NCBI GenBank assembly: GCA_028554795.2
Contig: CM068832.1
Coordinates: 82,948,049-83,012,048, forward strand
Direction: 5' to 3'
DNA length: 64,000 nucleotides
Origin: Sinohyriopsis cumingii
Taxonomy: Eukaryota; Mollusca; Bivalvia; Unionida; Unionidae
Positions 1 through 64,000 of the stretch are shown one piece after another. Positions within the stretch are counted from its first letter, which is position 1. Every line of letters begins with the position of its first letter. The position numbers and the translations under genes were made by a program. The notes below the pieces were generated by a model. It was not told where the DNA came from, made no database searches, and worked only from the letters and a program-made list of their open reading frames with translations.

Positions 1-36
1 CTGGTCCTCATAGGATTCTACTTCTGGGTTGTGGAG

Positions 37-170
37 GTTTTGGTTCACTTTTTTCCTTGTGGGGTTTCTGGCTCACTTTTCCTTAGAGGCTCATAGAAGT
101 TTACCTCTGTGGAATGGGATTTCAGGCTCACTTTTTCTTTAGGGGTTTCTGGTTCTCACTTTATTTTTTA
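37..170. repeat. Short degenerate G/T-rich tandem repeat
   Basis: A motif of roughly 25 bases, close to TTCTGGCTCACTTTTCTTAGGGG, occurs about four times with drift. It lies just past the C-terminal end of the decayed polymerase gene. Nothing coding is visible in it. Confidence 0.4.
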
Positions 171-174
171 CTGC

Positions 175-3100
175 ATGCGATAATATCCATGGGCGAGTGT
201 GTGAATACCTTCGGTGGATTATCGTTTATCGTCGAAGGCATAGTCCTATTTTGTTGACGAGTAGGGTGGAGAGATGATGTTGTTGTGATCGGAACGATCT
301 CATGGAGTTGTATTGGAGATGTCCCAGTAAGGACTATCTATAATGATCGACGGTGGCAATGTGACTGAAGACGGTTTGTTTGGACAACTTTGGCTTTTTC
401 TGGATGGACTCGTCCTTGAGCGTGATGCAGTACATGTTGGATCGAAGTTCTATGAATTCTGTGATGGGTATGCCACAAGATTCATCTTTGAACGTTCAGA
501 GTGTCTATTTATTGTCTTGACAGTGAAGTGGGCTTGTTTTTGGATAATCGCTGAGATTGAAGAGATGTGGATGTTAATAGAGACTTGAGCAGACATCGTC
601 GGTGTGAATTTCGTAGAGAATGAGTCGAAATCGGTCATGAGTAGTCTGGCTTTATCTCCATAGTGTTGTCGGATGAAGTCGTAAAGAAACTCGAGCATGA
701 GCATTTGAGAGAGAGAACGGCTGGACCGACGTAGATGTGTTTATCGAGCGGGATACACGTTTTTCTGGATTCGGTGGCGACGAGTTCTTGTCAAAGATTT
801 TCATGCTGACGAGGGTATCATTGGCGACGAGCTTATCTCTTCGTCGTGGGTGATTGACGATTTCGAGTTTCTTTCTGCATCGTATGTTTTCCATGTTTGT
901 TGTTTCTCCGAAGAAGCTGTTCATGAGTTTAAAGAAATTTTTATCGAAGTCTTTGTTGGTGTTGGCGCGTTGTTGTGAATTCAAGTCGACGCAGGATGTC
1001 ATCCATGGAGATTGTTTAAACTAGAGAGCTCGATGAATGTGTGTAAAAACTAGGCCATATTGAAGAGCTTGTTCGATGAGTCGATAGTGTATCTTGTGGT
1101 GTGTTTTGTGATGGAGATTGGGTACTAGTATTTTTTACTTTGGTCTCTCCGCTGTAGAAATTTTTCTTTTGGAGTTGTTGGGGAGAAAGCATGGAGGGTG
1201 CGATGAGCAGAAGGGATAATTGTTATGAGCTTCATGGAGATGGGTGGGATAGTCTAGAGCGATTTCGACAAAATAGCTCCAGGAGTCATCCTGATATCCT
1301 TCTTGTTTTTCTTGGAGGAATTGTTCTCCAGTAATCGAGTGAAAATCTCCAATAAGAAGGGACTGTGACATGGACCATTCATATAGATTATTGGTATCGC
1401 GGTGGAGAATGTTGGTGGAAGGTTGAATGGGATGTTAGTTGGGCGTGTATTTGTTATTGATGACGCGTGTTTTTGGCTGATGGTGCTGATGACTCCTCGA
1501 ATCATGCTCTAGGTGAACATAAACATGTATGGGTCTTGGAAGACCTAAAGTTGTACTTTACTCATTTTGAGAAGGGCATCACAGGAGAGTCAAGGTGATG
1601 AGAAATACGAGTGGATCGAGTTGATAATGAGCGAGGCTTATGTGTCTAAAATGTTTGAAGAGATCAATGAGTATAAGTACATCCATTTTCAAGTAGAGGT
1701 CGTGATAATCGCCCAGAGTGTGACATTAGAGGTCATTCCATATTTTGTCCTCGGTGAAAAGTGAGAGATGTTAGTGAGAATAGAAGGTCTTCATGGCGGG
1801 TAAGGAGGTGTCATCTGGACCACACGTCGATGTACTCGTAGAGATAAGCTCCTTTTCTTTGGAGGAGAAGAGCACGAGCTCCAAATTCTTTTTCGAGATG
1901 CACGTATTGAGGGCAGGTGTGAGCAAGTTATTCTAGCGACGACTCCATAAACTGGAGCGGATCGATGAAACGAAAGGAGCCAATCGAAAACGACAATTAC
2001 TTTTCGAAATTGTTGGGAATGCGTTTGATCTGTGTTCCTTCTTTGAAGAGACGTGTTTTGACACGTGGATGGCTGAAGGCTGCGATGATGAAGTGTCCAT
2101 TTTAGCCTCGTCGATTATGATCGACGACGGGAAGAAAGTCTGGATCTTTGAAGTGTAGGTTACAATCGGCGTGAGCAGCTCCTCGATAGTGTCGGGTGAT
2201 CTCTGACTTTTGGATCATGAGGTTGAAAGCACTTCTCACAGATGTACATTGCTTTTCTGTTTTGTGTTGTTGGTAGTGTTGGCGTTGTTTTGGGGGGGTG
2301 TGTGTGGAGTGAGATGTGTTCGATTTTTCGGAGATCTTTGATGCGTTTCCAATCTGTGACGAGTTGCTCAATGAGCCAGACGACGCAGTCATCCCCTCGT
2401 TGCTGTTGGTAGGGTGATGACAAACGCTCATCGACAGAGCAGCATGTTTTAAAGCCGATAGCGCAGGGGATATGCTTATGTTCTACTTGAGTGAAAGAAC
2501 GGTCTTGATCTGAAGAAGGCCTTGTACTTTTTCAAAGATGGCTCCAGAGTCAAAGACGATGTAAAACGTGTGCACTTATTTTTTTGTAGTGATGTTCAAA
2601 CTGTGGTGTTTCTTCACGTGGCAGCTAAACGACTTGTAGTTCTTGGCAGCATCCCTACGAGAGATGTTCTTGCAGTCGTTTGGACTGAGAGTAGCATTGT
2701 AATCAGCGACAGCAGAAATACCCATGACTTTTATGCTGGGTGTACTGAGATAGACACAATCAGCTAAAGTCCTTGACTTAGACGAAATGGTTTTGGTAAT
2801 GCAGTCAGTTGATGCTGCATTGTAAAGATGTTTTGGAGATCAATAGGAGATAGACAACGAACTGTTTATCTTCAGCCTTTTTGTCTTGTAGTCCAAAGAC
2901 GTTGAGAGGGAGTACATCGTTGAGTAATTCTAGTTTAGAAACGTCTTTGACCGCTGCGAGAAAGGGGATGTCGGTGGATGTGGAGTGTACCAAAATAGGG
3001 CTTGTATTTGGAGACGCGATCGGCATTGTCGGCAGGATGTAGAGCGGTGAGGATAGCTCACACGAGGCAATAGTCATCGTTATTTTTTACATTGATGCAG

Positions 3101-3450
3101 GCTTTGGTGGTTAGGATAGATTTGGGGAGGGGGACTTCCGCGTAACGGTGCGAAGTTGGAAGTTTGAAACGAGATGGAATTGTCTCCGACGAAGATCCAA
3201 GTGGATCCTGACGTTTGAGAGTCTTTGATACGGAGCTGAATAAGCGATCAGGCGATGTCGACGATGTGACTAGAATCATCACTGCGATTGACGACGAAGG
3301 ATTTGCATCTGATCCACACCTTGATGATCTTGTGTTCCTTGTCCAGATGAATGTTGAGGGCAACTCCCAGTCGGATGGCGGTATGAGTTCGTACTTCTGT
3401 CTGAATGGTAGGGTGTATAATGCGTTGAAGTAAGGGTAAGTCGGATCCTC
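175..3450 (-). pseudogene. Decayed family-B DNA polymerase (Polinton-like lineage), near full length
   Basis: Short minus-strand ORFs in changing frames line up in order along one PolB protein. From N to C terminus: an N-terminal block ending in INVKNNDDYCLV (about 3060-3440); a block with VFGLQDKK (about 2880); a Cys-containing linker and exonuclease-side block with YRGAAHADCNL (about 2110-2430); a palm block with RGVIS and DYPTHLHEAHN (1135-1505); KDFDKNFFKLMNSFFG (about 930); YGDKARLLMTDFDS, the motif C region (about 640); and a C-terminal block with GIPITEFIELRS (about 450). C-terminal-like sequence continues to about 180. At least eight frame changes or stops interrupt it, so it is dead. 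The sequence is not close to either other PolB in this window, so it is a third lineage. No capsid or integrase genes are visible beside it. Edges are approximate. Confidence 0.85.
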
Positions 3451-4349
3451 GCTGAAGGATAGGGGTATGATTGTAAATGAATCATTTGTTTAGCATGACC
3501 GGTTATTCAAGCGTTCATGTGTTTGTCCATGGAGTGAGGACGACGATGTACCTTCATGGTTTTGTGTTTGAGGTTCACCGGGGAGTCATTCCCATGAGTT
3601 ATTCAGTCCCCTGGATAATTGACTGTGCAATTTGGACATAAAAACCATCCGAGATCCAAAAAATGTCAAAAACCACGTTTTCAATTCTTTTTGTGTGAGG
3701 ATCTGTGCAGTAACTGGAGGAGTTCTTGACGCATGCAGGAGATGCAGTGCTTGAACATGGGTTCTGTATCGTAGGTGAGCCACCGTGAGCAAGACTAGAC
3801 CGTGTCATATGCCCACGACTTTAGTCAGGGCGAGACTTACGTTAATGTCGACGATGAGATGAAACGCATTGACGATGGACTTCTCGAGATCTTCCCGATT
3901 TTCCACTACGACGTAGGTCATGTATCGCATGTAGCCTGATAGACCCTCAGCCATCTCTACTACATCCTTCATTCTATATGAAGATAATTTAAAAATCATT
4001 TCAACGTCTTTTCGCTAAGACATCGCATGCAATGATGACGAATCAGATGCTCGTCATAGTAGATTTTGACCACACTCTCCTGAGACAAGTGCGTGCGCTG
4101 CCCTTCGTCAGTAAGGCCTGTCCACGCGATGCTCCTAGTATTTGTTTCAAAGCTATCCGGAGTAGAACAGGAAGAGGAATTCTAGTTATCTCCCTTATGC
4201 CCTTTCCGGCTCAACAATTTAAAAATTCGACCGTTACTTTAGATAACCTAATTCAAATTCCTATTAAATCGTCAACCTTTGTGTCAACTATCCAAGAGCT
4301 ACCTTTGTTTATTGCATGATTCAATGCCCAATCAGTAGGACCACCGGAA
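3451..4349. other. Intergenic stretch, no recognisable gene
   Basis: Only short ORFs are present (for example 64 codons at 3805-3999 on the minus strand). The minus strand may still hold decayed sequence upstream of the dead polymerase, but I could not match it to a family. Confidence 0.4.
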
Positions 4350-5760
4350 AAGCGCACATAAATAGTTAAATTTATCAACGACCAGATTATAGACGTCTTT
4401 TTCCTGACAGAAACATGGCCAAAAGCACCAGGTGATATGCCCAAGTGCGCGGATCTAACATCCACTGGTTACTTCATCAAGTCGTTCCCCCGCCACTCTC
4501 GCGGAAGTGGAATTGCTGTCATCACAAAGAACTCCATGATCAAACGTGTTAACCACACCACAACATTCAATTTGGACCACACACTGTTTGAACTAGTCCA
4601 AACCGCACTCACACTGGATCAACGGTCAGTCCATTTTTTTTCTGCTTATACCGCCCTCGTCCTAGTAGAATAAAAACAAGCTGACTGAATCTCTCTTTTT
4701 GGAGCAGTTTCCGAATCTCCTGGAGTATGGAAATTCGATAGGTGGCAACCTGACTATTCTTGAAGATTTCAACTTTCACTTTGACTGTCCCGGAAACCGA
4801 AATACATCAAAACTCATAGATTCCATTAATCTTTTCAGTTAACCAACCCACCCATTAACATGGTCATATTTTAGACTGGATTCTGCATAGACTTGATGAT
4901 AACATTCTATGGTCCTCCCTGGTATCCCACGAACTTGCATCAGATCACCTCTGCATTATATGCCATCTTGACGTATCAGTCCCTAACCCTCCACCTTTAT
5001 CTGCTACTAAGAGAAACCTCGGTATGATAAATAGAAGCAAACTAATGCACGACATCCAAGCGAACCTAACAACTGGCTTACCTCTTACAGCAGAACAACT
5101 CGACAACCGCCTGTGTTCATTGCTCGACAAACATACCCCAGCTACCAAGTCCACAGTTTCAATTCAAAAGTGTTCTCCATGGAATAGCATTGTTAGGGAC
5201 CAGATTCGGAATGCTTAAAGAGACCGCCGTAAAGCTGAGAGGCTCTGGCTTTCCACCAGACTCACTATTCATAAGCAAATCTATGAAGCCGCTACGAAGA
5301 ATGTCACAAATATAGTCTATGCAGCGAAATCAGCCCACTACACTACTAAGATCAGGGTCGGCGCCAGACCCGGCCAGACTATCTGGCGCCCTAGGCAAGG
5401 TTAGATTCTGGCGCCCCCCCCCCCCCGGAAAATATCAATTTCAAAATATGGAAAGTTCCAGCTGCAAAGAGCTCTTCGAGATTACTAACAAGCTAATGTC
5501 AAGGAACAAATGTACACCACTTCCAACTACCTTCTCTCCAGTCGACCTTCCGGACATGTTTGCAAATTTCTTCCGTGACAAAGTACAAACCATTAGAGAT
5601 AAGCTTGACACCACAATTGCAATTGACTCGTCGTCACCATACAGTTGGGATACAGAATTTGAGCGGCAACCATTAGCATCATTTGAACCTGTCTTTATGG
5701 ATTTCATGATCTTTTCATCACTGGTAGGCCTCTTCCAAGGATAATTTACCCGCCTTTCTA
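4350..5760 (+). mobile_element. CR1-like non-LTR retrotransposon fragment (endonuclease part of ORF2)
   Basis: Plus-strand pieces read as an apurinic-type endonuclease domain followed by the linker to a reverse transcriptase. FLTETW (about 4400) is the catalytic Glu region. GSGIAVITKNS (about 4500), GNLTILEDFNFHFDC (about 4745), and a degenerate SDH motif (about 4945) follow, then KELFEITNKLMSRNKCTPLP and DMFANFFRDKVQTIRDKL (5460-5620). The RT domain is missing: the homology stops near 5700. Several frame breaks show that it is inactive. At about 5350-5430 a GC-rich segment ending in a run of twelve C interrupts the coding homology, and looks like a small nested insertion with repeated TCTGGCGCC words. 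Confidence 0.75.
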
Positions 5761-6233
5761 ACTTCGATGATGTCCACGTGTGCTCCCGTAGCATGCTTCA
5801 TTAGGTACTTACTCTTGCTCGTTTACGCCTCCTGTCTGTACGTATCGTCGAACAGTAACTGATGAAACTTCGTCACGTTGCGCATGCTCTATATTAACTT
5901 TATGGTCGCAATGAATTATTTTTAACTTTATTACCGAATTTACATACTACTTGTAATATTAGATTTTCAGTATGAAAAAATTATTGGTAGCTTTACGGTA
6001 TTGCTGAAATTGGAAACTAATTGGAATTTATGACAGTTCGATTCACTGCATTTAAAAACGTCGACGTGCGGATGTCAGAGAAAATATCCAAGCAGTTCTT
6101 ATCTTGGTGTGTGATACGGAAATGGGGAATAAACACCTTTATGGTAGGCCTACCAGATCAATCGTGTAAGAACAAATCGGTATGTAATAAACTTAAATAT
6201 CAACTTCTATTTTATATGCATTAGGCCTTTTTG

Positions 6234-6234
<1 letters not shown>
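5761..6234. other. Intergenic, nothing recognised
   Basis: This is AT-rich unique sequence between the CR1-like fragment and the long repeat at 6235. I see no coding, RNA or repeat signal. Confidence 0.4.
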
Positions 6235-6282
<48 letters not shown>

Positions 6283-6388
6283 GTACGCGCACACACATAG
6301 TACACACATCCACTTCATTATTTTAATGACTGAATACATTTGTCGGTATAAGACTGTTTTGTTTAAAAAATTGGTAATTTCCACTCCA
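6235..6388. repeat. Left copy of a ~150-bp direct repeat flanking the LINE
   Basis: A (CT)n(CA)n microsatellite is followed by about 107 bases that recur without change at 12,638-12,745. The copy ends at TTCCACTCCA. The LINE lies exactly between the two copies, so they behave as a very long target-site duplication. Confidence 0.75.
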
Positions 6389-6933
6389 CTTTCAAGTCAT
6401 GTGTTTTGGAGCTCCCAGTTTTTCATCAAATTGGATGGTAAAATGTGATGTATTCATTGATACATGTTGTGGATATATTCTTGAAGTGATCACTTGTGGT
6501 GTGGTGTAATTACTATTTTTGGAAGTTTTCTTTCAAGTATTAATTTTGTGTTTTTAATATTTCTTAGTCATATATTCATTGAACCCATTTGTACCAGGAG
6601 TACCAGGAGTACGGACAATTATAAGTCACTTATAGCTCACTTATAGTTCAGTTCTATATTTGGTTTGTTTAAGCCTTAATGGGTTTAGTGAGTGCAAGTA
6701 AGAGCTAATCTGGGCTAAGCACATGACTTGGTATAGGCTCTCTTGATAACTGCTAACTCATGTTCATCTAAAGAGTGTGAGCTCTTTCAGAATCTATATT
6801 GCATGAGAAAGTTAGATAAAAGTTGACAATATGGCTGAAATGAAAATATACTACCTACAATAAATAAAAACAAAATAAATAAATAAATAAATACTTGAAT
6901 GTTTTGGGAGATTTTCATTAGAAAAGAACAAAA

Positions 6934-8890
6934 ATGCTCTCTCAGCAGGATATTATAGATGATGTGGACATTGAGAGAAAGTCTCAAAATAGTTTTGATG
7001 TTGCTCAAGACATGTTCGATAATGAAAATGAGGACAACACCAATTCAAGGCCGGATTTAAACTTATCAGAGATGGATGATATGGGGAAACCGAAGGGAAA
7101 TCTGAGAAACATTGAAAATGTCACTGATGCTGATACCAAAGATGATACTAATGATGATGCTCTATTTGTTTCACAGACATCGCAAGCAGAACAAGATTCA
7201 GATGTAGACGAAATTAATGAAGGCATATACATGCCAATCAAAACCAAATTTGGAACTCTTAATAGAAGTGACTTCAAAAAAAGATTGAAATCAACACTTG
7301 ATGTTAAAGGTCTCAGGGATTCTAGGCAAGCTCTCTTTGATCTAGCAAAAAGGAAGAGATATGATTGTCCTGATGGTCGATTAGTAGAACGTTTACCTCG
7401 AACAAATAGTGCTCCTGTGGAGGATAAGTTATCGAAGATATTTATATTATATTCCATTTCATTGAAGGAGAAAATAATTACAGTGACATGAAAGCATGTA
7501 TATCTAAATGGGCATTGAAACATAATTCTGAAACAAGATCATCCCAGCGTATAAACTCCATTCGCAGTGATTGTATATCACAAAGTCCGAAAGCTCCGGT
7601 CAATGATAGCGCCTTACAAAGAACTGATGAAGATGCTGATAGAATGAGAACAATATTTGCGCAGATAGCGATAATGAATGATAAGTTTGAAGAAAAATTC
7701 TCCAGATTGGAAAACCAGTTGGGTGATATTATCACACTGACAGAAAATGAGATCCTAAACTTAAAGTCAGACTTAGTGGAAACTACGAAGAAACTCAAAG
7801 AGGCGAACTCTCATATAGAACAACTGAAATTAAAGGAAGAAAAACTAATCAATGATAATAGAGGAATGTATTTCCAGATGTCAACAATGGCAACCCGGGA
7901 AAATGAGATTAAAGAATTATCTTCTCATGTACATCAACATCTAGATGTGATCATGAAAAATATTAACTGTATTGAGGGAAAGTTAGAAACAATTTGTACA
8001 AGACACAAACTTTTATTCAATTAGTCTAACAAAGGAAGTGATAAAAACGTAGGCTTGCAAATGAAAGAAAATCATGGAAATCATGAACTATCAGCATACA
8101 AGGAGAGTAGACATGTTATCTCTCCATCTATTGATCAAGAAAATGTAGTACATGGACAAAAAGAAATACATAAAGAGCCTGCTAGAGCTCTTCCAGCAAA
8201 TTTGCCTAGCAATGGTCCCGCTATGTTTACATTGAAAGATTTCCCGCCACTTTCACGGAATGATCGGACTAACATAACGGAAAATGTGAATCATAATCAG
8301 CGCACAGAAATAACATCTCACAATGCAAGTACATCAACCTACAATCAGCAAAAGAAATTAAGATATGAAGATAGAGCTAACATAAATATAAATTAAAACA
8401 TAAATAAAGATCAAATAGGGCACAACTAATCACCAAATGATCAAAGAATGCTTCCGAATGACGAGGAGAGACAAAAAAGGAAGATACATCGTATAGACAT
8501 ATTGAGACAATTATTACCAGACCCAATCAAAAGAATATAGAACCGGATGTGTTTGAACCAGTTGTAAGAAACAAAATAAGACGCATTCTGCTATCAAATG
8601 TCAAATCGAGAAAAAATATAGATGTAGTAAGGACGGCTATCTCAACTCAGTGCAAGGAGGAAGGTGTGACAGTAACATTCGTCCGCCTCATAAAGGAACG
8701 ACCCCATTGGGATGGACCAAATATATATACATTTCGACTAAATGTACTGGATAAAGATTTTGAACTGATGATGAATAATGAATCACTTTGGAGTTCTGGA
8801 ATAAAATGTAGGGAATGGATAACAAACAGAAAATGGAGAGAAGGCTACTTACTTGATGAAACGCATGAGAATTACAAAATATATTCCTAA
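6934..8890 (+). pseudogene. LINE ORF1, coiled-coil nucleic-acid-binding protein, broken
   Basis: Four ORF pieces succeed each other: 6934-7491 (acidic N-terminus, then a K/R-rich block near RLKSTLDVKGLRDSRQALF), 7488-8024 (long coiled coil, including SRLENQLGDIITLTENEILNLK), 8055-8396 (same frame as the previous piece, after an in-frame TAG at 8022-8024) and 8549-8890. The last contains a compact domain with FRLNVLDKDFELMMNNESLW and KCREWITNRKWRE, resembling ORF1 C-terminal RNA-binding domains of other LINEs. ORF1 proteins coat LINE RNA as trimers through the coiled coil. At least two frame changes and two stops make this copy non-functional as read. Confidence 0.65.
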
Positions 8891-8903
8891 TGAGCATATA
8901 TAT

Positions 8904-11900
8904 ATGACTAGTAATTGCTTCTTAATTATAATTATGATCATTATTTCAACATGGAATGTACGTGGTATAATGTCTAGCACGCAGAAACTAATTGAATTGT
9001 TACCAGACACAGATATATTTTTGTTATCACTGAACATTGGCTTTGTACAAAGAATCTAACGTATTTAGATAAATTACATGATGATTTCAAAGTAGTTGCG
9101 CTACCTACTGAAGAGATACAACAATGCTATAGAGGTAGTGGCGGGGTTGCTGTATTTTATAGATCATCACTATGCAAAGTAAGCACCTTACAAAATGAGT
9201 TCCCAAATATTATGGCGATGAAAATCTTAGTGAGAGACTTGGAAGCATTAAATTTTGATTGCAACCGACTTTCCCTCGACAACTAGAACTGATGATGCAT
9301 ATGACAAATTTTGTGAAAATGTTTTTGATGTGTATGATAGGTATTCTGCTGAAAATTATAGGCGACATGAATGCAGATCTTGTGAGTAAAAATCCATCAA
9401 GAAGAGATCTTGCTCTCAAAAAAAGAATAGAACAGAGAAACATAGTTGCTACGCTGGTGATAAAACCACATGAACATTACATCACGTATAGATCAAAAGA
9501 CATGTCACGAACGTCCACACTTGATTATATATTAATACCTGAAATAATTAGAGGTGCTGTAAAAAGACACATAGTAAATGACAAAATTGATTTCTCAATA
9601 TCGGATCACCTACCTATTACAGTGGCACTTGCAAAAGATATACTGAAGGAAAATAAAAAGACGTGTATCTCCAAGAATGAAATGGAACTTGGCAAATCCA
9701 TTAGAAATGAGCATGTATAAATCTGATGTTAGTGTATTCTTGAATTTCACCTATGAGTGTAAAAAGGTAGAAGATATAGAGAAGTATAATGAATTGATAA
9801 CTAAGAGTGTAATAACTGCATCAGACCGATATATTCCAAAGTCCGAATTCAAATCGCACTTGAAACCATACTGGAAGAAAAGTGGGCTTGAAAATTTACA
9901 TCAGAATATGAGAAAAGCGCGCGGAGAATGGATCAAAACAGGAAAAAATAGAAGCACAGAGTGTAGCATCAAAAGAAGATACAAGGACGTGAAAAGAAAG
10001 TTTAGAAAGAAACATAGGAAAGAGAAAAAGGTATATAAAGAGTGCATATTTGAAGAGATAGAAAAGAGTGCAGAAATGGGAACAGACGAATTATATGCAG
10101 TCATACGGGAAAATAGAAAAGATAAATCGGACATTGGTAATATTGCATTTCGAGGAGTAGAATCTAATACTTTGGATGAATGTGTCAATCTATGGAAACT
10201 ATATTTTTCTGAATTAAGTGGTACAACAAATGAGGAACAATAATGATTGTGTCAGAATGAAGAATATGTACGAACAAAGCAAACTAGAGACTGATAACAT
10301 AAAATGTAATAATATTACAGAGGAAGAAGTGTTGCAGCATATCAAGTCTCTAAAAACAAAAAAATCACCAGGCATTGATTGCATATCGAATGAACACTAA
10401 AAGTATGGTGGAAAATATTTAATCAGACATTTAACTGCCCTTTTTAATTACATGATCCAGTATGAGTATTTACCTAATGTATATAGATGTGGGATGGTTA
10501 TACCGATATACAAACAAAATGGTAAAGATAAAAAGGATCCAGTGAATTATCGTGGTATAACATTGACATCTTGTCTGGGAAAATTGTTTGAAAAAATATT
10601 GATGACTAGAATTCAAAAGTATTTAGACAAAATAAGCTTTCCACATCCTTATCAATTTGGATTTCGTAAGGAGGCTGGATCTATCTCCGCTGCTTTTACT
10701 CTTCAAGAATGTTTGATGTACTTTAATAATCATAACTCTAATGTATAAACTGTTTTTCTGGATAACAAAAAGGCATTCGATAGACTGTGGCATTGTGGAC
10801 TATTTAAAAAACTAAAAATATTAGGAATTAATGCAAAAATATGGAGAATAATCGCCCATTCCTACACACAGTCAAATGCCTGTGTAGCGTGTAGAGGATG
10901 TATATCTAACACATTTCCATTACGGAGAGGCGTTGGTCAAGGTTGTGTAATGTCGACTTTTTTATTTCTCGTGTACATAAATGACCTATTGAATGAGCTA
11001 GTAATGACTAATTGCGGGATAACAGTGAATCAGATGAACATACCTGGCATGCTTTTGGCAGACGACACTACTCTACTAAACTCTACGCTGAATGGATTGC
11101 AAATACTCGTGAATACAGCTTATCAGTATGCACAGAAGTGGAAATTGAAATATAACTCTAACAAGAGTAATTGGATGATATTTAGTAAAAGAAAGGAAGT
11201 GTACTCATCAAATGGAATTACTCTGGGATCACAGAATATTCCTAGAGCAAAAAAAGTGAAATATGCAGGAGTTACCTTTTCGCAATCAATGAAAACTAAT
11301 GATCGTATAATCTATTCCTACGATAAAGCTAAACGTGTAACAAACTCACTATACTCAATTGGATTAAATGCAAATGGAATGAATCCTATAGTCTCTGTGA
11401 AAGTCTGGAAAAGAGTTATATTGCCATCTGCTTTGTATGGCTCAGAACTCTGGTTTAATATGTCATATCAGGGCATTGAATCAATGGAGAAAATACAACG
11501 ATATTTCGCCCGGAGAGTACAAGGTTTCCCTCAGAGATCGCCTATTGGATCTACGACATCGTGCTTGGGGATGATATCAATGGAAGCTCGCATAGATAAG
11601 CAAAAACTCGTATTTCTTGGTCGCATGTGTAGAACATCAGCAAATTTAACGGCTAAAAAGGTTTTCCTCTGGGCTGTTGGAAATTTTATTTTTGACCCCC
11701 AACATAGCTACAACTCTTTTATATATGATGTAAATACTGTACTAAAAAAAGTATGATTTAGAAGACTATCTCAACGACTTTATTTTCACTGGAAAATTTC
11801 CAGACAAAATAACATGGAAAAACTTAATTGGGACAAGAATACAGATATTAGAGGAGAGAAAACATGAAATGAGTATCAGAAATCCATCAGAGGGATTTGG

Positions 11901-12318
11901 TAGATTTTTAAAAATTAATCCAGGATTAAAAATGCATCGTCTATGGAAAATAGCTTACACTGAGTCAAGCAGAAAAATGGAATATGGGACATTAATTCGT
12001 ATTGGAGGAATGCAAGCAAGACCTGGACTGTGTCCCCTATGTGGCAAAATGAGTCATGACCGTATTTTGCACATTTCGATGAATTGTGCCTTAACCTCAG
12101 ACGACAGAAACCACTTGATGGAAAGTCTATTTTCGTATATGTCTCCAGTGATTTACCGTGATTTCTGTGATCAGATCGATGATGTTATACTGATTATACT
12201 ACTTGGTGGTTTAAATGATATATCAGAACGTTTAGAATTTGAGGCATGGATAAATATGATCAGACTATCTACCAAGTATTTCATTAAGATAATGGATATT
12301 ATATATTCGATTCAATAG
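8904..12318 (+). pseudogene. LINE ORF2: apurinic endonuclease plus reverse transcriptase, broken
   Basis: The endonuclease N-terminus reads ISTWNVRG (about 8945). Its C-terminus has GDMNADL (about 9365) and SDHLPITVAL (about 9600). The RT covers 10,218-11,756, with PIYKQNGKDKKDPVNYRGI (about 10,505), LDNKKAFD (motif A, about 10,760), GVGQG (motif B, about 10,930) and LLADDTTLL (motif C, about 11,055). The C-terminal part (11,869-12,318) carries a CPLCGKMSHDRILHISMNC knuckle. Breaks include frame changes near 9250, 9700 and 10,230 and an in-frame TAA at 10,746-10,748 just before motif A. The catalytic Asp residues are still present. It would nick target DNA and reverse-transcribe LINE RNA in place if intact. 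Confidence 0.8.
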
Positions 12319-12588
12319 AGAACTCACTCAAAATATAAGGAAAGAAATACTTGCACTGGATTGCAAAGCGAGTAGGAAACTATTTTTGTTGTGAGGATAC
12401 ATTTTCAAATGTTCTATCGTAAATATATCTCTATCTAGATTAGTAATGATTTTAATTTATTTATTCGTTTGCTATTAGAAATAATTCAATAAGTAACGAA
12501 TCTACTATTTTTGTGATTCTAGGTATTTAAATGCATTTCTTTTTTGTCTTAAAATCTTCAGAAAATGGAGGAATAAAAGAATATCATC

Positions 12589-12589
12589 A

Positions 12590-12639
<50 letters not shown>

Positions 12640-12745
12640 GTACGCGCACACACATAGTACACACATCCACTTCATTATTTTAATGACTGAATACATTTGT
12701 CGGTATAAGACTGTTTTGTTTAAAAAATTGGTAATTTCCACTCCA
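12589..12745. repeat. Right copy of the ~150-bp direct repeat flanking the LINE
   Basis: It is the same (CT)n(CA)n tract and the same 107-base unique part as at 6235-6388. Only the microsatellite lengths differ. It follows directly on the ATCATCAT tail of the LINE. Confidence 0.75.
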
Positions 12746-12794
12746 ATCGATTCTGGTCCAAATGACGCACGTTTTATGTGTGTGTGTAATCTGG

Positions 12795-12935
12795 GCTAAA
12801 CAGACTTTGGACAAAATGTAAATACAAGTGTTGACACAGTTTTGAGTTATTTTATCTGACTGATATGTAGGACATGTTGTAAATACAAGTGTTGATACAA
12901 TGTTGAGGTGTTTTATCTAACCGACATGTGTGATG
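12795..12935. repeat. Two-copy tandem repeat, about 65-70 bp
   Basis: The words GTAAATACAAGTGTTGA(C/T)ACA and TTTTATCT(G/A)AC recur once each. No coding potential is visible. Sequence on to about 13,090 is unique and unassigned. Confidence 0.45.
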
Positions 12936-13089
12936 CAGATATACTTGCACCTGCAAAGCAATGATTTAAACGACAATATTTGAACTTTAGGATGCAGGTG
13001 TACAAAACAAAATTCCACACATGACACCTGTGCCCTCAGTTGTCTTTCAAACGCAACGCCAATAGTCAATACTGCTTAGTTCGTTCCAT

Positions 13090-13480
13090 ACATAATACAA
13101 ATACCCATGTTCTGATTGCAGTCTTCGTAGGCTTTTCACGTAAATCATACAAATACACATGTTCCGACTGCAGTCTTCGTAGGCTTTTCACGTACATCAT
13201 ACAAATACCCATGTTCCGACTGCAGTCTTCGGAGGCTTTTCGCGTACATCATACAAATACCCATGTTCCGACTGCAGTCTTCGTAGGCTTTCACGTACAT
13301 CATGCAAATACCCATGTTCCGACTGCAGTCTTCGTAGGCTTTTCACGTACATCATACAAATACCTATGTTCCAACTGCAGTCTTCGTAGGCTTTTCACGT
13401 ACATCATACAAATACCCATGTTCTGACTGCAGTATCCACAGGCTTCATACATACATCATACAGTTACCCAGCTTTTAATT
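13090..13480. repeat. 52-bp tandem repeat, about seven copies
   Basis: The unit contains CATGTTCCGACTGCAGTC followed by TTCGTAGGCTTTTCACG and a short ATACAAATACC spacer. Copies start 52 bases apart (for example 13,106 and 13,158). It is open in one plus frame only because the unit lacks stops. From 13,480 to 13,815 I see nothing recognisable. Confidence 0.8.
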
Positions 13481-13814
13481 GCAGTCTCGATATACTTGTC
13501 TTACTTTATTATTTAGACATTGTTTATTCTTATCAAAGATTTTTTAACATTTTCTGCAATAGAATTGAAGCACTTCTCGTTGGCTAAATCACTCTTTTAC
13601 TTATTCCTAAATCTGCTTATTAATTGTATGCACGGTCTAATTTAGATTTGCAAAATCAAAGTAATATGTTTATTAAAAGTTCACTTCCTCTATGAATGTC
13701 ATTTTCTAAAACCCTTCCCTTATTGAAAAGTACAAAAACACATCACGTATTATGTAATTAAAGAGGGAAAAATATATGGTTGCAATAGTGGCACTAAATG
13801 TACATCGGCATATA

Positions 13815-14115
13815 TTAAATTCATGTATTGACTTCGGTATGAAATGCATATATTGACTCCGGTATGAAATGCATACATTAACTCTGTATAAAATGGATGT
13901 ATTGACTTCGGTATGAAATACATATGTTGACTCCGGTTTGAGATAGATATATTGACTTCGGTATGAAATGGATATATTTACTCCGGTATGAAATGGATAT
14001 ATTGTCTTGGGTATCAAATAGATATATTGACTCCGGTATCAAATGAATATATTGACTTGGGTATGAAATGGATATACTGACTTCGGTATGAAATGCAAAG
14101 TCATATGTTCCTGGT
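13815..14115. repeat. ~27-bp tandem repeat, about eleven copies
   Basis: The unit is close to TATTGACTTCGGTATGAAAT plus six or seven bases, with copies alternating between CTTCGG and CTCCGG. It is non-coding; the minus-strand ORFs here are repeat artefacts. Confidence 0.75.
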
Positions 14116-14179
14116 ATGAAATGTAACACAAACCTTGCTATTGGCAAATTCGAAGAAAGGTGTATTTACAGTAGTACTC

Positions 14180-14574
14180 AGTTACAACCTATGCTTGAAT
14201 AAATTTCAAGGTACATTGTATTGTCAAATTGTTAGACAAATTACGATCTATGATGGAATACATTTTAGGATATAATGTGTTGAGCTGATTTTAAGATAAA
14301 CTACAGCATATCATGGAATACATATTTGGGCACACTGTGTTGGTCAGATTGTAACAAAAATTACAACATATCAGGGAATACTTACTTGGTTACGCTGTAT
14401 TGTAAAATTGTAACACAAATTGCAACATATCATGGAATACTTTCATGGATACGCTGTATTGTAAGATTGTAACACAAGTTACAACATACCATGAAATACT
14501 TACTTGGGTACGCTGTATTGGTCAGGTTGTAACACAAGTTACAACATATAATGGAATACTTACTTGGATACGCT
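14180..14574. repeat. 59-bp satellite, left part of the array interrupted by the Polinton
   Basis: The unit contains GTAACACAAGTTACAACATA, then CATGGAATACTTACTTGG and TACGCTGTATTGTAAG. About six copies lie here. The last copy stops at TACGCT, the first base of the element follows, and the array resumes at 34,924 with TACGCTGTATTG. The pre-insertion site can therefore be read directly. Confidence 0.85.
14569..14574. repeat. Left 6-bp target-site duplication (TACGCT)
   Basis: TACGCT directly precedes the left TIR, and the same six bases directly follow the right TIR at 34,924-34,929. Six-bp duplications are the known signature of Polinton integrase. Confidence 0.9.
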
Positions 14575-14843
14575 AGTAGTGAATAGGGGCACCCTAGCCT
14601 CAATGGAAATTAGCATTACAGAGACCCCTGGGCAAACCTAGCCTCAATGGAAATTTAACATGGGAAAAAATCGTGGGCAAACCTAGCCTCAAGGGGAATT
14701 TAACATGGGAAAAAATCGTGGGCAACTCTAGCCTCAAGGGGAATTGAACATGGGATTTTTTTTTTAAATTTAAAAAAGGGGGTAGGCAATGGAAAGTCAT
14801 TCTCTTTTCGAGAAATATGGGTGGCCCTGAAAAGGGCCTTTGG
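14575..14843 (+). repeat. Left terminal inverted repeat of the Polinton
   Basis: It matches the reverse complement of 34,656-34,923 with about three substitutions and one T-run length difference. It contains three to four internal copies of a ~45-bp unit (CTAGCCTCAAGGGGAATTTA, then CATGGGAAAAAATCGTGGGC) and ends, inward, in a histone-type stem-loop signal. Internal repeats in a TIR may serve replication or packaging; that is inference. Confidence 0.95.
14823..14838 (-). terminator. Histone-type 3' stem-loop inside the left TIR
   Basis: On the minus strand it reads GGCCCT-TTTC-AGGGCC, preceded by CCAAA and followed by ACCCA. GAAAAGAGAA starts 13 nt after the stem. It lies 25 nt past the stop codon of the 14,864-15,349 gene. 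This matches the metazoan replication-dependent histone 3' end: SLBP-bound stem-loop plus a U7-complementary downstream element. Confidence 0.85.
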
Positions 14844-14863
14844 TTTTTTTTCTTCTTCTTCTT

Positions 14864-15349
14864 CTAACTCCTTAACTTCTTCCACCATCCTTTTATTTTT
14901 TCCATCATTCCTTTCTTCTTCTTTTCTGTTTCCGGCATCCAGTCCGGGTGACCCATGGCTCGGAACTTCTCTTGGATTTTCATCCAATTGTTGTTAAGCC
15001 GCTCAAACTCTTCCTTTTTCTTTTTGTTTTCCACATCTTTTCTTTCTTCCCTCCATTTCTCTTTAATCTTCTCTACTTCTTCCTCCATTACTTTTCTCAT
15101 CATATCTTCCCCTTTCTTCACCTTTTCCAACCCCCATTTTACATTCCTCCACTCTGTCCAGTACAATATTTTGTCTAGGAAGCACCGGACTTTGATGACA
15201 TGATCCAGTACTTCCTTCAAACTTCCCACTCTGAAGTAAGGTGGGTTAATGAAGCCTCTTGACTTATTGACTTCTTCTTCAATCATCCCTGCTATGATAT
15301 CCCTTGCTGTCTTTAGGCCTTGAACTTGACTGGTTACAAAGTCTTTCAT
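14864..15349 (-). CDS. Small charged coiled-coil protein, left-end cassette 1
   Basis: The 161-aa ORF has a plain ATG. The N-terminal third (about 1-75) looks globular, with AGMIEEEVNKSRGF and a VGSLKEVLDHVIKVRCFLDKI stretch. The rest is strongly Lys/Glu-rich and predicted to be coiled coil, ending in a Lys-rich tail with Trp residues. I recognise no family. It reads outward to the left end and its message ends in the TIR-borne histone stem-loop 25 nt after the stop. Two copies of the CGCGGACGTG motif lie 170-270 bp upstream. It resembles the two neighbouring cassette genes in charge and position, though not clearly in sequence. The frame is intact in this copy. Confidence 0.65.
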   Translation of the reverse strand: MKDFVTSQVQGLKTARDIIAGMIEEEVNKSRGFINPPYFRVGSLKEVLDHVIKVRCFLDKILYWTEWRNVKWGLEKVKKGEDMMRKVMEEEVEKIKEKWREERKDVENKKKKEEFERLNNNWMKIQEKFRAMGHPDWMPETEKKKKGMMEKIKGWWKKLRS

Positions 15350-15520
15350 ATCTCCATGCCTCTATTCCTATTCTATTCTTCCTACAACATATTCTACATC
15401 CATTATCCAAAAATAGATGTCTCTCAATAGATTAAAAAGAACTGATACTTGAGTCATTTTGTCTCAGTTATTCCTTAGAATGGTTCCAACATCAAACTTT
15501 GTGGGTTCTCATAGTGAAAG

Positions 15521-15616
15521 CGCGGACGTGAAGGAAAACATCCCCCTAAAACATAAAATTGATCTTACCTAGATCATGACCAAACAACGCGCGGACGTGA
15601 AGGAAAACATCCCCAC
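15521..15616 (-). promoter_or_regulatory. Paired CGCGGACGTG motif upstream of cassette 1
   Basis: Two copies of CGCGGACGTGAAGGAAAACATCCCC (plus-strand reading) start at 15,521 and 15,590, about 69 bp apart. They flank a segment containing AAATTGATCTTACCTAGATC. The same pair with the same spacer recurs at 16,283-16,375. Its place upstream of each cassette gene suggests a shared promoter element. Confidence 0.6.
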
Positions 15617-15855
15617 TTTTCTCATTTCATATAATAAAACCCAAACTATACTCTCCACATACGCTAAGAAACAATAAAGAAACTCATAATCTACTATTCA
15701 CACAAACTTACGTGAGCAGTTACAAATGCAATCACTAACACACAAACACATACACTCGCATTATTAAAAAAAGAGTTAGTGTTTATATTCACACTATTCT
15801 ACCTACACACACACATTGGCAAATGTATAGTTATTTCTTTTCTAGAGTATTGGGT

Positions 15856-15871
15856 AGCCCTGAAAAGGGCT
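15856..15871 (-). terminator. Histone-type 3' stem-loop of cassette 2
   Basis: On the minus strand it reads AGCCCT-TTTC-AGGGCT followed by ACCCA. GAAAAGAAA starts 13 nt after the stem. The first base pair is A-T instead of G-C, a compensated change. It lies 32 nt past the last stop of the broken cassette-2 gene. Confidence 0.8.
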
Positions 15872-15903
15872 GTTGGTTTTTTTTGAACTCCAGATGCACC
15901 TAT

Positions 15904-16212
15904 CTAATGATGGCACCTTCCTGGCCTGGCGCCACACACGCATCTTCTTCCCCAGTCTCCTTTCACCTTTCTTCTTGGGAGTGCAGAGGCGGGATGATTG
16001 GCTTCAGCGCCCCAATCCTCTGTCTCTGGTATCTTCTAAGTCATCCTCTCTCCTATTTTCTTTTCCTCCTCTTCCATCTCTCTTCTCTCCTCCTCTTCCT
16101 TCTTTATTCTTGCCTCTTCTACTATTGCTTCTGCGGATAGTTCATTTACTATGCGCCTGGCTTATTCCAGGTGCATTTGGAGTTCTAGCAGTTTCACAAT
16201 TCTGGTGTTCAT
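15904..16212 (-). pseudogene. Broken small Glu-rich coiled-coil gene, left-end cassette 2
   Basis: From an ATG at 16,212 one frame runs to a TAG at 15,906-15,904, but it is interrupted by an in-frame TAA (16,164-16,162) and a TAG (16,038-16,036). Between the two stops the reading is a strongly acidic coiled coil with runs of Glu and the words ARRIVNELSAEAIVEEA. The frame is otherwise unshifted for 102 codons. The upstream motif pair (16,283 onward) and the downstream stem-loop (15,871-15,856) are placed as in cassettes 1 and 3, which is the main reason to call a gene here. Function unknown. Confidence 0.55.
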
Positions 16213-16282
16213 TCTTCTGGTGGTGTTGATCAATCAACAAGGGTAGCTAGACTGCCGAGCGAGTTTCAATTTATACTGAAAG

Positions 16283-16375
16283 CGCGGACGTGATGGAAAA
16301 CATCCCCTAAAAACATAAAATTGATCTTACCTAGATCATGACCAAAAACAACAACGCGCGGACCTAAAAGAAACA
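16283..16375 (-). promoter_or_regulatory. Paired CGCGGAC motif upstream of cassette 2
   Basis: The first copy (16,283-16,307) is CGCGGACGTGATGGAAAACATCCCC. The second (from 16,357) is degenerate after CGCGGAC. The spacer again contains AAATTGATCTTACCTAGATC. The first copy lies about 70 bp upstream of the cassette-2 ATG. Confidence 0.55.
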
Positions 16376-16384
16376 CTCACTCAC

Positions 16385-16676
16385 TTTTTATGCTACCCAT
16401 TCCTATTCTAAAAAAGTTTCATTAATTACTTCAATAGACTATTCACATACGCAAAGAAATCCAATCTAACCCCAAATCTACACCTCAAACACCAAAAAAG
16501 ACATCATTTTAATCTACTATCCACACCAACGTACGTGAGCACTTACAAACACACAATCTTATACACAAACACATACCCTCACATTTATTTAAAAAAGAGT
16601 TAGTGTTTATATTCACACTACTCTACCTACACACATTGGCAAATTGATGGTTATTTCTTTTCTAGAGTATTGGGGT
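16385..16676. repeat. Second copy of the inter-cassette spacer (matches about 15,640-15,855)
   Basis: Shared words include TACGTGAGCA, CACAAACACATAC, GAGTTAGTGTTTATATTCAC and ACACATTGGCAAAT, in the same order as at 15,700-15,850. Promoter pair, spacer and stem-loop were therefore duplicated as a unit around different coding sequences. Confidence 0.65.
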
Positions 16677-16692
16677 AGCCCTGAAAAGGGCT
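16677..16692 (-). terminator. Histone-type 3' stem-loop of cassette 3
   Basis: On the minus strand it reads AGCCCT-TTTC-AGGGCT followed by ACCCC. GAAAAGAAA starts 14 nt after the stem. It lies 35 nt past the cassette-3 stop codon. Confidence 0.8.
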
Positions 16693-16727
16693 GTTTTTTT
16701 TGTTTTTTTGTTTGCTATGGCAATCTT

Positions 16728-17105
16728 TTAGTTTCTAAGTATGCGATATCCTCTGAGGATAGACTTTCTGGCGATAGGTCTGCTTCTTCGGAAAGAGAAG
16801 AAGAACTCTTTGGTGTCGATACGGCAATCGACAAAGCCTCTGTCAGGTTCAGGTTGTTGCTGCTGTTGTTGTTGTTGTTGTTGTTGTTGCTGTTGCTGCT
16901 GTTGCTGCTGTCTCTGAAGTCTGTACTTCTCTGTCCATTCTTCTTTCTCCCTGTTCATCTCTTCTCTGAAGAGCTCTTCTATCAGGTCTTCAGTAACTTT
17001 TAACATTCTCACATTCTCTATTTCTTCTGGCTTCGGTATCAGACTGTGTCTGACCCTATGCAAATTCACGTAGGCTTCGTTTAGCTTAGCTAGTTTGGAG
17101 CACAT
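16728..17105 (-). CDS. Small coiled-coil protein with poly-Gln tract, left-end cassette 3
   Basis: I start at the ATG at 17,105 (125 aa); the longer open frame upstream has no ATG. The N-terminal half reads as amphipathic helix (LIEELFREEMNREKEEWTEKY). A run of about 19 Gln follows (CAA/CAG codons at roughly 16,850-16,910), then a basic C-terminus with SFRRSRPIARKS. No family is recognised. The Gln run will be length-variable between copies. The CGCGGACGTG motif is about 65 bp upstream of the ATG and the histone-type stem-loop is 35 nt downstream of the stop, as in the sister cassettes. Confidence 0.6.
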   Translation of the reverse strand: MCSKLAKLNEAYVNLHRVRHSLIPKPEEIENVRMLKVTEDLIEELFREEMNREKEEWTEKYRLQRQQQQQQQQQQQQQQQQQQQPEPDRGFVDCRIDTKEFFFSFRRSRPIARKSILRGYRILRN

Positions 17106-17171
17106 CTTCGTAGGAGGATGAGTCGACAATGGATGGTTAGACTGGAAACAACCCGGTTCTTAAAGTCAAAG

Positions 17172-17197
17172 TGCGGACGTGAAGGAAAAGATCCCCC
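17172..17197 (-). promoter_or_regulatory. Single TGCGGACGTGAAGGAAAAGATCCCC motif upstream of cassette 3
   Basis: It differs by two bases from the motif upstream of cassettes 1 and 2 and lies about 65 bp upstream of the cassette-3 ATG. No TATA box is visible nearby. Confidence 0.55.
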
Positions 17198-17444
17198 ACA
17201 CGGTTTTCGAGCCGCAACGTTCAGTGAGTGACATGAGAGGGATAGTAAGAAATTAAAGAGAATGAATCAAACATTCTTATAGCCAAACAAACCACAAAGG
17301 CATTTTTTTCAAAACACAACATTTTTTATTCAAAAATCACTTAACACTAAACAACAACAACTCTAACATTTTTTAACAATAATCCAACATTATAACATCA
17401 AACATTTTTTTCTTCAAATGACAAACATTTTTTCAATTCACAGT
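17198..17444. other. A/C-rich non-coding gap between cassette genes and the virion genes
   Basis: It holds low-complexity A-rich sequence with repeated CAACA/TTTTTT words. Its only clear signal is the minus-strand AATAAA at 17,325-17,330. Confidence 0.5.
17325..17330 (-). promoter_or_regulatory. AATAAA poly(A) signal downstream of the protease gene
   Basis: The hexamer on the minus strand is 115-120 bases past the protease stop. It marks a conventional poly(A) end for the virion-gene transcript, in contrast to the stem-loop ends of the neighbouring cassettes. Confidence 0.55.
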
Positions 17445-18005
17445 CTACCTTAAACAGGGCTGACAACGTTGTGAATGAAATTGTGATTTCCACTGTTGGA
17501 AGTCATTAGGCCATTGATGGACACTACGTTTCCTAGCTTGAGACAAAAGATAAGCATAATGGTCACAAAACCATCGATCTACTTTCACATCGTTTCTAGA
17601 AGAAGAACGAGGATGAAAATGAGTCACTAAATGTTCTAAGGAATAGCCCAGGCTGCGATGATGCAGAAAATACACGCAATATTGTCCACACACCAAGGAA
17701 TCTGTGCCTTGTAATTTCACATTATTGAATCGGGTGGTTTGAGCATTTCTTCTCATAAAGTCGATGATATCGTCTTCCAAAGGGGGCAATCCGTACGAAT
17801 CGAAATATTCCACACATCCTTCTTGAGGAAAGTAAACGGCTACCCAGTGGGTTCCTGGGAGATGACTGTCGTCCGTGTTGATCACATAAGCTAGATGGTC
17901 TTGAGGTTTGCGATGAGGGAGTTCATCTTTAGCACAGACGACAGGATTCCAAGAAGCCGAATACGAACTGTGGTTCAAAAGGTAATAAAGTTGCCAGGTA
18001 TCCAT
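17445..18005 (-). CDS. Adenain-like cysteine protease (Polinton PRO)
   Basis: I start at MDTWQLYYLL (ATG at 18,005, 186 aa), which is where the family usually begins; the open frame extends further upstream only as overlap with the previous gene. The catalytic set is visible: His in GTHWVAVYF, Asp in EYFDSYG, and Cys in VCGQYCVYFLHHRS with the preceding Gln-like oxyanion region. Adenain-type (C5/Ulp1-like) proteases process capsid precursors during maturation in adenoviruses and are standard in Polintons. The gene is intact. It is the last of the virion-gene block before the AATAAA. Confidence 0.93.
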   Translation of the reverse strand: MDTWQLYYLLNHSSYSASWNPVVCAKDELPHRKPQDHLAYVINTDDSHLPGTHWVAVYFPQEGCVEYFDSYGLPPLEDDIIDFMRRNAQTTRFNNVKLQGTDSLVCGQYCVYFLHHRSLGYSLEHLVTHFHPRSSSRNDVKVDRWFCDHYAYLLSQARKRSVHQWPNDFQQWKSQFHSQRCQPCLR

Positions 18006-18048
18006 TTGTGTGTTGTTTTTTTCTTCTTCACAGGTAATAATAAGTCGT

Positions 18049-18507
18049 CTATTCGATCCTGACTTTTTGCTTGAAAATGTCTGACGAATAACCGTTTCTT
18101 CGTTTCGTCTCCTCACTCTGATTCAGGAGAGCTTCGATACGATCGATCTCTTGAGTGGTTAATGGTGGACAAGAATGTTCACGCAAGTCTTTATACCACT
18201 GGTGCAACACGTCTTCGTCCGAGATGAGACTCCAAGCTTCGTCCAGATACTCGTCCAATTTTTCTTCTTGACTCAGCATCAGGCATTTATCGTGTTGAAT
18301 TAGACTGGGATGATCGTTTTGACATCCATAGCAATTTTTCTTGATCAATTCCGTCATTTTTTCGACCAAGTGTTTGGCAAAACAGGAGACTAAATGGGCT
18401 TCTTGTTCTGGCCATCTTGACTTCATCATGATCACTTCTTCCACCATCTCCGCACATTCCATGTCTAAAGTTTCTCCACTAGGTAAAGAGGGATAACAGT
18501 CTTCCAT
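18049..18507 (-). CDS. Conserved Polinton zinc-binding-type protein between capsid and protease genes
   Basis: The 152-aa ORF is intact. It has a central Cys/His cluster, CYGCQNDHPSLIQHDKCL (about 59-76), which could bind one zinc ion, and an acidic helical N-terminal half. Small proteins with this C-x2-C...H...H...C pattern are a recurring component next to the capsid genes of invertebrate Polintons, with no established function. It starts 5 bp past the major capsid stop and ends 43 bp before the protease ATG, so it most likely belongs to the same late transcript. Confidence 0.7.
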   Translation of the reverse strand: MEDCYPSLPSGETLDMECAEMVEEVIMMKSRWPEQEAHLVSCFAKHLVEKMTELIKKNCYGCQNDHPSLIQHDKCLMLSQEEKLDEYLDEAWSLISDEDVLHQWYKDLREHSCPPLTTQEIDRIEALLNQSEETKRRNGYSSDIFKQKVRIE

Positions 18508-18512
18508 GGCTT

Positions 18513-19784
18513 CTAATAATCTAGAATGACTTCTCTCAAACTGTTGATTTCTATCGTATTATCAAATTCTGCATACAGGATGACGTTCACTGTGTTCCCT
18601 GCTTCCAGTGCACTCGCAAACTGAATTTCCACACGAATTTGGCCGGATTTTATAGGGTGGAAATGTCCCTCGTCGCTGCCTTGGTCTGGAGTGAAATCAA
18701 AAGCCCACAAAGCATAGCCTCCTACATAATCGTCGTACGTAATGCCGTGACTGGTGTTGGTTCGTAACTGTCCGGTAGCTTCGTACAGGGACAAGTACGA
18801 TCTCAAGTAATTGTTCTGGGCAAAGTTAGGCTCGAAAGGTCGGGTACACAAGGTCTTGCCATCACGACTGACTTCAATCTTGGACACTTTGAAATGTTGA
18901 AACTCAAAAGGATTTTCGTTGTAGGCTCCGTTGAAGGCTGAATTCTTGACGATACCAAGGATCAAACGTTTGGATAACTGTCCTTGGAACAGATGATCTT
19001 CGATCATGGATCGCTGTCCAGCAGGAATGGTGAACGTTTTCACTTCCACGCGTCGTATCGGATACTTGGCGGTCGTTCTACTCAACGTCTGACTGACGTC
19101 GTTTCCCACTTTGGGTAACACTTCCACACGTCGTACGTAGGGCCTGGCTTCTTGGATAACAGTTTTGTATTCGTTGTTATGGGCCATCAAATGGAAAGCA
19201 GCAGTGCTACGATTCAGTCTCAGGCGGATATCCATCCCGTTCAGCAAATACTTTTCTTGTAACCACATGTCCAAATGCAAACGATCCATCAGTTCTAAAC
19301 TTCGCCCTTGCAGAATTTTATTTCTACGTGTGTTAAACCCCACATTGTGAGGATTGTCATCTTCTGTCAGGGCTGTGTCGTTAAACGTGCCTACACCTGC
19401 CGTGTCAGGTTTCCATACCACGCAAGCATCCAGATGAGTATTTTTGGCTTCTTTCCCGTACGTCAAGAGATTTTCCAGGTAGGCACGATATGGGTAAGTA
19501 TCCATGCTGCTGCTGACCAGTTTGTTATTCAAGTACAAGTCCACTTCACTGAACAAGGAATGCATGAAATTGTTAACAGGAGCTACCCTATCATTGGCTC
19601 CAGGATTGCTGTTGTCCGTTTTGCTCACTTTGACTTTCAAATACAGGTAACTGCTATTTAGATCGATGTAATCTTCGGGCTGTCCTTTGATTTCAAACTC
19701 GATGGGAGCTGATTCCGTCAAAGAGAAGACGGGATGAAATTCCACCCATTGGGATTCTTGCATCGTCATCATGGTGGGTGGCAT
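18513..19784 (-). CDS. Major capsid protein (hexon-like, double jelly roll)
   Basis: The 423-aa ORF is intact. It matches the protein family annotated in many invertebrate genomes as F54H12.2-like, which is the Polinton major capsid protein. Recognisable stretches are PIEFEIKGQPEDYIDLNSSYL near the N-terminus, VNNFMHSLFSEVDLYLNNKLV (about 66-86), YPYRAYLENLLTYG, and a C-terminal block with GYALWAFDFTPDQ and a GQIRVEIQFASALE strand. Double jelly-roll proteins of this kind assemble pseudo-hexameric capsomers. That Polinton genes encode capsids is established by modelling; particle formation by this copy is inference. Confidence 0.9.
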   Translation of the reverse strand: MPPTMMTMQESQWVEFHPVFSLTESAPIEFEIKGQPEDYIDLNSSYLYLKVKVSKTDNSNPGANDRVAPVNNFMHSLFSEVDLYLNNKLVSSSMDTYPYRAYLENLLTYGKEAKNTHLDACVVWKPDTAGVGTFNDTALTEDDNPHNVGFNTRRNKILQGRSLELMDRLHLDMWLQEKYLLNGMDIRLRLNRSTAAFHLMAHNNEYKTVIQEARPYVRRVEVLPKVGNDVSQTLSRTTAKYPIRRVEVKTFTIPAGQRSMIEDHLFQGQLSKRLILGIVKNSAFNGAYNENPFEFQHFKVSKIEVSRDGKTLCTRPFEPNFAQNNYLRSYLSLYEATGQLRTNTSHGITYDDYVGGYALWAFDFTPDQGSDEGHFHPIKSGQIRVEIQFASALEAGNTVNVILYAEFDNTIEINSLREVILDY

Positions 19785-19857
19785 GGCAAACAGGTCCAGT
19801 TAGGTCTTGGAACAAGCGCAAGACTCCCGGTGCATCATTTTTCCGTGTCTCAATACT

Positions 19858-20274
19858 TTAATAATCGAAAACGTCTAAGTCTCGAACGGTTCTTCTTTTC
19901 TTGGCCTTTCTAGCTTGAAGTCTGGTGAAAGGGTGTTTTCTTCGTCGTCTCTTTCTGCCTTGTCCTTGCTGAATGCCTGATTCGGTAGCGTGCAGGGCAT
20001 TTATAGGTGTGTCTCGGCGGCCCAAAAGGTCTTTGCCCGTTTGCAGCAAGACATTTTTACCTGCCCTCATGAAGGCTTCTTTAGGGTTTTGTTTGTCGAT
20101 GATGACATTTTGGAGAAATTCTTTGCCTTGCGTCAGTGCCGCATCTTTCAAGGCGTGCAATCCGCGTGTCACCATTGGTTTCAAGACTGGGGCCACCGAA
20201 CGAAAGGCCGATTTTAACATATCTCCTAAACCGTGTCCTCGCTGTCGTGCAACCCCTCGGTACACTGGATACAT
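19858..20274 (-). CDS. Adenovirus pX/pVI-like core or membrane-active peptide precursor
   Basis: The intact 138-aa ORF has an N-terminal amphipathic segment, GHGLGDMLKSAFRSVAPVLK (about 13-32), a middle helical region and a very basic tail (KRRRRKHPFTRLQARKAKKRR). Gly-rich-start amphipathic helices followed by Arg/Lys-rich tails characterise pX/pVI-type proteins of adenoviruses and adintoviruses, which bind DNA in the core or help cross membranes. It lies between the penton and major capsid genes, and the short gap to 19,785 holds nothing else. It would be a substrate for the neighbouring protease; no cleavage site is claimed. Confidence 0.75.
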   Translation of the reverse strand: MYPVYRGVARQRGHGLGDMLKSAFRSVAPVLKPMVTRGLHALKDAALTQGKEFLQNVIIDKQNPKEAFMRAGKNVLLQTGKDLLGRRDTPINALHATESGIQQGQGRKRRRRKHPFTRLQARKAKKRRTVRDLDVFDY

Positions 20275-20277
20275 GAC

Positions 20278-21216
20278 TTACGAGTCGTGAGAGAACCGTT
20301 TTCGAAAATGGAGTTTCACCGTGACTTTTCCTTTGGTGAATGTAATATTTTGTCCCAGATCTCCTTTTATAGCAATGTTGACCGTGTCCAAATAAGACTT
20401 GTTGACGGGTAAATAATGAGGATGGACAAATTCGCGGTGGACGTGGTAAGTGTTTCCACCTTCCTCGTCAGCGACCGTGGCAGAATCCACTTTGAAAGGA
20501 ATGACACGCAGTAACGGTACGGAGGTGTGTCCCACCACGTTGTACTCCACCACATCAGAGTACACAAACATCAAATTCAGTCCTTGGTTCAGTTCTACTG
20601 GGGTACGAAATAACTTGGCAAAAGACTCGTTGTCGTAAACGATGGGTAATTCCTTTTTCTTCATCATGGTCATTCTCATGTTCATGTCTCCGCCCAACAT
20701 GTCAAACAATTCAGAACAAAACAAGAAAGACAGGATTTTATCCCCCTCAGGAAAAAATTTCAGCAGGAAGCGATGAGCTGCTTTGTGGTATTCCAGGGTG
20801 ACACTTTTTCTGGCAAGCTCCAAAGCTCTCAAAAACACGGCATTAAACCTGGTGGCTATGGTGCTGACCAAATGTTGACCACTAAAATAATAGCCTGGGG
20901 GAATGAACAAGTGATAGGTGGTGTACTTTTGAGTTTTTGTGGGAGGGGTTTTATTGTCATATTTGACATTCTTATCCAACTCCTGTTGCACTTGCTCGTC
21001 ATAAACTTCCACATCAAATGTATTTTTATTGGGAAGGACATTGAGGACTTGGGTCGGGTGAATGATTTCCACTAAAGCCACTTCCCAATGGGCTTCGTGA
21101 TCTAAGGGGATGGCTTGAGGTAATTTGGCCGTGTAACAGCACAACGTGTTGTTGGGAAACACTTGCATGGAACTGTCACTGGGTAAGGTTAAGTAAAATT
21201 GGTTTTGGTGACTCAT
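20278..21216 (-). CDS. Penton-like minor capsid protein
   Basis: The intact 312-aa ORF begins with the signature of Polinton minor capsid proteins: FYLTLPSDSSMQVFPNNTL, then a TAKLPQAI strand and HWEVALVEIIHPTQVLNVLP. The C-terminal half has GDLGQNITFTKGKVTVKLHF. These are single jelly-roll vertex proteins in structural predictions for Polintons and adintoviruses. Its ATG overlaps the upstream membrane-protein stop as ATGA (21,216-21,213), and the pX-like gene starts four bases after its own stop. Confidence 0.88.
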   Translation of the reverse strand: MSHQNQFYLTLPSDSSMQVFPNNTLCCYTAKLPQAIPLDHEAHWEVALVEIIHPTQVLNVLPNKNTFDVEVYDEQVQQELDKNVKYDNKTPPTKTQKYTTYHLFIPPGYYFSGQHLVSTIATRFNAVFLRALELARKSVTLEYHKAAHRFLLKFFPEGDKILSFLFCSELFDMLGGDMNMRMTMMKKKELPIVYDNESFAKLFRTPVELNQGLNLMFVYSDVVEYNVVGHTSVPLLRVIPFKVDSATVADEEGGNTYHVHREFVHPHYLPVNKSYLDTVNIAIKGDLGQNITFTKGKVTVKLHFRKRFSHDS

Positions 21217-21632
21217 AATTCCAGAGTTCTGTGGCTCTCCGAGGGGTTATTACTGGACGTCAGAGGCGTGTCTCCGCTCAAAATGGGGTTCTGGTTGTGG
21301 TTGGACTGGTGACTGGCACTGACACTGGCACTGGACACAAGGTTCCCGTGGTTCCCGTTCGAGGAGAATTTCAGGGAGGGATTGGGAAGCAGGTAACCGA
21401 TGCAACTGCACAATAAAATGGTCCACAATTGTTTGTCTCTTTGTTGCAAACTCAAATTGGCAATGGCTGCCCCGATGACACAATACACTACGAAGATTTG
21501 GCAGAAAAAGACGATTTGCGTTTTAGGCACACGTTCTCCACACCACACCCACAAGGGTTGTTTTTGTAAATCTTGTACAGAAGAACTAGGTGAAGGAGTG
21601 GTCCACGTAGCTGCGTCTGTGTGAAAGGGCAT
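21213..21632 (-). CDS. Conserved Polinton two-helix membrane protein
   Basis: I start at the ATG at 21,632 (139 aa); the open frame reaches 21,641 only through a GTG. Two hydrophobic segments are clear, IVFFCQIFVVYCVIGAAIANL and LWTILLCSCIGYLLPNPSL, separated by a short charged loop. The tail is Ser/Asn/His-rich. This arrangement, with LLPNP after the second helix, recurs in invertebrate Polintons next to the penton gene. The function is not established; a virion or assembly membrane protein is a reasonable inference. It begins 6 bp after the integrase stop and overlaps the penton start by four bases. Confidence 0.75.
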   Translation of the reverse strand: MPFHTDAATWTTPSPSSSVQDLQKQPLWVWCGERVPKTQIVFFCQIFVVYCVIGAAIANLSLQQRDKQLWTILLCSCIGYLLPNPSLKFSSNGNHGNLVSSASVSASHQSNHNQNPILSGDTPLTSSNNPSESHRTLEL

Positions 21633-21637
21633 GATGG

Positions 21638-22747
21638 TCACTTCTTTTTATAGTCGATGACTTGCGAAGCGTCGATCCAAGAATCAAAACTGGGTGGATA
21701 TCCTTTCCAACGTACTGTGACTTCTTTGACACGTCGTTTGCCCACTTTACGGGTTCTGCGTTCGAGAATGCTTTCGATATCGTACACGTCGTCTTCTTTT
21801 TTGGTGACACGTTGTAACTCGGGCAAATAAAACGTTCCTTTGAGCACTTCTCCGTTCATGTCTTCCAATTTATAGACGGCAGGATGACGGCCATGCACTC
21901 GTCCAGTGACACGAAACAATTCGGTCGTCCAGTTGGGTAAGTAACCTTTGTCGAAAGTGCGTTTGGTTTTGCCAATGCGCACCCAGTCTCCTACGGCCAA
22001 GTCTCCACTTTTCTTGGGGACAGCCCTCGTCGGGGACGTACCAAACAATCGCTCAAGCACCAACACTTCGTTGTCGGGAGTCACGTCTTGCGGGGCACGT
22101 CCGATGCTTCGATGGTAAGATTGGTTGTACGCTTGCACCAGGTGCGGTAAGATGTCGATGTACTTCAGAGTGTGGTGATGCGTAAAATATTTCCACATGC
22201 GTTCTTTCAATGTGCGTTGAAAACGTTCCACGATGCTGGCTTTGGTTTCGGGATTCTCGGTGGTAAAAAAATGAATGTCACGTTTCTTTAATTCTTTTTG
22301 GAAAGCTTGGTTCAGAAATTCGGTGCCTTTGTCCGTTTGCCATCGAAGAGGGTGACGACCGCTTTGTTTCAACACCCGTTGCAGGGCTCGCACTAACTCG
22401 CTGCTCGATTTGGAAGTCAAGGGCACGACCCAGGCAAATTTGGAAAAGACGTCGATGACACAAAACAAATATTTGTAGCCACGATTGTAGCTGGCCAAAT
22501 GAGAGACATCGGCTAAATCGGCTTGCCATTGATGATCGATGCCTTCCACTCGGGTGCGACTTCTGGCAAACTTGCGTCGAATGGGTTTGTGTAAAGTGTA
22601 GGTAGCTTGTTCTTGTAACCATCGTTGCACTTGAGGTAAACGGAGACTTTTCAGTCGAGTTTTGGCAGCACGATACAATTTTTGATCTCCTGCGTAACCT
22701 GCAGGATGGGAGGGATCGTAGTAAATGCTGGCTAAGACTTTTTCCAT
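21638..22747 (-). CDS. Retroviral-type integrase with C-terminal chromodomain
   Basis: The 369-aa ORF is intact. The N-terminal domain starts with ASIYYDPSHPAGYAG. The catalytic core has D in WQADLADVSHL, D in WQTDKGTEFLNQAF and E in ASIVERFQRTLKERMW, the DDE triad of rve-family integrases. After an SH3-like region (GDWVRIGKTKRTFDKGYLPNW), a chromodomain ends the protein: YDIESILERR and VRWKGYPPSFDSWI. It joins TIR ends to target DNA with a 6-bp stagger. The chromodomain could steer insertion to marked chromatin, consistent with finding the element inside a satellite. It is the best-preserved mobility gene of the element. Confidence 0.95.
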   Translation of the reverse strand: MEKVLASIYYDPSHPAGYAGDQKLYRAAKTRLKSLRLPQVQRWLQEQATYTLHKPIRRKFARSRTRVEGIDHQWQADLADVSHLASYNRGYKYLFCVIDVFSKFAWVVPLTSKSSSELVRALQRVLKQSGRHPLRWQTDKGTEFLNQAFQKELKKRDIHFFTTENPETKASIVERFQRTLKERMWKYFTHHHTLKYIDILPHLVQAYNQSYHRSIGRAPQDVTPDNEVLVLERLFGTSPTRAVPKKSGDLAVGDWVRIGKTKRTFDKGYLPNWTTELFRVTGRVHGRHPAVYKLEDMNGEVLKGTFYLPELQRVTKKEDDVYDIESILERRTRKVGKRRVKEVTVRWKGYPPSFDSWIDASQVIDYKKK

Positions 22748-22768
22748 TTTTTTGTGTTGGTTGGTGTG

Positions 22769-23409
22769 TTAATAAGGCACCCACTCTTGGAGGATGCTAC
22801 TCTTTTTCTCTTGGGGTATTTTCTTGGATTGCAATGCTTTGCGTGTGCGACCAGCAATAGGTGTTGAAGAGGAGGATGTCTGAGCGGGGGATATCGGTTC
22901 TTGTTTCACTTCTGTCTTCACTTCTGTCTTCACTTTCTTTTTCTCTTGTGATGAAGAAGGGGTGGCCATCATCTTTTTAATCCATCCAATTCTGGAGGTA
23001 GGTGGTGTTGTTAACTTGCGTAATTTTTCTGGTGGAGTTTGAAACCCTTCTTCTTCTTCTCCTTTTTCTGTCTTGGTCACTGGTAGTGATGGTACTGGTA
23101 CTGGTACTGGTACTGGTGATGGTGCTGGACTTTTCAACAAGGTCTTAAAATCTTTCAAAGTGGGTAGAGCTGTTTCGTCTAAAGCTTTCTGGTGAAAGAG
23201 TTGCAGTCGTTGCAAGAGTTGACCGTACTTTTGCGATTTTTCTGTTTCGGACAAATTTGGCGATCCATTAAGGACTGCAATTCGTGTTGTAACTGGGACA
23301 TCTCGCTCAAATGGGGATTGGGAGGTAAATGCGGGGTGCGTTGTTCTTGCCACCGATGGTATTCCATCCATCGTATGTAAGGCACTAAAGCTAGTTTTCG
23401 TCCTTCCAT
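22769..23409 (-). pseudogene. Polinton coiled-coil/Pro-rich structural protein, frameshifted
   Basis: An ATG at 23,409 opens a frame that begins KLALVPYIRWMEYHRW and continues as a coiled coil for about 45 codons. The homology then moves to another frame near 23,270, which reads to 22,769 with KYGQLLQRLQLFHQKAL, a Pro/Val run and a Lys/Glu/Ser-rich tail. Proteins with an N-terminal VPY-x-KW-type motif followed by a helical and disordered part are common beside Polinton integrases; the role is unknown, possibly a core or scaffold protein. One single-base change would account for the break, so either decay or assembly error is possible. Confidence 0.6.
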
Positions 23410-23458
23410 GGGGTTGTCAGGGGTCAATTCTGAGATCTTGGGACTTCCGAGGGCCTTT

Positions 23459-23844
23459 TTATCTTGCTCCCACCAGTCCTCCCAACATGGTTCCCAAGAC
23501 TCCTTTTAGTATGGGGCCTAACAAGAGGGGTAAAATGCCTCCACGTTGGACCAACATCTTCTTCTTTTGACGAATGGGAATTTTCTTTTGAACCATTTGG
23601 CGAAGAACGTGACGATGTTTGCCTAAGCATTGTTTCTGGTGTTAGGACAAAGGGATCGTGCCTTTCAAGACGTTCAAACAACATTCGCACACGGTATCAA
23701 TGACCTCTTTGGAGGCCGATTGAATGAGTTTTTTTCGTAGAGGTGGAGAAGCTTTGGACAGGAGAGATAACATGTCCCCATGTTTGACTAAACGTGGTGG
23801 TAGTCCTTTCCTTTTCTTTCCTTGGGTTTTCTGGAGGGTGACAT
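23459..23844 (-). pseudogene. Polinton small helical protein, broken by frameshift and stop
   Basis: The frame with LVKHGDMLSLLSK, EVIDTVCECCLNVLKG and, near the C-terminus, GPILKGVLGTMLGGL spans 23,459-23,830. It is interrupted by an in-frame TAA (23,644-23,642) and joined to its ATG (23,844) only across a frame change near 23,800. A TATAAAAA box is at 23,909-23,902. The family is a frequent Polinton component: a compact helical domain, a Lys-rich link, then a Gly/Leu-rich hydrophobic tail that may be membrane-active. The domain resembles the N-terminal domain of the next gene upstream. Confidence 0.65.
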
Positions 23845-23903
23845 CTTTGAGTCTTCAGGAGCACCAAAAACACTGATACCCCCGACTTGGTCACAGGCCT
23901 TTT

Positions 23904-24748
23904 TTATACTGGAACGCGTCGCCACTGATTGTCTTTACGTCGTATCAGTTTGAGGACAGGCATGACACGTCGTGCATGGGTACGCAACGGACTAAATCGA
24001 GCCAGTTCTTGCTTGGACAAATCCAGTAAACTTTGTAACATGCCCGATCTTTCTTGGACTTTGATTTTGGGGGAAGGTACTTTGTGAGCAGCAGCCACTG
24101 CCACTAAATTGGAGGGTCCTGCCACTGGGGAAGTTCTTTTTGGAGTCATCAACGGAGAAGTTCTTGGTGTGATCAACGTCTCCAAGTACTCTTCAGTTCT
24201 TGGTGTCATTAATGGAGAAGTGGATGAACGTGAGGCTGCCGGAGACGCAGTCACCGCCGTGGCAGGTCGTGGTTTGCGAGTGTAAGGTTGCGTCCTGGCC
24301 GAAGAAGAAGTGCCTCTCTTGCGACTAGTTTTCTTCTGTGGACTTTTCTTTTTCTGGGGACTTTTTCTCTGTTTCTTTTCCTGGGAGCTTCTTTTCTTTT
24401 TCCGGGGTGGTGTCTGGTCAGAGGAGGGTCCCGCCACTGGAGAAGTTCTTCTTGGGGACCTGGTCTTTTTCTTCTTCTTGGAGCTTCGTTGGACTTTTTT
24501 CTTGGGTATAACTTTGGGGGCATTAGGATCCCATCTTAAGAGAGAGCGAATGATGACCCCTCCTTGGTTTGATGAGGAATCTGAATGATTCCTTGGAGTA
24601 TTTGACGTGCCGTCACCGTGAACCATCGGAAGACTTCTTTGAGACTAGCTTCTAAGACACGAGCTCGTATTTGTGGATTTTTTTCTCGACTGATGCCATA
24701 CAAGGCACGAATCAATTTGACGGGAAGATGCGACTGAAGGGACGTCAT
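23904..24748 (-). pseudogene. Polinton helical-domain plus Lys/Arg-rich core protein, frameshifted
   Basis: A TATAAAAA box (24,794-24,787) precedes the ATG at 24,748. The first ~60 codons read LPVKLIRALYGISREKNP and LEASLKEVFRWFTVTARQILQG, a helical domain like that of the 23,459-23,844 gene. Near 24,570 the coding homology moves into the frame that runs to 23,904: an extremely basic Ser/Lys/Arg/Pro-rich tail with repeated SPVAGPS and PLMTP words. The tail composition suggests DNA condensation in a virion core, comparable to adenovirus basic core proteins. As read, the two parts are separated by one frameshift. Confidence 0.6.
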
Positions 24749-24801
24749 GTTGACGTTGTGTGAGACAGACGAAAAAGGGTCTGAGGTTTTTATAGATTTT
24801 T

Positions 24802-25545
24802 TTATGTGGAGTGAAATGAAGTCGAGGACGGAGACGTGTACAGGACAGGCCCTCCGTCTTGGCACCAGTGGTGAAACAAGTGGGTACGAAATCGCAAATC
24901 CTCGGGGGTCGTAGGTTTCAAATCGACGAGTAAATATACGTGTGGAGTTTGAGTGGCATCGTCGTACGCCTGAGTCAGCCAAGGCGTTCCTAACTGTTTG
25001 GCTAAGACTTGCACTTGCGATTTATCTCGAGGGCTTTTAAACAAGACCAGGTAATGCGCATTGAGACTGATGGTGCGATGGGCTTTACTTTGTTGAAACA
25101 AATTTTGGGTGATGTAAACGACACTGGCATTACAGTGATGCCCTTTGCGCGTGAACCACAGTTTAATTTCTTCTTCGTCTTCTCCTAACATGTCGTCGAA
25201 AATGACCAAATGGGTTTGACGGGAGTCAGAGACGATGCCGTCGTCTTCTTTAGGAATGCCTTCCACAAACACGATGGAATCGCCTTGACTTTCTCGCAAG
25301 AGGCTGTACGCCGATTGCCACTCTTTGTAACACCACACGATCCGCTGAGGGGGTCGATCGATCAAATGATGTTTATGTTCGATCAAACGTTTGACGAATT
25401 CGGTTTTGCCTGAACCGCTAGGTCCGGCAATGAGCATGTTAAAGGGATGGCGAAGATACAAAGCCTCCCAACTGGCACGATCTAAGTGTTCGTCGATGAC
25501 TTTGACAGTAGAGGAAGAGGGAGCAGAGACAGCAGAGGTAGCCAT
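24802..25545 (-). CDS. FtsK/HerA-type DNA-packaging ATPase (A32-like)
   Basis: The intact 247-aa ORF has Walker A at AGPSGSGKTEF (about 39-49), Walker B at HLVIFDDML (about 113-121) and a polar sensor stretch VVYITQNLFQQSK. The length and order match Polinton genome-packaging ATPases, which pump element DNA into the preformed capsid. A TATATAAAC box on the minus strand at 25,599-25,591 lies about 48 bp upstream of the ATG, so this gene starts its own transcript. Its stop is 54 bp before the ATG of the basic core-protein gene. Confidence 0.92.
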   Translation of the reverse strand: MATSAVSAPSSSTVKVIDEHLDRASWEALYLRHPFNMLIAGPSGSGKTEFVKRLIEHKHHLIDRPPQRIVWCYKEWQSAYSLLRESQGDSIVFVEGIPKEDDGIVSDSRQTHLVIFDDMLGEDEEEIKLWFTRKGHHCNASVVYITQNLFQQSKAHRTISLNAHYLVLFKSPRDKSQVQVLAKQLGTPWLTQAYDDATQTPHVYLLVDLKPTTPEDLRFRTHLFHHWCQDGGPVLYTSPSSTSFHST

Positions 25546-25590
25546 AGTGTTAGGAATGTCACTTGTGACACGAAAACAAACAAGACAAGA

Positions 25591-25621
25591 GTTTATATAC
25601 TTTTTTCAGAACACGTTTATT
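25591..25621 (-). promoter_or_regulatory. ATPase TATA box next to an upstream gene's poly(A) signal
   Basis: On the minus strand AATAAA (25,621-25,616) follows the 25,629 stop within 10 bases, and a TATATAAAC box comes 17 bases later (25,599-25,591). One transcript ends and the next begins within about 30 bp. Confidence 0.55.
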
Positions 25622-25628
25622 GAATGTT

Positions 25629-26136
25629 TCAAACATGAATACGAAAGACAAAAATACATAAAAGCCAAAGGCTTAAGTACAAGGATAAAAGGCACATGAT
25701 AACCATTAACGTGGAATAAAAACAAGTGTCTGTACAACATGTTTTGGGTAATGTTCTAACCAGTTGTATAGTAGGAGGTAAGGTCACACAAGTGTCCTCC
25801 CGAAAGGGTCTTTCAGGCCTGTCCACGACAGTCCCGTCCTGGGTGACGGGTTCTTCTGGCACCGTCACTAACACGGGTTGAAAAGTAACTTTTTTCCTTG
25901 AACAACTCTCGTGCATACTGGGCCACTTCTTGGGTCCAAGCCTCAAAATCCCATTCTTTCCAGGCACGGACATCTGTCCAATGGGGATGTAAGTCACAAG
26001 CTACACACACATCGTCATACACGTCTTGGGTAGCTAAAAGTTGAAGAATCTTTTTTTCCTGTTGAGGTCGAGAAGTATCCAGATGAAAACGCAAGGCTTT
26101 GAGCAAAAGGAGTTTTTCGTGACCATTTAAGGCCAT
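25629..26136 (-). pseudogene. Helical accessory protein with C-terminal membrane segment, frameshifted
   Basis: The ATG at 26,136 overlaps the stop of the gene before it. The frame codes a helical, Trp-containing protein (KLLLLKALRFHLD, HWTDVRAWKEWDFEAW) and stops at 25,813. At a run of six A near 25,890 a second frame takes over in plausible continuity and runs to 25,629. It ends with a hydrophobic stretch (STLMVIMCLLSLYLSLWLLC) and FVFRIHV, a candidate tail anchor. If the two frames belong together this is a tail-anchored helical protein. No family recognised; the joint is inferred from composition and position only. Confidence 0.4.
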
Positions 26137-26351
26137 TGAGGTGGTAAGTACTGATCGTAAAGAATCCACAAAGAATCGGCTGGTAAAGGAAATCCCAGAA
26201 AACAAGTCACTAAGACACACACCACTTGTCGACCCAAATTGAATGGATACAGTTCTTGTAATAATCGATGGTAATGATCCACAGTCTGAATATGGTCATT
26301 GAGTTCCTTCCACGGAATCTGTTCAATGACATGTGACATAAGTCGTGGCAT
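26127..26351 (-). CDS. Small helical accessory protein of unknown function
   Basis: The 74-aa ORF starts at 26,351, with alternative ATGs at 26,339 and 26,333. An ATATAAAAAC box (about 26,367-26,358) is so close that the downstream ATGs are more likely. It contains HVIEQIPWKELNDHIQTVDHY and a hydrophobic stretch VVCVLVTCFLGFPL. Its stop codon overlaps the next gene's ATG (ATGGCCTTAA). It may therefore be the N-terminal half of one longer ancestral protein continuing into 26,136-25,629. No family recognised. Confidence 0.4.
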   Translation of the reverse strand: MPRLMSHVIEQIPWKELNDHIQTVDHYHRLLQELYPFNLGRQVVCVLVTCFLGFPLPADSLWILYDQYLPPQWP

Positions 26352-26814
26352 GGCAGCCTGTTTTTATATTCTCTTTTTCTCGGATGCAATACACGTACTT
26401 TCTAGCCAGAGATCTTCGTTCTCCAGTAGGGAATTTAAATGTTACATACTGTAACCAAAACGTCAGAGTTCGTTTAGAAGTTTCGTCTTCCGCTAAGCAG
26501 ATTCCACGTAACAAATGTTGGTAATCCTTTAACTCGTCTTCCTCAATGCGTTGCACTAGGTGAATGTCGAAGTAACCAAAATTATGAACATGTACATCAT
26601 TGGCGACCTCAAAGTTTTAAACAATGTCTGACCATTGAAACAATTTCTGACGAATAAGTTTTCTTATACCATTCAGGTACCAGTGGTTAAAGATCTGGTG
26701 ACGTAACGGATGCAATTGTTCTTTACGTTTGACTTGTATTTTCACCAGCTCTCGGTAAATCCTTTCTCTCAACTCCTCAGGCAAGCCCAAAATGTTCTCT
26801 TGTAAAGTATCTAT
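26323..26814 (-). pseudogene. F-box-like accessory gene, third copy (decayed)
   Basis: This is a paralogue of 27,062-27,517 in the same order and spacing. The N-terminal motif LPEELRERIYRELVKIQVKR and the HWYLNGIRKLI block are present, but the start codon is ATA at 26,814 and an in-frame TAA interrupts at 26,619-26,617. The same frame then continues with YQHLLRG and DETSKRTLTF to 26,323. This copy has a longer C-terminal part than the second copy and is clearly a pseudogene. Confidence 0.65.
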
Positions 26815-27049
26815 AAGTATATACACTGTTTTTGGAATCCTTGGGTGGTGGCCAATAGCCTCGTTTACCTTTGTGCCTGATGTAATATCCACTCATAATC
26901 ATTCTTCTTATACTTTGGAACAGAGCATAATTTAAAAACGGTTCAATAACTTTGCGTTTGCGTTTCACTTGTATTTTGATCAGTTCTCGGCAAATGCGTT
27001 CTCTCAACTCCACAGGCAAAGCACGAATGTTCTCTTGTAAAGTATCCAT
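26777..27049 (-). CDS. F-box-like accessory gene, second copy (truncated)
   Basis: The 90-aa ORF starts MDTLQENIRALPVELRERIC, nearly identical to the first copy over 32 residues, then diverges (KRKVIEPFLNYALFQSIRRM). Its last ~15 codons run out of frame through the start region of the third copy. So it was cut short by the tandem duplication and ends in chimeric sequence. It may still express the LP-x-ELRERI motif. Confidence 0.5.
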   Translation of the reverse strand: MDTLQENIRALPVELRERICRELIKIQVKRKRKVIEPFLNYALFQSIRRMIMSGYYIRHKGKRGYWPPPKDSKNSVYTYRYFTREHFGLA

Positions 27050-27061
27050 GAATAGGTCATA

Positions 27062-27517
27062 CTAAATCCTCTTTTGTCTGACACAAGACATGTACTGTTT
27101 GTACAGACATGGTTTTAATTCATTGTCGAATCTAAATCGTTCAGCTTCTAATTTACACGTTACAATTCGTTCAGAAGTTTCTTCTTTCACTAAGTCGACA
27201 TTGCGTAAAAGATGTTGGTAATTCGTTAACTCTTCCTCTGGAATTCGATGCAGTACGTTTACAATGTAGTAGATAGAATCATCCAGAGCATACCATTCCT
27301 TTTTAAAACCAGGGGGTCGTTGATCAATGTCTGTCCAATGGAACACTTTCAACTCAATCAGTCCTTGTATAGCCTGAAGGTACCAGTGGTTCAAACACCG
27401 GTGACGTAACGGATGCAATTGTTCTTTACGTTTCACTTGTATTTTCACCAGCTCTCGGTAAATGCGTTCTCTCAACTCCACAGGCAAAGCACGAATGTTC
27501 TCGTGTAAAGTATCCAT
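27062..27517 (-). CDS. F-box-like accessory protein, first and intact copy
   Basis: The 151-aa ORF starts MDTLHENIRALPVELRERIYRELVKIQ. The pattern LP-x-E-L-x-x-x-I-x-x-x-L (about residues 11-24) resembles the start of an F-box, the motif that recruits Skp1 and the SCF ubiquitin ligase; only the first third of an F-box is convincing. The rest is helical, with HWYLQAIQGLIELKVFHWTD and a C-terminal Cys-containing tail. Its two damaged tandem paralogues follow directly. Next to two BIR genes, a host-protein-turnover role is plausible but inferred. No confident family match. Confidence 0.55.
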   Translation of the reverse strand: MDTLHENIRALPVELRERIYRELVKIQVKRKEQLHPLRHRCLNHWYLQAIQGLIELKVFHWTDIDQRPPGFKKEWYALDDSIYYIVNVLHRIPEEELTNYQHLLRNVDLVKEETSERIVTCKLEAERFRFDNELKPCLYKQYMSCVRQKRI

Positions 27518-27539
27518 GAACAGATTATGGTAAGTTACT

Positions 27540-28177
27540 TCAATGTCTCGGTCCCACTAAGGGTAAGTAATGACAATTCGGTGACCATCGAGCATGTTCT
27601 ACGTAGGCCGAATCTTGCGGTTCCCAGTGGTGAAGTGACACACCGCAACTGAAGCACTTGACTTTATCTCCTTCGCCCAAGTAGAACAATCCGGCTCTGG
27701 CTAATTCTTCGGGGGTCGGGCCTCCCAGATACTTAGGCCATTTTCCTTTGAACGATTGAAGACGATTTTCAAAGTCGCAGTATTCCGACAAACGCACAGA
27801 AAACGAATATTCGTCTTTCACAGGTTCGTTTCGATGACTGTTGGGTGACATGAACAGGAGTTTACTCAGGGCTGGATGACATCCGTAGTGGGGTAGACGT
27901 GAAAGTGAACATTCCCCTTTAAAACGAAACCCAGTAAAATGTCCAAGAGGACGAGCGGCATCACTTTCGCATCCCTCAGGTTTGACCCGCACAGCATCAC
28001 TTTCCATAATGGGGTAGTGACACTAAAGTTCCCACGATGCTTTACGGCATCGCTCAGGTCACAACGTACAGCATCGTACCCATCGCAAGGCTCACAATCG
28101 CATTCCACTTCCGAAGCCTCACACTTGAATTGTGCCTTTCTAAACAACTTGTTTTGTGTTTCTCTGAAAGTATTCAT
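27540..28177 (-). CDS. BIR-domain (inhibitor-of-apoptosis-like) protein 1
   Basis: The BIR domain is complete near the C-terminus: RLQSFKGKWP, then LARAGLFYLGEGDKVKCFSC, with zinc ligands in the exact spacing C-x2-C-x16-H-x6-C and the conserved WEPQDS. No RING follows. Two readings of the start are possible. An ATG at 27,851 gives a 103-aa protein made mostly of the BIR. Alternatively, a TATAAAAAG box at 28,238-28,230 fits the ATG at 28,177, whose Cys-rich frame needs a frame change near 28,010 to reach the BIR frame. BIR proteins block caspases or signal in death pathways; baculoviruses use them against host apoptosis. Confidence 0.85.
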
Positions 28178-28240
28178 CTTGTTCGCTCGGTCTTGGTAGT
28201 CACAATGAACTATCGATCTTGACCATAGCCCCTTTTTATA

Positions 28241-28693
28241 CTAGTCGCAATGCAGTCTCCAGCTTGTACATCTTTCCATTTTTAGTTTTTTATGTCTTGT
28301 TTTGGAAGGTACCGTCTCTAAGGTACCGTCAACATTGTACCGTAGTGTGATGGGTGGAAAGGCCATAGAAAGGTAAGGGCAGTGCGGAGACCATCGAGTA
28401 TGTTCCAGAATAGCTGAATCTTTATAGATACATAGATCCATTCGTAACTTCAGTCCGCAAGCGAAACACTGTACCTCGTATCCCAATCCTGACTCAGGTC
28501 CCAAGTAGACAAATCCTGTTCTAGCTAAAACATGCGAAGAAGGTGATCCTTCCCTATCCGTAGGCCATTTCTGAAACGTGTCCAATCGACGGCCACAATC
28601 ACAATAGTCAGGTAAGAAGACTGGAAAATGGTAGGATTTGAACTTGGAGTTCTCATCTGGTTTCTCACTCGATTCTTGCTGTGGCGAAGTCAT
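28241..28693 (-). CDS. BIR-domain protein 2 (divergent)
   Basis: The intact 150-aa ORF carries a second BIR: RRLDTFQKWP, LARTGFVYLGP, then VQCFACGLKL and EHTRWSPHCPYL. The zinc spacing is C-x2-C-x18-H-x6-C, two residues longer than the canonical domain, and the usual Trp after the second Cys is absent. A basic 25-residue tail follows. A TATAAAAC box at 28,735-28,728 overlaps the last codons of PolB, so it has its own promoter. Its low similarity to BIR 1 suggests an old duplication or separate capture, not a recent tandem copy. Confidence 0.85.
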   Translation of the reverse strand: MTSPQQESSEKPDENSKFKSYHFPVFLPDYCDCGRRLDTFQKWPTDREGSPSSHVLARTGFVYLGPESGLGYEVQCFACGLKLRMDLCIYKDSAILEHTRWSPHCPYLSMAFPPITLRYNVDGTLETVPSKTRHKKLKMERCTSWRLHCD

Positions 28694-28716
28694 CTTTCTG
28701 GTGGGTGACTATCCTC

Positions 28717-31700
28717 TTACAACCAATGTTTTATACCAACGTGTCCATACGGCAAAGTAAAGTGGTTGGGTAGTAGCACTCGCTTCTGGTACACGATTTG
28801 ATAGACTTTTTCCAAGGGTCGACTGAAGATGTGATGAGTGGGTAAACGTACAATCTTGTTCGGTTGGTAGGTGGTCACTTTAAAGTTTCCATCCTCTCCC
28901 GATTGCAAGGCTTCTTTCAATACCCCAAAGTTGACCACACGACTGGTACGATAATTCAGAGTCAGTCCTTTCACTTTGCACGTCGTGTGCACTTCTCCTT
29001 GTGGGTCCCGGTATTCGTAGCCGTAATTTTTGGGACCGCCACTGACGAAACTTAGAATCTTGTCGTCGGGATGCTCGTCTGTCCAGGCTCCTAAACGGTC
29101 TCCTTCGATGTCAGGGTGCTGTTGACTCGGGTGATGGATGTAAATGCAACTGTCCGTGTCAAAGTACAGGACGCGTTCCCTTAACAGTTCTAAAGCTTCG
29201 TACAATTTTAAGCGAGCATGAGCTGTCACGTAAGCCGCAATGATGACATTTCCAAAAGGGTCGTCTTGTACAAAGTCCAGATCTTCTTCGTAATTGACCA
29301 AGATCAAATCCTCGCGAACGACGTCCACGTGTTTCATGTATTTGGTTTTGTCGTGAATCATCTGGAAGTAGCGGGAAGGTTCTGTCAAATATTCCGTCTT
29401 GGGTAAACACGGTCGTTGTGCCAATTTACCCCACAAGCAATTTAACATCACTTTGGCAAACGATCGCCTGCCTTCGTTTTTCTCTATGTGGTCTAAAGTG
29501 ATGCCTTCTTGTTCATAGTATTTCTCTTTGAATTGTATTTGGTCTTCGGGAGTGTGACACCATAACGGATAGCCGCTGGCTTCTTGTTTCAGTTTCAAAA
29601 AGGCATCCACGTAGTCGGCGAAAATGCCTTTCTGACTGGGATCACCCTTGTGGTATTGTTGTGTCTTGGGAAAGTGGCAAATTTCGTACACTTCTAACAG
29701 TTGGTATCCCATGTCCAGAGCTTTGAACAATTCTACGCTGACCCAGGTTCCCGTCAAGGCACGTTCTTCCTGGGTGTGCTGACAAGGTTGGTCTTGGTTG
29801 CACGTTTCGGCACAAGTACGGCACAAGGGAAACATCAGTTTGCCTTGACAATGGTGAGGTAAGACGGGATGGTATAGGTTCGTGGGAGGCAAAACTTTGC
29901 ACTTGATCAAGCCTTCGTATTGTCGAATGTTTTTCAGGTCGATGTGTTCCGTCAACAATTGCGGGTGCCCTACAGGAAAGCGACAATATTTGCACACGTA
30001 GGGATACAGCGAACACACGTCCAAGTATTTGATTTCTTCTCCTTTCTCTTCGTCGGCTTGGTACAGCAAACAGGTGGCATTGGTCCTTCCTCCGTACAAA
30101 CTATCCCTCGGGTTCAGCGGGTCCATGAACTGGTAACTTTCCACGAGGCGTTTAATCTCGGGATCGGTTTTCATACGGTGATCGTACTCGTGTTCCCACA
30201 TTTCCACCACTTGGTATCCTTGCTGTTCTAACTTTAGGCGTCGCTGACAAGTGTCCTGGTACAAGTCTTCCATGGTTCGTTGCAAAAACTGATTTTTAGT
30301 GCTACGATCAGGGTAACAGACCGGACATCCGTGAAATAAGAAACCGTTAAACTCGTACACGATCTTTGGGTTTTCTAAGTCCCAGCCATCTACCGAATAC
30401 GTTCCGATGGTCTTTTCGCCTCCTCCGTTGCGGGCATGCTGAATCCATTTGTCTTCCTTGCCGCACAAGTAATGTAACCAGCGTAGGGCTTTGACCGAGT
30501 ATTGACGTTTGACAAAGTTGGCCGTTTGAGGGCTGATGACAGCCACGGTGTTTTCAGGCATGAATCGTTGTCGATACACTAAGGAACACGCTTTGGCAAT
30601 GGTGCAAGCTTCTTTCAAAGGATCGACCCCTCCGTGTTCCATGAACAGTTCTCGAAATTTTCCACAGCAACGCCGTAAAATGTCCACGTCGGAACGACAA
30701 TACTTTAGCATTTCTTCCTGAAAGTCGAAGGGGTCCGAGGCGTGAGCCTGGTACCAAGCGTAGAAAGCTTCTCGTTGTTCGGTACGCATGTTGTCGGGGT
30801 CGTAATAGTGAGCCACAGGTAAATGGGGTAGAACGGCGTGTTGATTGGCTTCCTTATTGAAAAAATGTGGAAAGTACCCTTTAGCCATTTCTGTCATTCC
30901 AAACGTTTTAGGCATTCGGCTCAAAGGCATGGCCAAATAGCTCATATAATCTTTAAACTGTACTTGTCCCACTTGCATGAAAATGATTTTGGCTCCGTTC
31001 AAAGTCACTTAAGGACACTCTGTGCCTTGTTCCGTATAGTACCTCAAAAGAAACTGTCCATCGTATCCGGAGAAATTGTGAGCCATCACCGTGGCATGAC
31101 GATGACAATCTCCGTAACGGTCGATGTCCTCTTGGCTCCACGTCTTGTCGACGGGGTCTAAGACCCATTGTGCAAAATCGGCTAACGTGTTCAATCCCCG
31201 AAAGATTTTTTCACGCCCTCCAGGAATCTTGCTGCAGTGAGGGCAATGACTGAAGATAGGTTCCTGAATGCACTTCTCGCACGCTCGATGAGCCACGCAG
31301 AAATTAGGAATGTGAATACCGGTCTCTTGCATGCATTCGAAATCGAAAAAGATGAAATTGCCTTTCTTCTTGTGACTGTCCTCTTTCTCTGGTGGGGGTT
31401 GGTATTTTTGCACGTAGCATTGGTGTTCCAAGTCCACGATGTGGCGACAAATGTGACATTTTTTCTTTCCTCGACATACGTGTGCCTTGGCAGTATTGGT
31501 ACATAGGCCTTGTCCACAGGTAGGGCACAGTCTCAGCAGTTGACAAGCACATTTCTTCTGTGAACCTTGTGTTTTCAAATGTTGTTGGTAACAGGCAGGG
31601 CTGACAAACGTGCGCAGACAAGTTGAACAAGGCACTGGTTCCTCGCTCAGACAGGGTGGAGAGGCCAAACATCCTGAGCATTTCCATCCACAATGCTTGT

Positions 31701-32754
31701 GTTGCTCTCGGTTATTATAACCATAATCACATTTCTCACAGTAATAACTGTATCCCAGGAATGCAGTGATACTGGTAATAGTATCGAAATGGTCATCGTG
31801 ATGATAAACATGAATGTATTTTCCGTCCTTAAAATCTTGGCCTCGAAACAACAGAGGCCCGTGCATTTCTTGAGGGTGCACTTTCAAGGTGTAGCGTGGA
31901 GCTAGGGCATCTTGCAATTTTTGCATCTCAGGAATGCCACAGGGTGTGTCTTTGGACAGTCCGGCTTGTTGTAACAGGAGTTCTGCTTCGTTTCGTTGTT
32001 TGGCTCGGTCCGATTGTCGAATAGTTTTCCAGGCTCTTTTCCATTCTGCCGTGTCGTTCTTGTTGGCATAGGTTCGTCCAACCACGATGGCTCGGGCTAA
32101 ACACATCAGGTCATGAGGGTTGTTAATTCGGACGAGACTTGTTTTGGTGTTGCGAAGGTCGTCCACCAATAAGACCTTTTTGCGTCCAGTCCCTTGAGGA
32201 GGAGAGACGTGGGTCATGTCCAGTGTGGCTTTACCATCGGTGATGTCAAACTGATCATTAGATTGTTGCACGTGTTGAATCTTGTCCATGACTTTGGAAG
32301 CGGTCAATTCTGCAGGGGTGCTAAACTCGATCCAAACAGGGGATTTCAAACCGTCGTGTTGTATGGAAAGTCTCAAGCGATCGTCTTCTTTGGGTTGACA
32401 TTGTCGCTTGAGTGCGGTGACCAAAGAATCCCACACCCCAGTGATGAACACTTCTGCTTTCTCTAACGGTACTTCAGCCTTGAAATCTTTAAACTTCACT
32501 GTGTATTTGTAAGCCGTGGTTCTAAATTTTCTAGAGGATCGCTTTTCCGTCTCTCGAATGGAATAGTATTTTTCAGGGTTGACTAAGGGTGGTGAACTTG
32601 GTTTAGAGGGTTCGGATTCTGGTTCACTCATGTCCTCTTCAAAATCACTGGCATGAATTTGTGCCAAGATTTCAGCCCTGGTACGAGGCGATAGATCACG
32701 TTTCTGCCTCTTACTTTCTTCTTCTTTCTTCTCAAATGAATAGGATCGTTTCAT
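28717..32754 (-). pseudogene. Polinton protein-primed family-B DNA polymerase, one in-frame stop
   Basis: One frame runs 1,345 codons from the ATG at 32,754, interrupted by a single TAA at 31,011-31,009. The N-terminal part holds a Cys/His cluster (about 31,330-31,700), ExoI FFDFECMQ (about 31,340) and ExoII HNFSGYDGQFLL (about 31,060). After the stop come an ExoIII-type YCRSDVDIL (about 30,700), motif A DVCSLYP (about 30,020), the LNCLWGKLA motif B region (about 29,430) and motif C YFDTDSC (about 29,150). All polymerase and exonuclease aspartates are visible. The TAA falls between ExoII and ExoIII, leaving neither half complete. It replicates the linear element from a protein primer in intact relatives. 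Confidence 0.93.
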
Positions 32755-32800
32755 CTTGAGTGAAAAACGTCAAATGACTCAAGTTCAATCACCATAGACT

Positions 32801-32835
32801 AATTTATAGTCATGGCAGACCAGCGTATATAAAAG
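32801..32835. promoter_or_regulatory. Divergent promoter between PolB and the zinc-knuckle gene
   Basis: A minus-strand TATAAATT (32,808-32,801) lies 47 bp upstream of the PolB ATG. A plus-strand TATATAAAAG (32,826-32,835) lies 54 bp upstream of the zinc-knuckle ATG. Only 17 bp separate the two boxes. Confidence 0.7.
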
Positions 32836-32888
32836 GGTGTGTGTCTTGTCCTTTCACTATTCATTTCACTCTCAAGCTGAGCACAACG

Positions 32889-33339
32889 ATGGAAGAAACT
32901 AGCCAAATCGAACGCTTCGTCAGAGCTTTGCGAGGAGTCATTAGAAAATTCTCTTCAGACCAGCCGACGGACTACTCTCCTTCCTTTCGAGATAAAAGTC
33001 AAGATACAAGCTATATCTGTCAGAAGAAAGGGCATTGGTCTTCAGAGTGTCCAGACCGTCAAAAAAGAAAAAAAAACAGGGGCTAAAAAAGACAAAAGTC
33101 AAGATACCTGTTATTATTGTCAAGAAAAAGGACATTGGTCTCCAGATTGCCCAAAAAAGAAACAAGAGGAGTCAGAAGAAAAGAGGAATTCTTCAGAGGA
33201 AGAGAGGGATTCTTCAGAGGAAGAAAGCAGACAGGTGAAGAAAAAGAAACAGGAGAAGAAAAGAAGAAGGGAAGAAAGTGAGGAGGAAGAAGAGGACAAG
33301 CCTGTGAGGGTGAAGAAATTCAAAAAACAGAGAGACTAA
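32889..33339 (+). pseudogene. Two-zinc-knuckle basic protein, frame break in an A-run
   Basis: The ATG at 32,889 opens a frame with a first CCHC-like knuckle, CQKKGHWSSEC, whose outer Cys is missing (Ser in its place). That frame ends at 33,086. After a run of nine A (about 33,068-33,076) the next frame carries a complete knuckle, CYYCQEKGHWSPDC (about 33,108-33,149), then an acidic/basic Ser-Glu-Lys-rich tail to the stop at 33,337-33,339. The two knuckles and their flanks are a tandem duplication. CCHC knuckles bind single-stranded nucleic acid. A one-base length difference in the A-run explains the break, so assembly error or slippage is as likely as decay. Confidence 0.6.
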
Positions 33340-33422
33340 ACAAGGAGACAGAAGAAGTCAATGAACCTTTTTTAAAGTGTTCTGTTGTGAATTGTGAATT
33401 GGATTGTAACAATGGATAAAAG

Positions 33423-33428
33423 AATAAA
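33423..33428 (+). promoter_or_regulatory. AATAAA poly(A) signal of the zinc-knuckle gene
   Basis: It is 84 bases past the stop at 33,339, in AT-rich sequence. This plus-strand transcript has no histone-type stem-loop. Confidence 0.55.
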
Positions 33429-33577
33429 TTAATTATATAAGGTAAGTGTCTTTGAGTTTTGATTTTAAGATAAGAACGTACACTCACGCACTCATATAAA
33501 CGTACTATAGGGGTAAAATGGTTTTTTTTTTGAGTTATTGGCAATTGAAATTGTATTTCTTTTCAAGAGACGTGGGT

Positions 33578-33593
33578 GGCCCTGAAAAGGGCC
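33578..33593 (-). terminator. Histone-type 3' stem-loop of the right-end minus-strand gene
   Basis: On the minus strand it reads GGCCCT-TTTC-AGGGCC followed by ACCCA. GAAAAGAAA starts 13 nt after the stem. It lies 21 nt past the stop at 33,615. It is outside the TIR, so it is not merely a TIR feature. Confidence 0.85.
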
Positions 33594-33614
33594 TTTTTTG
33601 GTGTAGGGATGAGT

Positions 33615-34186
33615 TTAAGCAACCAACTTTAACTGCCTTAAGCCTTTGCCACGGCCAAGGCCTACTTCTGGACTGCGTACTGTTGATGATGATGATTGGG
33701 TTGAAATCACTAAGGGTGGCACGGTAGTCTTAGTCACAGGGTTGACGTGTTTAGCTCGGGAAGGTCGTATTCTCTTCGGTCGTAATAAAGAAGTCTGATA
33801 CATTTGTTTCAGACTTCTTAACTCCGCTAAAATGTCCAACAGTACCGTGACCGTTTGATTTTCACCTCTTGTTTATTTGCCGCTACTTCTTCTTGTTGCT
33901 GTTGTTTTTTTCTTACCTCTTCTTCTTGCTGCTGTTGCTGTAGGAGAAAAGCTTGTTCCGCTTCCTTTTGTCGTTGTATAAATTTCTCCAATTCTTCTTT
34001 CTGTCTCTGTCTAAAATTCTCCACTTGCGGTAATGAAGAAGGTAACGAAGGTTCCGGAACAAATTCTTGCGAGGTAAGAAAATCCACAAAATCTCAATTT
34101 ACCTCTTCTGAAAGTAAGTCCGGGTTCCCTTGGGCGGTCTCCACTGCTGGTGCACCCCAATGGATCGTTTTCTGAGTTTCCGTCAT
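33615..34186 (-). pseudogene. Right-end coiled-coil Gln/Glu-rich protein, broken
   Basis: The ATG at 34,186 starts MTETQKTIHWGAPAVE, but an in-frame TGA stands at 34,096-34,094. The same frame continues with a Gln/Glu coiled coil (RQRQKEELEKFIQRQKEAEQ, then two runs of Gln) to 33,827. The C-terminal homology moves frame near 33,840 and reads DILAELRSLKQMYQ and a basic tail to 33,615. A CTATATAG box at 34,240-34,233 serves as TATA. The 3' end carries a histone-type stem-loop, as in the left-end cassettes, and the Gln-rich coiled-coil character resembles cassette 3. Function unknown. Confidence 0.6.
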
Positions 34187-34405
34187 GTTGAATCACTGTC
34201 GCATAGATTGACTGCACACAGGCGCTAGCGAATCTATATAGACCACGTGACGTCACCGACTGCTCTCTTCGGATTGGATGCGGGCTGACTGAATTTTGTA
34301 ACGCGTGTTCGGATTGGTGAATGAACTCAATCCGTTTCAATCCTTCCTCTACCTATAAATAAGCGCAGTTCACTGCATTGATTCACCTGTTCTCGTCGCT
34401 TCAAG
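34187..34405. promoter_or_regulatory. Bidirectional promoter at the right end of the Polinton
   Basis: A minus-directed CTATATAG (34,233-34,240) and a plus-directed TATAAATA (34,354-34,361) bracket the interval. Between them are an overlapping E-box and CRE (CACGTG at 34,244-34,249, TGACGTCA at 34,248-34,255) and two inverted CCAAT boxes (GGATTGG near 34,272 and 34,311). TATA plus CCAAT resembles histone promoters. Confidence 0.6.
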
Positions 34406-34636
34406 ATGTGGACCACAGTCGAATCATCCACCCTTGTGTCTTCCATGATGTTTAGGACGGACATGCTCATGTATGTCCGGTCCAAGTGGACCGTCGTCGA
34501 CAAGTCAGACACCAGTCTGTGGATACGAAGAGTGTATGTAGAAAGACAAGGTTGCCTCAAGAGGACACTGATTTATGGCCCTCGAGTAAGACGCAGCTTG
34601 AGGACAAGAAGATGCCGCAGATGCCCTTTATGTTAA
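34406..34636 (+). CDS. Small basic protein of unknown function, right-end outward gene
   Basis: The 76-aa ORF has a TATAAATA box 45 bp upstream of its ATG. It begins with a Ser/Thr-rich stretch and ends in a basic Cys-containing tail (RVRRSLRTRRCRRCPLC). No family is recognised. It is one of only two plus-strand genes in the element and reads outward to the right end. A histone-type stem-loop within the right TIR begins 24 nt past the stop, the spacing normal for histone mRNAs. That 3' signal and the clean promoter are the main support for a real gene. Confidence 0.55.
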   Translation: MWTTVESSTLVSSMMFRTDMLMYVRSKWTVVDKSDTSLWIRRVYVERQGCLKRTLIYGPRVRRSLRTRRCRRCPLC

Positions 34637-34655
34637 TGGATACATTAACATAAAC

Positions 34656-34923
34656 CCAAAGGCCCTTTTCAGGGCCACCCATATTTCTCGAAAAGAGAAT
34701 GACTTTCCATTGCCTACCCCCTTTTTTAAATTTAAAAAAAAATCCCATGTTCAATTGCCCTTGAGGCTAGAGTTGCCCACGATTTTTTCCCATGTTAAAT
34801 TCCCCTTGAGGCTAGGTTTGCCCACGATTTTTTCCCATGTTAAATTTCCATTGAGGCTAGGTTTGCCCAGGGGTCTCTGTAATGCGAATTTCCATTGAGG
34901 CTAGGTTGCCCCTATTCACTACT
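34656..34923 (-). repeat. Right terminal inverted repeat of the Polinton
   Basis: It is the inverse of 14,575-14,843 with about four differences. It contains the same ~45-bp internal repeats. The TIR sequence starts exactly at the stem-loop 5' flank (CCAAA). Confidence 0.95.
34661..34676 (+). terminator. Histone-type 3' stem-loop inside the right TIR
   Basis: It reads GGCCCTTTTCAGGGCC, preceded by CCAAA and followed by ACCCA. GAAAAGAGAA starts 13 nt after the stem. It is on the plus strand, 24 nt past the 34,406-34,636 stop. Confidence 0.85.
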
Positions 34924-35187
34924 TACGCTGTATTGTAAGATTGTAACACAAGTTACAACATACCATGAAATACTTACTTGGGTACGCTGTATTGTAAGAT
35001 TGTAACACAAGTTACAACATACCATGAAATACTTACTTGGGTACGCTGTATTGTAAGATTGTAACACAAGTTACAACATACCATGGAATACTTACTTGGG
35101 TACGCTGTATTGTAAGAGTGTAACACAAGTTACAACATACCGTGGAATACTTACTTGGATACGCTGTATTGTAAGATTGTAACACTC
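34924..35187. repeat. 59-bp satellite, right part of the interrupted array
   Basis: It begins with the duplicated target TACGCT and continues GTATTGTAAGATTGTAACAC for about four and a half units, in phase with the left array. Confidence 0.85.
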
Positions 35188-35589
35188 ATAAAGAAGAATG
35201 TCCTAAAGCAAAGTTAGTATAAAATGTTCCTTAAGTTTGCTAATTTTTCACACCTTTTTAGAATTTCAGTCATCGGTCTGGACTTGAGGTGGAAATGGTA
35301 TTATGCTTTTCATTCTAAAAAAATAACACTGAAATATAAATAGTTTACTTCAGCGCATAAACAATTCAGGAAGTTTTAAGATTCTCAGACACTTTAGATT
35401 TGGAACGCCTTCTTATAAGGTTATTCGTTTTATACTAATAATCTGACTCGTAAAAACGTTTTCATTAACATTTCAAGAAATCCCCTGTTCTGTTCATTTT
35501 CAAACAGTTTTCAAAATGACTGAACTAGTTGCTTAGTTTTGGTGGTCTTCTTTATTCAACGTAAGTCTCTAGAGTCAATCTGTTAAGTA

Positions 35590-35596
<7 letters not shown>
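35188..35596. other. Unique AT-rich sequence, nothing recognised
   Basis: No ORF, RNA or repeat signal that I can support. Confidence 0.4.
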
Positions 35597-35638
<42 letters not shown>

Positions 35639-35650
35639 GAGAGAGAGAGA
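35597..35650. repeat. (GA)n microsatellite
   Basis: About 54 bases of GA with one AAATA interruption. Confidence 0.9.
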
Positions 35651-35977
35651 TATGTAATGTCATGCCGATAATGTATTAGGCAAGATTATCCAGTAATCAA
35701 GATAGATAAGTGTATTACTTGTTGACAGGTTGACGTGGAATCATTATTTGTGTTATGATGACATTTGACCTTAATGATTACCGTGTTCACAGCGTTTAGC
35801 GCGTAGCAAAATATTCTTAAATTCGTGTTATATTTGGCATATGAAGGTTGTACATATACTATATCTGTACAAATATAAATTGCTTCCCAACTAGACGTAA
35901 ATAAATGTAATCAAAATGGAGAGATATATACCTTTCCAGTAGACAGTTCTTCCATATATATAACCTACCCCTTGTAC

Positions 35978-36330
<353 letters not shown>

Positions 36331-37139
36331 TGTATGTCACACAAAGTTTCACCTCCCCCAAAGAAAACAATAGTTATATACGATAGTGACACAAATCTCT
36401 AATTAACCATGAATAATCTAAAGAAAGATGTTACTCTTCGTTACAGCTTGTACTAAGTATAACTACAATAGAGCTGAGTAGCCAATATCGTTTTATTATT
36501 TACAATATAACTTTTCAAAATTGGAACTGATGAAAATAAAACAGTTTCTTGTAATAAATATTAATTATTTATTGTCAATTTCATATAACATCCATATCTT
36601 AAATGTGATAATACCTCATTATTATGCGACGTTTTATGTCGTTTCTTTTTCTTTGCTCACGCGTATAAACTGTGTACTTCGGACGCAACGGTCACAGCAC
36701 AGCCCTCATTAGCATATTTATATTCATGCGCTGCATGTAAACATTGGACGTGAACACTAGTGAAGAATTCTTTTTACACGAGGCTTGCCCGAGTGGGGAG
36801 ACATATAATACAAACCCTCGACTGGGATTTCCTTGTCTCGGTCCAAACCCCAACATAGATTCTATATGTCGCATACAAACTAGGCTTGAGAATTAAGATT
36901 TACAATATGTCGATAAAACACGAGTTTATTGTGCAAAATGTTACATAGAAGGTGGTTGACAAAAAAAAAAACTATGATGTTTGCAGATTGATTAGGTGAC
37001 GTGTTTGCTGACATAATCGTTTTGAGAACATACTGACCTTGGTGTCAAGAGAGTTGGTTCCACTAACATATAATATAATCTTATTACTCTGATGTAAATC
37101 ATTGTGTTGGATTTTTAAATTCGTTCAATATCTAAACCA

Positions 37140-38290
37140 TCCTGTCTTTCCCAAATCCCAGAAATTGTTTTGTCCCTAGAAGGCTATACCTTTCACAGAT
37201 CCTAGAAACTGGGCTATCCTTATAAAAGCTATATAGACCAGCTGCCTTTCCCAGATCTTAGAAACTGGTCTGTCCTTAGAAAGCTATATTTATCTGCTGC
37301 CTTTCTCAGATCCAAGAATATGGGCTGTCCTTAGCCTTATAGACATTCTGTCTTTCTCAGATCCCAGCAACTGTTTTGCCCTAAGAAAGCTATATAGACT
37401 TGCTCTCTTTTTCAGATCCTAGAAACTAGGTTGTCCTTAGAAAGCTGTTTTGACCTGATGTCTTTCTAAGATCCCATAAACTGTTTTATCCATAGAAAGC
37501 TGTAAAGACTTACTGCCTTTCTCAGTTCCCATAAACTGTTTTGTCCTTAGAGAGCTATATAGACCTTGCCTTTTTCAGATCCTAGAAACTGGGCTGTCCT
37601 TAGAAAGTTATATGGACCTGCTGCCTTTCTCAGATCCTAGAAACTGTTTTGTCCCTAGGAAGCTATTTACATATACTGCCTTCCTCAGATCATGGAAACT
37701 GCGCTGTCCTTAGAAAGCTATAGAGACCAACTGCCTTTCTCAGATCCTAGAAACTGGGCTGTACTTAGAAAGTTATATAGACCTGCTGCCTTTTTCAGAT
37801 CCCAAAAGCTGTTTTGTCTCCAGAAAGCTATATAGATCTTCTGCCTTTCCCATATCCCAGAAACTGCGTTGTCCCTCGAAAGCTATATAGACCTGCTGAC
37901 TTTCTCAGATCCCAGAAACTGGACTGTCTTTAGAAAGCTATATAAACCTACTGCCTTTCTCAGATCCTAAAAATTGGACTGTCCTGAGAAAGCTATATAG
38001 ACCTGCTGCCTTTCTCGGATCCTAGAAACTGGGCTGTCCTTAGAAATTCATATAGACTTGCTGCCTTTCCCAGATCACATAAACTGTTTTGTCCCTAGAA
38101 AGCTGTACAGACCTGCTGTCTTTCTCAGATCGCATAAACTGTATTGTCCATTGAAAGCTATATAGACCTCCTACCTTTTCAAGATTTTAAAATCTGATCT
38201 GGCCCTAGAAAGCTATGTAGACCTCATACCTTTTTCAGATTTTAGAATCTGGTCTGTCCTATGAAATCGATATAGACTTTTTAGATTATA
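37140..38290. repeat. 55-bp tandem repeat, about twenty diverged copies
   Basis: The unit contains CAGATCCTAGAAACTG(G/T), then CTGTCCTTAGAAAGCTATAT and AGACCTGCTGCCTTTCT. Copies drift by 10-20%. A single related fragment occurs at about 40,050-40,110. From 38,290 to 39,120 I see only unique AT-rich sequence. Confidence 0.85.
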
Positions 38291-39126
38291 CGTTCCACTT
38301 AAACTTGATTACGAATCAATTTGAAACCATGGAATGACCAAACCCCATTAATACATTATGGTATAATAAAAGACAGTAATGTTATGCTTTGTCCGAAAAC
38401 AATGGCAAAACTTGTAAAGTGATAGCAACTTAGGAAGAAAGAATAAATTCGCACGTAGGCGTCAAAATATTTGCCTGCGCATAACACCAGCATGAGGTCT
38501 GCTTTAGCATTATGCATCACTGATAACGTAACCTCTTCCGGTAGATTGTAAAATCAATTTTGATGACATGCCGAAATGGTGGTGCAAGTGTGGATTTGGG
38601 GTGTGCTTATGTACTTAATTGGATATTCATGGACGTATGGTAGGTAACGACTTTGCTAAGGTAAATCAACCCAAGAACGGAATGTTTCGTATTAGCGTTT
38701 TGTGCACAGAAACTGTCTTAATGTTCGAGATCATTAAAAAAAATTCGACTGTCTAAAATATCTTCATTTAACGAGTTGTTCACTGATATAGGAATATTCA
38801 ATTACCTCATTGTCCCTAGTTCAAATCTGAAATAAATGACTTTAATTTAAATTTTTGTAAAGTCTTCTTACTGCAGGAGGAATAGTTAGTCAAAATTTGA
38901 TACAGTTCATAGTATTTGAAGGCTTGTTAGATCATGTAATCTTTGACATATTTATAAAGATAATAGCAGAGAGACCAATATGAAAGTAATCATATCATGT
39001 GCGATATATGAAATTAAATAATGATTATGTTGTAAATGTGTTTGTCATTTTCTTTAAACTGTCGATAATATTTTCTCTAAATAACTTGAACATCTTCATG
39101 CGGATTTTCAGAATTGTCATCTTCAT

Positions 39127-39595
39127 AAATAGCGTTTCCGACTTGTTATTTTCACAAAATGTATTACTTGTGGATATGTCAATGCGTTTCCGACTTGTTA
39201 TTTTCACAAAATGTATTACTTGTGGGTATGTCAATGCGTTTCCGACTTGTTATTTTCACAATATTTATTACTTGTGGATATGTCGATGCGTTTCCGACTT
39301 GTTATTTTCACAAAATGTATTACTTGTGGGTATGTCAATGCGTTTCCGACTTGTTATTTTCACAATATTTATTACTTGTGGATATGTCGATGCGTTTCCG
39401 ACTTGTTATTTTCACAAAATGTATTACTTGCGGGTATGTCAATGCGTTTCCGACTTGTTATTTTCACAATATTTATTACTTGTGGATATGTCGATGCATT
39501 TCCGACTTATTTTCGCAAAATTTATTACTTGTGGATATGTCGATGCATTTCCGACTTGTTATTTTCACAAAATTTATTACATGTGGATAGATAAA
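39127..39595. repeat. 52-bp tandem repeat with alternating 104-bp higher-order unit
   Basis: Nine copies of ATGCGTTTCCGACTTGTTAT-type units are present. Two variants alternate: one with AAATGTATTACTTG, a T(A/G)TGTCAATGC end, and one with ATATTTATTACTTGTGGATA and GTCGATGC. The dimer is repeated about four times, so the array grew by copying pairs. Because 52 is not a multiple of three, all three plus frames are open and none is a gene. From 39,600 to 40,640 no feature is supported. Confidence 0.85.
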
Positions 39596-40644
39596 ACCTT
39601 GACAATAATTGCACATATTGCGTAGTTATCCCTGCGATTTTATTACTATCACTATCATATATATAGTATTTTGCAACAAGTCATGTTTAAGAAATGTCAG
39701 ATGTCGAATAACGGCATAAAATAGAACACATTCCAGATGAAATTGTATTGTATTTATCTATGTAGACAAATAGAATAACAAGATACAAATATTTATATCT
39801 CTGAGTCTGTATTTAGTTAAGGCTACGTTAAGATTCATATACAGTGAATAATTTATCTACCACAGATCATACCATTTTACAGACCTTGGATAGTCTCTTT
39901 AAAGGAGATTTATTCGCAAACAAATCAAACCAATTTCATGTTTGCATTCTTAATGGACTCGTTGTTTTTGTCTATTTACCTTTTGACACACTTGGACCCA
40001 TATTGTTAACCGCATTACTATCAGAAGTTAATATAACTCTATAAGATAGATCTAGACCTGCCATTGAATCGATATAGCTTACTGCCTTTCTTTCTGACTG
40101 GCTGTCCTTTTATATATCGATGAATCCACAGGCTATAGATTTGTAGTCCCCATTCTTTTTGATGATACTTTACCACTAATTCACAAATGTGCGAAGGAAT
40201 ATGTCTGTGGGTTTCTAAGCTCACCCAGACCAGGCCAGATCGGTACCTATGACAGTTCTCTAGTGACGTCACATTACGTGAATTATTTCTGCACAATATG
40301 ACCTTTCAAGTGTTGATGTGCCGCTAGACAAATGTAATAAGAGAAGCTTATAAATAGTTCGGTGAGTTATCAACATAGGAACAGAAATTAAGGAAAAGTA
40401 ATTAAGAAATAAACCGGGATACATATTCCTTTCCTGCAGGAGTTTAGTTACCAAATGCTATCACTATCTTATCTAAGTAGCAGTTTTCAGTTGATGGCTT
40501 TCCATAAGTTACGAAGATGATATTTCTCTCATTGTCACTTTCCATATTTATTTTGATCTTTTTATTTTTGAATGATATTTTAAAGGATCATCTCTCATGT
40601 AAATGTTATTAAAATCACCCATACATTCATGTGACACATTTCAG

Positions 40645-43600
40645 GTGTAGAATTTGAGTTGCTAAAATTCGACAACCAAAGATGGTCCTTGGCCTTTCTG
40701 ACCTGTCAGGCTAACAACGGTAGTTTACCAGGAAGAATTTCAACAGACGGACGGTTACAGTATCAGTTTTTGCATTCTAGCCTTCAGTATTATCCCAGTT
40801 GTTTCTGGATTGGAGCTACGTACGATCATGTTGATATTTTTCAAGGTAGAATATTTTGACTTTTACATAAACATTCCATAGTTCCGTTTAACTGAACATA
40901 CCATTCTGAGCGAAATGTTTGCTTTGTTTCTTTTGTGGAGGAGAAAAACGTTTGTTGTGCACTGAATTTACAGTCTGTAGAGTATGATCATATATTTTAC
41001 AATTTACAGTTTTACACGAATTCAGTACTTCCTTTCAATTTCCCCAAACGGTCAACCAAGCAAAATAATTGGCTTCAAACAACTTCTGGAATATCTTGGA
41101 AGCGGGATCGGCAACCTAGTTTACATAGCGTGCCACTTTTTTCAGGATTAATTACAAAATGAACAAGGGCATGCCACCAGTAAGAGAGTAACACTGTTGA
41201 AACCAAAATTTTTGGCTGCCCTCCGCGTGCCACACGAAACCTCTTGACACGCCACCTTACGTGTGCCATAATTTACCGACACCTGTATTAGAAATCAGTA
41301 GTAAAAACTTTGTTAAATCTGCAACATCCATGTATATATTTCATATTATATTTCAATGATGCTCATGCAATTATACATGCGAATCCCGGGTGTCTGAGTG
41401 TCTACGGCGATTGCCTTTACAGATTACCATCTCACTTCTGCTCGCTTGGGTTTGAATCTCATTTCCGACAACATACTTATGTTAGAAGGTTTGCCAGTAG
41501 CTTCCCGTGGATTGTTGGTTATTTCCTGGTTTTACCGAATTTATTTCTCCACTAAATATACTGGCTGCCATGTTTAGCCTGACATGTGGTGAAAAATGTC
41601 GTGAAACCCACAAAAAAACCCCCAAAACAAACCAATATTAGACTTCTGTGATGCTTTTCCTTGCTTCGCCATTGCCTAAATTAATAATGTGTTAGTTATA
41701 TGTTTAGTACTATTGACAAGTTACAGCATTATGTTTGATCCAAGTCTTTATATTTTAGAGGAAAAATATCCCATAGAATGTTGCGAAATTATTAAGAAGC
41801 ACGGCAATCAAACAAAGGTGGACTGTGTGGAATGCAGTGGATCGGCTTATCACAGATACCTGTGTGCCAAAGGTGAGAGAATTGTTATACTTGTGCTCAG
41901 TTCCAGATATTGATGGTTCCTTTCTTAATGTTATCGGTACACATGCTGAGAGGTTGTTAGCTAGGGTTGAAGCAGTTATCAGCATTACGTGCAACGTTCG
42001 CACTTGATTTAATGACGTTTATAACTTGCTCTATTGTATTAGAATCAGTCGATTTAGACCAAAACAAATCTTTAGATTATTTTAAACATATGCATTTAAA
42101 AACTTTAACAAGAAAGTTTCCTATTCTAGGGAAATATTTGAACTATTCCAATTTATTATTTATCTTTTCAAATAGGTCAGCCATTTTTTAAGCGTTCAAA
42201 ATTTGGACAAATAAACTGAAATGTTATTAGTAAAGATATATTTTTGCCGCCTGTTAACAACTGCAGGTATATATTCAGATGGCTACATAGTTACAGAAGC
42301 TATACAGTCTCAAGAGAGTCGAAGCTGGAATAATGCTTCTAGCATTTGTAAATCGCAAAAACTTTCCCTGCCGTCTAAAGACGATAAGGGCTTTCAAGAA
42401 AAGCTCAAGGTGAATGGCTCGCAAACATTTTGGACAACAATCGTCAGACGGCTTAATACAAATCCAGGAGTAGGTGAGCAAATTTATCTTTGAAATAGAT
42501 TTTAATTCTCATGAATAGTGATGAGAGTACGCCAATTTAACGTCGGAAATCAAATAACAAAATGATTCTCATGTGATTGACTTAATTGGGTGAAAATATT
42601 GATTGTTTTGTTATTATCTCGAAATCACACGATTCCTGGTTAGGTTAATTTACCAAAGCTACAGGGAATTCGAACAATGGGTGAAAATATTGATAGTTTC
42701 GTTATTTATCTCTAAATCACATGATTCCTGGTTAGGCCAATTTACTAAACCTAGTGGAAATTGTAACATTCAGTACTAATAATAACTCTATGACAATTTA
42801 TCAAGTAGTTCTACGAAAAATAGTACATAAACAACGCGTCATAATTTAAAACTAGGCTTGGTTTAAACAGAATCAGGTCGTGTGATATGAAATCAGATCA
42901 AGGGAAAATGGCAAAATGTACAATGGTGAAATTAAAATGACTGTCGTGTAAAAAAACAATATTTCCAAACCGCGACTGCATAATTCCGATATTTCGAATA
43001 TATTAATATTTACGTTGTGCATAAAATAAAATCTTACGAAGTGTGTTAGCTATGGACCTTTTTCTGTGCAAAATTTTAATTTTGTTTCATGACCCGCGTC
43101 AGAGATTTCCATCCTCCATGGAATTGTACACCAACATTTTCCTTTGACACGATTTTTGAATTTAATTTTTTTTCATTATTTGTTAGGTGGTGATCAGATT
43201 CCCATTTGCTTCTGTAATGGATCCATCCGATTCTACGACTGTCCAGAAAAACAAACAATATTTTGTATAGCAGGTAAGTTATAACATTTCCAGAGTGATA
43301 ATTAAACAACAGTAGGAATAGGAACCATCGATTGGAATGTTTTAAGTATGCAATAAATATGGATGTGTTACAAGTAACAGAGTAGAAGCAACTACTTTTT
43401 GTACAAGAAATATTACTATATTTTACAGGCAACATAGTAAAACCAATTACTTTTTGTAAAAATACTATGACTATGTGTTACAAGAAAAATAGAAGAAACT
43501 ATGAATTTTCGCACAGGAGGAAAAGCACATGGAAATATAAATATTACGAGATCACACAATATAATCTTTTCTCTTGCACATTGAATCTTGCATTTGGAAT

Positions 43601-46600
43601 TTTAACAGTGCAATTAAAATCAGATTTAATGTGTACATCTACTGGAAACATAAATATTTATCGTCTTTTTAAAAGCAAATTTCATGTGTACATCTACTGG
43701 AAATATAAATCTTTATCTTCTCTTTAAATACAGTCATTTCAACGAGTAATACAAATGAGATTATAATTGAAAATTAAAATTTATTTTCAATTATGATATA
43801 ATAGACTTGGATATGTCTTCCTGGTAAGACATCTATAATTCTAGCGCAATTGAATAAATTGTTTAATCTAGAAATTATTTTATCACCTTAGGTATAAACC
43901 CGTAGCGTGATACAAGTATTTTAATATACTCGTATCTAGGTCCGATTAATGTCCCAACCGAAAAATATCTAGAACTCGGGATTTAATTTCAACAATAAAC
44001 GAAGTCGAAATTTTATTAACATAACACACTGTAATTTGTTTTCCTTTCATTAAGACAACACACTGTATTTTGTTTTCCTTTCATTAAGACAACACACTGT
44101 ATTTTGCTTTCCTTTCATTAGGATAATATACTGTATTTTGCTTTCCTTTCATTAAGACAACACATTATGTTGCTTTCTTTTCGTCTCTTCAGAAACAACA
44201 TATACGGCAACACATGAATCAATCACAGAAGTCTCTGCAACTCCAACGAACGTCTCCACTGTTAGTACTGAATCAGCTATAAAATTAATTGCCCTTTCCA
44301 AGAACGTTCAATCAGGAATCTATAACTCAACTAAAGATTTCACCACAGTGACATTGGCAAACTCAAAATCAGCTACAACATTCTTAACATTCGAATCGGC
44401 TATTCCTATCGCAAGTTCTGAATCAACTACGGAATTCACCACCTTCATATCGACTGTTCCTACTGCAAGTTCAAAATCAGCTACAGAATTCAGTACATTT
44501 ACATCGGTCATTCCAGCTACGATTTTTAAATCAGCTAAAGAGTTCAGCACATTTTCATCGGCCATTCCAACTACGAGTTCTAGATATACTACAGAATTAT
44601 CTACAGTTCCAAAGTTCACTTCTACTCTTGCTACCAGGTCACCTACAGAATTTACCACAGCTGCCTCGGTCGTACCTATCGAAAGCTCAAAATCAACATC
44701 AATAGTCACAACCATTCTTGCGATCGCTGTTGATTCCAGTGTCAAAGCGACGACAAACTTTAATATTGAAAGCTCTGAAGGAATCACAGAATTTGCCACC
44801 TTTCCAACAACCAGTACCATTAAATCTAAATCAAGTCATGAATTTCCAAAGGCGATTCACACCTCGCACATTGAATCAATGATAGATTTTGACGCACTTC
44901 AATCGTCAAGTACTGAATTTACCATCTCTTTTATACCGTCCAGTATTGAATTTACCACCATCTCTTCTATACCGTCGAGTACGGAATTTACCAATTCTTA
45001 TATACCATCGAGTACTGAATTTACTATCTCTTCTATACCGTCAAGTACTGAATTTACAACCATCTCTTCTATACCGTCAAGTACTGAATTTACAATCTCT
45101 TTTATACCGTCAAGTACCGAATTTACCATCTCTTCTATACCGACAAGTACTGAATTTATCATCTCTTCTATACCGTCAAGTACTGAATTTACCATTTCTT
45201 CTATACCGTCAAGTACTGAATTTACCACCATCTATTCTATACCGTCAAGTACTGAATTTACCACCATCTCTTCTATACCGTCGAGTACTGAATTTACCAT
45301 CTTTTCTATACCGTCGAGTACTGAATTTACCAACTCTTCTATACAGGCGAGTTCTGAATTTACCATCTCTTCTATACCGTCAAGAACTGAATTTATCATC
45401 TCTTCTATACCGTCGAGTACTGAATTTACCACTATCTCTTCTATACCGTCGGGTACTGAATTCACCATTTCTTCTATACCGTCAAGTACTGAATTTACCA
45501 CTATCTCTTCTATACCGTCGAGTACTGAATTTACCATTTCTTCCATACCGTCGAGTACTGAATTTACCACTATCTCTTCTATACCGTCGAGTACTGAATT
45601 TACCATCTCTTCTATACCGTCGAGTTCTGAATTTACCATCTCTTCTATACCCTCAAGTACTGAATTTACCATTTCTTCTATACCGCCGAGTACTGAATTT
45701 ACCATCTCTTTTATACCGTCGAGTACTGAATTTACGACCATCTCTTCTATACCGTCGAGTACTGAATTTACCATCTCTTCTATACCGTCGAGTACTGAAT
45801 TTACCATCTCTTCTACACCGTCAAGTTCTGAAATTACCACCATCACTTCTATACCGTCGAGAACTGAACTTAACATCTCTTCTATACCGCCGAGTACTGA
45901 ATTTACCAGTATCTCTTCTATACCGTCGAGTACTGAATTTACCATCTCTTATATACCGTCGAGTACTGAATTTACCAACTCTTCTATACAGGCGAGTTCT
46001 GAATTTACCATCTCTTCTATACTGTCAAGTACTGAATTTACCATCTCTTCTATACCGTCGAGCACTGAATTTACCAACTCTTCTATACAGTCGAGTACTG
46101 AATTTATCATCTCTTCTATACCGTCAAGTACTGAGTTTACCACCATCTCTTCTATACCGTCGAGTACTGAATTTACCATTTCTTCTATACCGTCGAGTAC
46201 TGAATTTACCATCTCTTCCATAGCGTCGAGTATTGAATTTACCACTATCTCTTCTATACCGTCGAGTACTGAATTTACCATCTCTTCTACACCGTCAAGT
46301 ACTGAATTTACCACCATCACTTCTATACCGTCTAGTGCTGAATTTACCATCTCTTCTATACCGTCGAGTACTGAATTTACCACCATCTCTTCTATATCGT
46401 CGAGTACTGAATTTACCATCTCTTCTATACCATCGAGTACTGAATTTACCAACTCTTCTATACAGTCGAGTACTGAATTTGCCATCTCTTCTATACCGTC
46501 AAGTACTGAATTTATCATCTTTTCTATACCGTCAAGTACTGAATTTACCACCATCTCTTCCATACCTTCAAGTACTGAATTTACCATTTCTTCCATACCG

Positions 46601-49600
46601 TCGAGTACTGAATTTACCATCTCTTCCATACCGTCGAGCACTGAGTTTACCACTATCTCTTCTATACCGTCGAGTACTGAATTTACTATCTCTTCTATAC
46701 CGTCGAGTACTGAATTTACCATCTCTTCTATACCGTCAAGTACTGATTTTACCATAATCTATTCTATACCCTCAAGTACTGAATTTACCATTTCTTCTAT
46801 ACCGTCGAGTACTGAGTTTACCATCTCTTCTACACCGTCAAGTACTGAATTTGCCAGCTCTTCTATACAGTCGAGTACTGAATTTACCATCTCTTCTATA
46901 CCGTCAAGTACTGAATTTATCATCTCTTCTATACCGTCGAGTACTGAATTTACCACCATCTCTTCTATACCGTCGAGTGCTGAATTTGCCATCTCTTCTA
47001 TACCGTCGAATACTGAATTTATCATCTCTTCTATACCGTCAAGTACTGAATTTGCCACCATCTATTCTATACCGTCAAGTACTGAATTTAAAACCATCTC
47101 TTCTATACCGTCAAGTACTGAATTTACCATTTCTTCTATACCGTCGAGTACTGAATTTACCATCTCTTCTATACCGTCGAGTGCTGAATTTACCACCATC
47201 TCTTCTATACCGTCGAGTACTGAATTTACCATCTCTTCTATACCGTCGAGTACTGAATTTACCATCTCTTCTATACCGGCAAGTACTGAATTTGCCATCT
47301 CTTCTATACCGTCAAGTACTGAATTTACCAACTCTTCTATACCGTCAAGAACTGAATTTATCATTTCTTCTGTACCGTCGAGTAATGAATTTGCCATATC
47401 TTCTTTACCGTCGAGTACTGAATTTACCATCTCTTTTATGCCGTCAAGTACTAAATTTACCACCATCTCTTCTATACCGCCGAGTACTGAATTTACCAAC
47501 TCTTCTATACCATCAAGTACTGAATTTACCATCTCTTCTATACCGTCGAGTTATTCAAGCTCAAAATCATCAACGTATTTACCAACATCTCCAATGACCC
47601 TTTCTATGATAAGCAAGGAAATAGCTCCAGATTCGACCGCACTAAAAATATTATCTTTGCATGAAGGCCCCGTGACCAAATATCCATCCAACTCGGAGAG
47701 TAAAATCTCTCCATCCAGCTTATATACAACAAGCTCTTCATCCAACTTACATTATACAGGCTCCACATCCAACTTACGTACTACAAGCTCTAAAACGGCC
47801 ACAGAATTTACCTCTTTCACATCGACTGCTTCTATTGCAAGCCCTAATTCAAGTACAGAATTCACCATATTCGCATCTGCCATTCCTATTGCGACGTCGG
47901 AATCGACTAAAGAATTCAACACATTCCCACCCACCATTCCTTCTACAATTTATAAATCACACACAGAATACTCCACAGTTTTCAAGCACATATCTGCCAT
48001 CACTGCAAAATCACCTACAAATATCACCTCATTTGTATCGGCCTTACCAGTCGAAAGCTCTAAATCAACTTCAGAAGCCTCAACATATATTTCTAATGTA
48101 CCTGCTGAGACAACTACAGAATGGATCACCTTTTCAAGGATATCGTTTGAGAAAAGTTCAAAACCAACCAACAACCTAACCAAATTGATATCCAGTTTAC
48201 AAACTGTATGCTGTATATCTACTACACTGATATCAGCCGACCCTACTGTAAACTATAAATCAACAACAAACTTCAAAACATTGCAATCGGTTATTTTAAC
48301 TACATCTTCTAAATCATTTACAGAATCCACCCCATTCACATTTGACATTTATACCGCAACTACATCAACTAAAATAACCAGCAGAATTCCGACTCCCTTG
48401 CGAATTGATACTACCAAGCCACCCATAGAAGTCATTACATTTGCACCTGCCATTCCAAATAAAAGTTCTAGGTCAGTCACAGAATTGGCAAAACAGAATT
48501 TGACCATTTCTACAGTGACTCTGAGATCAACTGTCAAACTCACCAGGGTTACATCAGCTATTATTCCTAACACAGGCTCACATCTAACAACAGAAGTCAT
48601 CGTGTCAAGGCACAGCTACACTGCTGGTACCAAATCACCCACTAAATTCACCTCATTCACATCAGTCATTAATATGCAAATCTCGAAATCTAATATAGAA
48701 TTTACCAGATGGGCATCGACCATTACAAATGCAAACTCTAAATCAACTACAGAATTCGTCACACTTGCATCGAACTTTACATCAGGTAAAATGTCAACCT
48801 CAGTTCCCATGCATTTTGCAAGTGATACTGCCAAATCATCCATTATATTTGAAACGAGAACTCCTACTGAAAACACAATATTAGATACAGAATTTGCCTC
48901 ATTGGGATCGGTCATTCCTTCTGAAATCTCAAAATCACCGGGAAAATTCATGACAATTCTTACTACCTCTTTCACTGATTACTTTCATGCAACTCCGGAC
49001 GTTTCCTTATTATCAACGACCCCTTATATTGAATTCTCAAAATCAATCACAGAATTTCCTTTCCTTCCAAAAACCACTAGTGATAGCTCAAAATCAAGTA
49101 GTGCGTGGACATTTATAATTCCTACTTCAAGTGTTAAATTTACTACCGAATTCAACTCAATGAAATCGGACATTCCTAAAGAAACCTCACATTCAACCAG
49201 AGAATTAATCACATTCACTTCAGGCATTCGTACAGCAAGCCTTTCAACAAGAAAAGACTTCATCACAGTTCCAAAGCACATTTCTGCCCATACTACCAAA
49301 TCATATACAGAATTTACCACACTTTTATTAGCCAATCCCACTGTAACCTCTAAACCACCTACAGAAATTACCACAGTCTCATCGGGCATGTCTACTAAAT
49401 CCTCTAACTCACCTACAGAATTTTCGACATTTAGAACGATCACGTCTGCCGAAACTCCAAAATCACTTACACAGTTTACCACGTTCACAACGCGCATATC
49501 TACCAGAGCCTCTAAATCGCCTGATGAATTTTTAACATTCACATCTGTTATATCAAGTGCGGCATCAGCTAAAGAACTCATCACACTGGTAGTGTCATCG

Positions 49601-50783
49601 TTTAATGAAGGTTCCAAAGGAGCTACACAGCTTATCAATTCACTATCAAATTTATCTAGTGTAAGCCCTAAATCAGCGGTCGATTTTGCAACACATAGCC
49701 TGACTCCATCTACCGCAAACTCAAAATCAACTGCAAAATATATCACCGAAAATTTAAGACCAGTTACAGAGTCGTCCTTTTCTATTGCCAGATCCGAATC
49801 AACCAAAGGATTTATTTCATTTTCATCGTCTTTAATTTCAACCTTTGGTAATGCCGGAAGTTCAACGAATTTACCAACACTAGAGGAAAAAACAACAGGT
49901 ACGTACGTGCTTATGTATATAATAGTAGGTAAAAGACACAAGGCAGGGAGATACTATATTCGCTTGGCGTTTTTATAACCTTATTGATAATTGCAAGGCA
50001 AAAACGAAAATGTAATTGGTAAAAAGAAAACAATTCGAAGAGTATAAAAAAGGTCTGATATAAATGATAAGAGACACTATTTTATTTATGTTTTGTTCTA
50101 TTCCTAATTGTTAAGACACAGTTTTGATGAGATATCTTTTGTAACATATCAAAAACCTTAATGGTCAATATCTCTATATACATGGAATTTATATGAATAT
50201 ATCTAAATAATAAGGCTATAACAAAGCAAATAGTTCAAAGTGATAAAGAAAAATGACATTGGTATCTGTTTATAAAGTAACATTATGGTAAAGATAATCA
50301 CAGTATAATCTTTTGAAAAGGTTTTCATGTTCATAAACGAATAATGCCGTTGTTTACTACACAACTAATACACTAATTTATTATTTTACAGACAATGTGT
50401 ATTGGCCTGTAATCATCGGAGCTTGCGTTGCAGTTATCCTAATTGTGATGATCGTTACATGGGTTGTTTTACTCAAATCCACACGGTTAGAATGAGATCC
50501 CTTTCTTGAAGACAAACGTGGAAATGTTTTCATCAAATGACGGAAACCATCACATATGGTTCTATCATTGCTTTTTTCCAAGTCATTTTTGAGTTAGAAA
50601 ATATTCAGTAGTGGATATCTGGATAATTATGTCATCTCAGACTATACACAATTTATCTGTCTCAATACATTTAGAATATTACATAATTTATTCATCACTT
50701 CTTTGATGTACGATGTAAATGTTTGTTTTTAATAAGTTGCATTTATTCGTACGAACATTGTAAAGACTCTCTTTGATGTCAGT

Positions 50784-50844
<61 letters not shown>

Positions 50845-51008
50845 AATGTCTTGCTTGTATTTTATTCTACCTTTCGGCAGCAACATAGTCCGCTTAAAGA
50901 AAGTATATTGTATTTTTCAGGTTCAAAGGAAGTGACGACATGGAGTTAAAAGGCAGAGTCAATAGGAATGACACTGTATGGGAAGAAGATTTTGCAAATC
51001 CAGTTTAA
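40645..51008 (+). CDS. Membrane mucin with two C-type-lectin-like modules (host gene, seven exons seen)
   Basis: Exons read from splice sites: 40645-40845, 41759-41872, 42267-42473, 43187-43273, 44193-49898, 50392-50485, 50921-51008. All junctions are AG/GT and phase 1 except the last (phase 2), which makes the model strong. Exons 1-2 form a lectin-like module (RWSLAFLTC, CFWIGATYD, then CVECSGSAYHRYLC). Exons 3-4 form a weaker one (SRSWNNASSICKSQ, FWTTI, then CFCNGSIRFYDC). Exon 5 encodes about 1,900 Ser/Thr-rich residues, surely heavily O-glycosylated. Exon 6 is a transmembrane helix (VIIGACVAVILIVMIVTWVVLL); exon 7 is a short acidic tail ending DFANPV. The signal-peptide exon upstream was not found. 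A surface recognition or mucus-layer role is inferred. Confidence 0.85.
41385..41625 (+). mobile_element. tRNA-derived SINE in an intron
   Basis: An A-box-like stretch (GTGTCTGAGTGTCTAC, 41,389 onward) and a B-box-like GGTTTGAATCTC (about 41,449) are about 50 bases apart, as in tRNA promoters. A shared 3' domain follows, ending GAAACCCACAAAAAAACC. It sits in the intron between exons 1 and 2 of the lectin-mucin gene. Confidence 0.55.
42560..42760. repeat. Two-copy tandem duplication of about 105 bp (intron)
   Basis: GGGTGAAAATATTGAT and AAATCACA(C/T)GATTCCTGGTTAGG each occur twice in the same order. Confidence 0.6.
44023..44165. repeat. ~35-bp tandem repeat, four copies, just before the mucin exon
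   Basis: The unit is ACACTGTATTTTG then TTTTCCTTTCATTAAGACA. It forms an extended pyrimidine-rich stretch ahead of the acceptor at 44,192 and may act as a long polypyrimidine tract. Confidence 0.65.
44905..47552. repeat. 33/36-bp coding minisatellite of the mucin exon, about 78 copies
   Basis: The nucleotide unit contains ATCTCTTCTATACCGTCGAG and TACTGAATTTACC. It encodes the 11-residue SSIPSSTEFTI or its 12-residue form SSIPSSTEFTTI. All units keep frame: lengths differ by whole codons only. The rest of the exon (44,193-44,905 and 47,552-49,898) is an older, worn repeat of about 23-25 residues built on KS-(A/T)TEF-(S/T)TF-x-S-x-IP. The alternate plus frame (LLYRRVLNLPS) and the antisense frame (MVNSVLDGIEE) are open only because the unit lacks stops. 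Confidence 0.9.
50787..50836. repeat. (TA)n microsatellite in the last intron
   Basis: About 48 bases of TA followed by (CA)5. Confidence 0.9.
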
Positions 51009-52084
51009 TAGGTCTTTGAAAAAGCTGCTGAGATTAAGTTAAATGTTAATTTAAATAGAAAATCTGGGCAAGATATGGACAAAGGTATTGTGTTTCAAAA
51101 AGGATTCCTAAAAATCCGTTAACATTGACAAATGTATTGAGTTTCAAAGTAAGACTAAATATATTAGAATCTGTGGAAACTTTGACATTAATGAATGTTT
51201 TGAAATGAGTACGACTATTTTGCACTTCAAAATGTAGAAGACGCCAATAGTCTCTTCAAGGACAATTCAACATGATGAACATAACAGAAAAGTATGGATA
51301 AACAACTTTGGTCGACTTAATAGAGACATATCGCCTCATAACATGCTTGTAAGGGCCATATTCCATCAGCGTGTTCACTCATGATACTGCACTAGCGATG
51401 CATTTGACATGACTGTTTTTGCTTCTCCTCTGGACAGAGACAATCGCACCGACAACGCCTATGATGGAGACTGTCACCAGAACAGAATGCTAGAAACGCG
51501 TAGAAATAAACAGTCTTTCAATGGGAGTTTCTAGACGTGTATAACGAACATATGGTTGACCAAGCAAAATATTTAAGCAAATGAAGAAGGAATCGAATTA
51601 ATAGATGCTTTCGAAAGGATTTTGGCACTTTTAAATCAGGCATGTCACACTGTCCACCTACCATTCTTGTATACATTGTGTGACGAAAAATGAGTACACC
51701 AGATAAAACAAATGGGGAAAAAGTAATGGTCTTTTTAAATCCGATATCTATGGTAACTCGTAGGAGTCTTTATTAATTTTCGGTCTTTGAAATTCCATGG
51801 AATTATACTTACGTCTGTTGAAGTTTGGCAAATTCTAAACCCATCATTATTCTTTAAGTTATGAACATATTCTTGACATACTCAGGATCAGTACGTATTA
51901 GTATTGACAATCATCATCTAGTTCCAAGGTTGCTAGAGTTTCAAAATCTATTTGGAATGACTAAACCTTAAGCATTGACCATTGTGAGATGCTTATGAGA
52001 CTCATGTTCATGCATTGCATGGATTTAATGGTACTGGTAGTAATATCATGCATATTTTGTGTAACTATTACACCTAGGTTTCGG
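51009..52084. other. 3' UTR and downstream flank of the lectin-mucin gene
   Basis: No ORF or repeat is supported. I saw no decisive AATAAA close after the stop, so the transcript end is not placed. Confidence 0.4.
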
Positions 52085-52320
52085 TGAATCGGGATGGCTC
52101 AGTGGCTAGCTACCCTAACTCACGACCGAAAGGGTGCAGGTTCGAATTTTACTGCCGTACCAACCTGGGTCACCTACCATGGTATCATTGGGCAAATCAC
52201 TTTACTTCAATTGCTTCGACACTGAATTACCTTTTCGTATTGCTGTGCTGTACTTCAACAAAACAAATGAAACCAAAACAATTAGAATTCATTGTCTTTC
52301 AAAGTGTTAGATAACTTGGC
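52085..52320 (+). mobile_element. tRNA-derived SINE
   Basis: The head is tRNA-like: GGGATGGCTCAGTGGCTAGC holds an A box (TGGCTCAGTGG, 52,094 onward), and GTGCAGGTTCGAATTTT holds a B box (GGTTCGAAT, 52,138-52,146). The body has ATTGGGCAAATCACTTTACT, a sequence type common to the conserved 3' domains of animal SINEs. The intervening part does not fold as a proper tRNA, so this is a SINE and not a tRNA gene. Confidence 0.75.
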
Positions 52321-52339
52321 CGTGCCATAGCTTTATGTT

Positions 52340-52600
52340 ACATGAATTTGATTATGTGAACCATATGCTACTTGTATTTGCAGTATGTTAACTATATGTA
52401 TCACGCATATGTGTTATGTTAACTATATACTAAATATATTTGAAGTATATTAACTGTATGTTACATGTATTTGCAGTATGTTATCTATATGTTTCACGTA
52501 TTTGTGTTATGTTAACTATAGGTTAAATATATTTGAAGTATATTAACTGTAAGTTACATGTATTTGCGGTATGTTTAATTTATGTTAAGCATATGTTATG
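52340..52600. repeat. ~92-bp AT-rich tandem repeat, two to three copies
   Basis: TATTTGCAGTATGTTA(A/T)CTA and TAAATATATTTGAAGTATAT recur in the same order. Sequence from 52,600 to 53,080 is unique and unassigned. Confidence 0.6.
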
Positions 52601-53084
52601 TTACACCATTTGCTTTGACTTTATTTCTTTTCTCACTCTGCAGTTTCCGTTCTATTTTTAGATTAGTGCAGTTCATTTGTTTGCTTGCATGTACATTTGT
52701 AAATTGAACACTTCCTAATTGTTATGTTTGTGTTTCTTCTAATAAATATTTTGGGTTGGTTTGTTTGCTCTTCATGTTAGAATACAGCATTGTAACCTGT
52801 TGTGTTTTGCTTTATATGTGATCTATATTGCATGCCATATATATTTAGTTAATTGTATTTTTAGAGATTTTGGGACTGAATTTCATTATGTGGTCAAAAC
52901 ACACGGTATGTGTGTCATACATTATTTCGTTCTTTATTTACTTATGACTGACATAGACTCATGCTTTTAAATACTTTATGTAGTCAGTAAAGATGACTCG
53001 TATCGTAAACAAGATTATCCACGGATCAACGTTGCATGCATGAATTATCAATACTGGAAATCTATATCGAGGAGAAAACATTGT

Positions 53085-53455
53085 GGTTATGTGACTGTGG
53101 TGATATGACTGCGGTGATATTACTGTGGTGATGTGACTTTGGTTACGTGACTGTGGTGATATGACTGCGGTGATATAACTGTGGTGATGTGACTGTGGTG
53201 ATATGACTGTGGTGATATAACTGGTGATCTGACTTCGGTTATGTGACTATGGTGATATGACTGCGGTGATATTACTGTGTTGATGTGACTGTGGTGATAT
53301 GACTGTGGTGATATAACTGGTGATCTGACTGGTTATGTGACTGAAGTGATATGGCTGTGGTTATGTGACTATGGTAATATGACTGTGGTAATATTACTGT
53401 GGTGCTGTGACTTTGGTTATGTGACTGAGTGATATGACTGTGGTTATGTAGATAA
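53085..53455. repeat. ~14-bp TGTGGTGATATGAC tandem repeat
   Basis: About 25 copies with small changes (TGCGGTGATATTAC, TGTGGTTATGTGAC). Longer blocks recur as well, showing secondary duplications. From 53,455 to 53,860 nothing is recognised. Confidence 0.8.
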
Positions 53456-53860
53456 TATTAGCTGCATGTTACGATACCCTTTTCGAAAAATATATATCTT
53501 GTTGCGTGATTGAAATCCTTATGCTGTATTCACTGTAATGAGTATCGTGAGAGTTATTCATGTAATACGCAATATGTAGAAAAATATGTCTGGGGATACT
53601 TAGTGATGCAAAAGGAAATTGAGCCTATTAAAATAAAGTAATAACAGAAATCAGATTAAAAAACGCTTATTAGGTTACAAGGTAAGCATTTTGTTTTGGT
53701 GTATTTAATGTATAAGGCTATCAATCTCAGCAGTTGTGGCCTTGTTACATCTAAACTTAAGATTGATTCAGCCCAGTTTAAAGAGATAAACTGTATATAA
53801 AGGCGTGCAAAAATTTCTTACAGATATTACGGTAGTTTAATTTGATACGAGTATCGTAAC

Positions 53861-54010
53861 CTTCAGCAGCAGAGAGGGTGAACAGACCACTTAAGGGAAT
53901 GGTCACCCTTGTGTTTAGACAAAAATAAATAGTGACCCTTCATAGAGGTCAATACCACGTCTACGATTGTTTGTCCCAAACAGAATTGTAGACGAACCCT
54001 CTCTGCTGCT
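53861..54010. repeat. Inverted-repeat end structure of the second element
   Basis: AGCAGCAGAGAGGGT (53,864 onward) is inverted as ACCCTCTCTGCTGCT (53,996-54,010), enclosing about 115 bp. Inside lies a second hairpin, GTCTACGATTGTTTG / CAAACAGAATTGTAGAC (53,959-53,993). It sits directly beyond the stop of the outermost gene, so it is probably the terminal or near-terminal structure of the element. Confidence 0.6.
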
Positions 54011-54011
54011 A

Positions 54012-54329
54012 TCAATCTTGGGAATCTTCATCTGAATCATGGGAATCTTTTGTTTTGTTCTTCAAGTAATATTCAAGTTCTGATGGTGGTTTTGGATTTA
54101 TGTTCTTTCTTTTTCTGTAATAGTTGATCAAACTTCTGTATCGATCTCCACCGCAGTTTTTGCAAATCTGATATAATCCTCTAACGCCATTGTTACATCC
54201 AACACATCTTCGTGAACCAGCATGAGGATTTTTCTTTAAAATATAATTATGTTTTTTGCAATATTCTCCACGACACCTTTTGTTGCATTTATCTGTTGTT
54301 CCTTGAATTAACCACGCACAGTTGTTCAT
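54012..54329 (-). CDS. Small zinc-binding protein of the second element
   Basis: The intact 105-aa ORF has three Cys/His clusters: CAWLIQGTTDKCNKRCRGEYC with a following H (about 4-27), RRCVGCNNGV (about 41-50) and YQICKNCGG (about 53-61). A Lys/Arg stretch and an acidic Ser/Asp tail follow. Small proteins with this N-terminal C-x-L-x-x-G-x6-C-x3-C pattern accompany other elements with the same polymerase-helicase type. The function is unknown; nucleic-acid binding is a reasonable inference. It is 28 bp downstream of the ATPase stop on the same strand. Confidence 0.65.
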   Translation of the reverse strand: MNNCAWLIQGTTDKCNKRCRGEYCKKHNYILKKNPHAGSRRCVGCNNGVRGLYQICKNCGGDRYRSLINYYRKRKNINPKPPSELEYYLKNKTKDSHDSDEDSQD

Positions 54330-54357
54330 TATATGAATGATATCTGTTTAATTAAAT

Positions 54358-55023
54358 TTATCCAAATATTTTATCAAGACCCACACGATATCTTGTTCTA
54401 GGATCATGTAAATTTATTGTTATAAATCCATGCGGAGTAGCTTGCGCTCGTGAAAAGAAATTTCTGAATTTAATTATATCCATGTCACCGCTGCACCAAG
54501 TTTGATGAATATTTCGCAGCGTGTGTGTGTCTACGCCATTAAACACGACTAAAATATTACAATTGTCCCTGATTACTTTTGGTATTTGTGTATATCGCTG
54601 AGTAACATAGATAACATCTGTATTTTTATGTCTGCCGCGAGAAAATATCCTGGCTGGATTTGATTGTTTATCTAGCATCACATCATCATATACAACTAAA
54701 TTAATAATAAATCCGTCTAAAAAATCAACGGACGGTGCTTCATCAATATCTGTTATAAACTCTATGACATCATTATCTTCGTCCAGTAATCTTGCATTTT
54801 CGTTAAAATCTTTTAATACTTCATAACATCGTTGATCATCAGCGGATGGTGCTACCAAATACAACTTATCCCATTTCAACCATCTCATTATCAGATTAAG
54901 TAATAACTGCGTCTTACCCGATCCAGATGGTCCTATGATAATCATTCTGATGGAATTCGGTAGCGCAGGATGATGCTTAACAGGTTCTCGCTGCCGAGTT
55001 GCTGAGAAATCAATTATATCCAT
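54358..55023 (-). CDS. FtsK/HerA-type packaging ATPase of the second element
   Basis: The intact 221-aa ORF has Walker A at IIIGPSGSGKTQLL (about 28-41), Walker B at INLVVYDDVML (about 107-117) and the sensor stretch TDVIYVTQRYTQIPK. This is the A32-like ATPase family that packages viral DNA. It is only distantly similar to the ATPase at 24,802-25,545 (both keep GPSGSGKT and a DD Walker B), confirming two lineages. Its ATG is 12 bp from the divergent ATG of the PLA2-like gene. Confidence 0.88.
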   Translation of the reverse strand: MDIIDFSATRQREPVKHHPALPNSIRMIIIGPSGSGKTQLLLNLIMRWLKWDKLYLVAPSADDQRCYEVLKDFNENARLLDEDNDVIEFITDIDEAPSVDFLDGFIINLVVYDDVMLDKQSNPARIFSRGRHKNTDVIYVTQRYTQIPKVIRDNCNILVVFNGVDTHTLRNIHQTWCSGDMDIIKFRNFFSRAQATPHGFITINLHDPRTRYRVGLDKIFG

Positions 55024-55035
55024 ATATATTATAAC

Positions 55036-55536
55036 ATGAATTTATATTGTTTACGCTGTAGAGTTAAAACTCCAACTACTGATTTAGCTACAGCTATAAC
55101 AAAAAATAAAAAAATAGCGTATGGTGGAAAATGTTCTGTATGCGGTAGAAAGAAATTTTCGTTTTTACCTAATAAGCGCGGTGGTGATATTGCTAATTTG
55201 ATGTCAAAATTTCCGGGTACTCCATGGACTAAATACCCAGGAGAAAAACATCTACCAGGATATAGTTATTGCGGTCCTGGTACTCGACTCGATATCAGGC
55301 TCGATAATCAAGATCAACCAAAACCAGGCGAGGAACCAGTAAACGCTATTGATCGAGCTTGTCATGAGCATGATGTGGCTTATAAAAATAAAGATCTACA
55401 ACATAGGCATATTGCAGATGTGAAATTAATTCACGCGTTAAATTCCTTAAAAAATAAAAATATCAGAGAATCATTAGCTAGTTGGTTAGTAAGATCTGCG
55501 ATGAAAAGTAAATTAGCGTTTGGGGCTGGTAATTAA
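55036..55536 (+). CDS. Zinc-ribbon plus phospholipase-A2-like protein
   Basis: The intact 166-aa ORF has two parts. An N-terminal zinc ribbon has CLRC (about 5-8) and CSVCGRKK (about 34-41). A Gly-containing linker leads to a PLA2-like domain with LPGYSYCGPGTRLD (calcium-loop type, about 75-88) and DRACHEHDVAY (catalytic His-Asp, about 107-117). The HD-x-AY motif is that of the parvovirus VP1 phospholipase, which lets particles leave endosomes; adintoviruses encode similar proteins. So this may be a virion entry protein, although capsid genes are missing here. No break is visible. Confidence 0.85.
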   Translation: MNLYCLRCRVKTPTTDLATAITKNKKIAYGGKCSVCGRKKFSFLPNKRGGDIANLMSKFPGTPWTKYPGEKHLPGYSYCGPGTRLDIRLDNQDQPKPGEEPVNAIDRACHEHDVAYKNKDLQHRHIADVKLIHALNSLKNKNIRESLASWLVRSAMKSKLAFGAGN

Positions 55537-55538
55537 TA

Positions 55539-56505
55539 ATGGAATTAATTTATTATTCACCAAGATGATATTGGAGAGGCAAAGCAGCAATTGGTAAACT
55601 TGCTGATGCAGCAGCGGTTAAACATTCTACTGCTAGCGCGTGGTTATCCAAACAGGCAATATGGCAAATTTATTTACCACCACCGAAACGAATTCAGCAC
55701 GCGTATTTCGATGTTAGTGTTCCTAAGGAAGTTCATCAAGCAGATATTCTGTTTTTACCACATGATACTGTGCGTGGAAAAACGTACAAGTACGCGTTAA
55801 CTGTAGTTGACGTTGCAAATAGATATAAAGAGGCAGAGCCGCTATCAACGAAAACATCATCTGAAGTAACCGATGCGTTTGAACGAATTTATCAACGAGG
55901 TGGTGGACCACAAAGTGGTCTACGATGGCCACAGCTGCTACAGGTTGATCCTGGTAAGGAATTTCTTGGTCCAGTATCATCGTTGATGAAACGACATAAT
56001 TCCAAAATACGACGAGGTCATACTGCAATTCACCGTGATCAGGCAATTGTTGAGCGATTTAATCGAACACTTGCTGAGCGGTTATTTGGATATCAATACG
56101 CGAAGAAATTTATTCAAGATAAAAGATCTCGCGAATGGGTTGCAAGATTACGAAGCGTGATAGCTGCATTAAATAGCGAGATCACACGAACAACCAACAT
56201 GAAACCCAAGAGAGCAGTCACAAAAAAATATACCAATACAGCGAAAAGGTACTGAAAAACAAAAAATATTGGGTGATGTTACAGTTAGATATTTATATGA
56301 ACCGGGTGAACTTGAAGGTGGTAGCGCGAGAGCGACTGATCCTATTTGGAGTGTTGCCACACACAAAATATCCACCGTGACAAGATCGCCAGGTAGACCT
56401 GCAATATACAGATTAGATTCGGCTGCTCCTCAACGTGGATTTGTACGTGAGCAACTACAAATAATCCCCACGGATACACAATTACCACCGCGATCACTTA
56501 ACTAG
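55539..56505 (+). pseudogene. Integrase of the second element, three breaks
   Basis: The ATG at 55,539 is followed by YYSPR and an in-frame TGA (55,566-55,568). The same frame then runs to 56,255 with AAIGKLADAA, WLSKQAIWQIYLPPP and the rve core: D in HQADILFL, D in LQVDPGKEF, E in QAIVERFNRTLAERLFG. Near 56,222 (a run of seven A) and 56,264 the frame shifts twice. The C-terminal part is then read to 56,505 with VTVRYLYEPGELEGG and GFVREQL. The DDE residues remain. No chromodomain is present. Its 3' end overlaps the convergent polymerase-helicase gene by eight bases. Confidence 0.85.
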
Positions 56506-59068
56506 CACTAGCACCCAAGGCGCTGGCGCCTCTACGTCGATTACACTCAAGACAGGTCAACATGGTATTTTCTCGTGTATGACCGCGACTTCTATCTTTT
56601 CTGTCTACGGTAAATTGTCTTGAATCATTACTCGAATACCTCCACAGCATTATACAATTGCAACTTGCGCAATGATTATTCTGCTGCTGTTTTAACTCAA
56701 TAATAAATTCAGCATCAAGATCAAAATCGCGTTTATATTTTTTATCAGATTGTTTGTATCCGATTAATTTTTTTCTTATTATATCATCATCAATGACGTT
56801 AAATTTATTAACGATTTCAGGAATTATAATTCTACGTAATTGAGATATATTTCTCACCCTCGATACCGCTAAATAAACTAAATTTGACCACTCGATGTGA
56901 TCGTCTACAATCCAGACTCGTGTGTCAGAAATAGTTAATCCCTGAGACGAGTGGATCAGCATAGCGTATCCCAACACCCATGGAGATTTGTCAGCGTGTA
57001 ATGCATCTTCGACCACACTGATATCAACAGCGACAGTATCATTTAATACGAGATTTTGATTCTCAGTCTGTCCTGGAATATCAACATTAATATTCTGTTT
57101 TCGTGTATCTGATGGTCTATATCACAACGGTACGGGTAATTCTGAATATTTTTCTTTATGCAGCTTAAATAACTTCTGTTGTAAATCGTCTCTGATTATT
57201 TTTCTGCTTGCTACGATCAAATCGGTGGGTCTCCATAAATTTAAAAAATCACTCATTGAGGTCTCTGAGATTACTCCGCGTATTATTTCACACTGAATTT
57301 TGTTTGATTGTAATCTGATTAATTTTTTAAATTCCTTTAAATTTGCATCAAGAGCTCTATGATCATCGTCTATTTCTTCGTAATAATCAAAGAAAATTTT
57401 TAACCAATCATGTGGAGATGGTCTAACAAAAGGCGGCGGTTGACCATGATCGCCACACACCACCACAGCGGTATTTTTCGTCAGCAACCAATCAAGAAAC
57501 GTTTTTAATGTATCCAATGACACCGTACATATCTCGTCCCAAATAATTATTTTAGGTATATATTTTTCTCCCATTCGCTCAGGAGTCCATGTATCCCCGC
57601 GCCACCGAAAGAAACTATGATACGTGCACGATTGTGCTTGCCGTTGTTTCATCTGGCGTGCAAGTCTGTGTGTGGGTGTCAGCACGATCATATCTGAATT
57701 TCTAAAAACATTAATCGCTCGAGTCGTTTTGCCGCATCCACCAGGTCCATCGAGATATACTGTCTTATATCTAGTTATTGGATCACTCAACGATGGTGCT
57801 TTCGACATTTCTGATATTTTATTACACTTACGATAAAAATGTCTCATTGGAACATCTGCTGATTCTGTATAATTGTGTAATATTTCCTTTTTTATTCTCC
57901 ACGAACTCCATCGTTCATCATTACTTGTAAATTTCATAACAGACTCTAAATATTTACTCGAAATATAAAACGAATCTGTTGCGACTCTGACTGCGGTTTC
58001 AGGAAATCTATTAATCATCGATAATAAATTTATAGAAACATAAGCCAACATGGAAGATCTTAGATGAGTATACTGTGGGGAGATATCATTTATGTAACTA
58101 ACGATCGTACCCAATTTTGTTCCGTCGGATAAATAAACACTTTCTTGATTTACAAATATATTTCTCGCTGTTGTATCAGCGATTATAAAATCGTACTCGG
58201 CATCATCTACAATTAATCGTGTGTGATGTGTTTTATGATCATATGCACCACCTTGAGTAAATTTACCTATACTTTTTTTACCGAGATCTTTTGCGGTTTT
58301 GAGTTTAATCTCGAGAATTTTAAGAGCTTCTTTGATAATATCATCTTCGGAAACATCAGGACATTTTTCCTTAAACTCGCTAATAACTTCATCAACACTG
58401 ATAGAATCTGGCATGGGCAACCAAACTTCGGTCTGCGCGTGATATGATATAATTGCCTCACTAACCACCAACGATGTCAGTATCGCACAATCTAGCATAT
58501 ATCGTAATAAAACTATAGGCGCCCAACGTTTTTCACAAAAATGTCTGCCAAACCAAACATAACAAATCTTGTGAAGATTTTCCTTAAGCTCGAATGATTC
58601 AACACAAGCGAATCCAGTCAGATCAAAATCAGGTTATGGTCCATTAATTGCCACTCGCGTCATCTCGTTTGTAGGGTGACCGAATCTTTTAAAGTATACA
58701 GAACAATCTCCGTATCCTAGAAAACGTCCTGGATAACACGCAACCATATCAACCGAAATAACATCGTTGTAATTATACTTGGTATTCCACAATCCGCCAT
58801 GTCCGTATTCGACGCAACTTGCACGTACATCCTCGAGTAAATCAAATCGTGTTGGTTTCCATGAATTTCTTTCTCTAGCGAAATGAGCCGCAACAGATGG
58901 AACGGTAAAGCAATTAGTTAGTAATTTGTCAGTATTTTCCGCGTGTTTGTACTTGGAAAACTTATCCGCGAGATTTTTCATCTCGTCATGGAGAGATTCT
59001 GTTCGATATATTTCACCGTTTGGTCTAACAAACTGATCAAATTCACCTTCCTCATTACTTTTAAATAA
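56498..59068 (-). pseudogene. PolB - SF1 helicase - HNH nuclease fusion, N-terminally truncated, two stops
   Basis: One uninterrupted phase from 59,068 to 56,498, with stops only at 58,636-58,634 (TAA) and 57,124-57,122 (TGA). The start is missing. Order: PolB palm motif A VISVDMVACYP (about 58,770), VIGKFTQGG-type thumb region (about 58,260), motif C-like VRVATDSFYIS (about 57,980); then an SF1 helicase with Walker A LDGPGGCGKTT (about 57,740), WDEIC (about 57,530), GDHGQPPPF (about 57,430), HSSQGLTI (about 56,940) and LVYLAVSRVR (about 56,870); then an HNH-type nuclease CASCNCIM, FTVDRKD, LTCLECNRRRG (56,530-56,670). The exonuclease domain is cut off by the junction. Similar fusions occur in other eukaryotic genomes, including the fungus Rhizophagus. 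Confidence 0.88.
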
Positions 59069-59106
59069 CCAGAGAATTAATCACATTCACATCAGGCATT
59101 CGCACA
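59067..59106. other. 40-bp fragment related to the mucin exon at the element junction
   Basis: AACCAGAGAATTAATCACAT and the following 20 bases match 49,195-49,234, within the mucin exon, at 38 of 40 positions. It begins exactly where the polymerase reading ends. Confidence 0.7.
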
Positions 59107-59109
59107 TAA

Positions 59110-59300
59110 TTATCATTGTGGGGTACATTACCATGATATTTGTTATTGTGATATTTGTCCTGTTGGGGTACATTGGCATAATTTTGTCATTGTGTGGGGT
59201 GCATTACCAAAATATTTGTCACCTGTCAGGTAGAAGCCAAATGGCATAACAAAGGGTCAGGTATAACCCAAATGGTATAACAAAGGGGAAAGAAAATCTC
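59110..59300. repeat. Short degenerate repeats
   Basis: GGGGTACATTACC(A/T)-type and ATTTGTCATTGTG words recur three times, then AAATGGTATAACAAAGG(G) twice. Confidence 0.5.
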
Positions 59301-59399
59301 CCTGTCTATCAGCTAAATGGAAAGAGCTGGATATTACACTTCCCTAGTGTACATTATTTAAATGTGGACCTGTTTATAATAACCTCCTAGGGCAGATGA

Positions 59400-59690
59400 A
59401 ATGGTTTTAATTGCCGTTAACTGTGTCATAGGGAGACATTTATAACACATTTAAATAGCAGCAATTACATCACTTGTGTCATAGGAAGACATTTATAACA
59501 CATTTAAATAGCAGTAATTGCATCACTTGTGTCATAGGGAGACATTTATAACACATTTAAATAGCAGTAATTACATCACTTGTGTCATAGGGAGACATGT
59601 ATAACACATTTAAATAGTGGCAATTACATCACTTGTGTCATAGGAAGACATTTATAACACATTTAAATAGCAGTAATTACATTCCATGTT
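59400..59690. repeat. ~53-bp tandem repeat, five copies
   Basis: The unit is CACTTGTGTCATAGGGAGAC followed by ATTTATAACACATTTAAATA and a GCAGTAATTACAT end. Copies are over 90% alike. Confidence 0.85.
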
Positions 59691-59864
59691 ACTATTCCTA
59701 AATGTACACACACAAAAAAGAAATACGGAGCTAAAAATGTGTAGGCTATACATTTGCCTTTGCAATAGTACAATGAATGGGGAATACAGTTAACTAAAGC
59801 ACCACTTTCCAAGCATTTTTGCCACCCCCCCCATCTAACAACATAAGTTTGAGATAACACTCAG

Positions 59865-60150
59865 TTGTAGAAAGTACTGTAGAATCTAGCACTCATTTGT
59901 AGAAAGGACTGTAGAGACTAGCACTCAGTTGTGGCAAGGACAGTGGAGACAGTAATCAGTTGTAGCAAGGACTGTGGAGACAGTACTCAGTTGTAGCAAG
60001 GACTGTGGATACAGCACTTAGTTGTAGCAAGGACTGGAGACAGCATTCAGTTGTGGCAAGGACTGGAGACAGCACTCACTTGTAGCGAGGACTGGAGACA
60101 GCACTCAGTTGTAGCAAGGACTGGAGACTGCACTCAATTGTAGCAAGGAA
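59865..60150. repeat. ~29-bp tandem repeat, about nine copies
   Basis: The unit is GTAGCAAGGACTGGAGACAG followed by CACTCAGTT. Two early copies contain GTGGAGACAGTA instead. Confidence 0.8.
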
Positions 60151-60389
60151 ATATGTGGATTGGAAAAGGGGTCTTGTATCTGTTTCCACAAAAAGATCAT
60201 TATTTGTTGAGCGTTTAAATGTATTTTATTTATGTTTCTACAAACGAATCATTGTTTGTGGGATATTTCAATGGGTTTTGTATATGTTTTTACAAATAAA
60301 TCAATGTGGTGTTTCAAAGATGTTGATCTTATGTTGAATATGATAGGATGGGTCTTGCAAAATACTACTATCTTGTACAGGTGACTGTC

Positions 60390-60640
60390 TTTTAAAGGTG
60401 GTTGCCATATATTTGTGGTTGTATTGTATAGGTGACTGTGATATACTGGTTGATGTCTTGTAAAGGTGGCTGTGATATACAGATGGTTGTCTTGCATGGG
60501 TGACCATTGATCTTATATGTTTTATTCAAAAGTTTGACAATTAATCTTACATGCTTTATTCAGAAGTTTGACAGTTAATCTTACATGCTTTATTCAAAAG
60601 TTTGACCATTGATCTTACATGTTTTATTAAAAAGTCAGTT
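60390..60640. repeat. Two adjacent short tandem repeats (~35 bp each)
   Basis: First, GTGACTGT(G/C)(A/T)TATAC(T/A)GGTTG-type units, three copies. Then TTTATTCAAAAGTTTGAC plus (A/C)ATT(A/G)ATCTTACAT, four copies. Confidence 0.65.
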
Positions 60641-60714
60641 TGCAAAATATTTAATCAGGTATGGTCACTTAAGCAGATGCAATAAAAACTGCTCAAATGA
60701 TTTTAACAGTTGAC

Positions 60715-60930
60715 AATTATGTCAATTCAAAATTATCTTTATGCATTTTGTGACAAAGTAAATAATTCAAAATGATTTTTATGTATTGAATGACAGGGTA
60801 ATTATTCATAATCAATTGTATGCATTTAATGGCAAGCTCAATAATTCAAAATGATCTTTATGTATTTAATGACAACATAAATAATTCAAAATGATCTGTA
60901 TGCATTTTACAACACAATATTTCTATTCAT
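60715..60930. repeat. ~60-bp degenerate tandem repeat, four copies
   Basis: AATTCAAAATGATCTTTATG and CATTTAATGACAA recur in order. From 60,930 to 61,320 nothing is recognised. Confidence 0.6.
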
Positions 60931-61329
60931 TTAAAGAGTGCATTTTATATTTTGAACTGAAATTTACCTCAGAATTCTTTCATTGTAGTTCAAGTCTTGT
61001 AAATATCATCAGCTATATCCCAGTACTTCTTGTTGCTTGAAATTAGTTAAGTAAAATGCCAAGGATTTTGAATTGGTGTCCACAAATTTGAAATATTTAC
61101 ATATTTTTCAGCAAGAAATATTCATAATCAGATGAGTTATATCATTCGATCTTGAATACAGAAATTGTTGTCTGTTGTTTTGAAGTGACATAACTTCCAA
61201 ATTCTTTCAGGTGTCTCAAACTTTCAAATTGGTCATGTGACAGGGATGCGCTGTCTTCTGAAATAGATGAGAAACCTTAATTGAACAAAATCATTACTTT
61301 ATTATTTATGGGTACTTATGTCACATTCA

Positions 61330-62600
61330 ACGAAGGTAATTAAATCAACTCCAATGAATATAATTAATCAACTCCTATGAATATAATTATACAACTCCAA
61401 TGAATATAATTAATCAACTGCAGTGAATATAATTAATCAACTCCAATATATATAAGTACATCAACTCCAATGAATATAATTAATCAACTCCAATGAATAT
61501 AAGTACATCAACTCCAATGAATATAATTAATCAACTCAAAATGAATATAATTACATTAACTCCAATAAATATAATACAATTCAATGAATATAGTTAAATC
61601 AATTCCACTGAATATAATTACAGATCTCCAAAAAATATAATTACATCAATGCAAATGAATATAATTAATCAACTCCAATGAATATAATTAAATCAACTCC
61701 AGTGAATATAAATACATCAATTCCAATGAATATAATTAATCAACTACAACAAATATAATTACATCAATTCCAATGAATATAATTAATCAACTACAATGAA
61801 AGTAATTACATCTATTCCAATGAATATAATTAATCAACTACAACAAATATTATTAAATCAACTCCAGTGAATATAATTAAATCAACTCCAATGAATATAA
61901 CTAATCAACTCCAATAAATATAAATACATCAGTTTCAATGAATATAATTACGTTTACTCCAATGAATATAATTAATCAACTCCAATGCATATAATTACAT
62001 AAACTCCAATGAATATCATTAAATCAACTCCAATTAATATAATTACATTAACTCCAAAAAATATAATTACATCAATTTCAATGAATATAATTAATCAACT
62101 CCAATGGATTTAATTAAGTTAACTCCAATGAATATAATTACATAACTCCAATAAATATAATTACATTAGTACCAAATGAATATAATTAATCAACTGCAGC
62201 AAATATATAATTAAATCAACCCCAATGAATATAATTACATCAACCCCAATGAATATAATTGCATCAACTCCAATGAATATAATAAATCAACTACAACAAA
62301 TATAATTAAATCAACTCCAATGAATATAATTGCATCAACCCCAATGAATATAATTACATCAACCTGATGAATATAATTAAGTCAACTCCAATGAATATAA
62401 CTACATCAACCCCAATGAATATAATTGCATCAACTCCAATGAATATAATAAATCAGCTACAACAAAATATAATTAAATCAACTCCAATGAATATAATTGC
62501 ATCAACCCCAATGAATATAATTGCATCAACCCCAATGAATATAATAAAATCATCTCCAATGAGTATAATTACATCAACCCCAATGAATATAATTGGTTAG
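61330..62600. repeat. ~20-24-bp satellite, about 55 copies
   Basis: The core is TCAACTCCAATGAATATAAT followed by TA, ATTA or ACA. The variants AACTACAACAAATATAAT and CATCAACCCC form higher-order groups near 62,200-62,600. The plus ORF at 62,367-62,600 is an artefact. Confidence 0.85.
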
Positions 62601-62824
62601 TAAATGTAAACTCTGTTGTCATTAGTACCAGCATTTGTTAAAAAATTCAGTCATTATTGTCTTACATATGGAATATAAAATATGAGAATAGTGTTGACCC
62701 CTTGTATAACATTCCTTTGGGTAACTCAGTTGGGACTCATTCAGTAAAATCCCTTAGGGGTCACTGAAATGTGGCCACATTTACAGCAGCCACTTAGGGG
62801 CCATTGAAATATTGACCTACTGTA

Positions 62825-62965
62825 ACATCTTGAGAGTTGATTATGGTAACCTCTTGTTGCAGAGGAATGATTTTAAGAGATGCTAGGTATATGATAGGGG
62901 TTACGGTAACCTCTTGTTGCAGATGAATGATTTTAAGAGGTGCTAGGTATATCATAGGGAAACCT
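62825..62965. repeat. ~68-bp two-copy repeat
   Basis: GGTAACCTCTTGTTGCAGA and GATTTTAAGAG(A/G)TGCTAGGTA occur twice. Confidence 0.6.
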
Positions 62966-62984
62966 TATAATGCAGGCCATGAAT

Positions 62985-63240
62985 TCGATTTATGGCCTAT
63001 GATTTTATGACGTGTCAGTAACCCAGGGCATGAATCAGATTGATGGGCTATGATTTTAAGACATGTCAGTAACCCATGGCATGAATCGGATTTATGAACT
63101 ATGATTTTAAGACATGTCAGTAACCCAGGGCATGAATCAGATTTAAGAACTATGATTTTAAGACATGTCAGTAACTCAGGGCATGATTCAGATTTAAGAA
63201 CTATGATTTTAAGACATGTCAGACATATCAGTAACTCAAG
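62985..63240. repeat. ~51-bp tandem repeat, five copies
   Basis: The unit is GGCATGAATCAGATTTA then GAACTATGATTTTAAGACAT and GTCAGTAACCCAG. Confidence 0.8.
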
Positions 63241-63294
63241 GTATACATCATATCTACTACCTGTAATTTCTAGAAATGTTAGCTATGTCTTAGG

Positions 63295-64000
63295 GAGACA
63301 TGTTTAACCCAGGTTATGCATCAGATTTGCTATGATTTGAATACATGTCATGTCAAAGAGACATGTTTAACCCAGTTTTTACATCAGATTTACTATGATT
63401 TGAATATATGTCACATGTCAAAGAGACATGTTTAACCCAGTTTTTACATTAGATTTACTATGATTTGAATATATGTCACATGGCAAAGAGACATGTTTAA
63501 CCCAGTGTATTCATCGGATTTACTATGATTTTAATGCATAACACATGGCAACGAGACATGTTTAACCCAGTGTATACATCAGATTTACTATGATTTTAAT
63601 ACATAACACATGGCAAAGAGACATGTTTAACTCAGTGTATTCATCAGATTTACTATGATTTTAATACATAACACATGGCAAAGAGACATGTTTAACCCAG
63701 TGTATACATCAGATATACTATGATTTTAATACATGTCACATATGTCAGAGAGAGATATGTATAACTGAGAGTATACATCCAATTTACTAGAGATGTTACA
63801 CAAGTCATAGGGAGACATGTATAACCCAGGGTATAAATCTGACTTATTTAGACATGTTTCATATGTGATAGGGAGATATGTATAACCCAGGGTATACATC
63901 TGATTTATTAGACATGTTTCACATGTCATAGTGCGACATGTATAGCCCAGGATATATATCCTATTTACTTCCTATGATTTTAAGAGATGTTACAGATGTC
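63295..64000. repeat. ~65-bp tandem repeat running off the window
   Basis: The unit contains GAGACATGTTTAACCCAGTG, ATCAGATTTACTATGATTTT and ACACATGGCAAA. The first half is well conserved. From 63,740 the copies diverge and shorten. It shares AAGACATGT-type words with the previous repeat, so the two arrays are probably related. Confidence 0.8.

Follow-up and report, generated by a model that had tools for sequence, protein, structure and literature searches.

The Polinton and its gene map

The 64-kb window, by which we mean the whole stretch of DNA analysed, contains a mobile element (Table 1) whose earlier assignment to the Polintons, made from the sequence only, is supported. PolB, an rve integrase with a chromodomain and an A32-like ATPase match above the Pfam cut-offs; the C5-protease match is weaker, below the cut-off, and the capsid protein is assigned through its relatives. 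Terminal inverted repeats and a 6-bp target duplication (TACGCT) are present, and in these structures and its gene set the element is like animal Polintons, Mavericks and adintoviruses.

The end-located genes match no Pfam family above the cut-off, and no histone family was found among 20 element ORFs scanned with Pfam; the end genes are therefore not histone genes, and the present claim concerns their 3' ends. The right-end gene has two homologues (P0121 and P0122). In the window copy the reading frame of the 15.9-kb gene is interrupted by in-frame stops and that of the 33.6-kb gene by a frame break and a stop, so that the five genes of the sequence-only reading are better described as the 3' ends of five genes, two of which are not intact.

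Table 1. Features of the element and of its stem-loop cassettes (window coordinates)
Feature	Position	Strand	Remarks
Target site duplication TACGCT, left copy	14569..14574	.	right copy 34924-34929
Polinton, 20,349 bp, inside 59-bp minisatellite	14575..34923	.	TIRs, ends, flanking repeats, genes
Left terminal inverted repeat (TIR)	14575..14847	.	holds 14838 cassette; arms 97-99% complementary
ACCCA and purine core CTCGAAAAGAGAAT, HDE-like	14798..14822	-	
Left-end gene stem-loop GGCCCTTTTCAGGGCC, then ACCCA	14823..14838	-	RF00032 40.8 bits
Left-end gene, 161 aa, open	14864..15349	-	no Pfam match
24-bp motif, two copies, sense GGGGATGTTTTCCTTCACGTCCGC	15522..15614	-	upstream of left-end gene
15.9-kb gene stem-loop AGCCCTTTTCAGGGCT, then ACCCA, CTAGAAAAGAAATA, TTGCC	15856..15871	-	RF00032 31.7 bits
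24-bp motif GGGGATGTTTTCCTTCACGTCCGC, 1 mismatch	16284..16307	-	upstream of 15.9-kb gene
125-aa gene stem-loop AGCCCTTTTCAGGGCT, then ACCCC, CTAGAAAAGAAATA, TTGCC	16677..16692	-	RF00032 29.3 bits
125-aa gene, poly-Q stretch	16728..17105	-	Pfam matches sub-threshold only
24-bp motif GGGGATGTTTTCCTTCACGTCCGC, 1 mismatch	17173..17196	-	upstream of 125-aa gene
Adenovirus-type (C5-like) protease candidate	17445..18005	-	E 0.021, below cut-off
Capsid protein	18513..19784	-	named from relatives and location; no curated model match
rve integrase with chromodomain	21638..22747	-	Pfam
A32-like packaging ATPase	24802..25545	-	Pfam
Family B DNA polymerase ORF (DNA_pol_B_2)	28717..30978	-	Pfam
33.6-kb gene stem-loop GGCCCTTTTCAGGGCC, then ACCCA, CTTGAAAAGAAATA, TTGCC	33578..33593	-	RF00032 37.8 bits
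33.6-kb gene, open 3' part	33615..33803	-	upstream frame broken in window copy
Right-end gene, 76 aa, C terminus Arg/Cys-rich	34406..34636	+	no Pfam match
Right terminal inverted repeat	34652..34923	.	holds 34661 cassette
Right-end gene stem-loop GGCCCTTTTCAGGGCC, then ACCCA, CTCGAAAAGAGAAT	34661..34676	+	RF00032 40.8 bits

Stem-loop cassettes in the window

Five 16-nt stem-loops, each with a 6-bp stem and a TTTC loop, had been reported from the letters alone, and all were recovered: 14838, 15871, 16692 and 33593 on the minus strand and 34661 on the plus strand. Each lies past a stop codon and on the sense strand only, at a distance of 25 nt (14838), 32 nt (15871, counted by hand), 35 nt (16692), 21 nt (33593) or 24 nt (34661), in agreement with the reported range of 21-35 nt. 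The stem is GGCCCT-TTTC-AGGGCC at 14838, 33593 and 34661, and AGCCCT-TTTC-AGGGCT at 15871 and 16692. As was also described, ACCCA follows the stem at four sites and ACCCC at 16692, and a GAAAAGA purine core starts 13-14 nt past the stem at all five. The 6-bp stem, 4-nt loop, ACCCA and AAAAGA core at the usual spacing are those of the metazoan replication-dependent histone mRNA 3' end (RF00032, Histone3), from which the element differs in having A-U as the first pair at two of five sites and in that the cassette follows mobile-element genes that are virus-like and do not encode histones.

Three sites score above the RF00032 gathering score of 34 bits, and two fall below it (E 3.3e-5 at 15871 and 2.7e-4 at 16692, for the whole window against all Rfam) and are taken as diverged copies of the scoring cassette, a mixed outcome that does not refute the histone-type assignment. 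Complete cassettes number five in the window and none in 200 dinucleotide shuffles of it. The five sites represent about three sequence lineages: 14838 and 34661 lie within the terminal inverted repeats, at the inner edge, and are thus one sequence present twice, and 15871 and 16692 look like duplicates because both are flanked by shared repeats (51 and 86 nt). The two compensated first pairs of the sequence-only reading exist as A-T pairs at the latter two sites, but probably reflect a single event.

Two of the sites are at the inner margin of the terminal repeats, as might be expected if the stem-loop worked at the DNA level, or served those repeats as a signal for packaging or transposition, rather than in RNA. 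This reading is very improbable, for the other three sites do not fall within the repeats, every site is past a stop codon on the sense strand, and the downstream blocks match those of host histone genes, for which a DNA signal would have no need.

Host histone genes and other copies of the element

The H3, H4, H2B, H2A and H1 genes of the host genome (2.9 Gb) were used for comparison. Their 3' ends score 35.0-39.4 bits with RF00032; the stem is GGCCCTTTTNAGGGCC in H3, H4, H2B and H2A, and GGTCCT/AGGACC in H1. The purine core lies 14-15 nt past the stem, and an identical core, CTAGAAAAGA, is found in four of the five host genes and at two of the five element sites. An unexpected third block, YTGYY, is present at +18 to +21 in all five host genes (counted in H4 from the second, CTAG-flanked core), and TTGCC is present at +19 at all five element sites, against a background of 0.15 for +15 to +30. 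Element and host histone 3' ends thus agree in three separate blocks, in keeping with the histone-type 3' end first proposed, and differ past the stem, where the element has ACCC and the five host genes have ACA, ATA or ACT. AAAAGAG in the terminal-repeat cassette and CUCUUUU in the U7 consensus are complementary, the consensus being that of Rfam and not the host's; a search of the host genome for U7 snRNA did not find it. The SLBP RNA-binding domain (PF15247) had no match in a six-frame host search, a kind of search that does not show absence.

The host genome contains 32,146 exact matches to the stem-loop and purine pattern and none to the reversed pattern; in 30,380 of these cassettes (94.5%) the TTGCC block stays at an almost fixed distance, even though the intervening bases vary among the places listed. 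Such numbers, more than 30,000 cassettes against at least 150 host histone-fold matches that were scored, out of 662 candidates, could be read as a decoy that mainly binds up host SLBP and U7 snRNP and disturbs the host's histone supply. We give this hardly any credence: the cassettes are at coding genes, three of which have an upstream motif in common, and a role in expression fits better.

Related Polinton copies also contain the stem-loops, as the claim predicted. Among genes that did not serve as search anchors, the right-end gene has a complete 6-bp stem in all 13 copies; its columns are 100% conserved in the stem, compared with 84% over the final 60 nt of the coding sequence and 69% in the sequence downstream. 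The stem region of the 33.6-kb gene is present in 21 of 21 copies (six pairs in 16, one pair lost in five), its conservation (97.3%) not clearly higher than that of the coding end (96.3%). Both non-window copies of the left-end gene have the stem-loop, one with a pair lost. Taken together, the 34 end genes that are neither in the window nor search anchors (20 copies of the 33.6-kb gene, 12 of the right-end gene and two of the left-end gene) all have the stem region behind their last codons, on the sense strand; the nine rows for the 125-aa query, of which two belong to the window, do not enter this count. Three copies chosen by their capsid gene all have stem-loops, eight in total, one with a pair lost. 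Variation affects the other blocks as well: AGCC replaces ACCC in six of the 12 non-window, non-anchor right-end genes and in the left-end gene of L101, CCC replaces it in that of L102, and the purine region is lost or altered at one site in L010 and L011. In 18 distinct rows, hand-picked and several of them pre-filtered for pairing, 108 of 108 cells pair and two pairs have two-sided changes; the covariation score was reached by none of 500 shuffles, the number of two-sided-change pairs by 34 and that of pair types by 447.

A distant relative (L004), its capsid protein 30% identical, has a stem-loop behind a C2H2-like zinc-finger gene, followed by AAAAAAGAGAT (RF00032 35.8 bits), and lacks the third block. 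No stem-loop signal was found in seven other relatives (L001-L003 and L005-L008), the element ends of which are possibly outside the sequence searched.

The cassettes have a 57-nt block in common (63-82% identity to the left one) and so probably descended from one sequence inside the element. An old piece of a histone 3' untranslated region, captured into the terminal repeats and copied to other element genes without function, would leave such a block, and the weak conservation contrast at the 33.6-kb gene would also suit it. This history is nonetheless distinctly improbable, given that the blocks remain constant while intervening bases change, that cassettes outside the terminal repeats are also kept, that the distant relative has a like arrangement at a different gene, and that the position behind the last codons holds in every end gene counted.

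Formation of the message ends

No AATAAA or ATTAAA is present within 300 nt at four of the five cassette-bearing sense 3' ends. The statement that stem-loops stand instead of poly(A) signals holds to that extent, but AATAAA is found at +138 nt past the stop of the 16.7-kb (125-aa) gene, and 15 of 18 other genes tested also lack a signal within 300 nt, so that absence is not special to the cassette genes. The AATAAA of the 125-aa gene, together with the dual 3'-end use reported for human H2A.X in the available text of PMC7807067, would accord with messages that bind SLBP for translation or localisation and are also polyadenylated, U7 cleavage not being the main route. We consider this rather unlikely, for the expected cut falls before the purine core and the third block, which would be purposeless in uncut messages, yet recur genome-wide.

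The end-located accessory genes very probably carry the host's replication-dependent histone 3'-end signal, their transcripts most likely being cut near the stem by host machinery and non-polyadenylated. The comparison of sequences suggests that the element borrows machinery so far known for histones, and makes non-polyadenylated ends of its messages likely. The borrowed parts would be an SLBP-type stem-loop, an ACCC cleavage region, a purine HDE for U7 snRNP and the third host-matching block. From what is known of the pathway, host SLBP, U7 and CPSF73 would cut element transcripts a few bases past the stem, and these would stay without poly(A). More tentatively, expression of the end genes, a likely early or accessory set, might be tied to S phase, the time at which replication of the element is possible. 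The capsid-side block, for its part, has a plain AATAAA past its final gene; one lies 114 nt past the stop of the C5-like protease candidate.

A wider proposal, to which we assign somewhat less than an even chance, is that the histone 3'-end pathway has long served animal Polintons as a cell-cycle switch, promoter motif and histone-type 3' end together confining accessory genes to S phase without polyadenylation, and that the element is now the largest holder of the signal (more than 30,000 cassettes, compared with the tandem clusters of the host), in numbers sufficient to burden host SLBP and U7.

In the literature searched, no earlier description of a histone-type 3' end in Polintons, Mavericks or adintoviruses was found among the matches listed, as the sequence-only reading had also supposed. 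The Histone3 family name has been applied to a virus before, in SARS-CoV-2, where the match (14.7 bits) falls within the part of this RNA virus's genome that codes for nsp3 and is far under the gathering score, and the available part of that paper treats the purine-rich region as general background (PMC7786107). The 'Histoid' genes of adomaviruses and tailtomaviruses are another histone-linked borrowing by animal DNA viruses, in which, according to the portion available, a histone-like protein is borrowed (PMC11071296); what the element borrows is an mRNA 3'-end signal, placed on genes other than histone genes.

A Polinton with histone-type 3' ends would have a simple route to S-phase-tied viral genes and a bypass of polyadenylation, and its tens of thousands of natural variant copies may serve as a test system for SLBP and U7 requirements. 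There is also a warning for annotation. Histone-type 3' ends are generally taken to identify replication-dependent histone genes; in this genome the 30 top-scoring matches to the histone 3'-end model are at mobile-element-like genes, 29 of them by protein match (six weak).

The element and its stem-loops

The 20,349-bp element at 14575-34923 is a Polinton, because it has terminal inverted repeats, a TACGCT duplication on both sides, and Pfam matches to an rve integrase with a chromodomain, an A32-like ATPase, a family B polymerase and BIR domains; a protease match fell below the Pfam cut-off. The BIR (inhibitor of apoptosis) domains lie in two genes within the element, 27540-28007(-) and 28241-28693(-). 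Its putative capsid protein was named from relatives and from its place in the element. Among the matches listed for capsid homologues (120 of 508 proteins listed, 24 aligned with the query), the named relatives include proteins of the bivalves Mercenaria, Ostrea, Crassostrea and Saccostrea and one of the gastropod Littorina; the host is taken to be a bivalve-like mollusc. A 59-bp minisatellite surrounds the element (window 14200-14574 and 34924-35200).

Five histone-type stem-loops, at 14838(-), 15871(-), 16692(-), 33593(-) and 34661(+), lie within the window exactly where the sequence-only reading had placed them. The Rfam Histone3 model (RF00032) matches all five, three above its gathering score of 34 bits and two below it. 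Chance hairpins are ruled out: when stem, tail start and purine core were jointly required, the window held five and 200 dinucleotide shuffles held none, and the reversed cassette pattern is absent genome-wide. The sites at 14838 and 34661 represent one terminal repeat present twice. The A-T first pair that had been read as compensated is present at the 15.9- and 16.7-kb sites and probably reflects one event, since the flanks of these sites share an 86-nt and a 51-nt repeat. The five genes proposed amount to five 3' ends rather than five intact genes: in the window copy, stop codons interrupt the frame of the 15.9-kb gene, and the 33.6-kb gene shows a break in frame plus one stop. End genes that are broken in the window are open in other copies, for example at 103 and 120 aa in two copies picked by capsid gene (L101 and L102) and 183 aa in one picked by RF00032 (L038).

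Upstream of three stem-loop genes are four copies of a 24-bp motif, GGGGATGTTTTCCTTCACGTCCGC (sense), which does not recur elsewhere in the 64-kb window at up to three mismatches, is not found with the right-end gene pair (33.6-kb and right-end), and occurs in 19 of 120 loci examined. It is a possible shared promoter element; with this motif upstream and a stem-loop at the 3' end, the three genes may share regulation at either end.

Features of the element, in window coordinates
Feature	Position	Strand	Score or method
Terminal inverted repeats	14575-14847 and 34652-34923		
RF00032 match, left-end gene	14798-14843	-	40.8 bits
RF00032 match, 15.9-kb gene	15831-15876	-	31.7 bits, below 34
RF00032 match, 16.7-kb gene	16653-16697	-	29.3 bits, below 34
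RF00032 match, 33.6-kb gene	33554-33598	-	37.8 bits
RF00032 match, right-end gene	34656-34701	+	40.8 bits
24-bp motif copies	15522-15614, 16284-16307, 17173-17196		motif scan, up to 3 mismatches

Related copies in the host genome

RF00032 gave 75 scored places in the genome, of which 50 were read: the 30 best, which were picked by their stem-loop and so cannot prove its frequency, and 20 chosen among the other 45. Histone motifs tried in 3 kb at each of the 30 best were not found. By tblastn, 23 of these 30 match the window end genes at default settings and 29 do so with composition adjustment off, six of them weakly (26-33% identity); L030 has no such match, yet its 3' end is nearly identical to that of L028.

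Two tests lessen this selection bias, one on non-anchor genes in the 50 loci and one on copies picked by capsid gene alone; both show stem-loops in related copies, whose absence would have counted against the sequence-only reading. Among non-anchor genes, in elements still sampled via another of their stem-loops, the stem region is present in 20/20 non-window copies of the 33.6-kb gene (with the window copy included, 16/21 keep all six pairs and 5/21 have lost one), all six pairs are present in 12/12 non-window copies of the right-end gene, and the left-end gene has the stem-loop in 2/2, once with a lost pair. All three capsid-picked copies, a sample from 99 listed, carry stem-loops (eight in total, one with a lost pair), the stretch of one, L100, stopping short of the left end. 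Nine rows obtained with the 125-aa query were left out of the counts; beyond the query's own window match, these rows align glutamine-rich sequence with the upstream portion of the 33.6-kb gene at 22-29% identity, and one of them, L010, has no stem-loop within 260 nt.

Across 13 copies of the right-end gene, conservation reaches 100% in the 16 stem-loop columns, compared with 84% for the last 60 coding nt; it is 88% for ACCCA, 96% for the purine core, 97% for the TTGCC region and 69% for the following 30 nt. Six of the 12 non-window copies have AGCC instead of ACCC. The contrast is weak for the 33.6-kb gene (stem 97.3%, coding 96.3%, core 98.1%, downstream 79%). Two-sided changes were seen in two of six pairs among 19 hand-picked sequences, which include host genes and the distant relative L004 and of which several were pairing-filtered; two of five shuffle controls failed, and this set is given little weight.

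Cassettes genome-wide and host histone genes

The host genome (2.9 Gb) holds 15,868 + 16,278 exact matches of GCCCTTTTCAGGGCYACCN{5,14}GAAAAGA and none of the same pattern backwards. Because the pattern requires ACC, variants such as the AGCC copies escape it. Among 100 listed places, the variable gap before GAAAAGA spans 10 or 11 nt where 5-14 were permitted, 93 have another listed cassette no more than 18 kb away, and there are 20 same-strand pairs 0.7-1.0 kb apart, like those in the window. When TTGCC is demanded 12-14 nt further, 14,986 + 15,394 cassettes (94.5%) are left. With up to five cassettes per element, the estimate comes to about 6,400 element equivalents or more. A capsid search of the genome gave 29,396 first-look candidates, of which 99 were scored; all 99 share at least 93% identity and lack stops, and the amplification looks large and at least partly recent.

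Tandem histone repeats, each about 8.3 kb long, are present in the host genome. The repeat examined (L072) encodes H3, H4, H2B, H2A and H1 (the last identified by translation), each with a histone stem-loop, GGCCCTTTTNAGGGCC at the four core genes and GGTCCTTTTCAGGACC at H1 (RF00032 35.0-39.4 bits). The purine core CTAGAAAAGA is found at four of the five host genes and two of the five element sites, the remaining cores being CTCGAAAAGA or CTTGAAAAGA and that of host H2A CCCGAAAAGG. All five host histone genes (L072 909-4100 and 6735) also carry a third block, YTGYY, at +18 to +21 counted from the core, where for H4 the second, CTAG-flanked core was used by hand count instead of the first; in the element it is TTGCC at +19 at all five sites. 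In non-genic sequence of L072, the frequency of such a match in +15 to +30 is 0.15. We know of no name for this block.

A direct origin of the cassettes from a present-day host histone UTR is not favoured: the stem is followed by ACA, ATA or ACT in the five host genes versus ACCC in the element sites, and the flanks also differ, which means that the cassettes were not freshly copied from the L072 genes; without ACC past the stem, these genes cannot match the cassette pattern.

Probable processing, distant relatives and other features

In histone mRNA, according to PMC7026596, ACCCA precedes the cleavage site, the purine core is AAAGAG, and the 5' end of U7 pairs with the HDE over about 15 nt. 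Because the element cassettes hold every cis part of the signal described there, the host histone machinery quite likely cuts the end-gene transcripts, which would bring S-phase coupling as a consequence of the pathway. The third block may extend U7 pairing or serve another factor. A search of the genome with the Rfam U7 model gave at best 29.3 bits, below the cut-off, and the pattern TCTTTTN{0,6}AATTTGTCTAG gave 16 sites compared with 23 for a control, none of the 16 with a hairpin judged U7-like. Among the titles and abstract openings listed from a literature collection with few subscription papers, and in passages of PMC11071296, PMC7786107, PMC1794435 and PMC7026596, nothing describes Polintons, Mavericks, adintoviruses or another mobile element as carrying a histone-type 3' end.

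A capsid alignment search turned up eight stretches of Polinton DNA within bacterial MAGs, taken as eukaryotic DNA contamination. One of these, L004 (capsid 30% identical), carries near its contig end a C2H2-like zinc-finger ORF at 573-842(-), the finger judged from translation. At 28 nt beyond the stop codon of this ORF lies the stem-loop GGCCCTTATCAGGGCC, followed by ACCCC and AAAAAAGAGAT (RF00032 35.8 bits). The other seven yielded no stem-loop at the RF00032 gathering score or by stem scan. None of the six MAG stretches examined, L004 included, showed terminal repeats, so element ends may be missing from these stretches. The histone-type 3' end may be old in Polintons, on the evidence of one distant case, L004. 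IMG/VR gave no relatives by capsid protein, capsid alignment or ATPase and no matches to one stem-loop pattern. Six IMG/VR contigs with GGCCCTTATCAGGACC, found by a looser pattern, are attributed to chance because they have neither an RF00032 match above threshold nor a purine core.

Elsewhere in the window, a reverse transcriptase fragment (10950-11756(+)) scored just under the Pfam cut-off. An open frame of 1,699 aa (44879-49978(+)) has no Pfam match and is probably repetitive, because its antisense frame has many weak coiled-coil-type matches. A second A32-like ATPase ORF (54358-55023(-)) and an AAA_19/AAA_30 helicase-like ORF (57122-58498(-)), both outside the Polinton, are perhaps the remains of another virus-like element.
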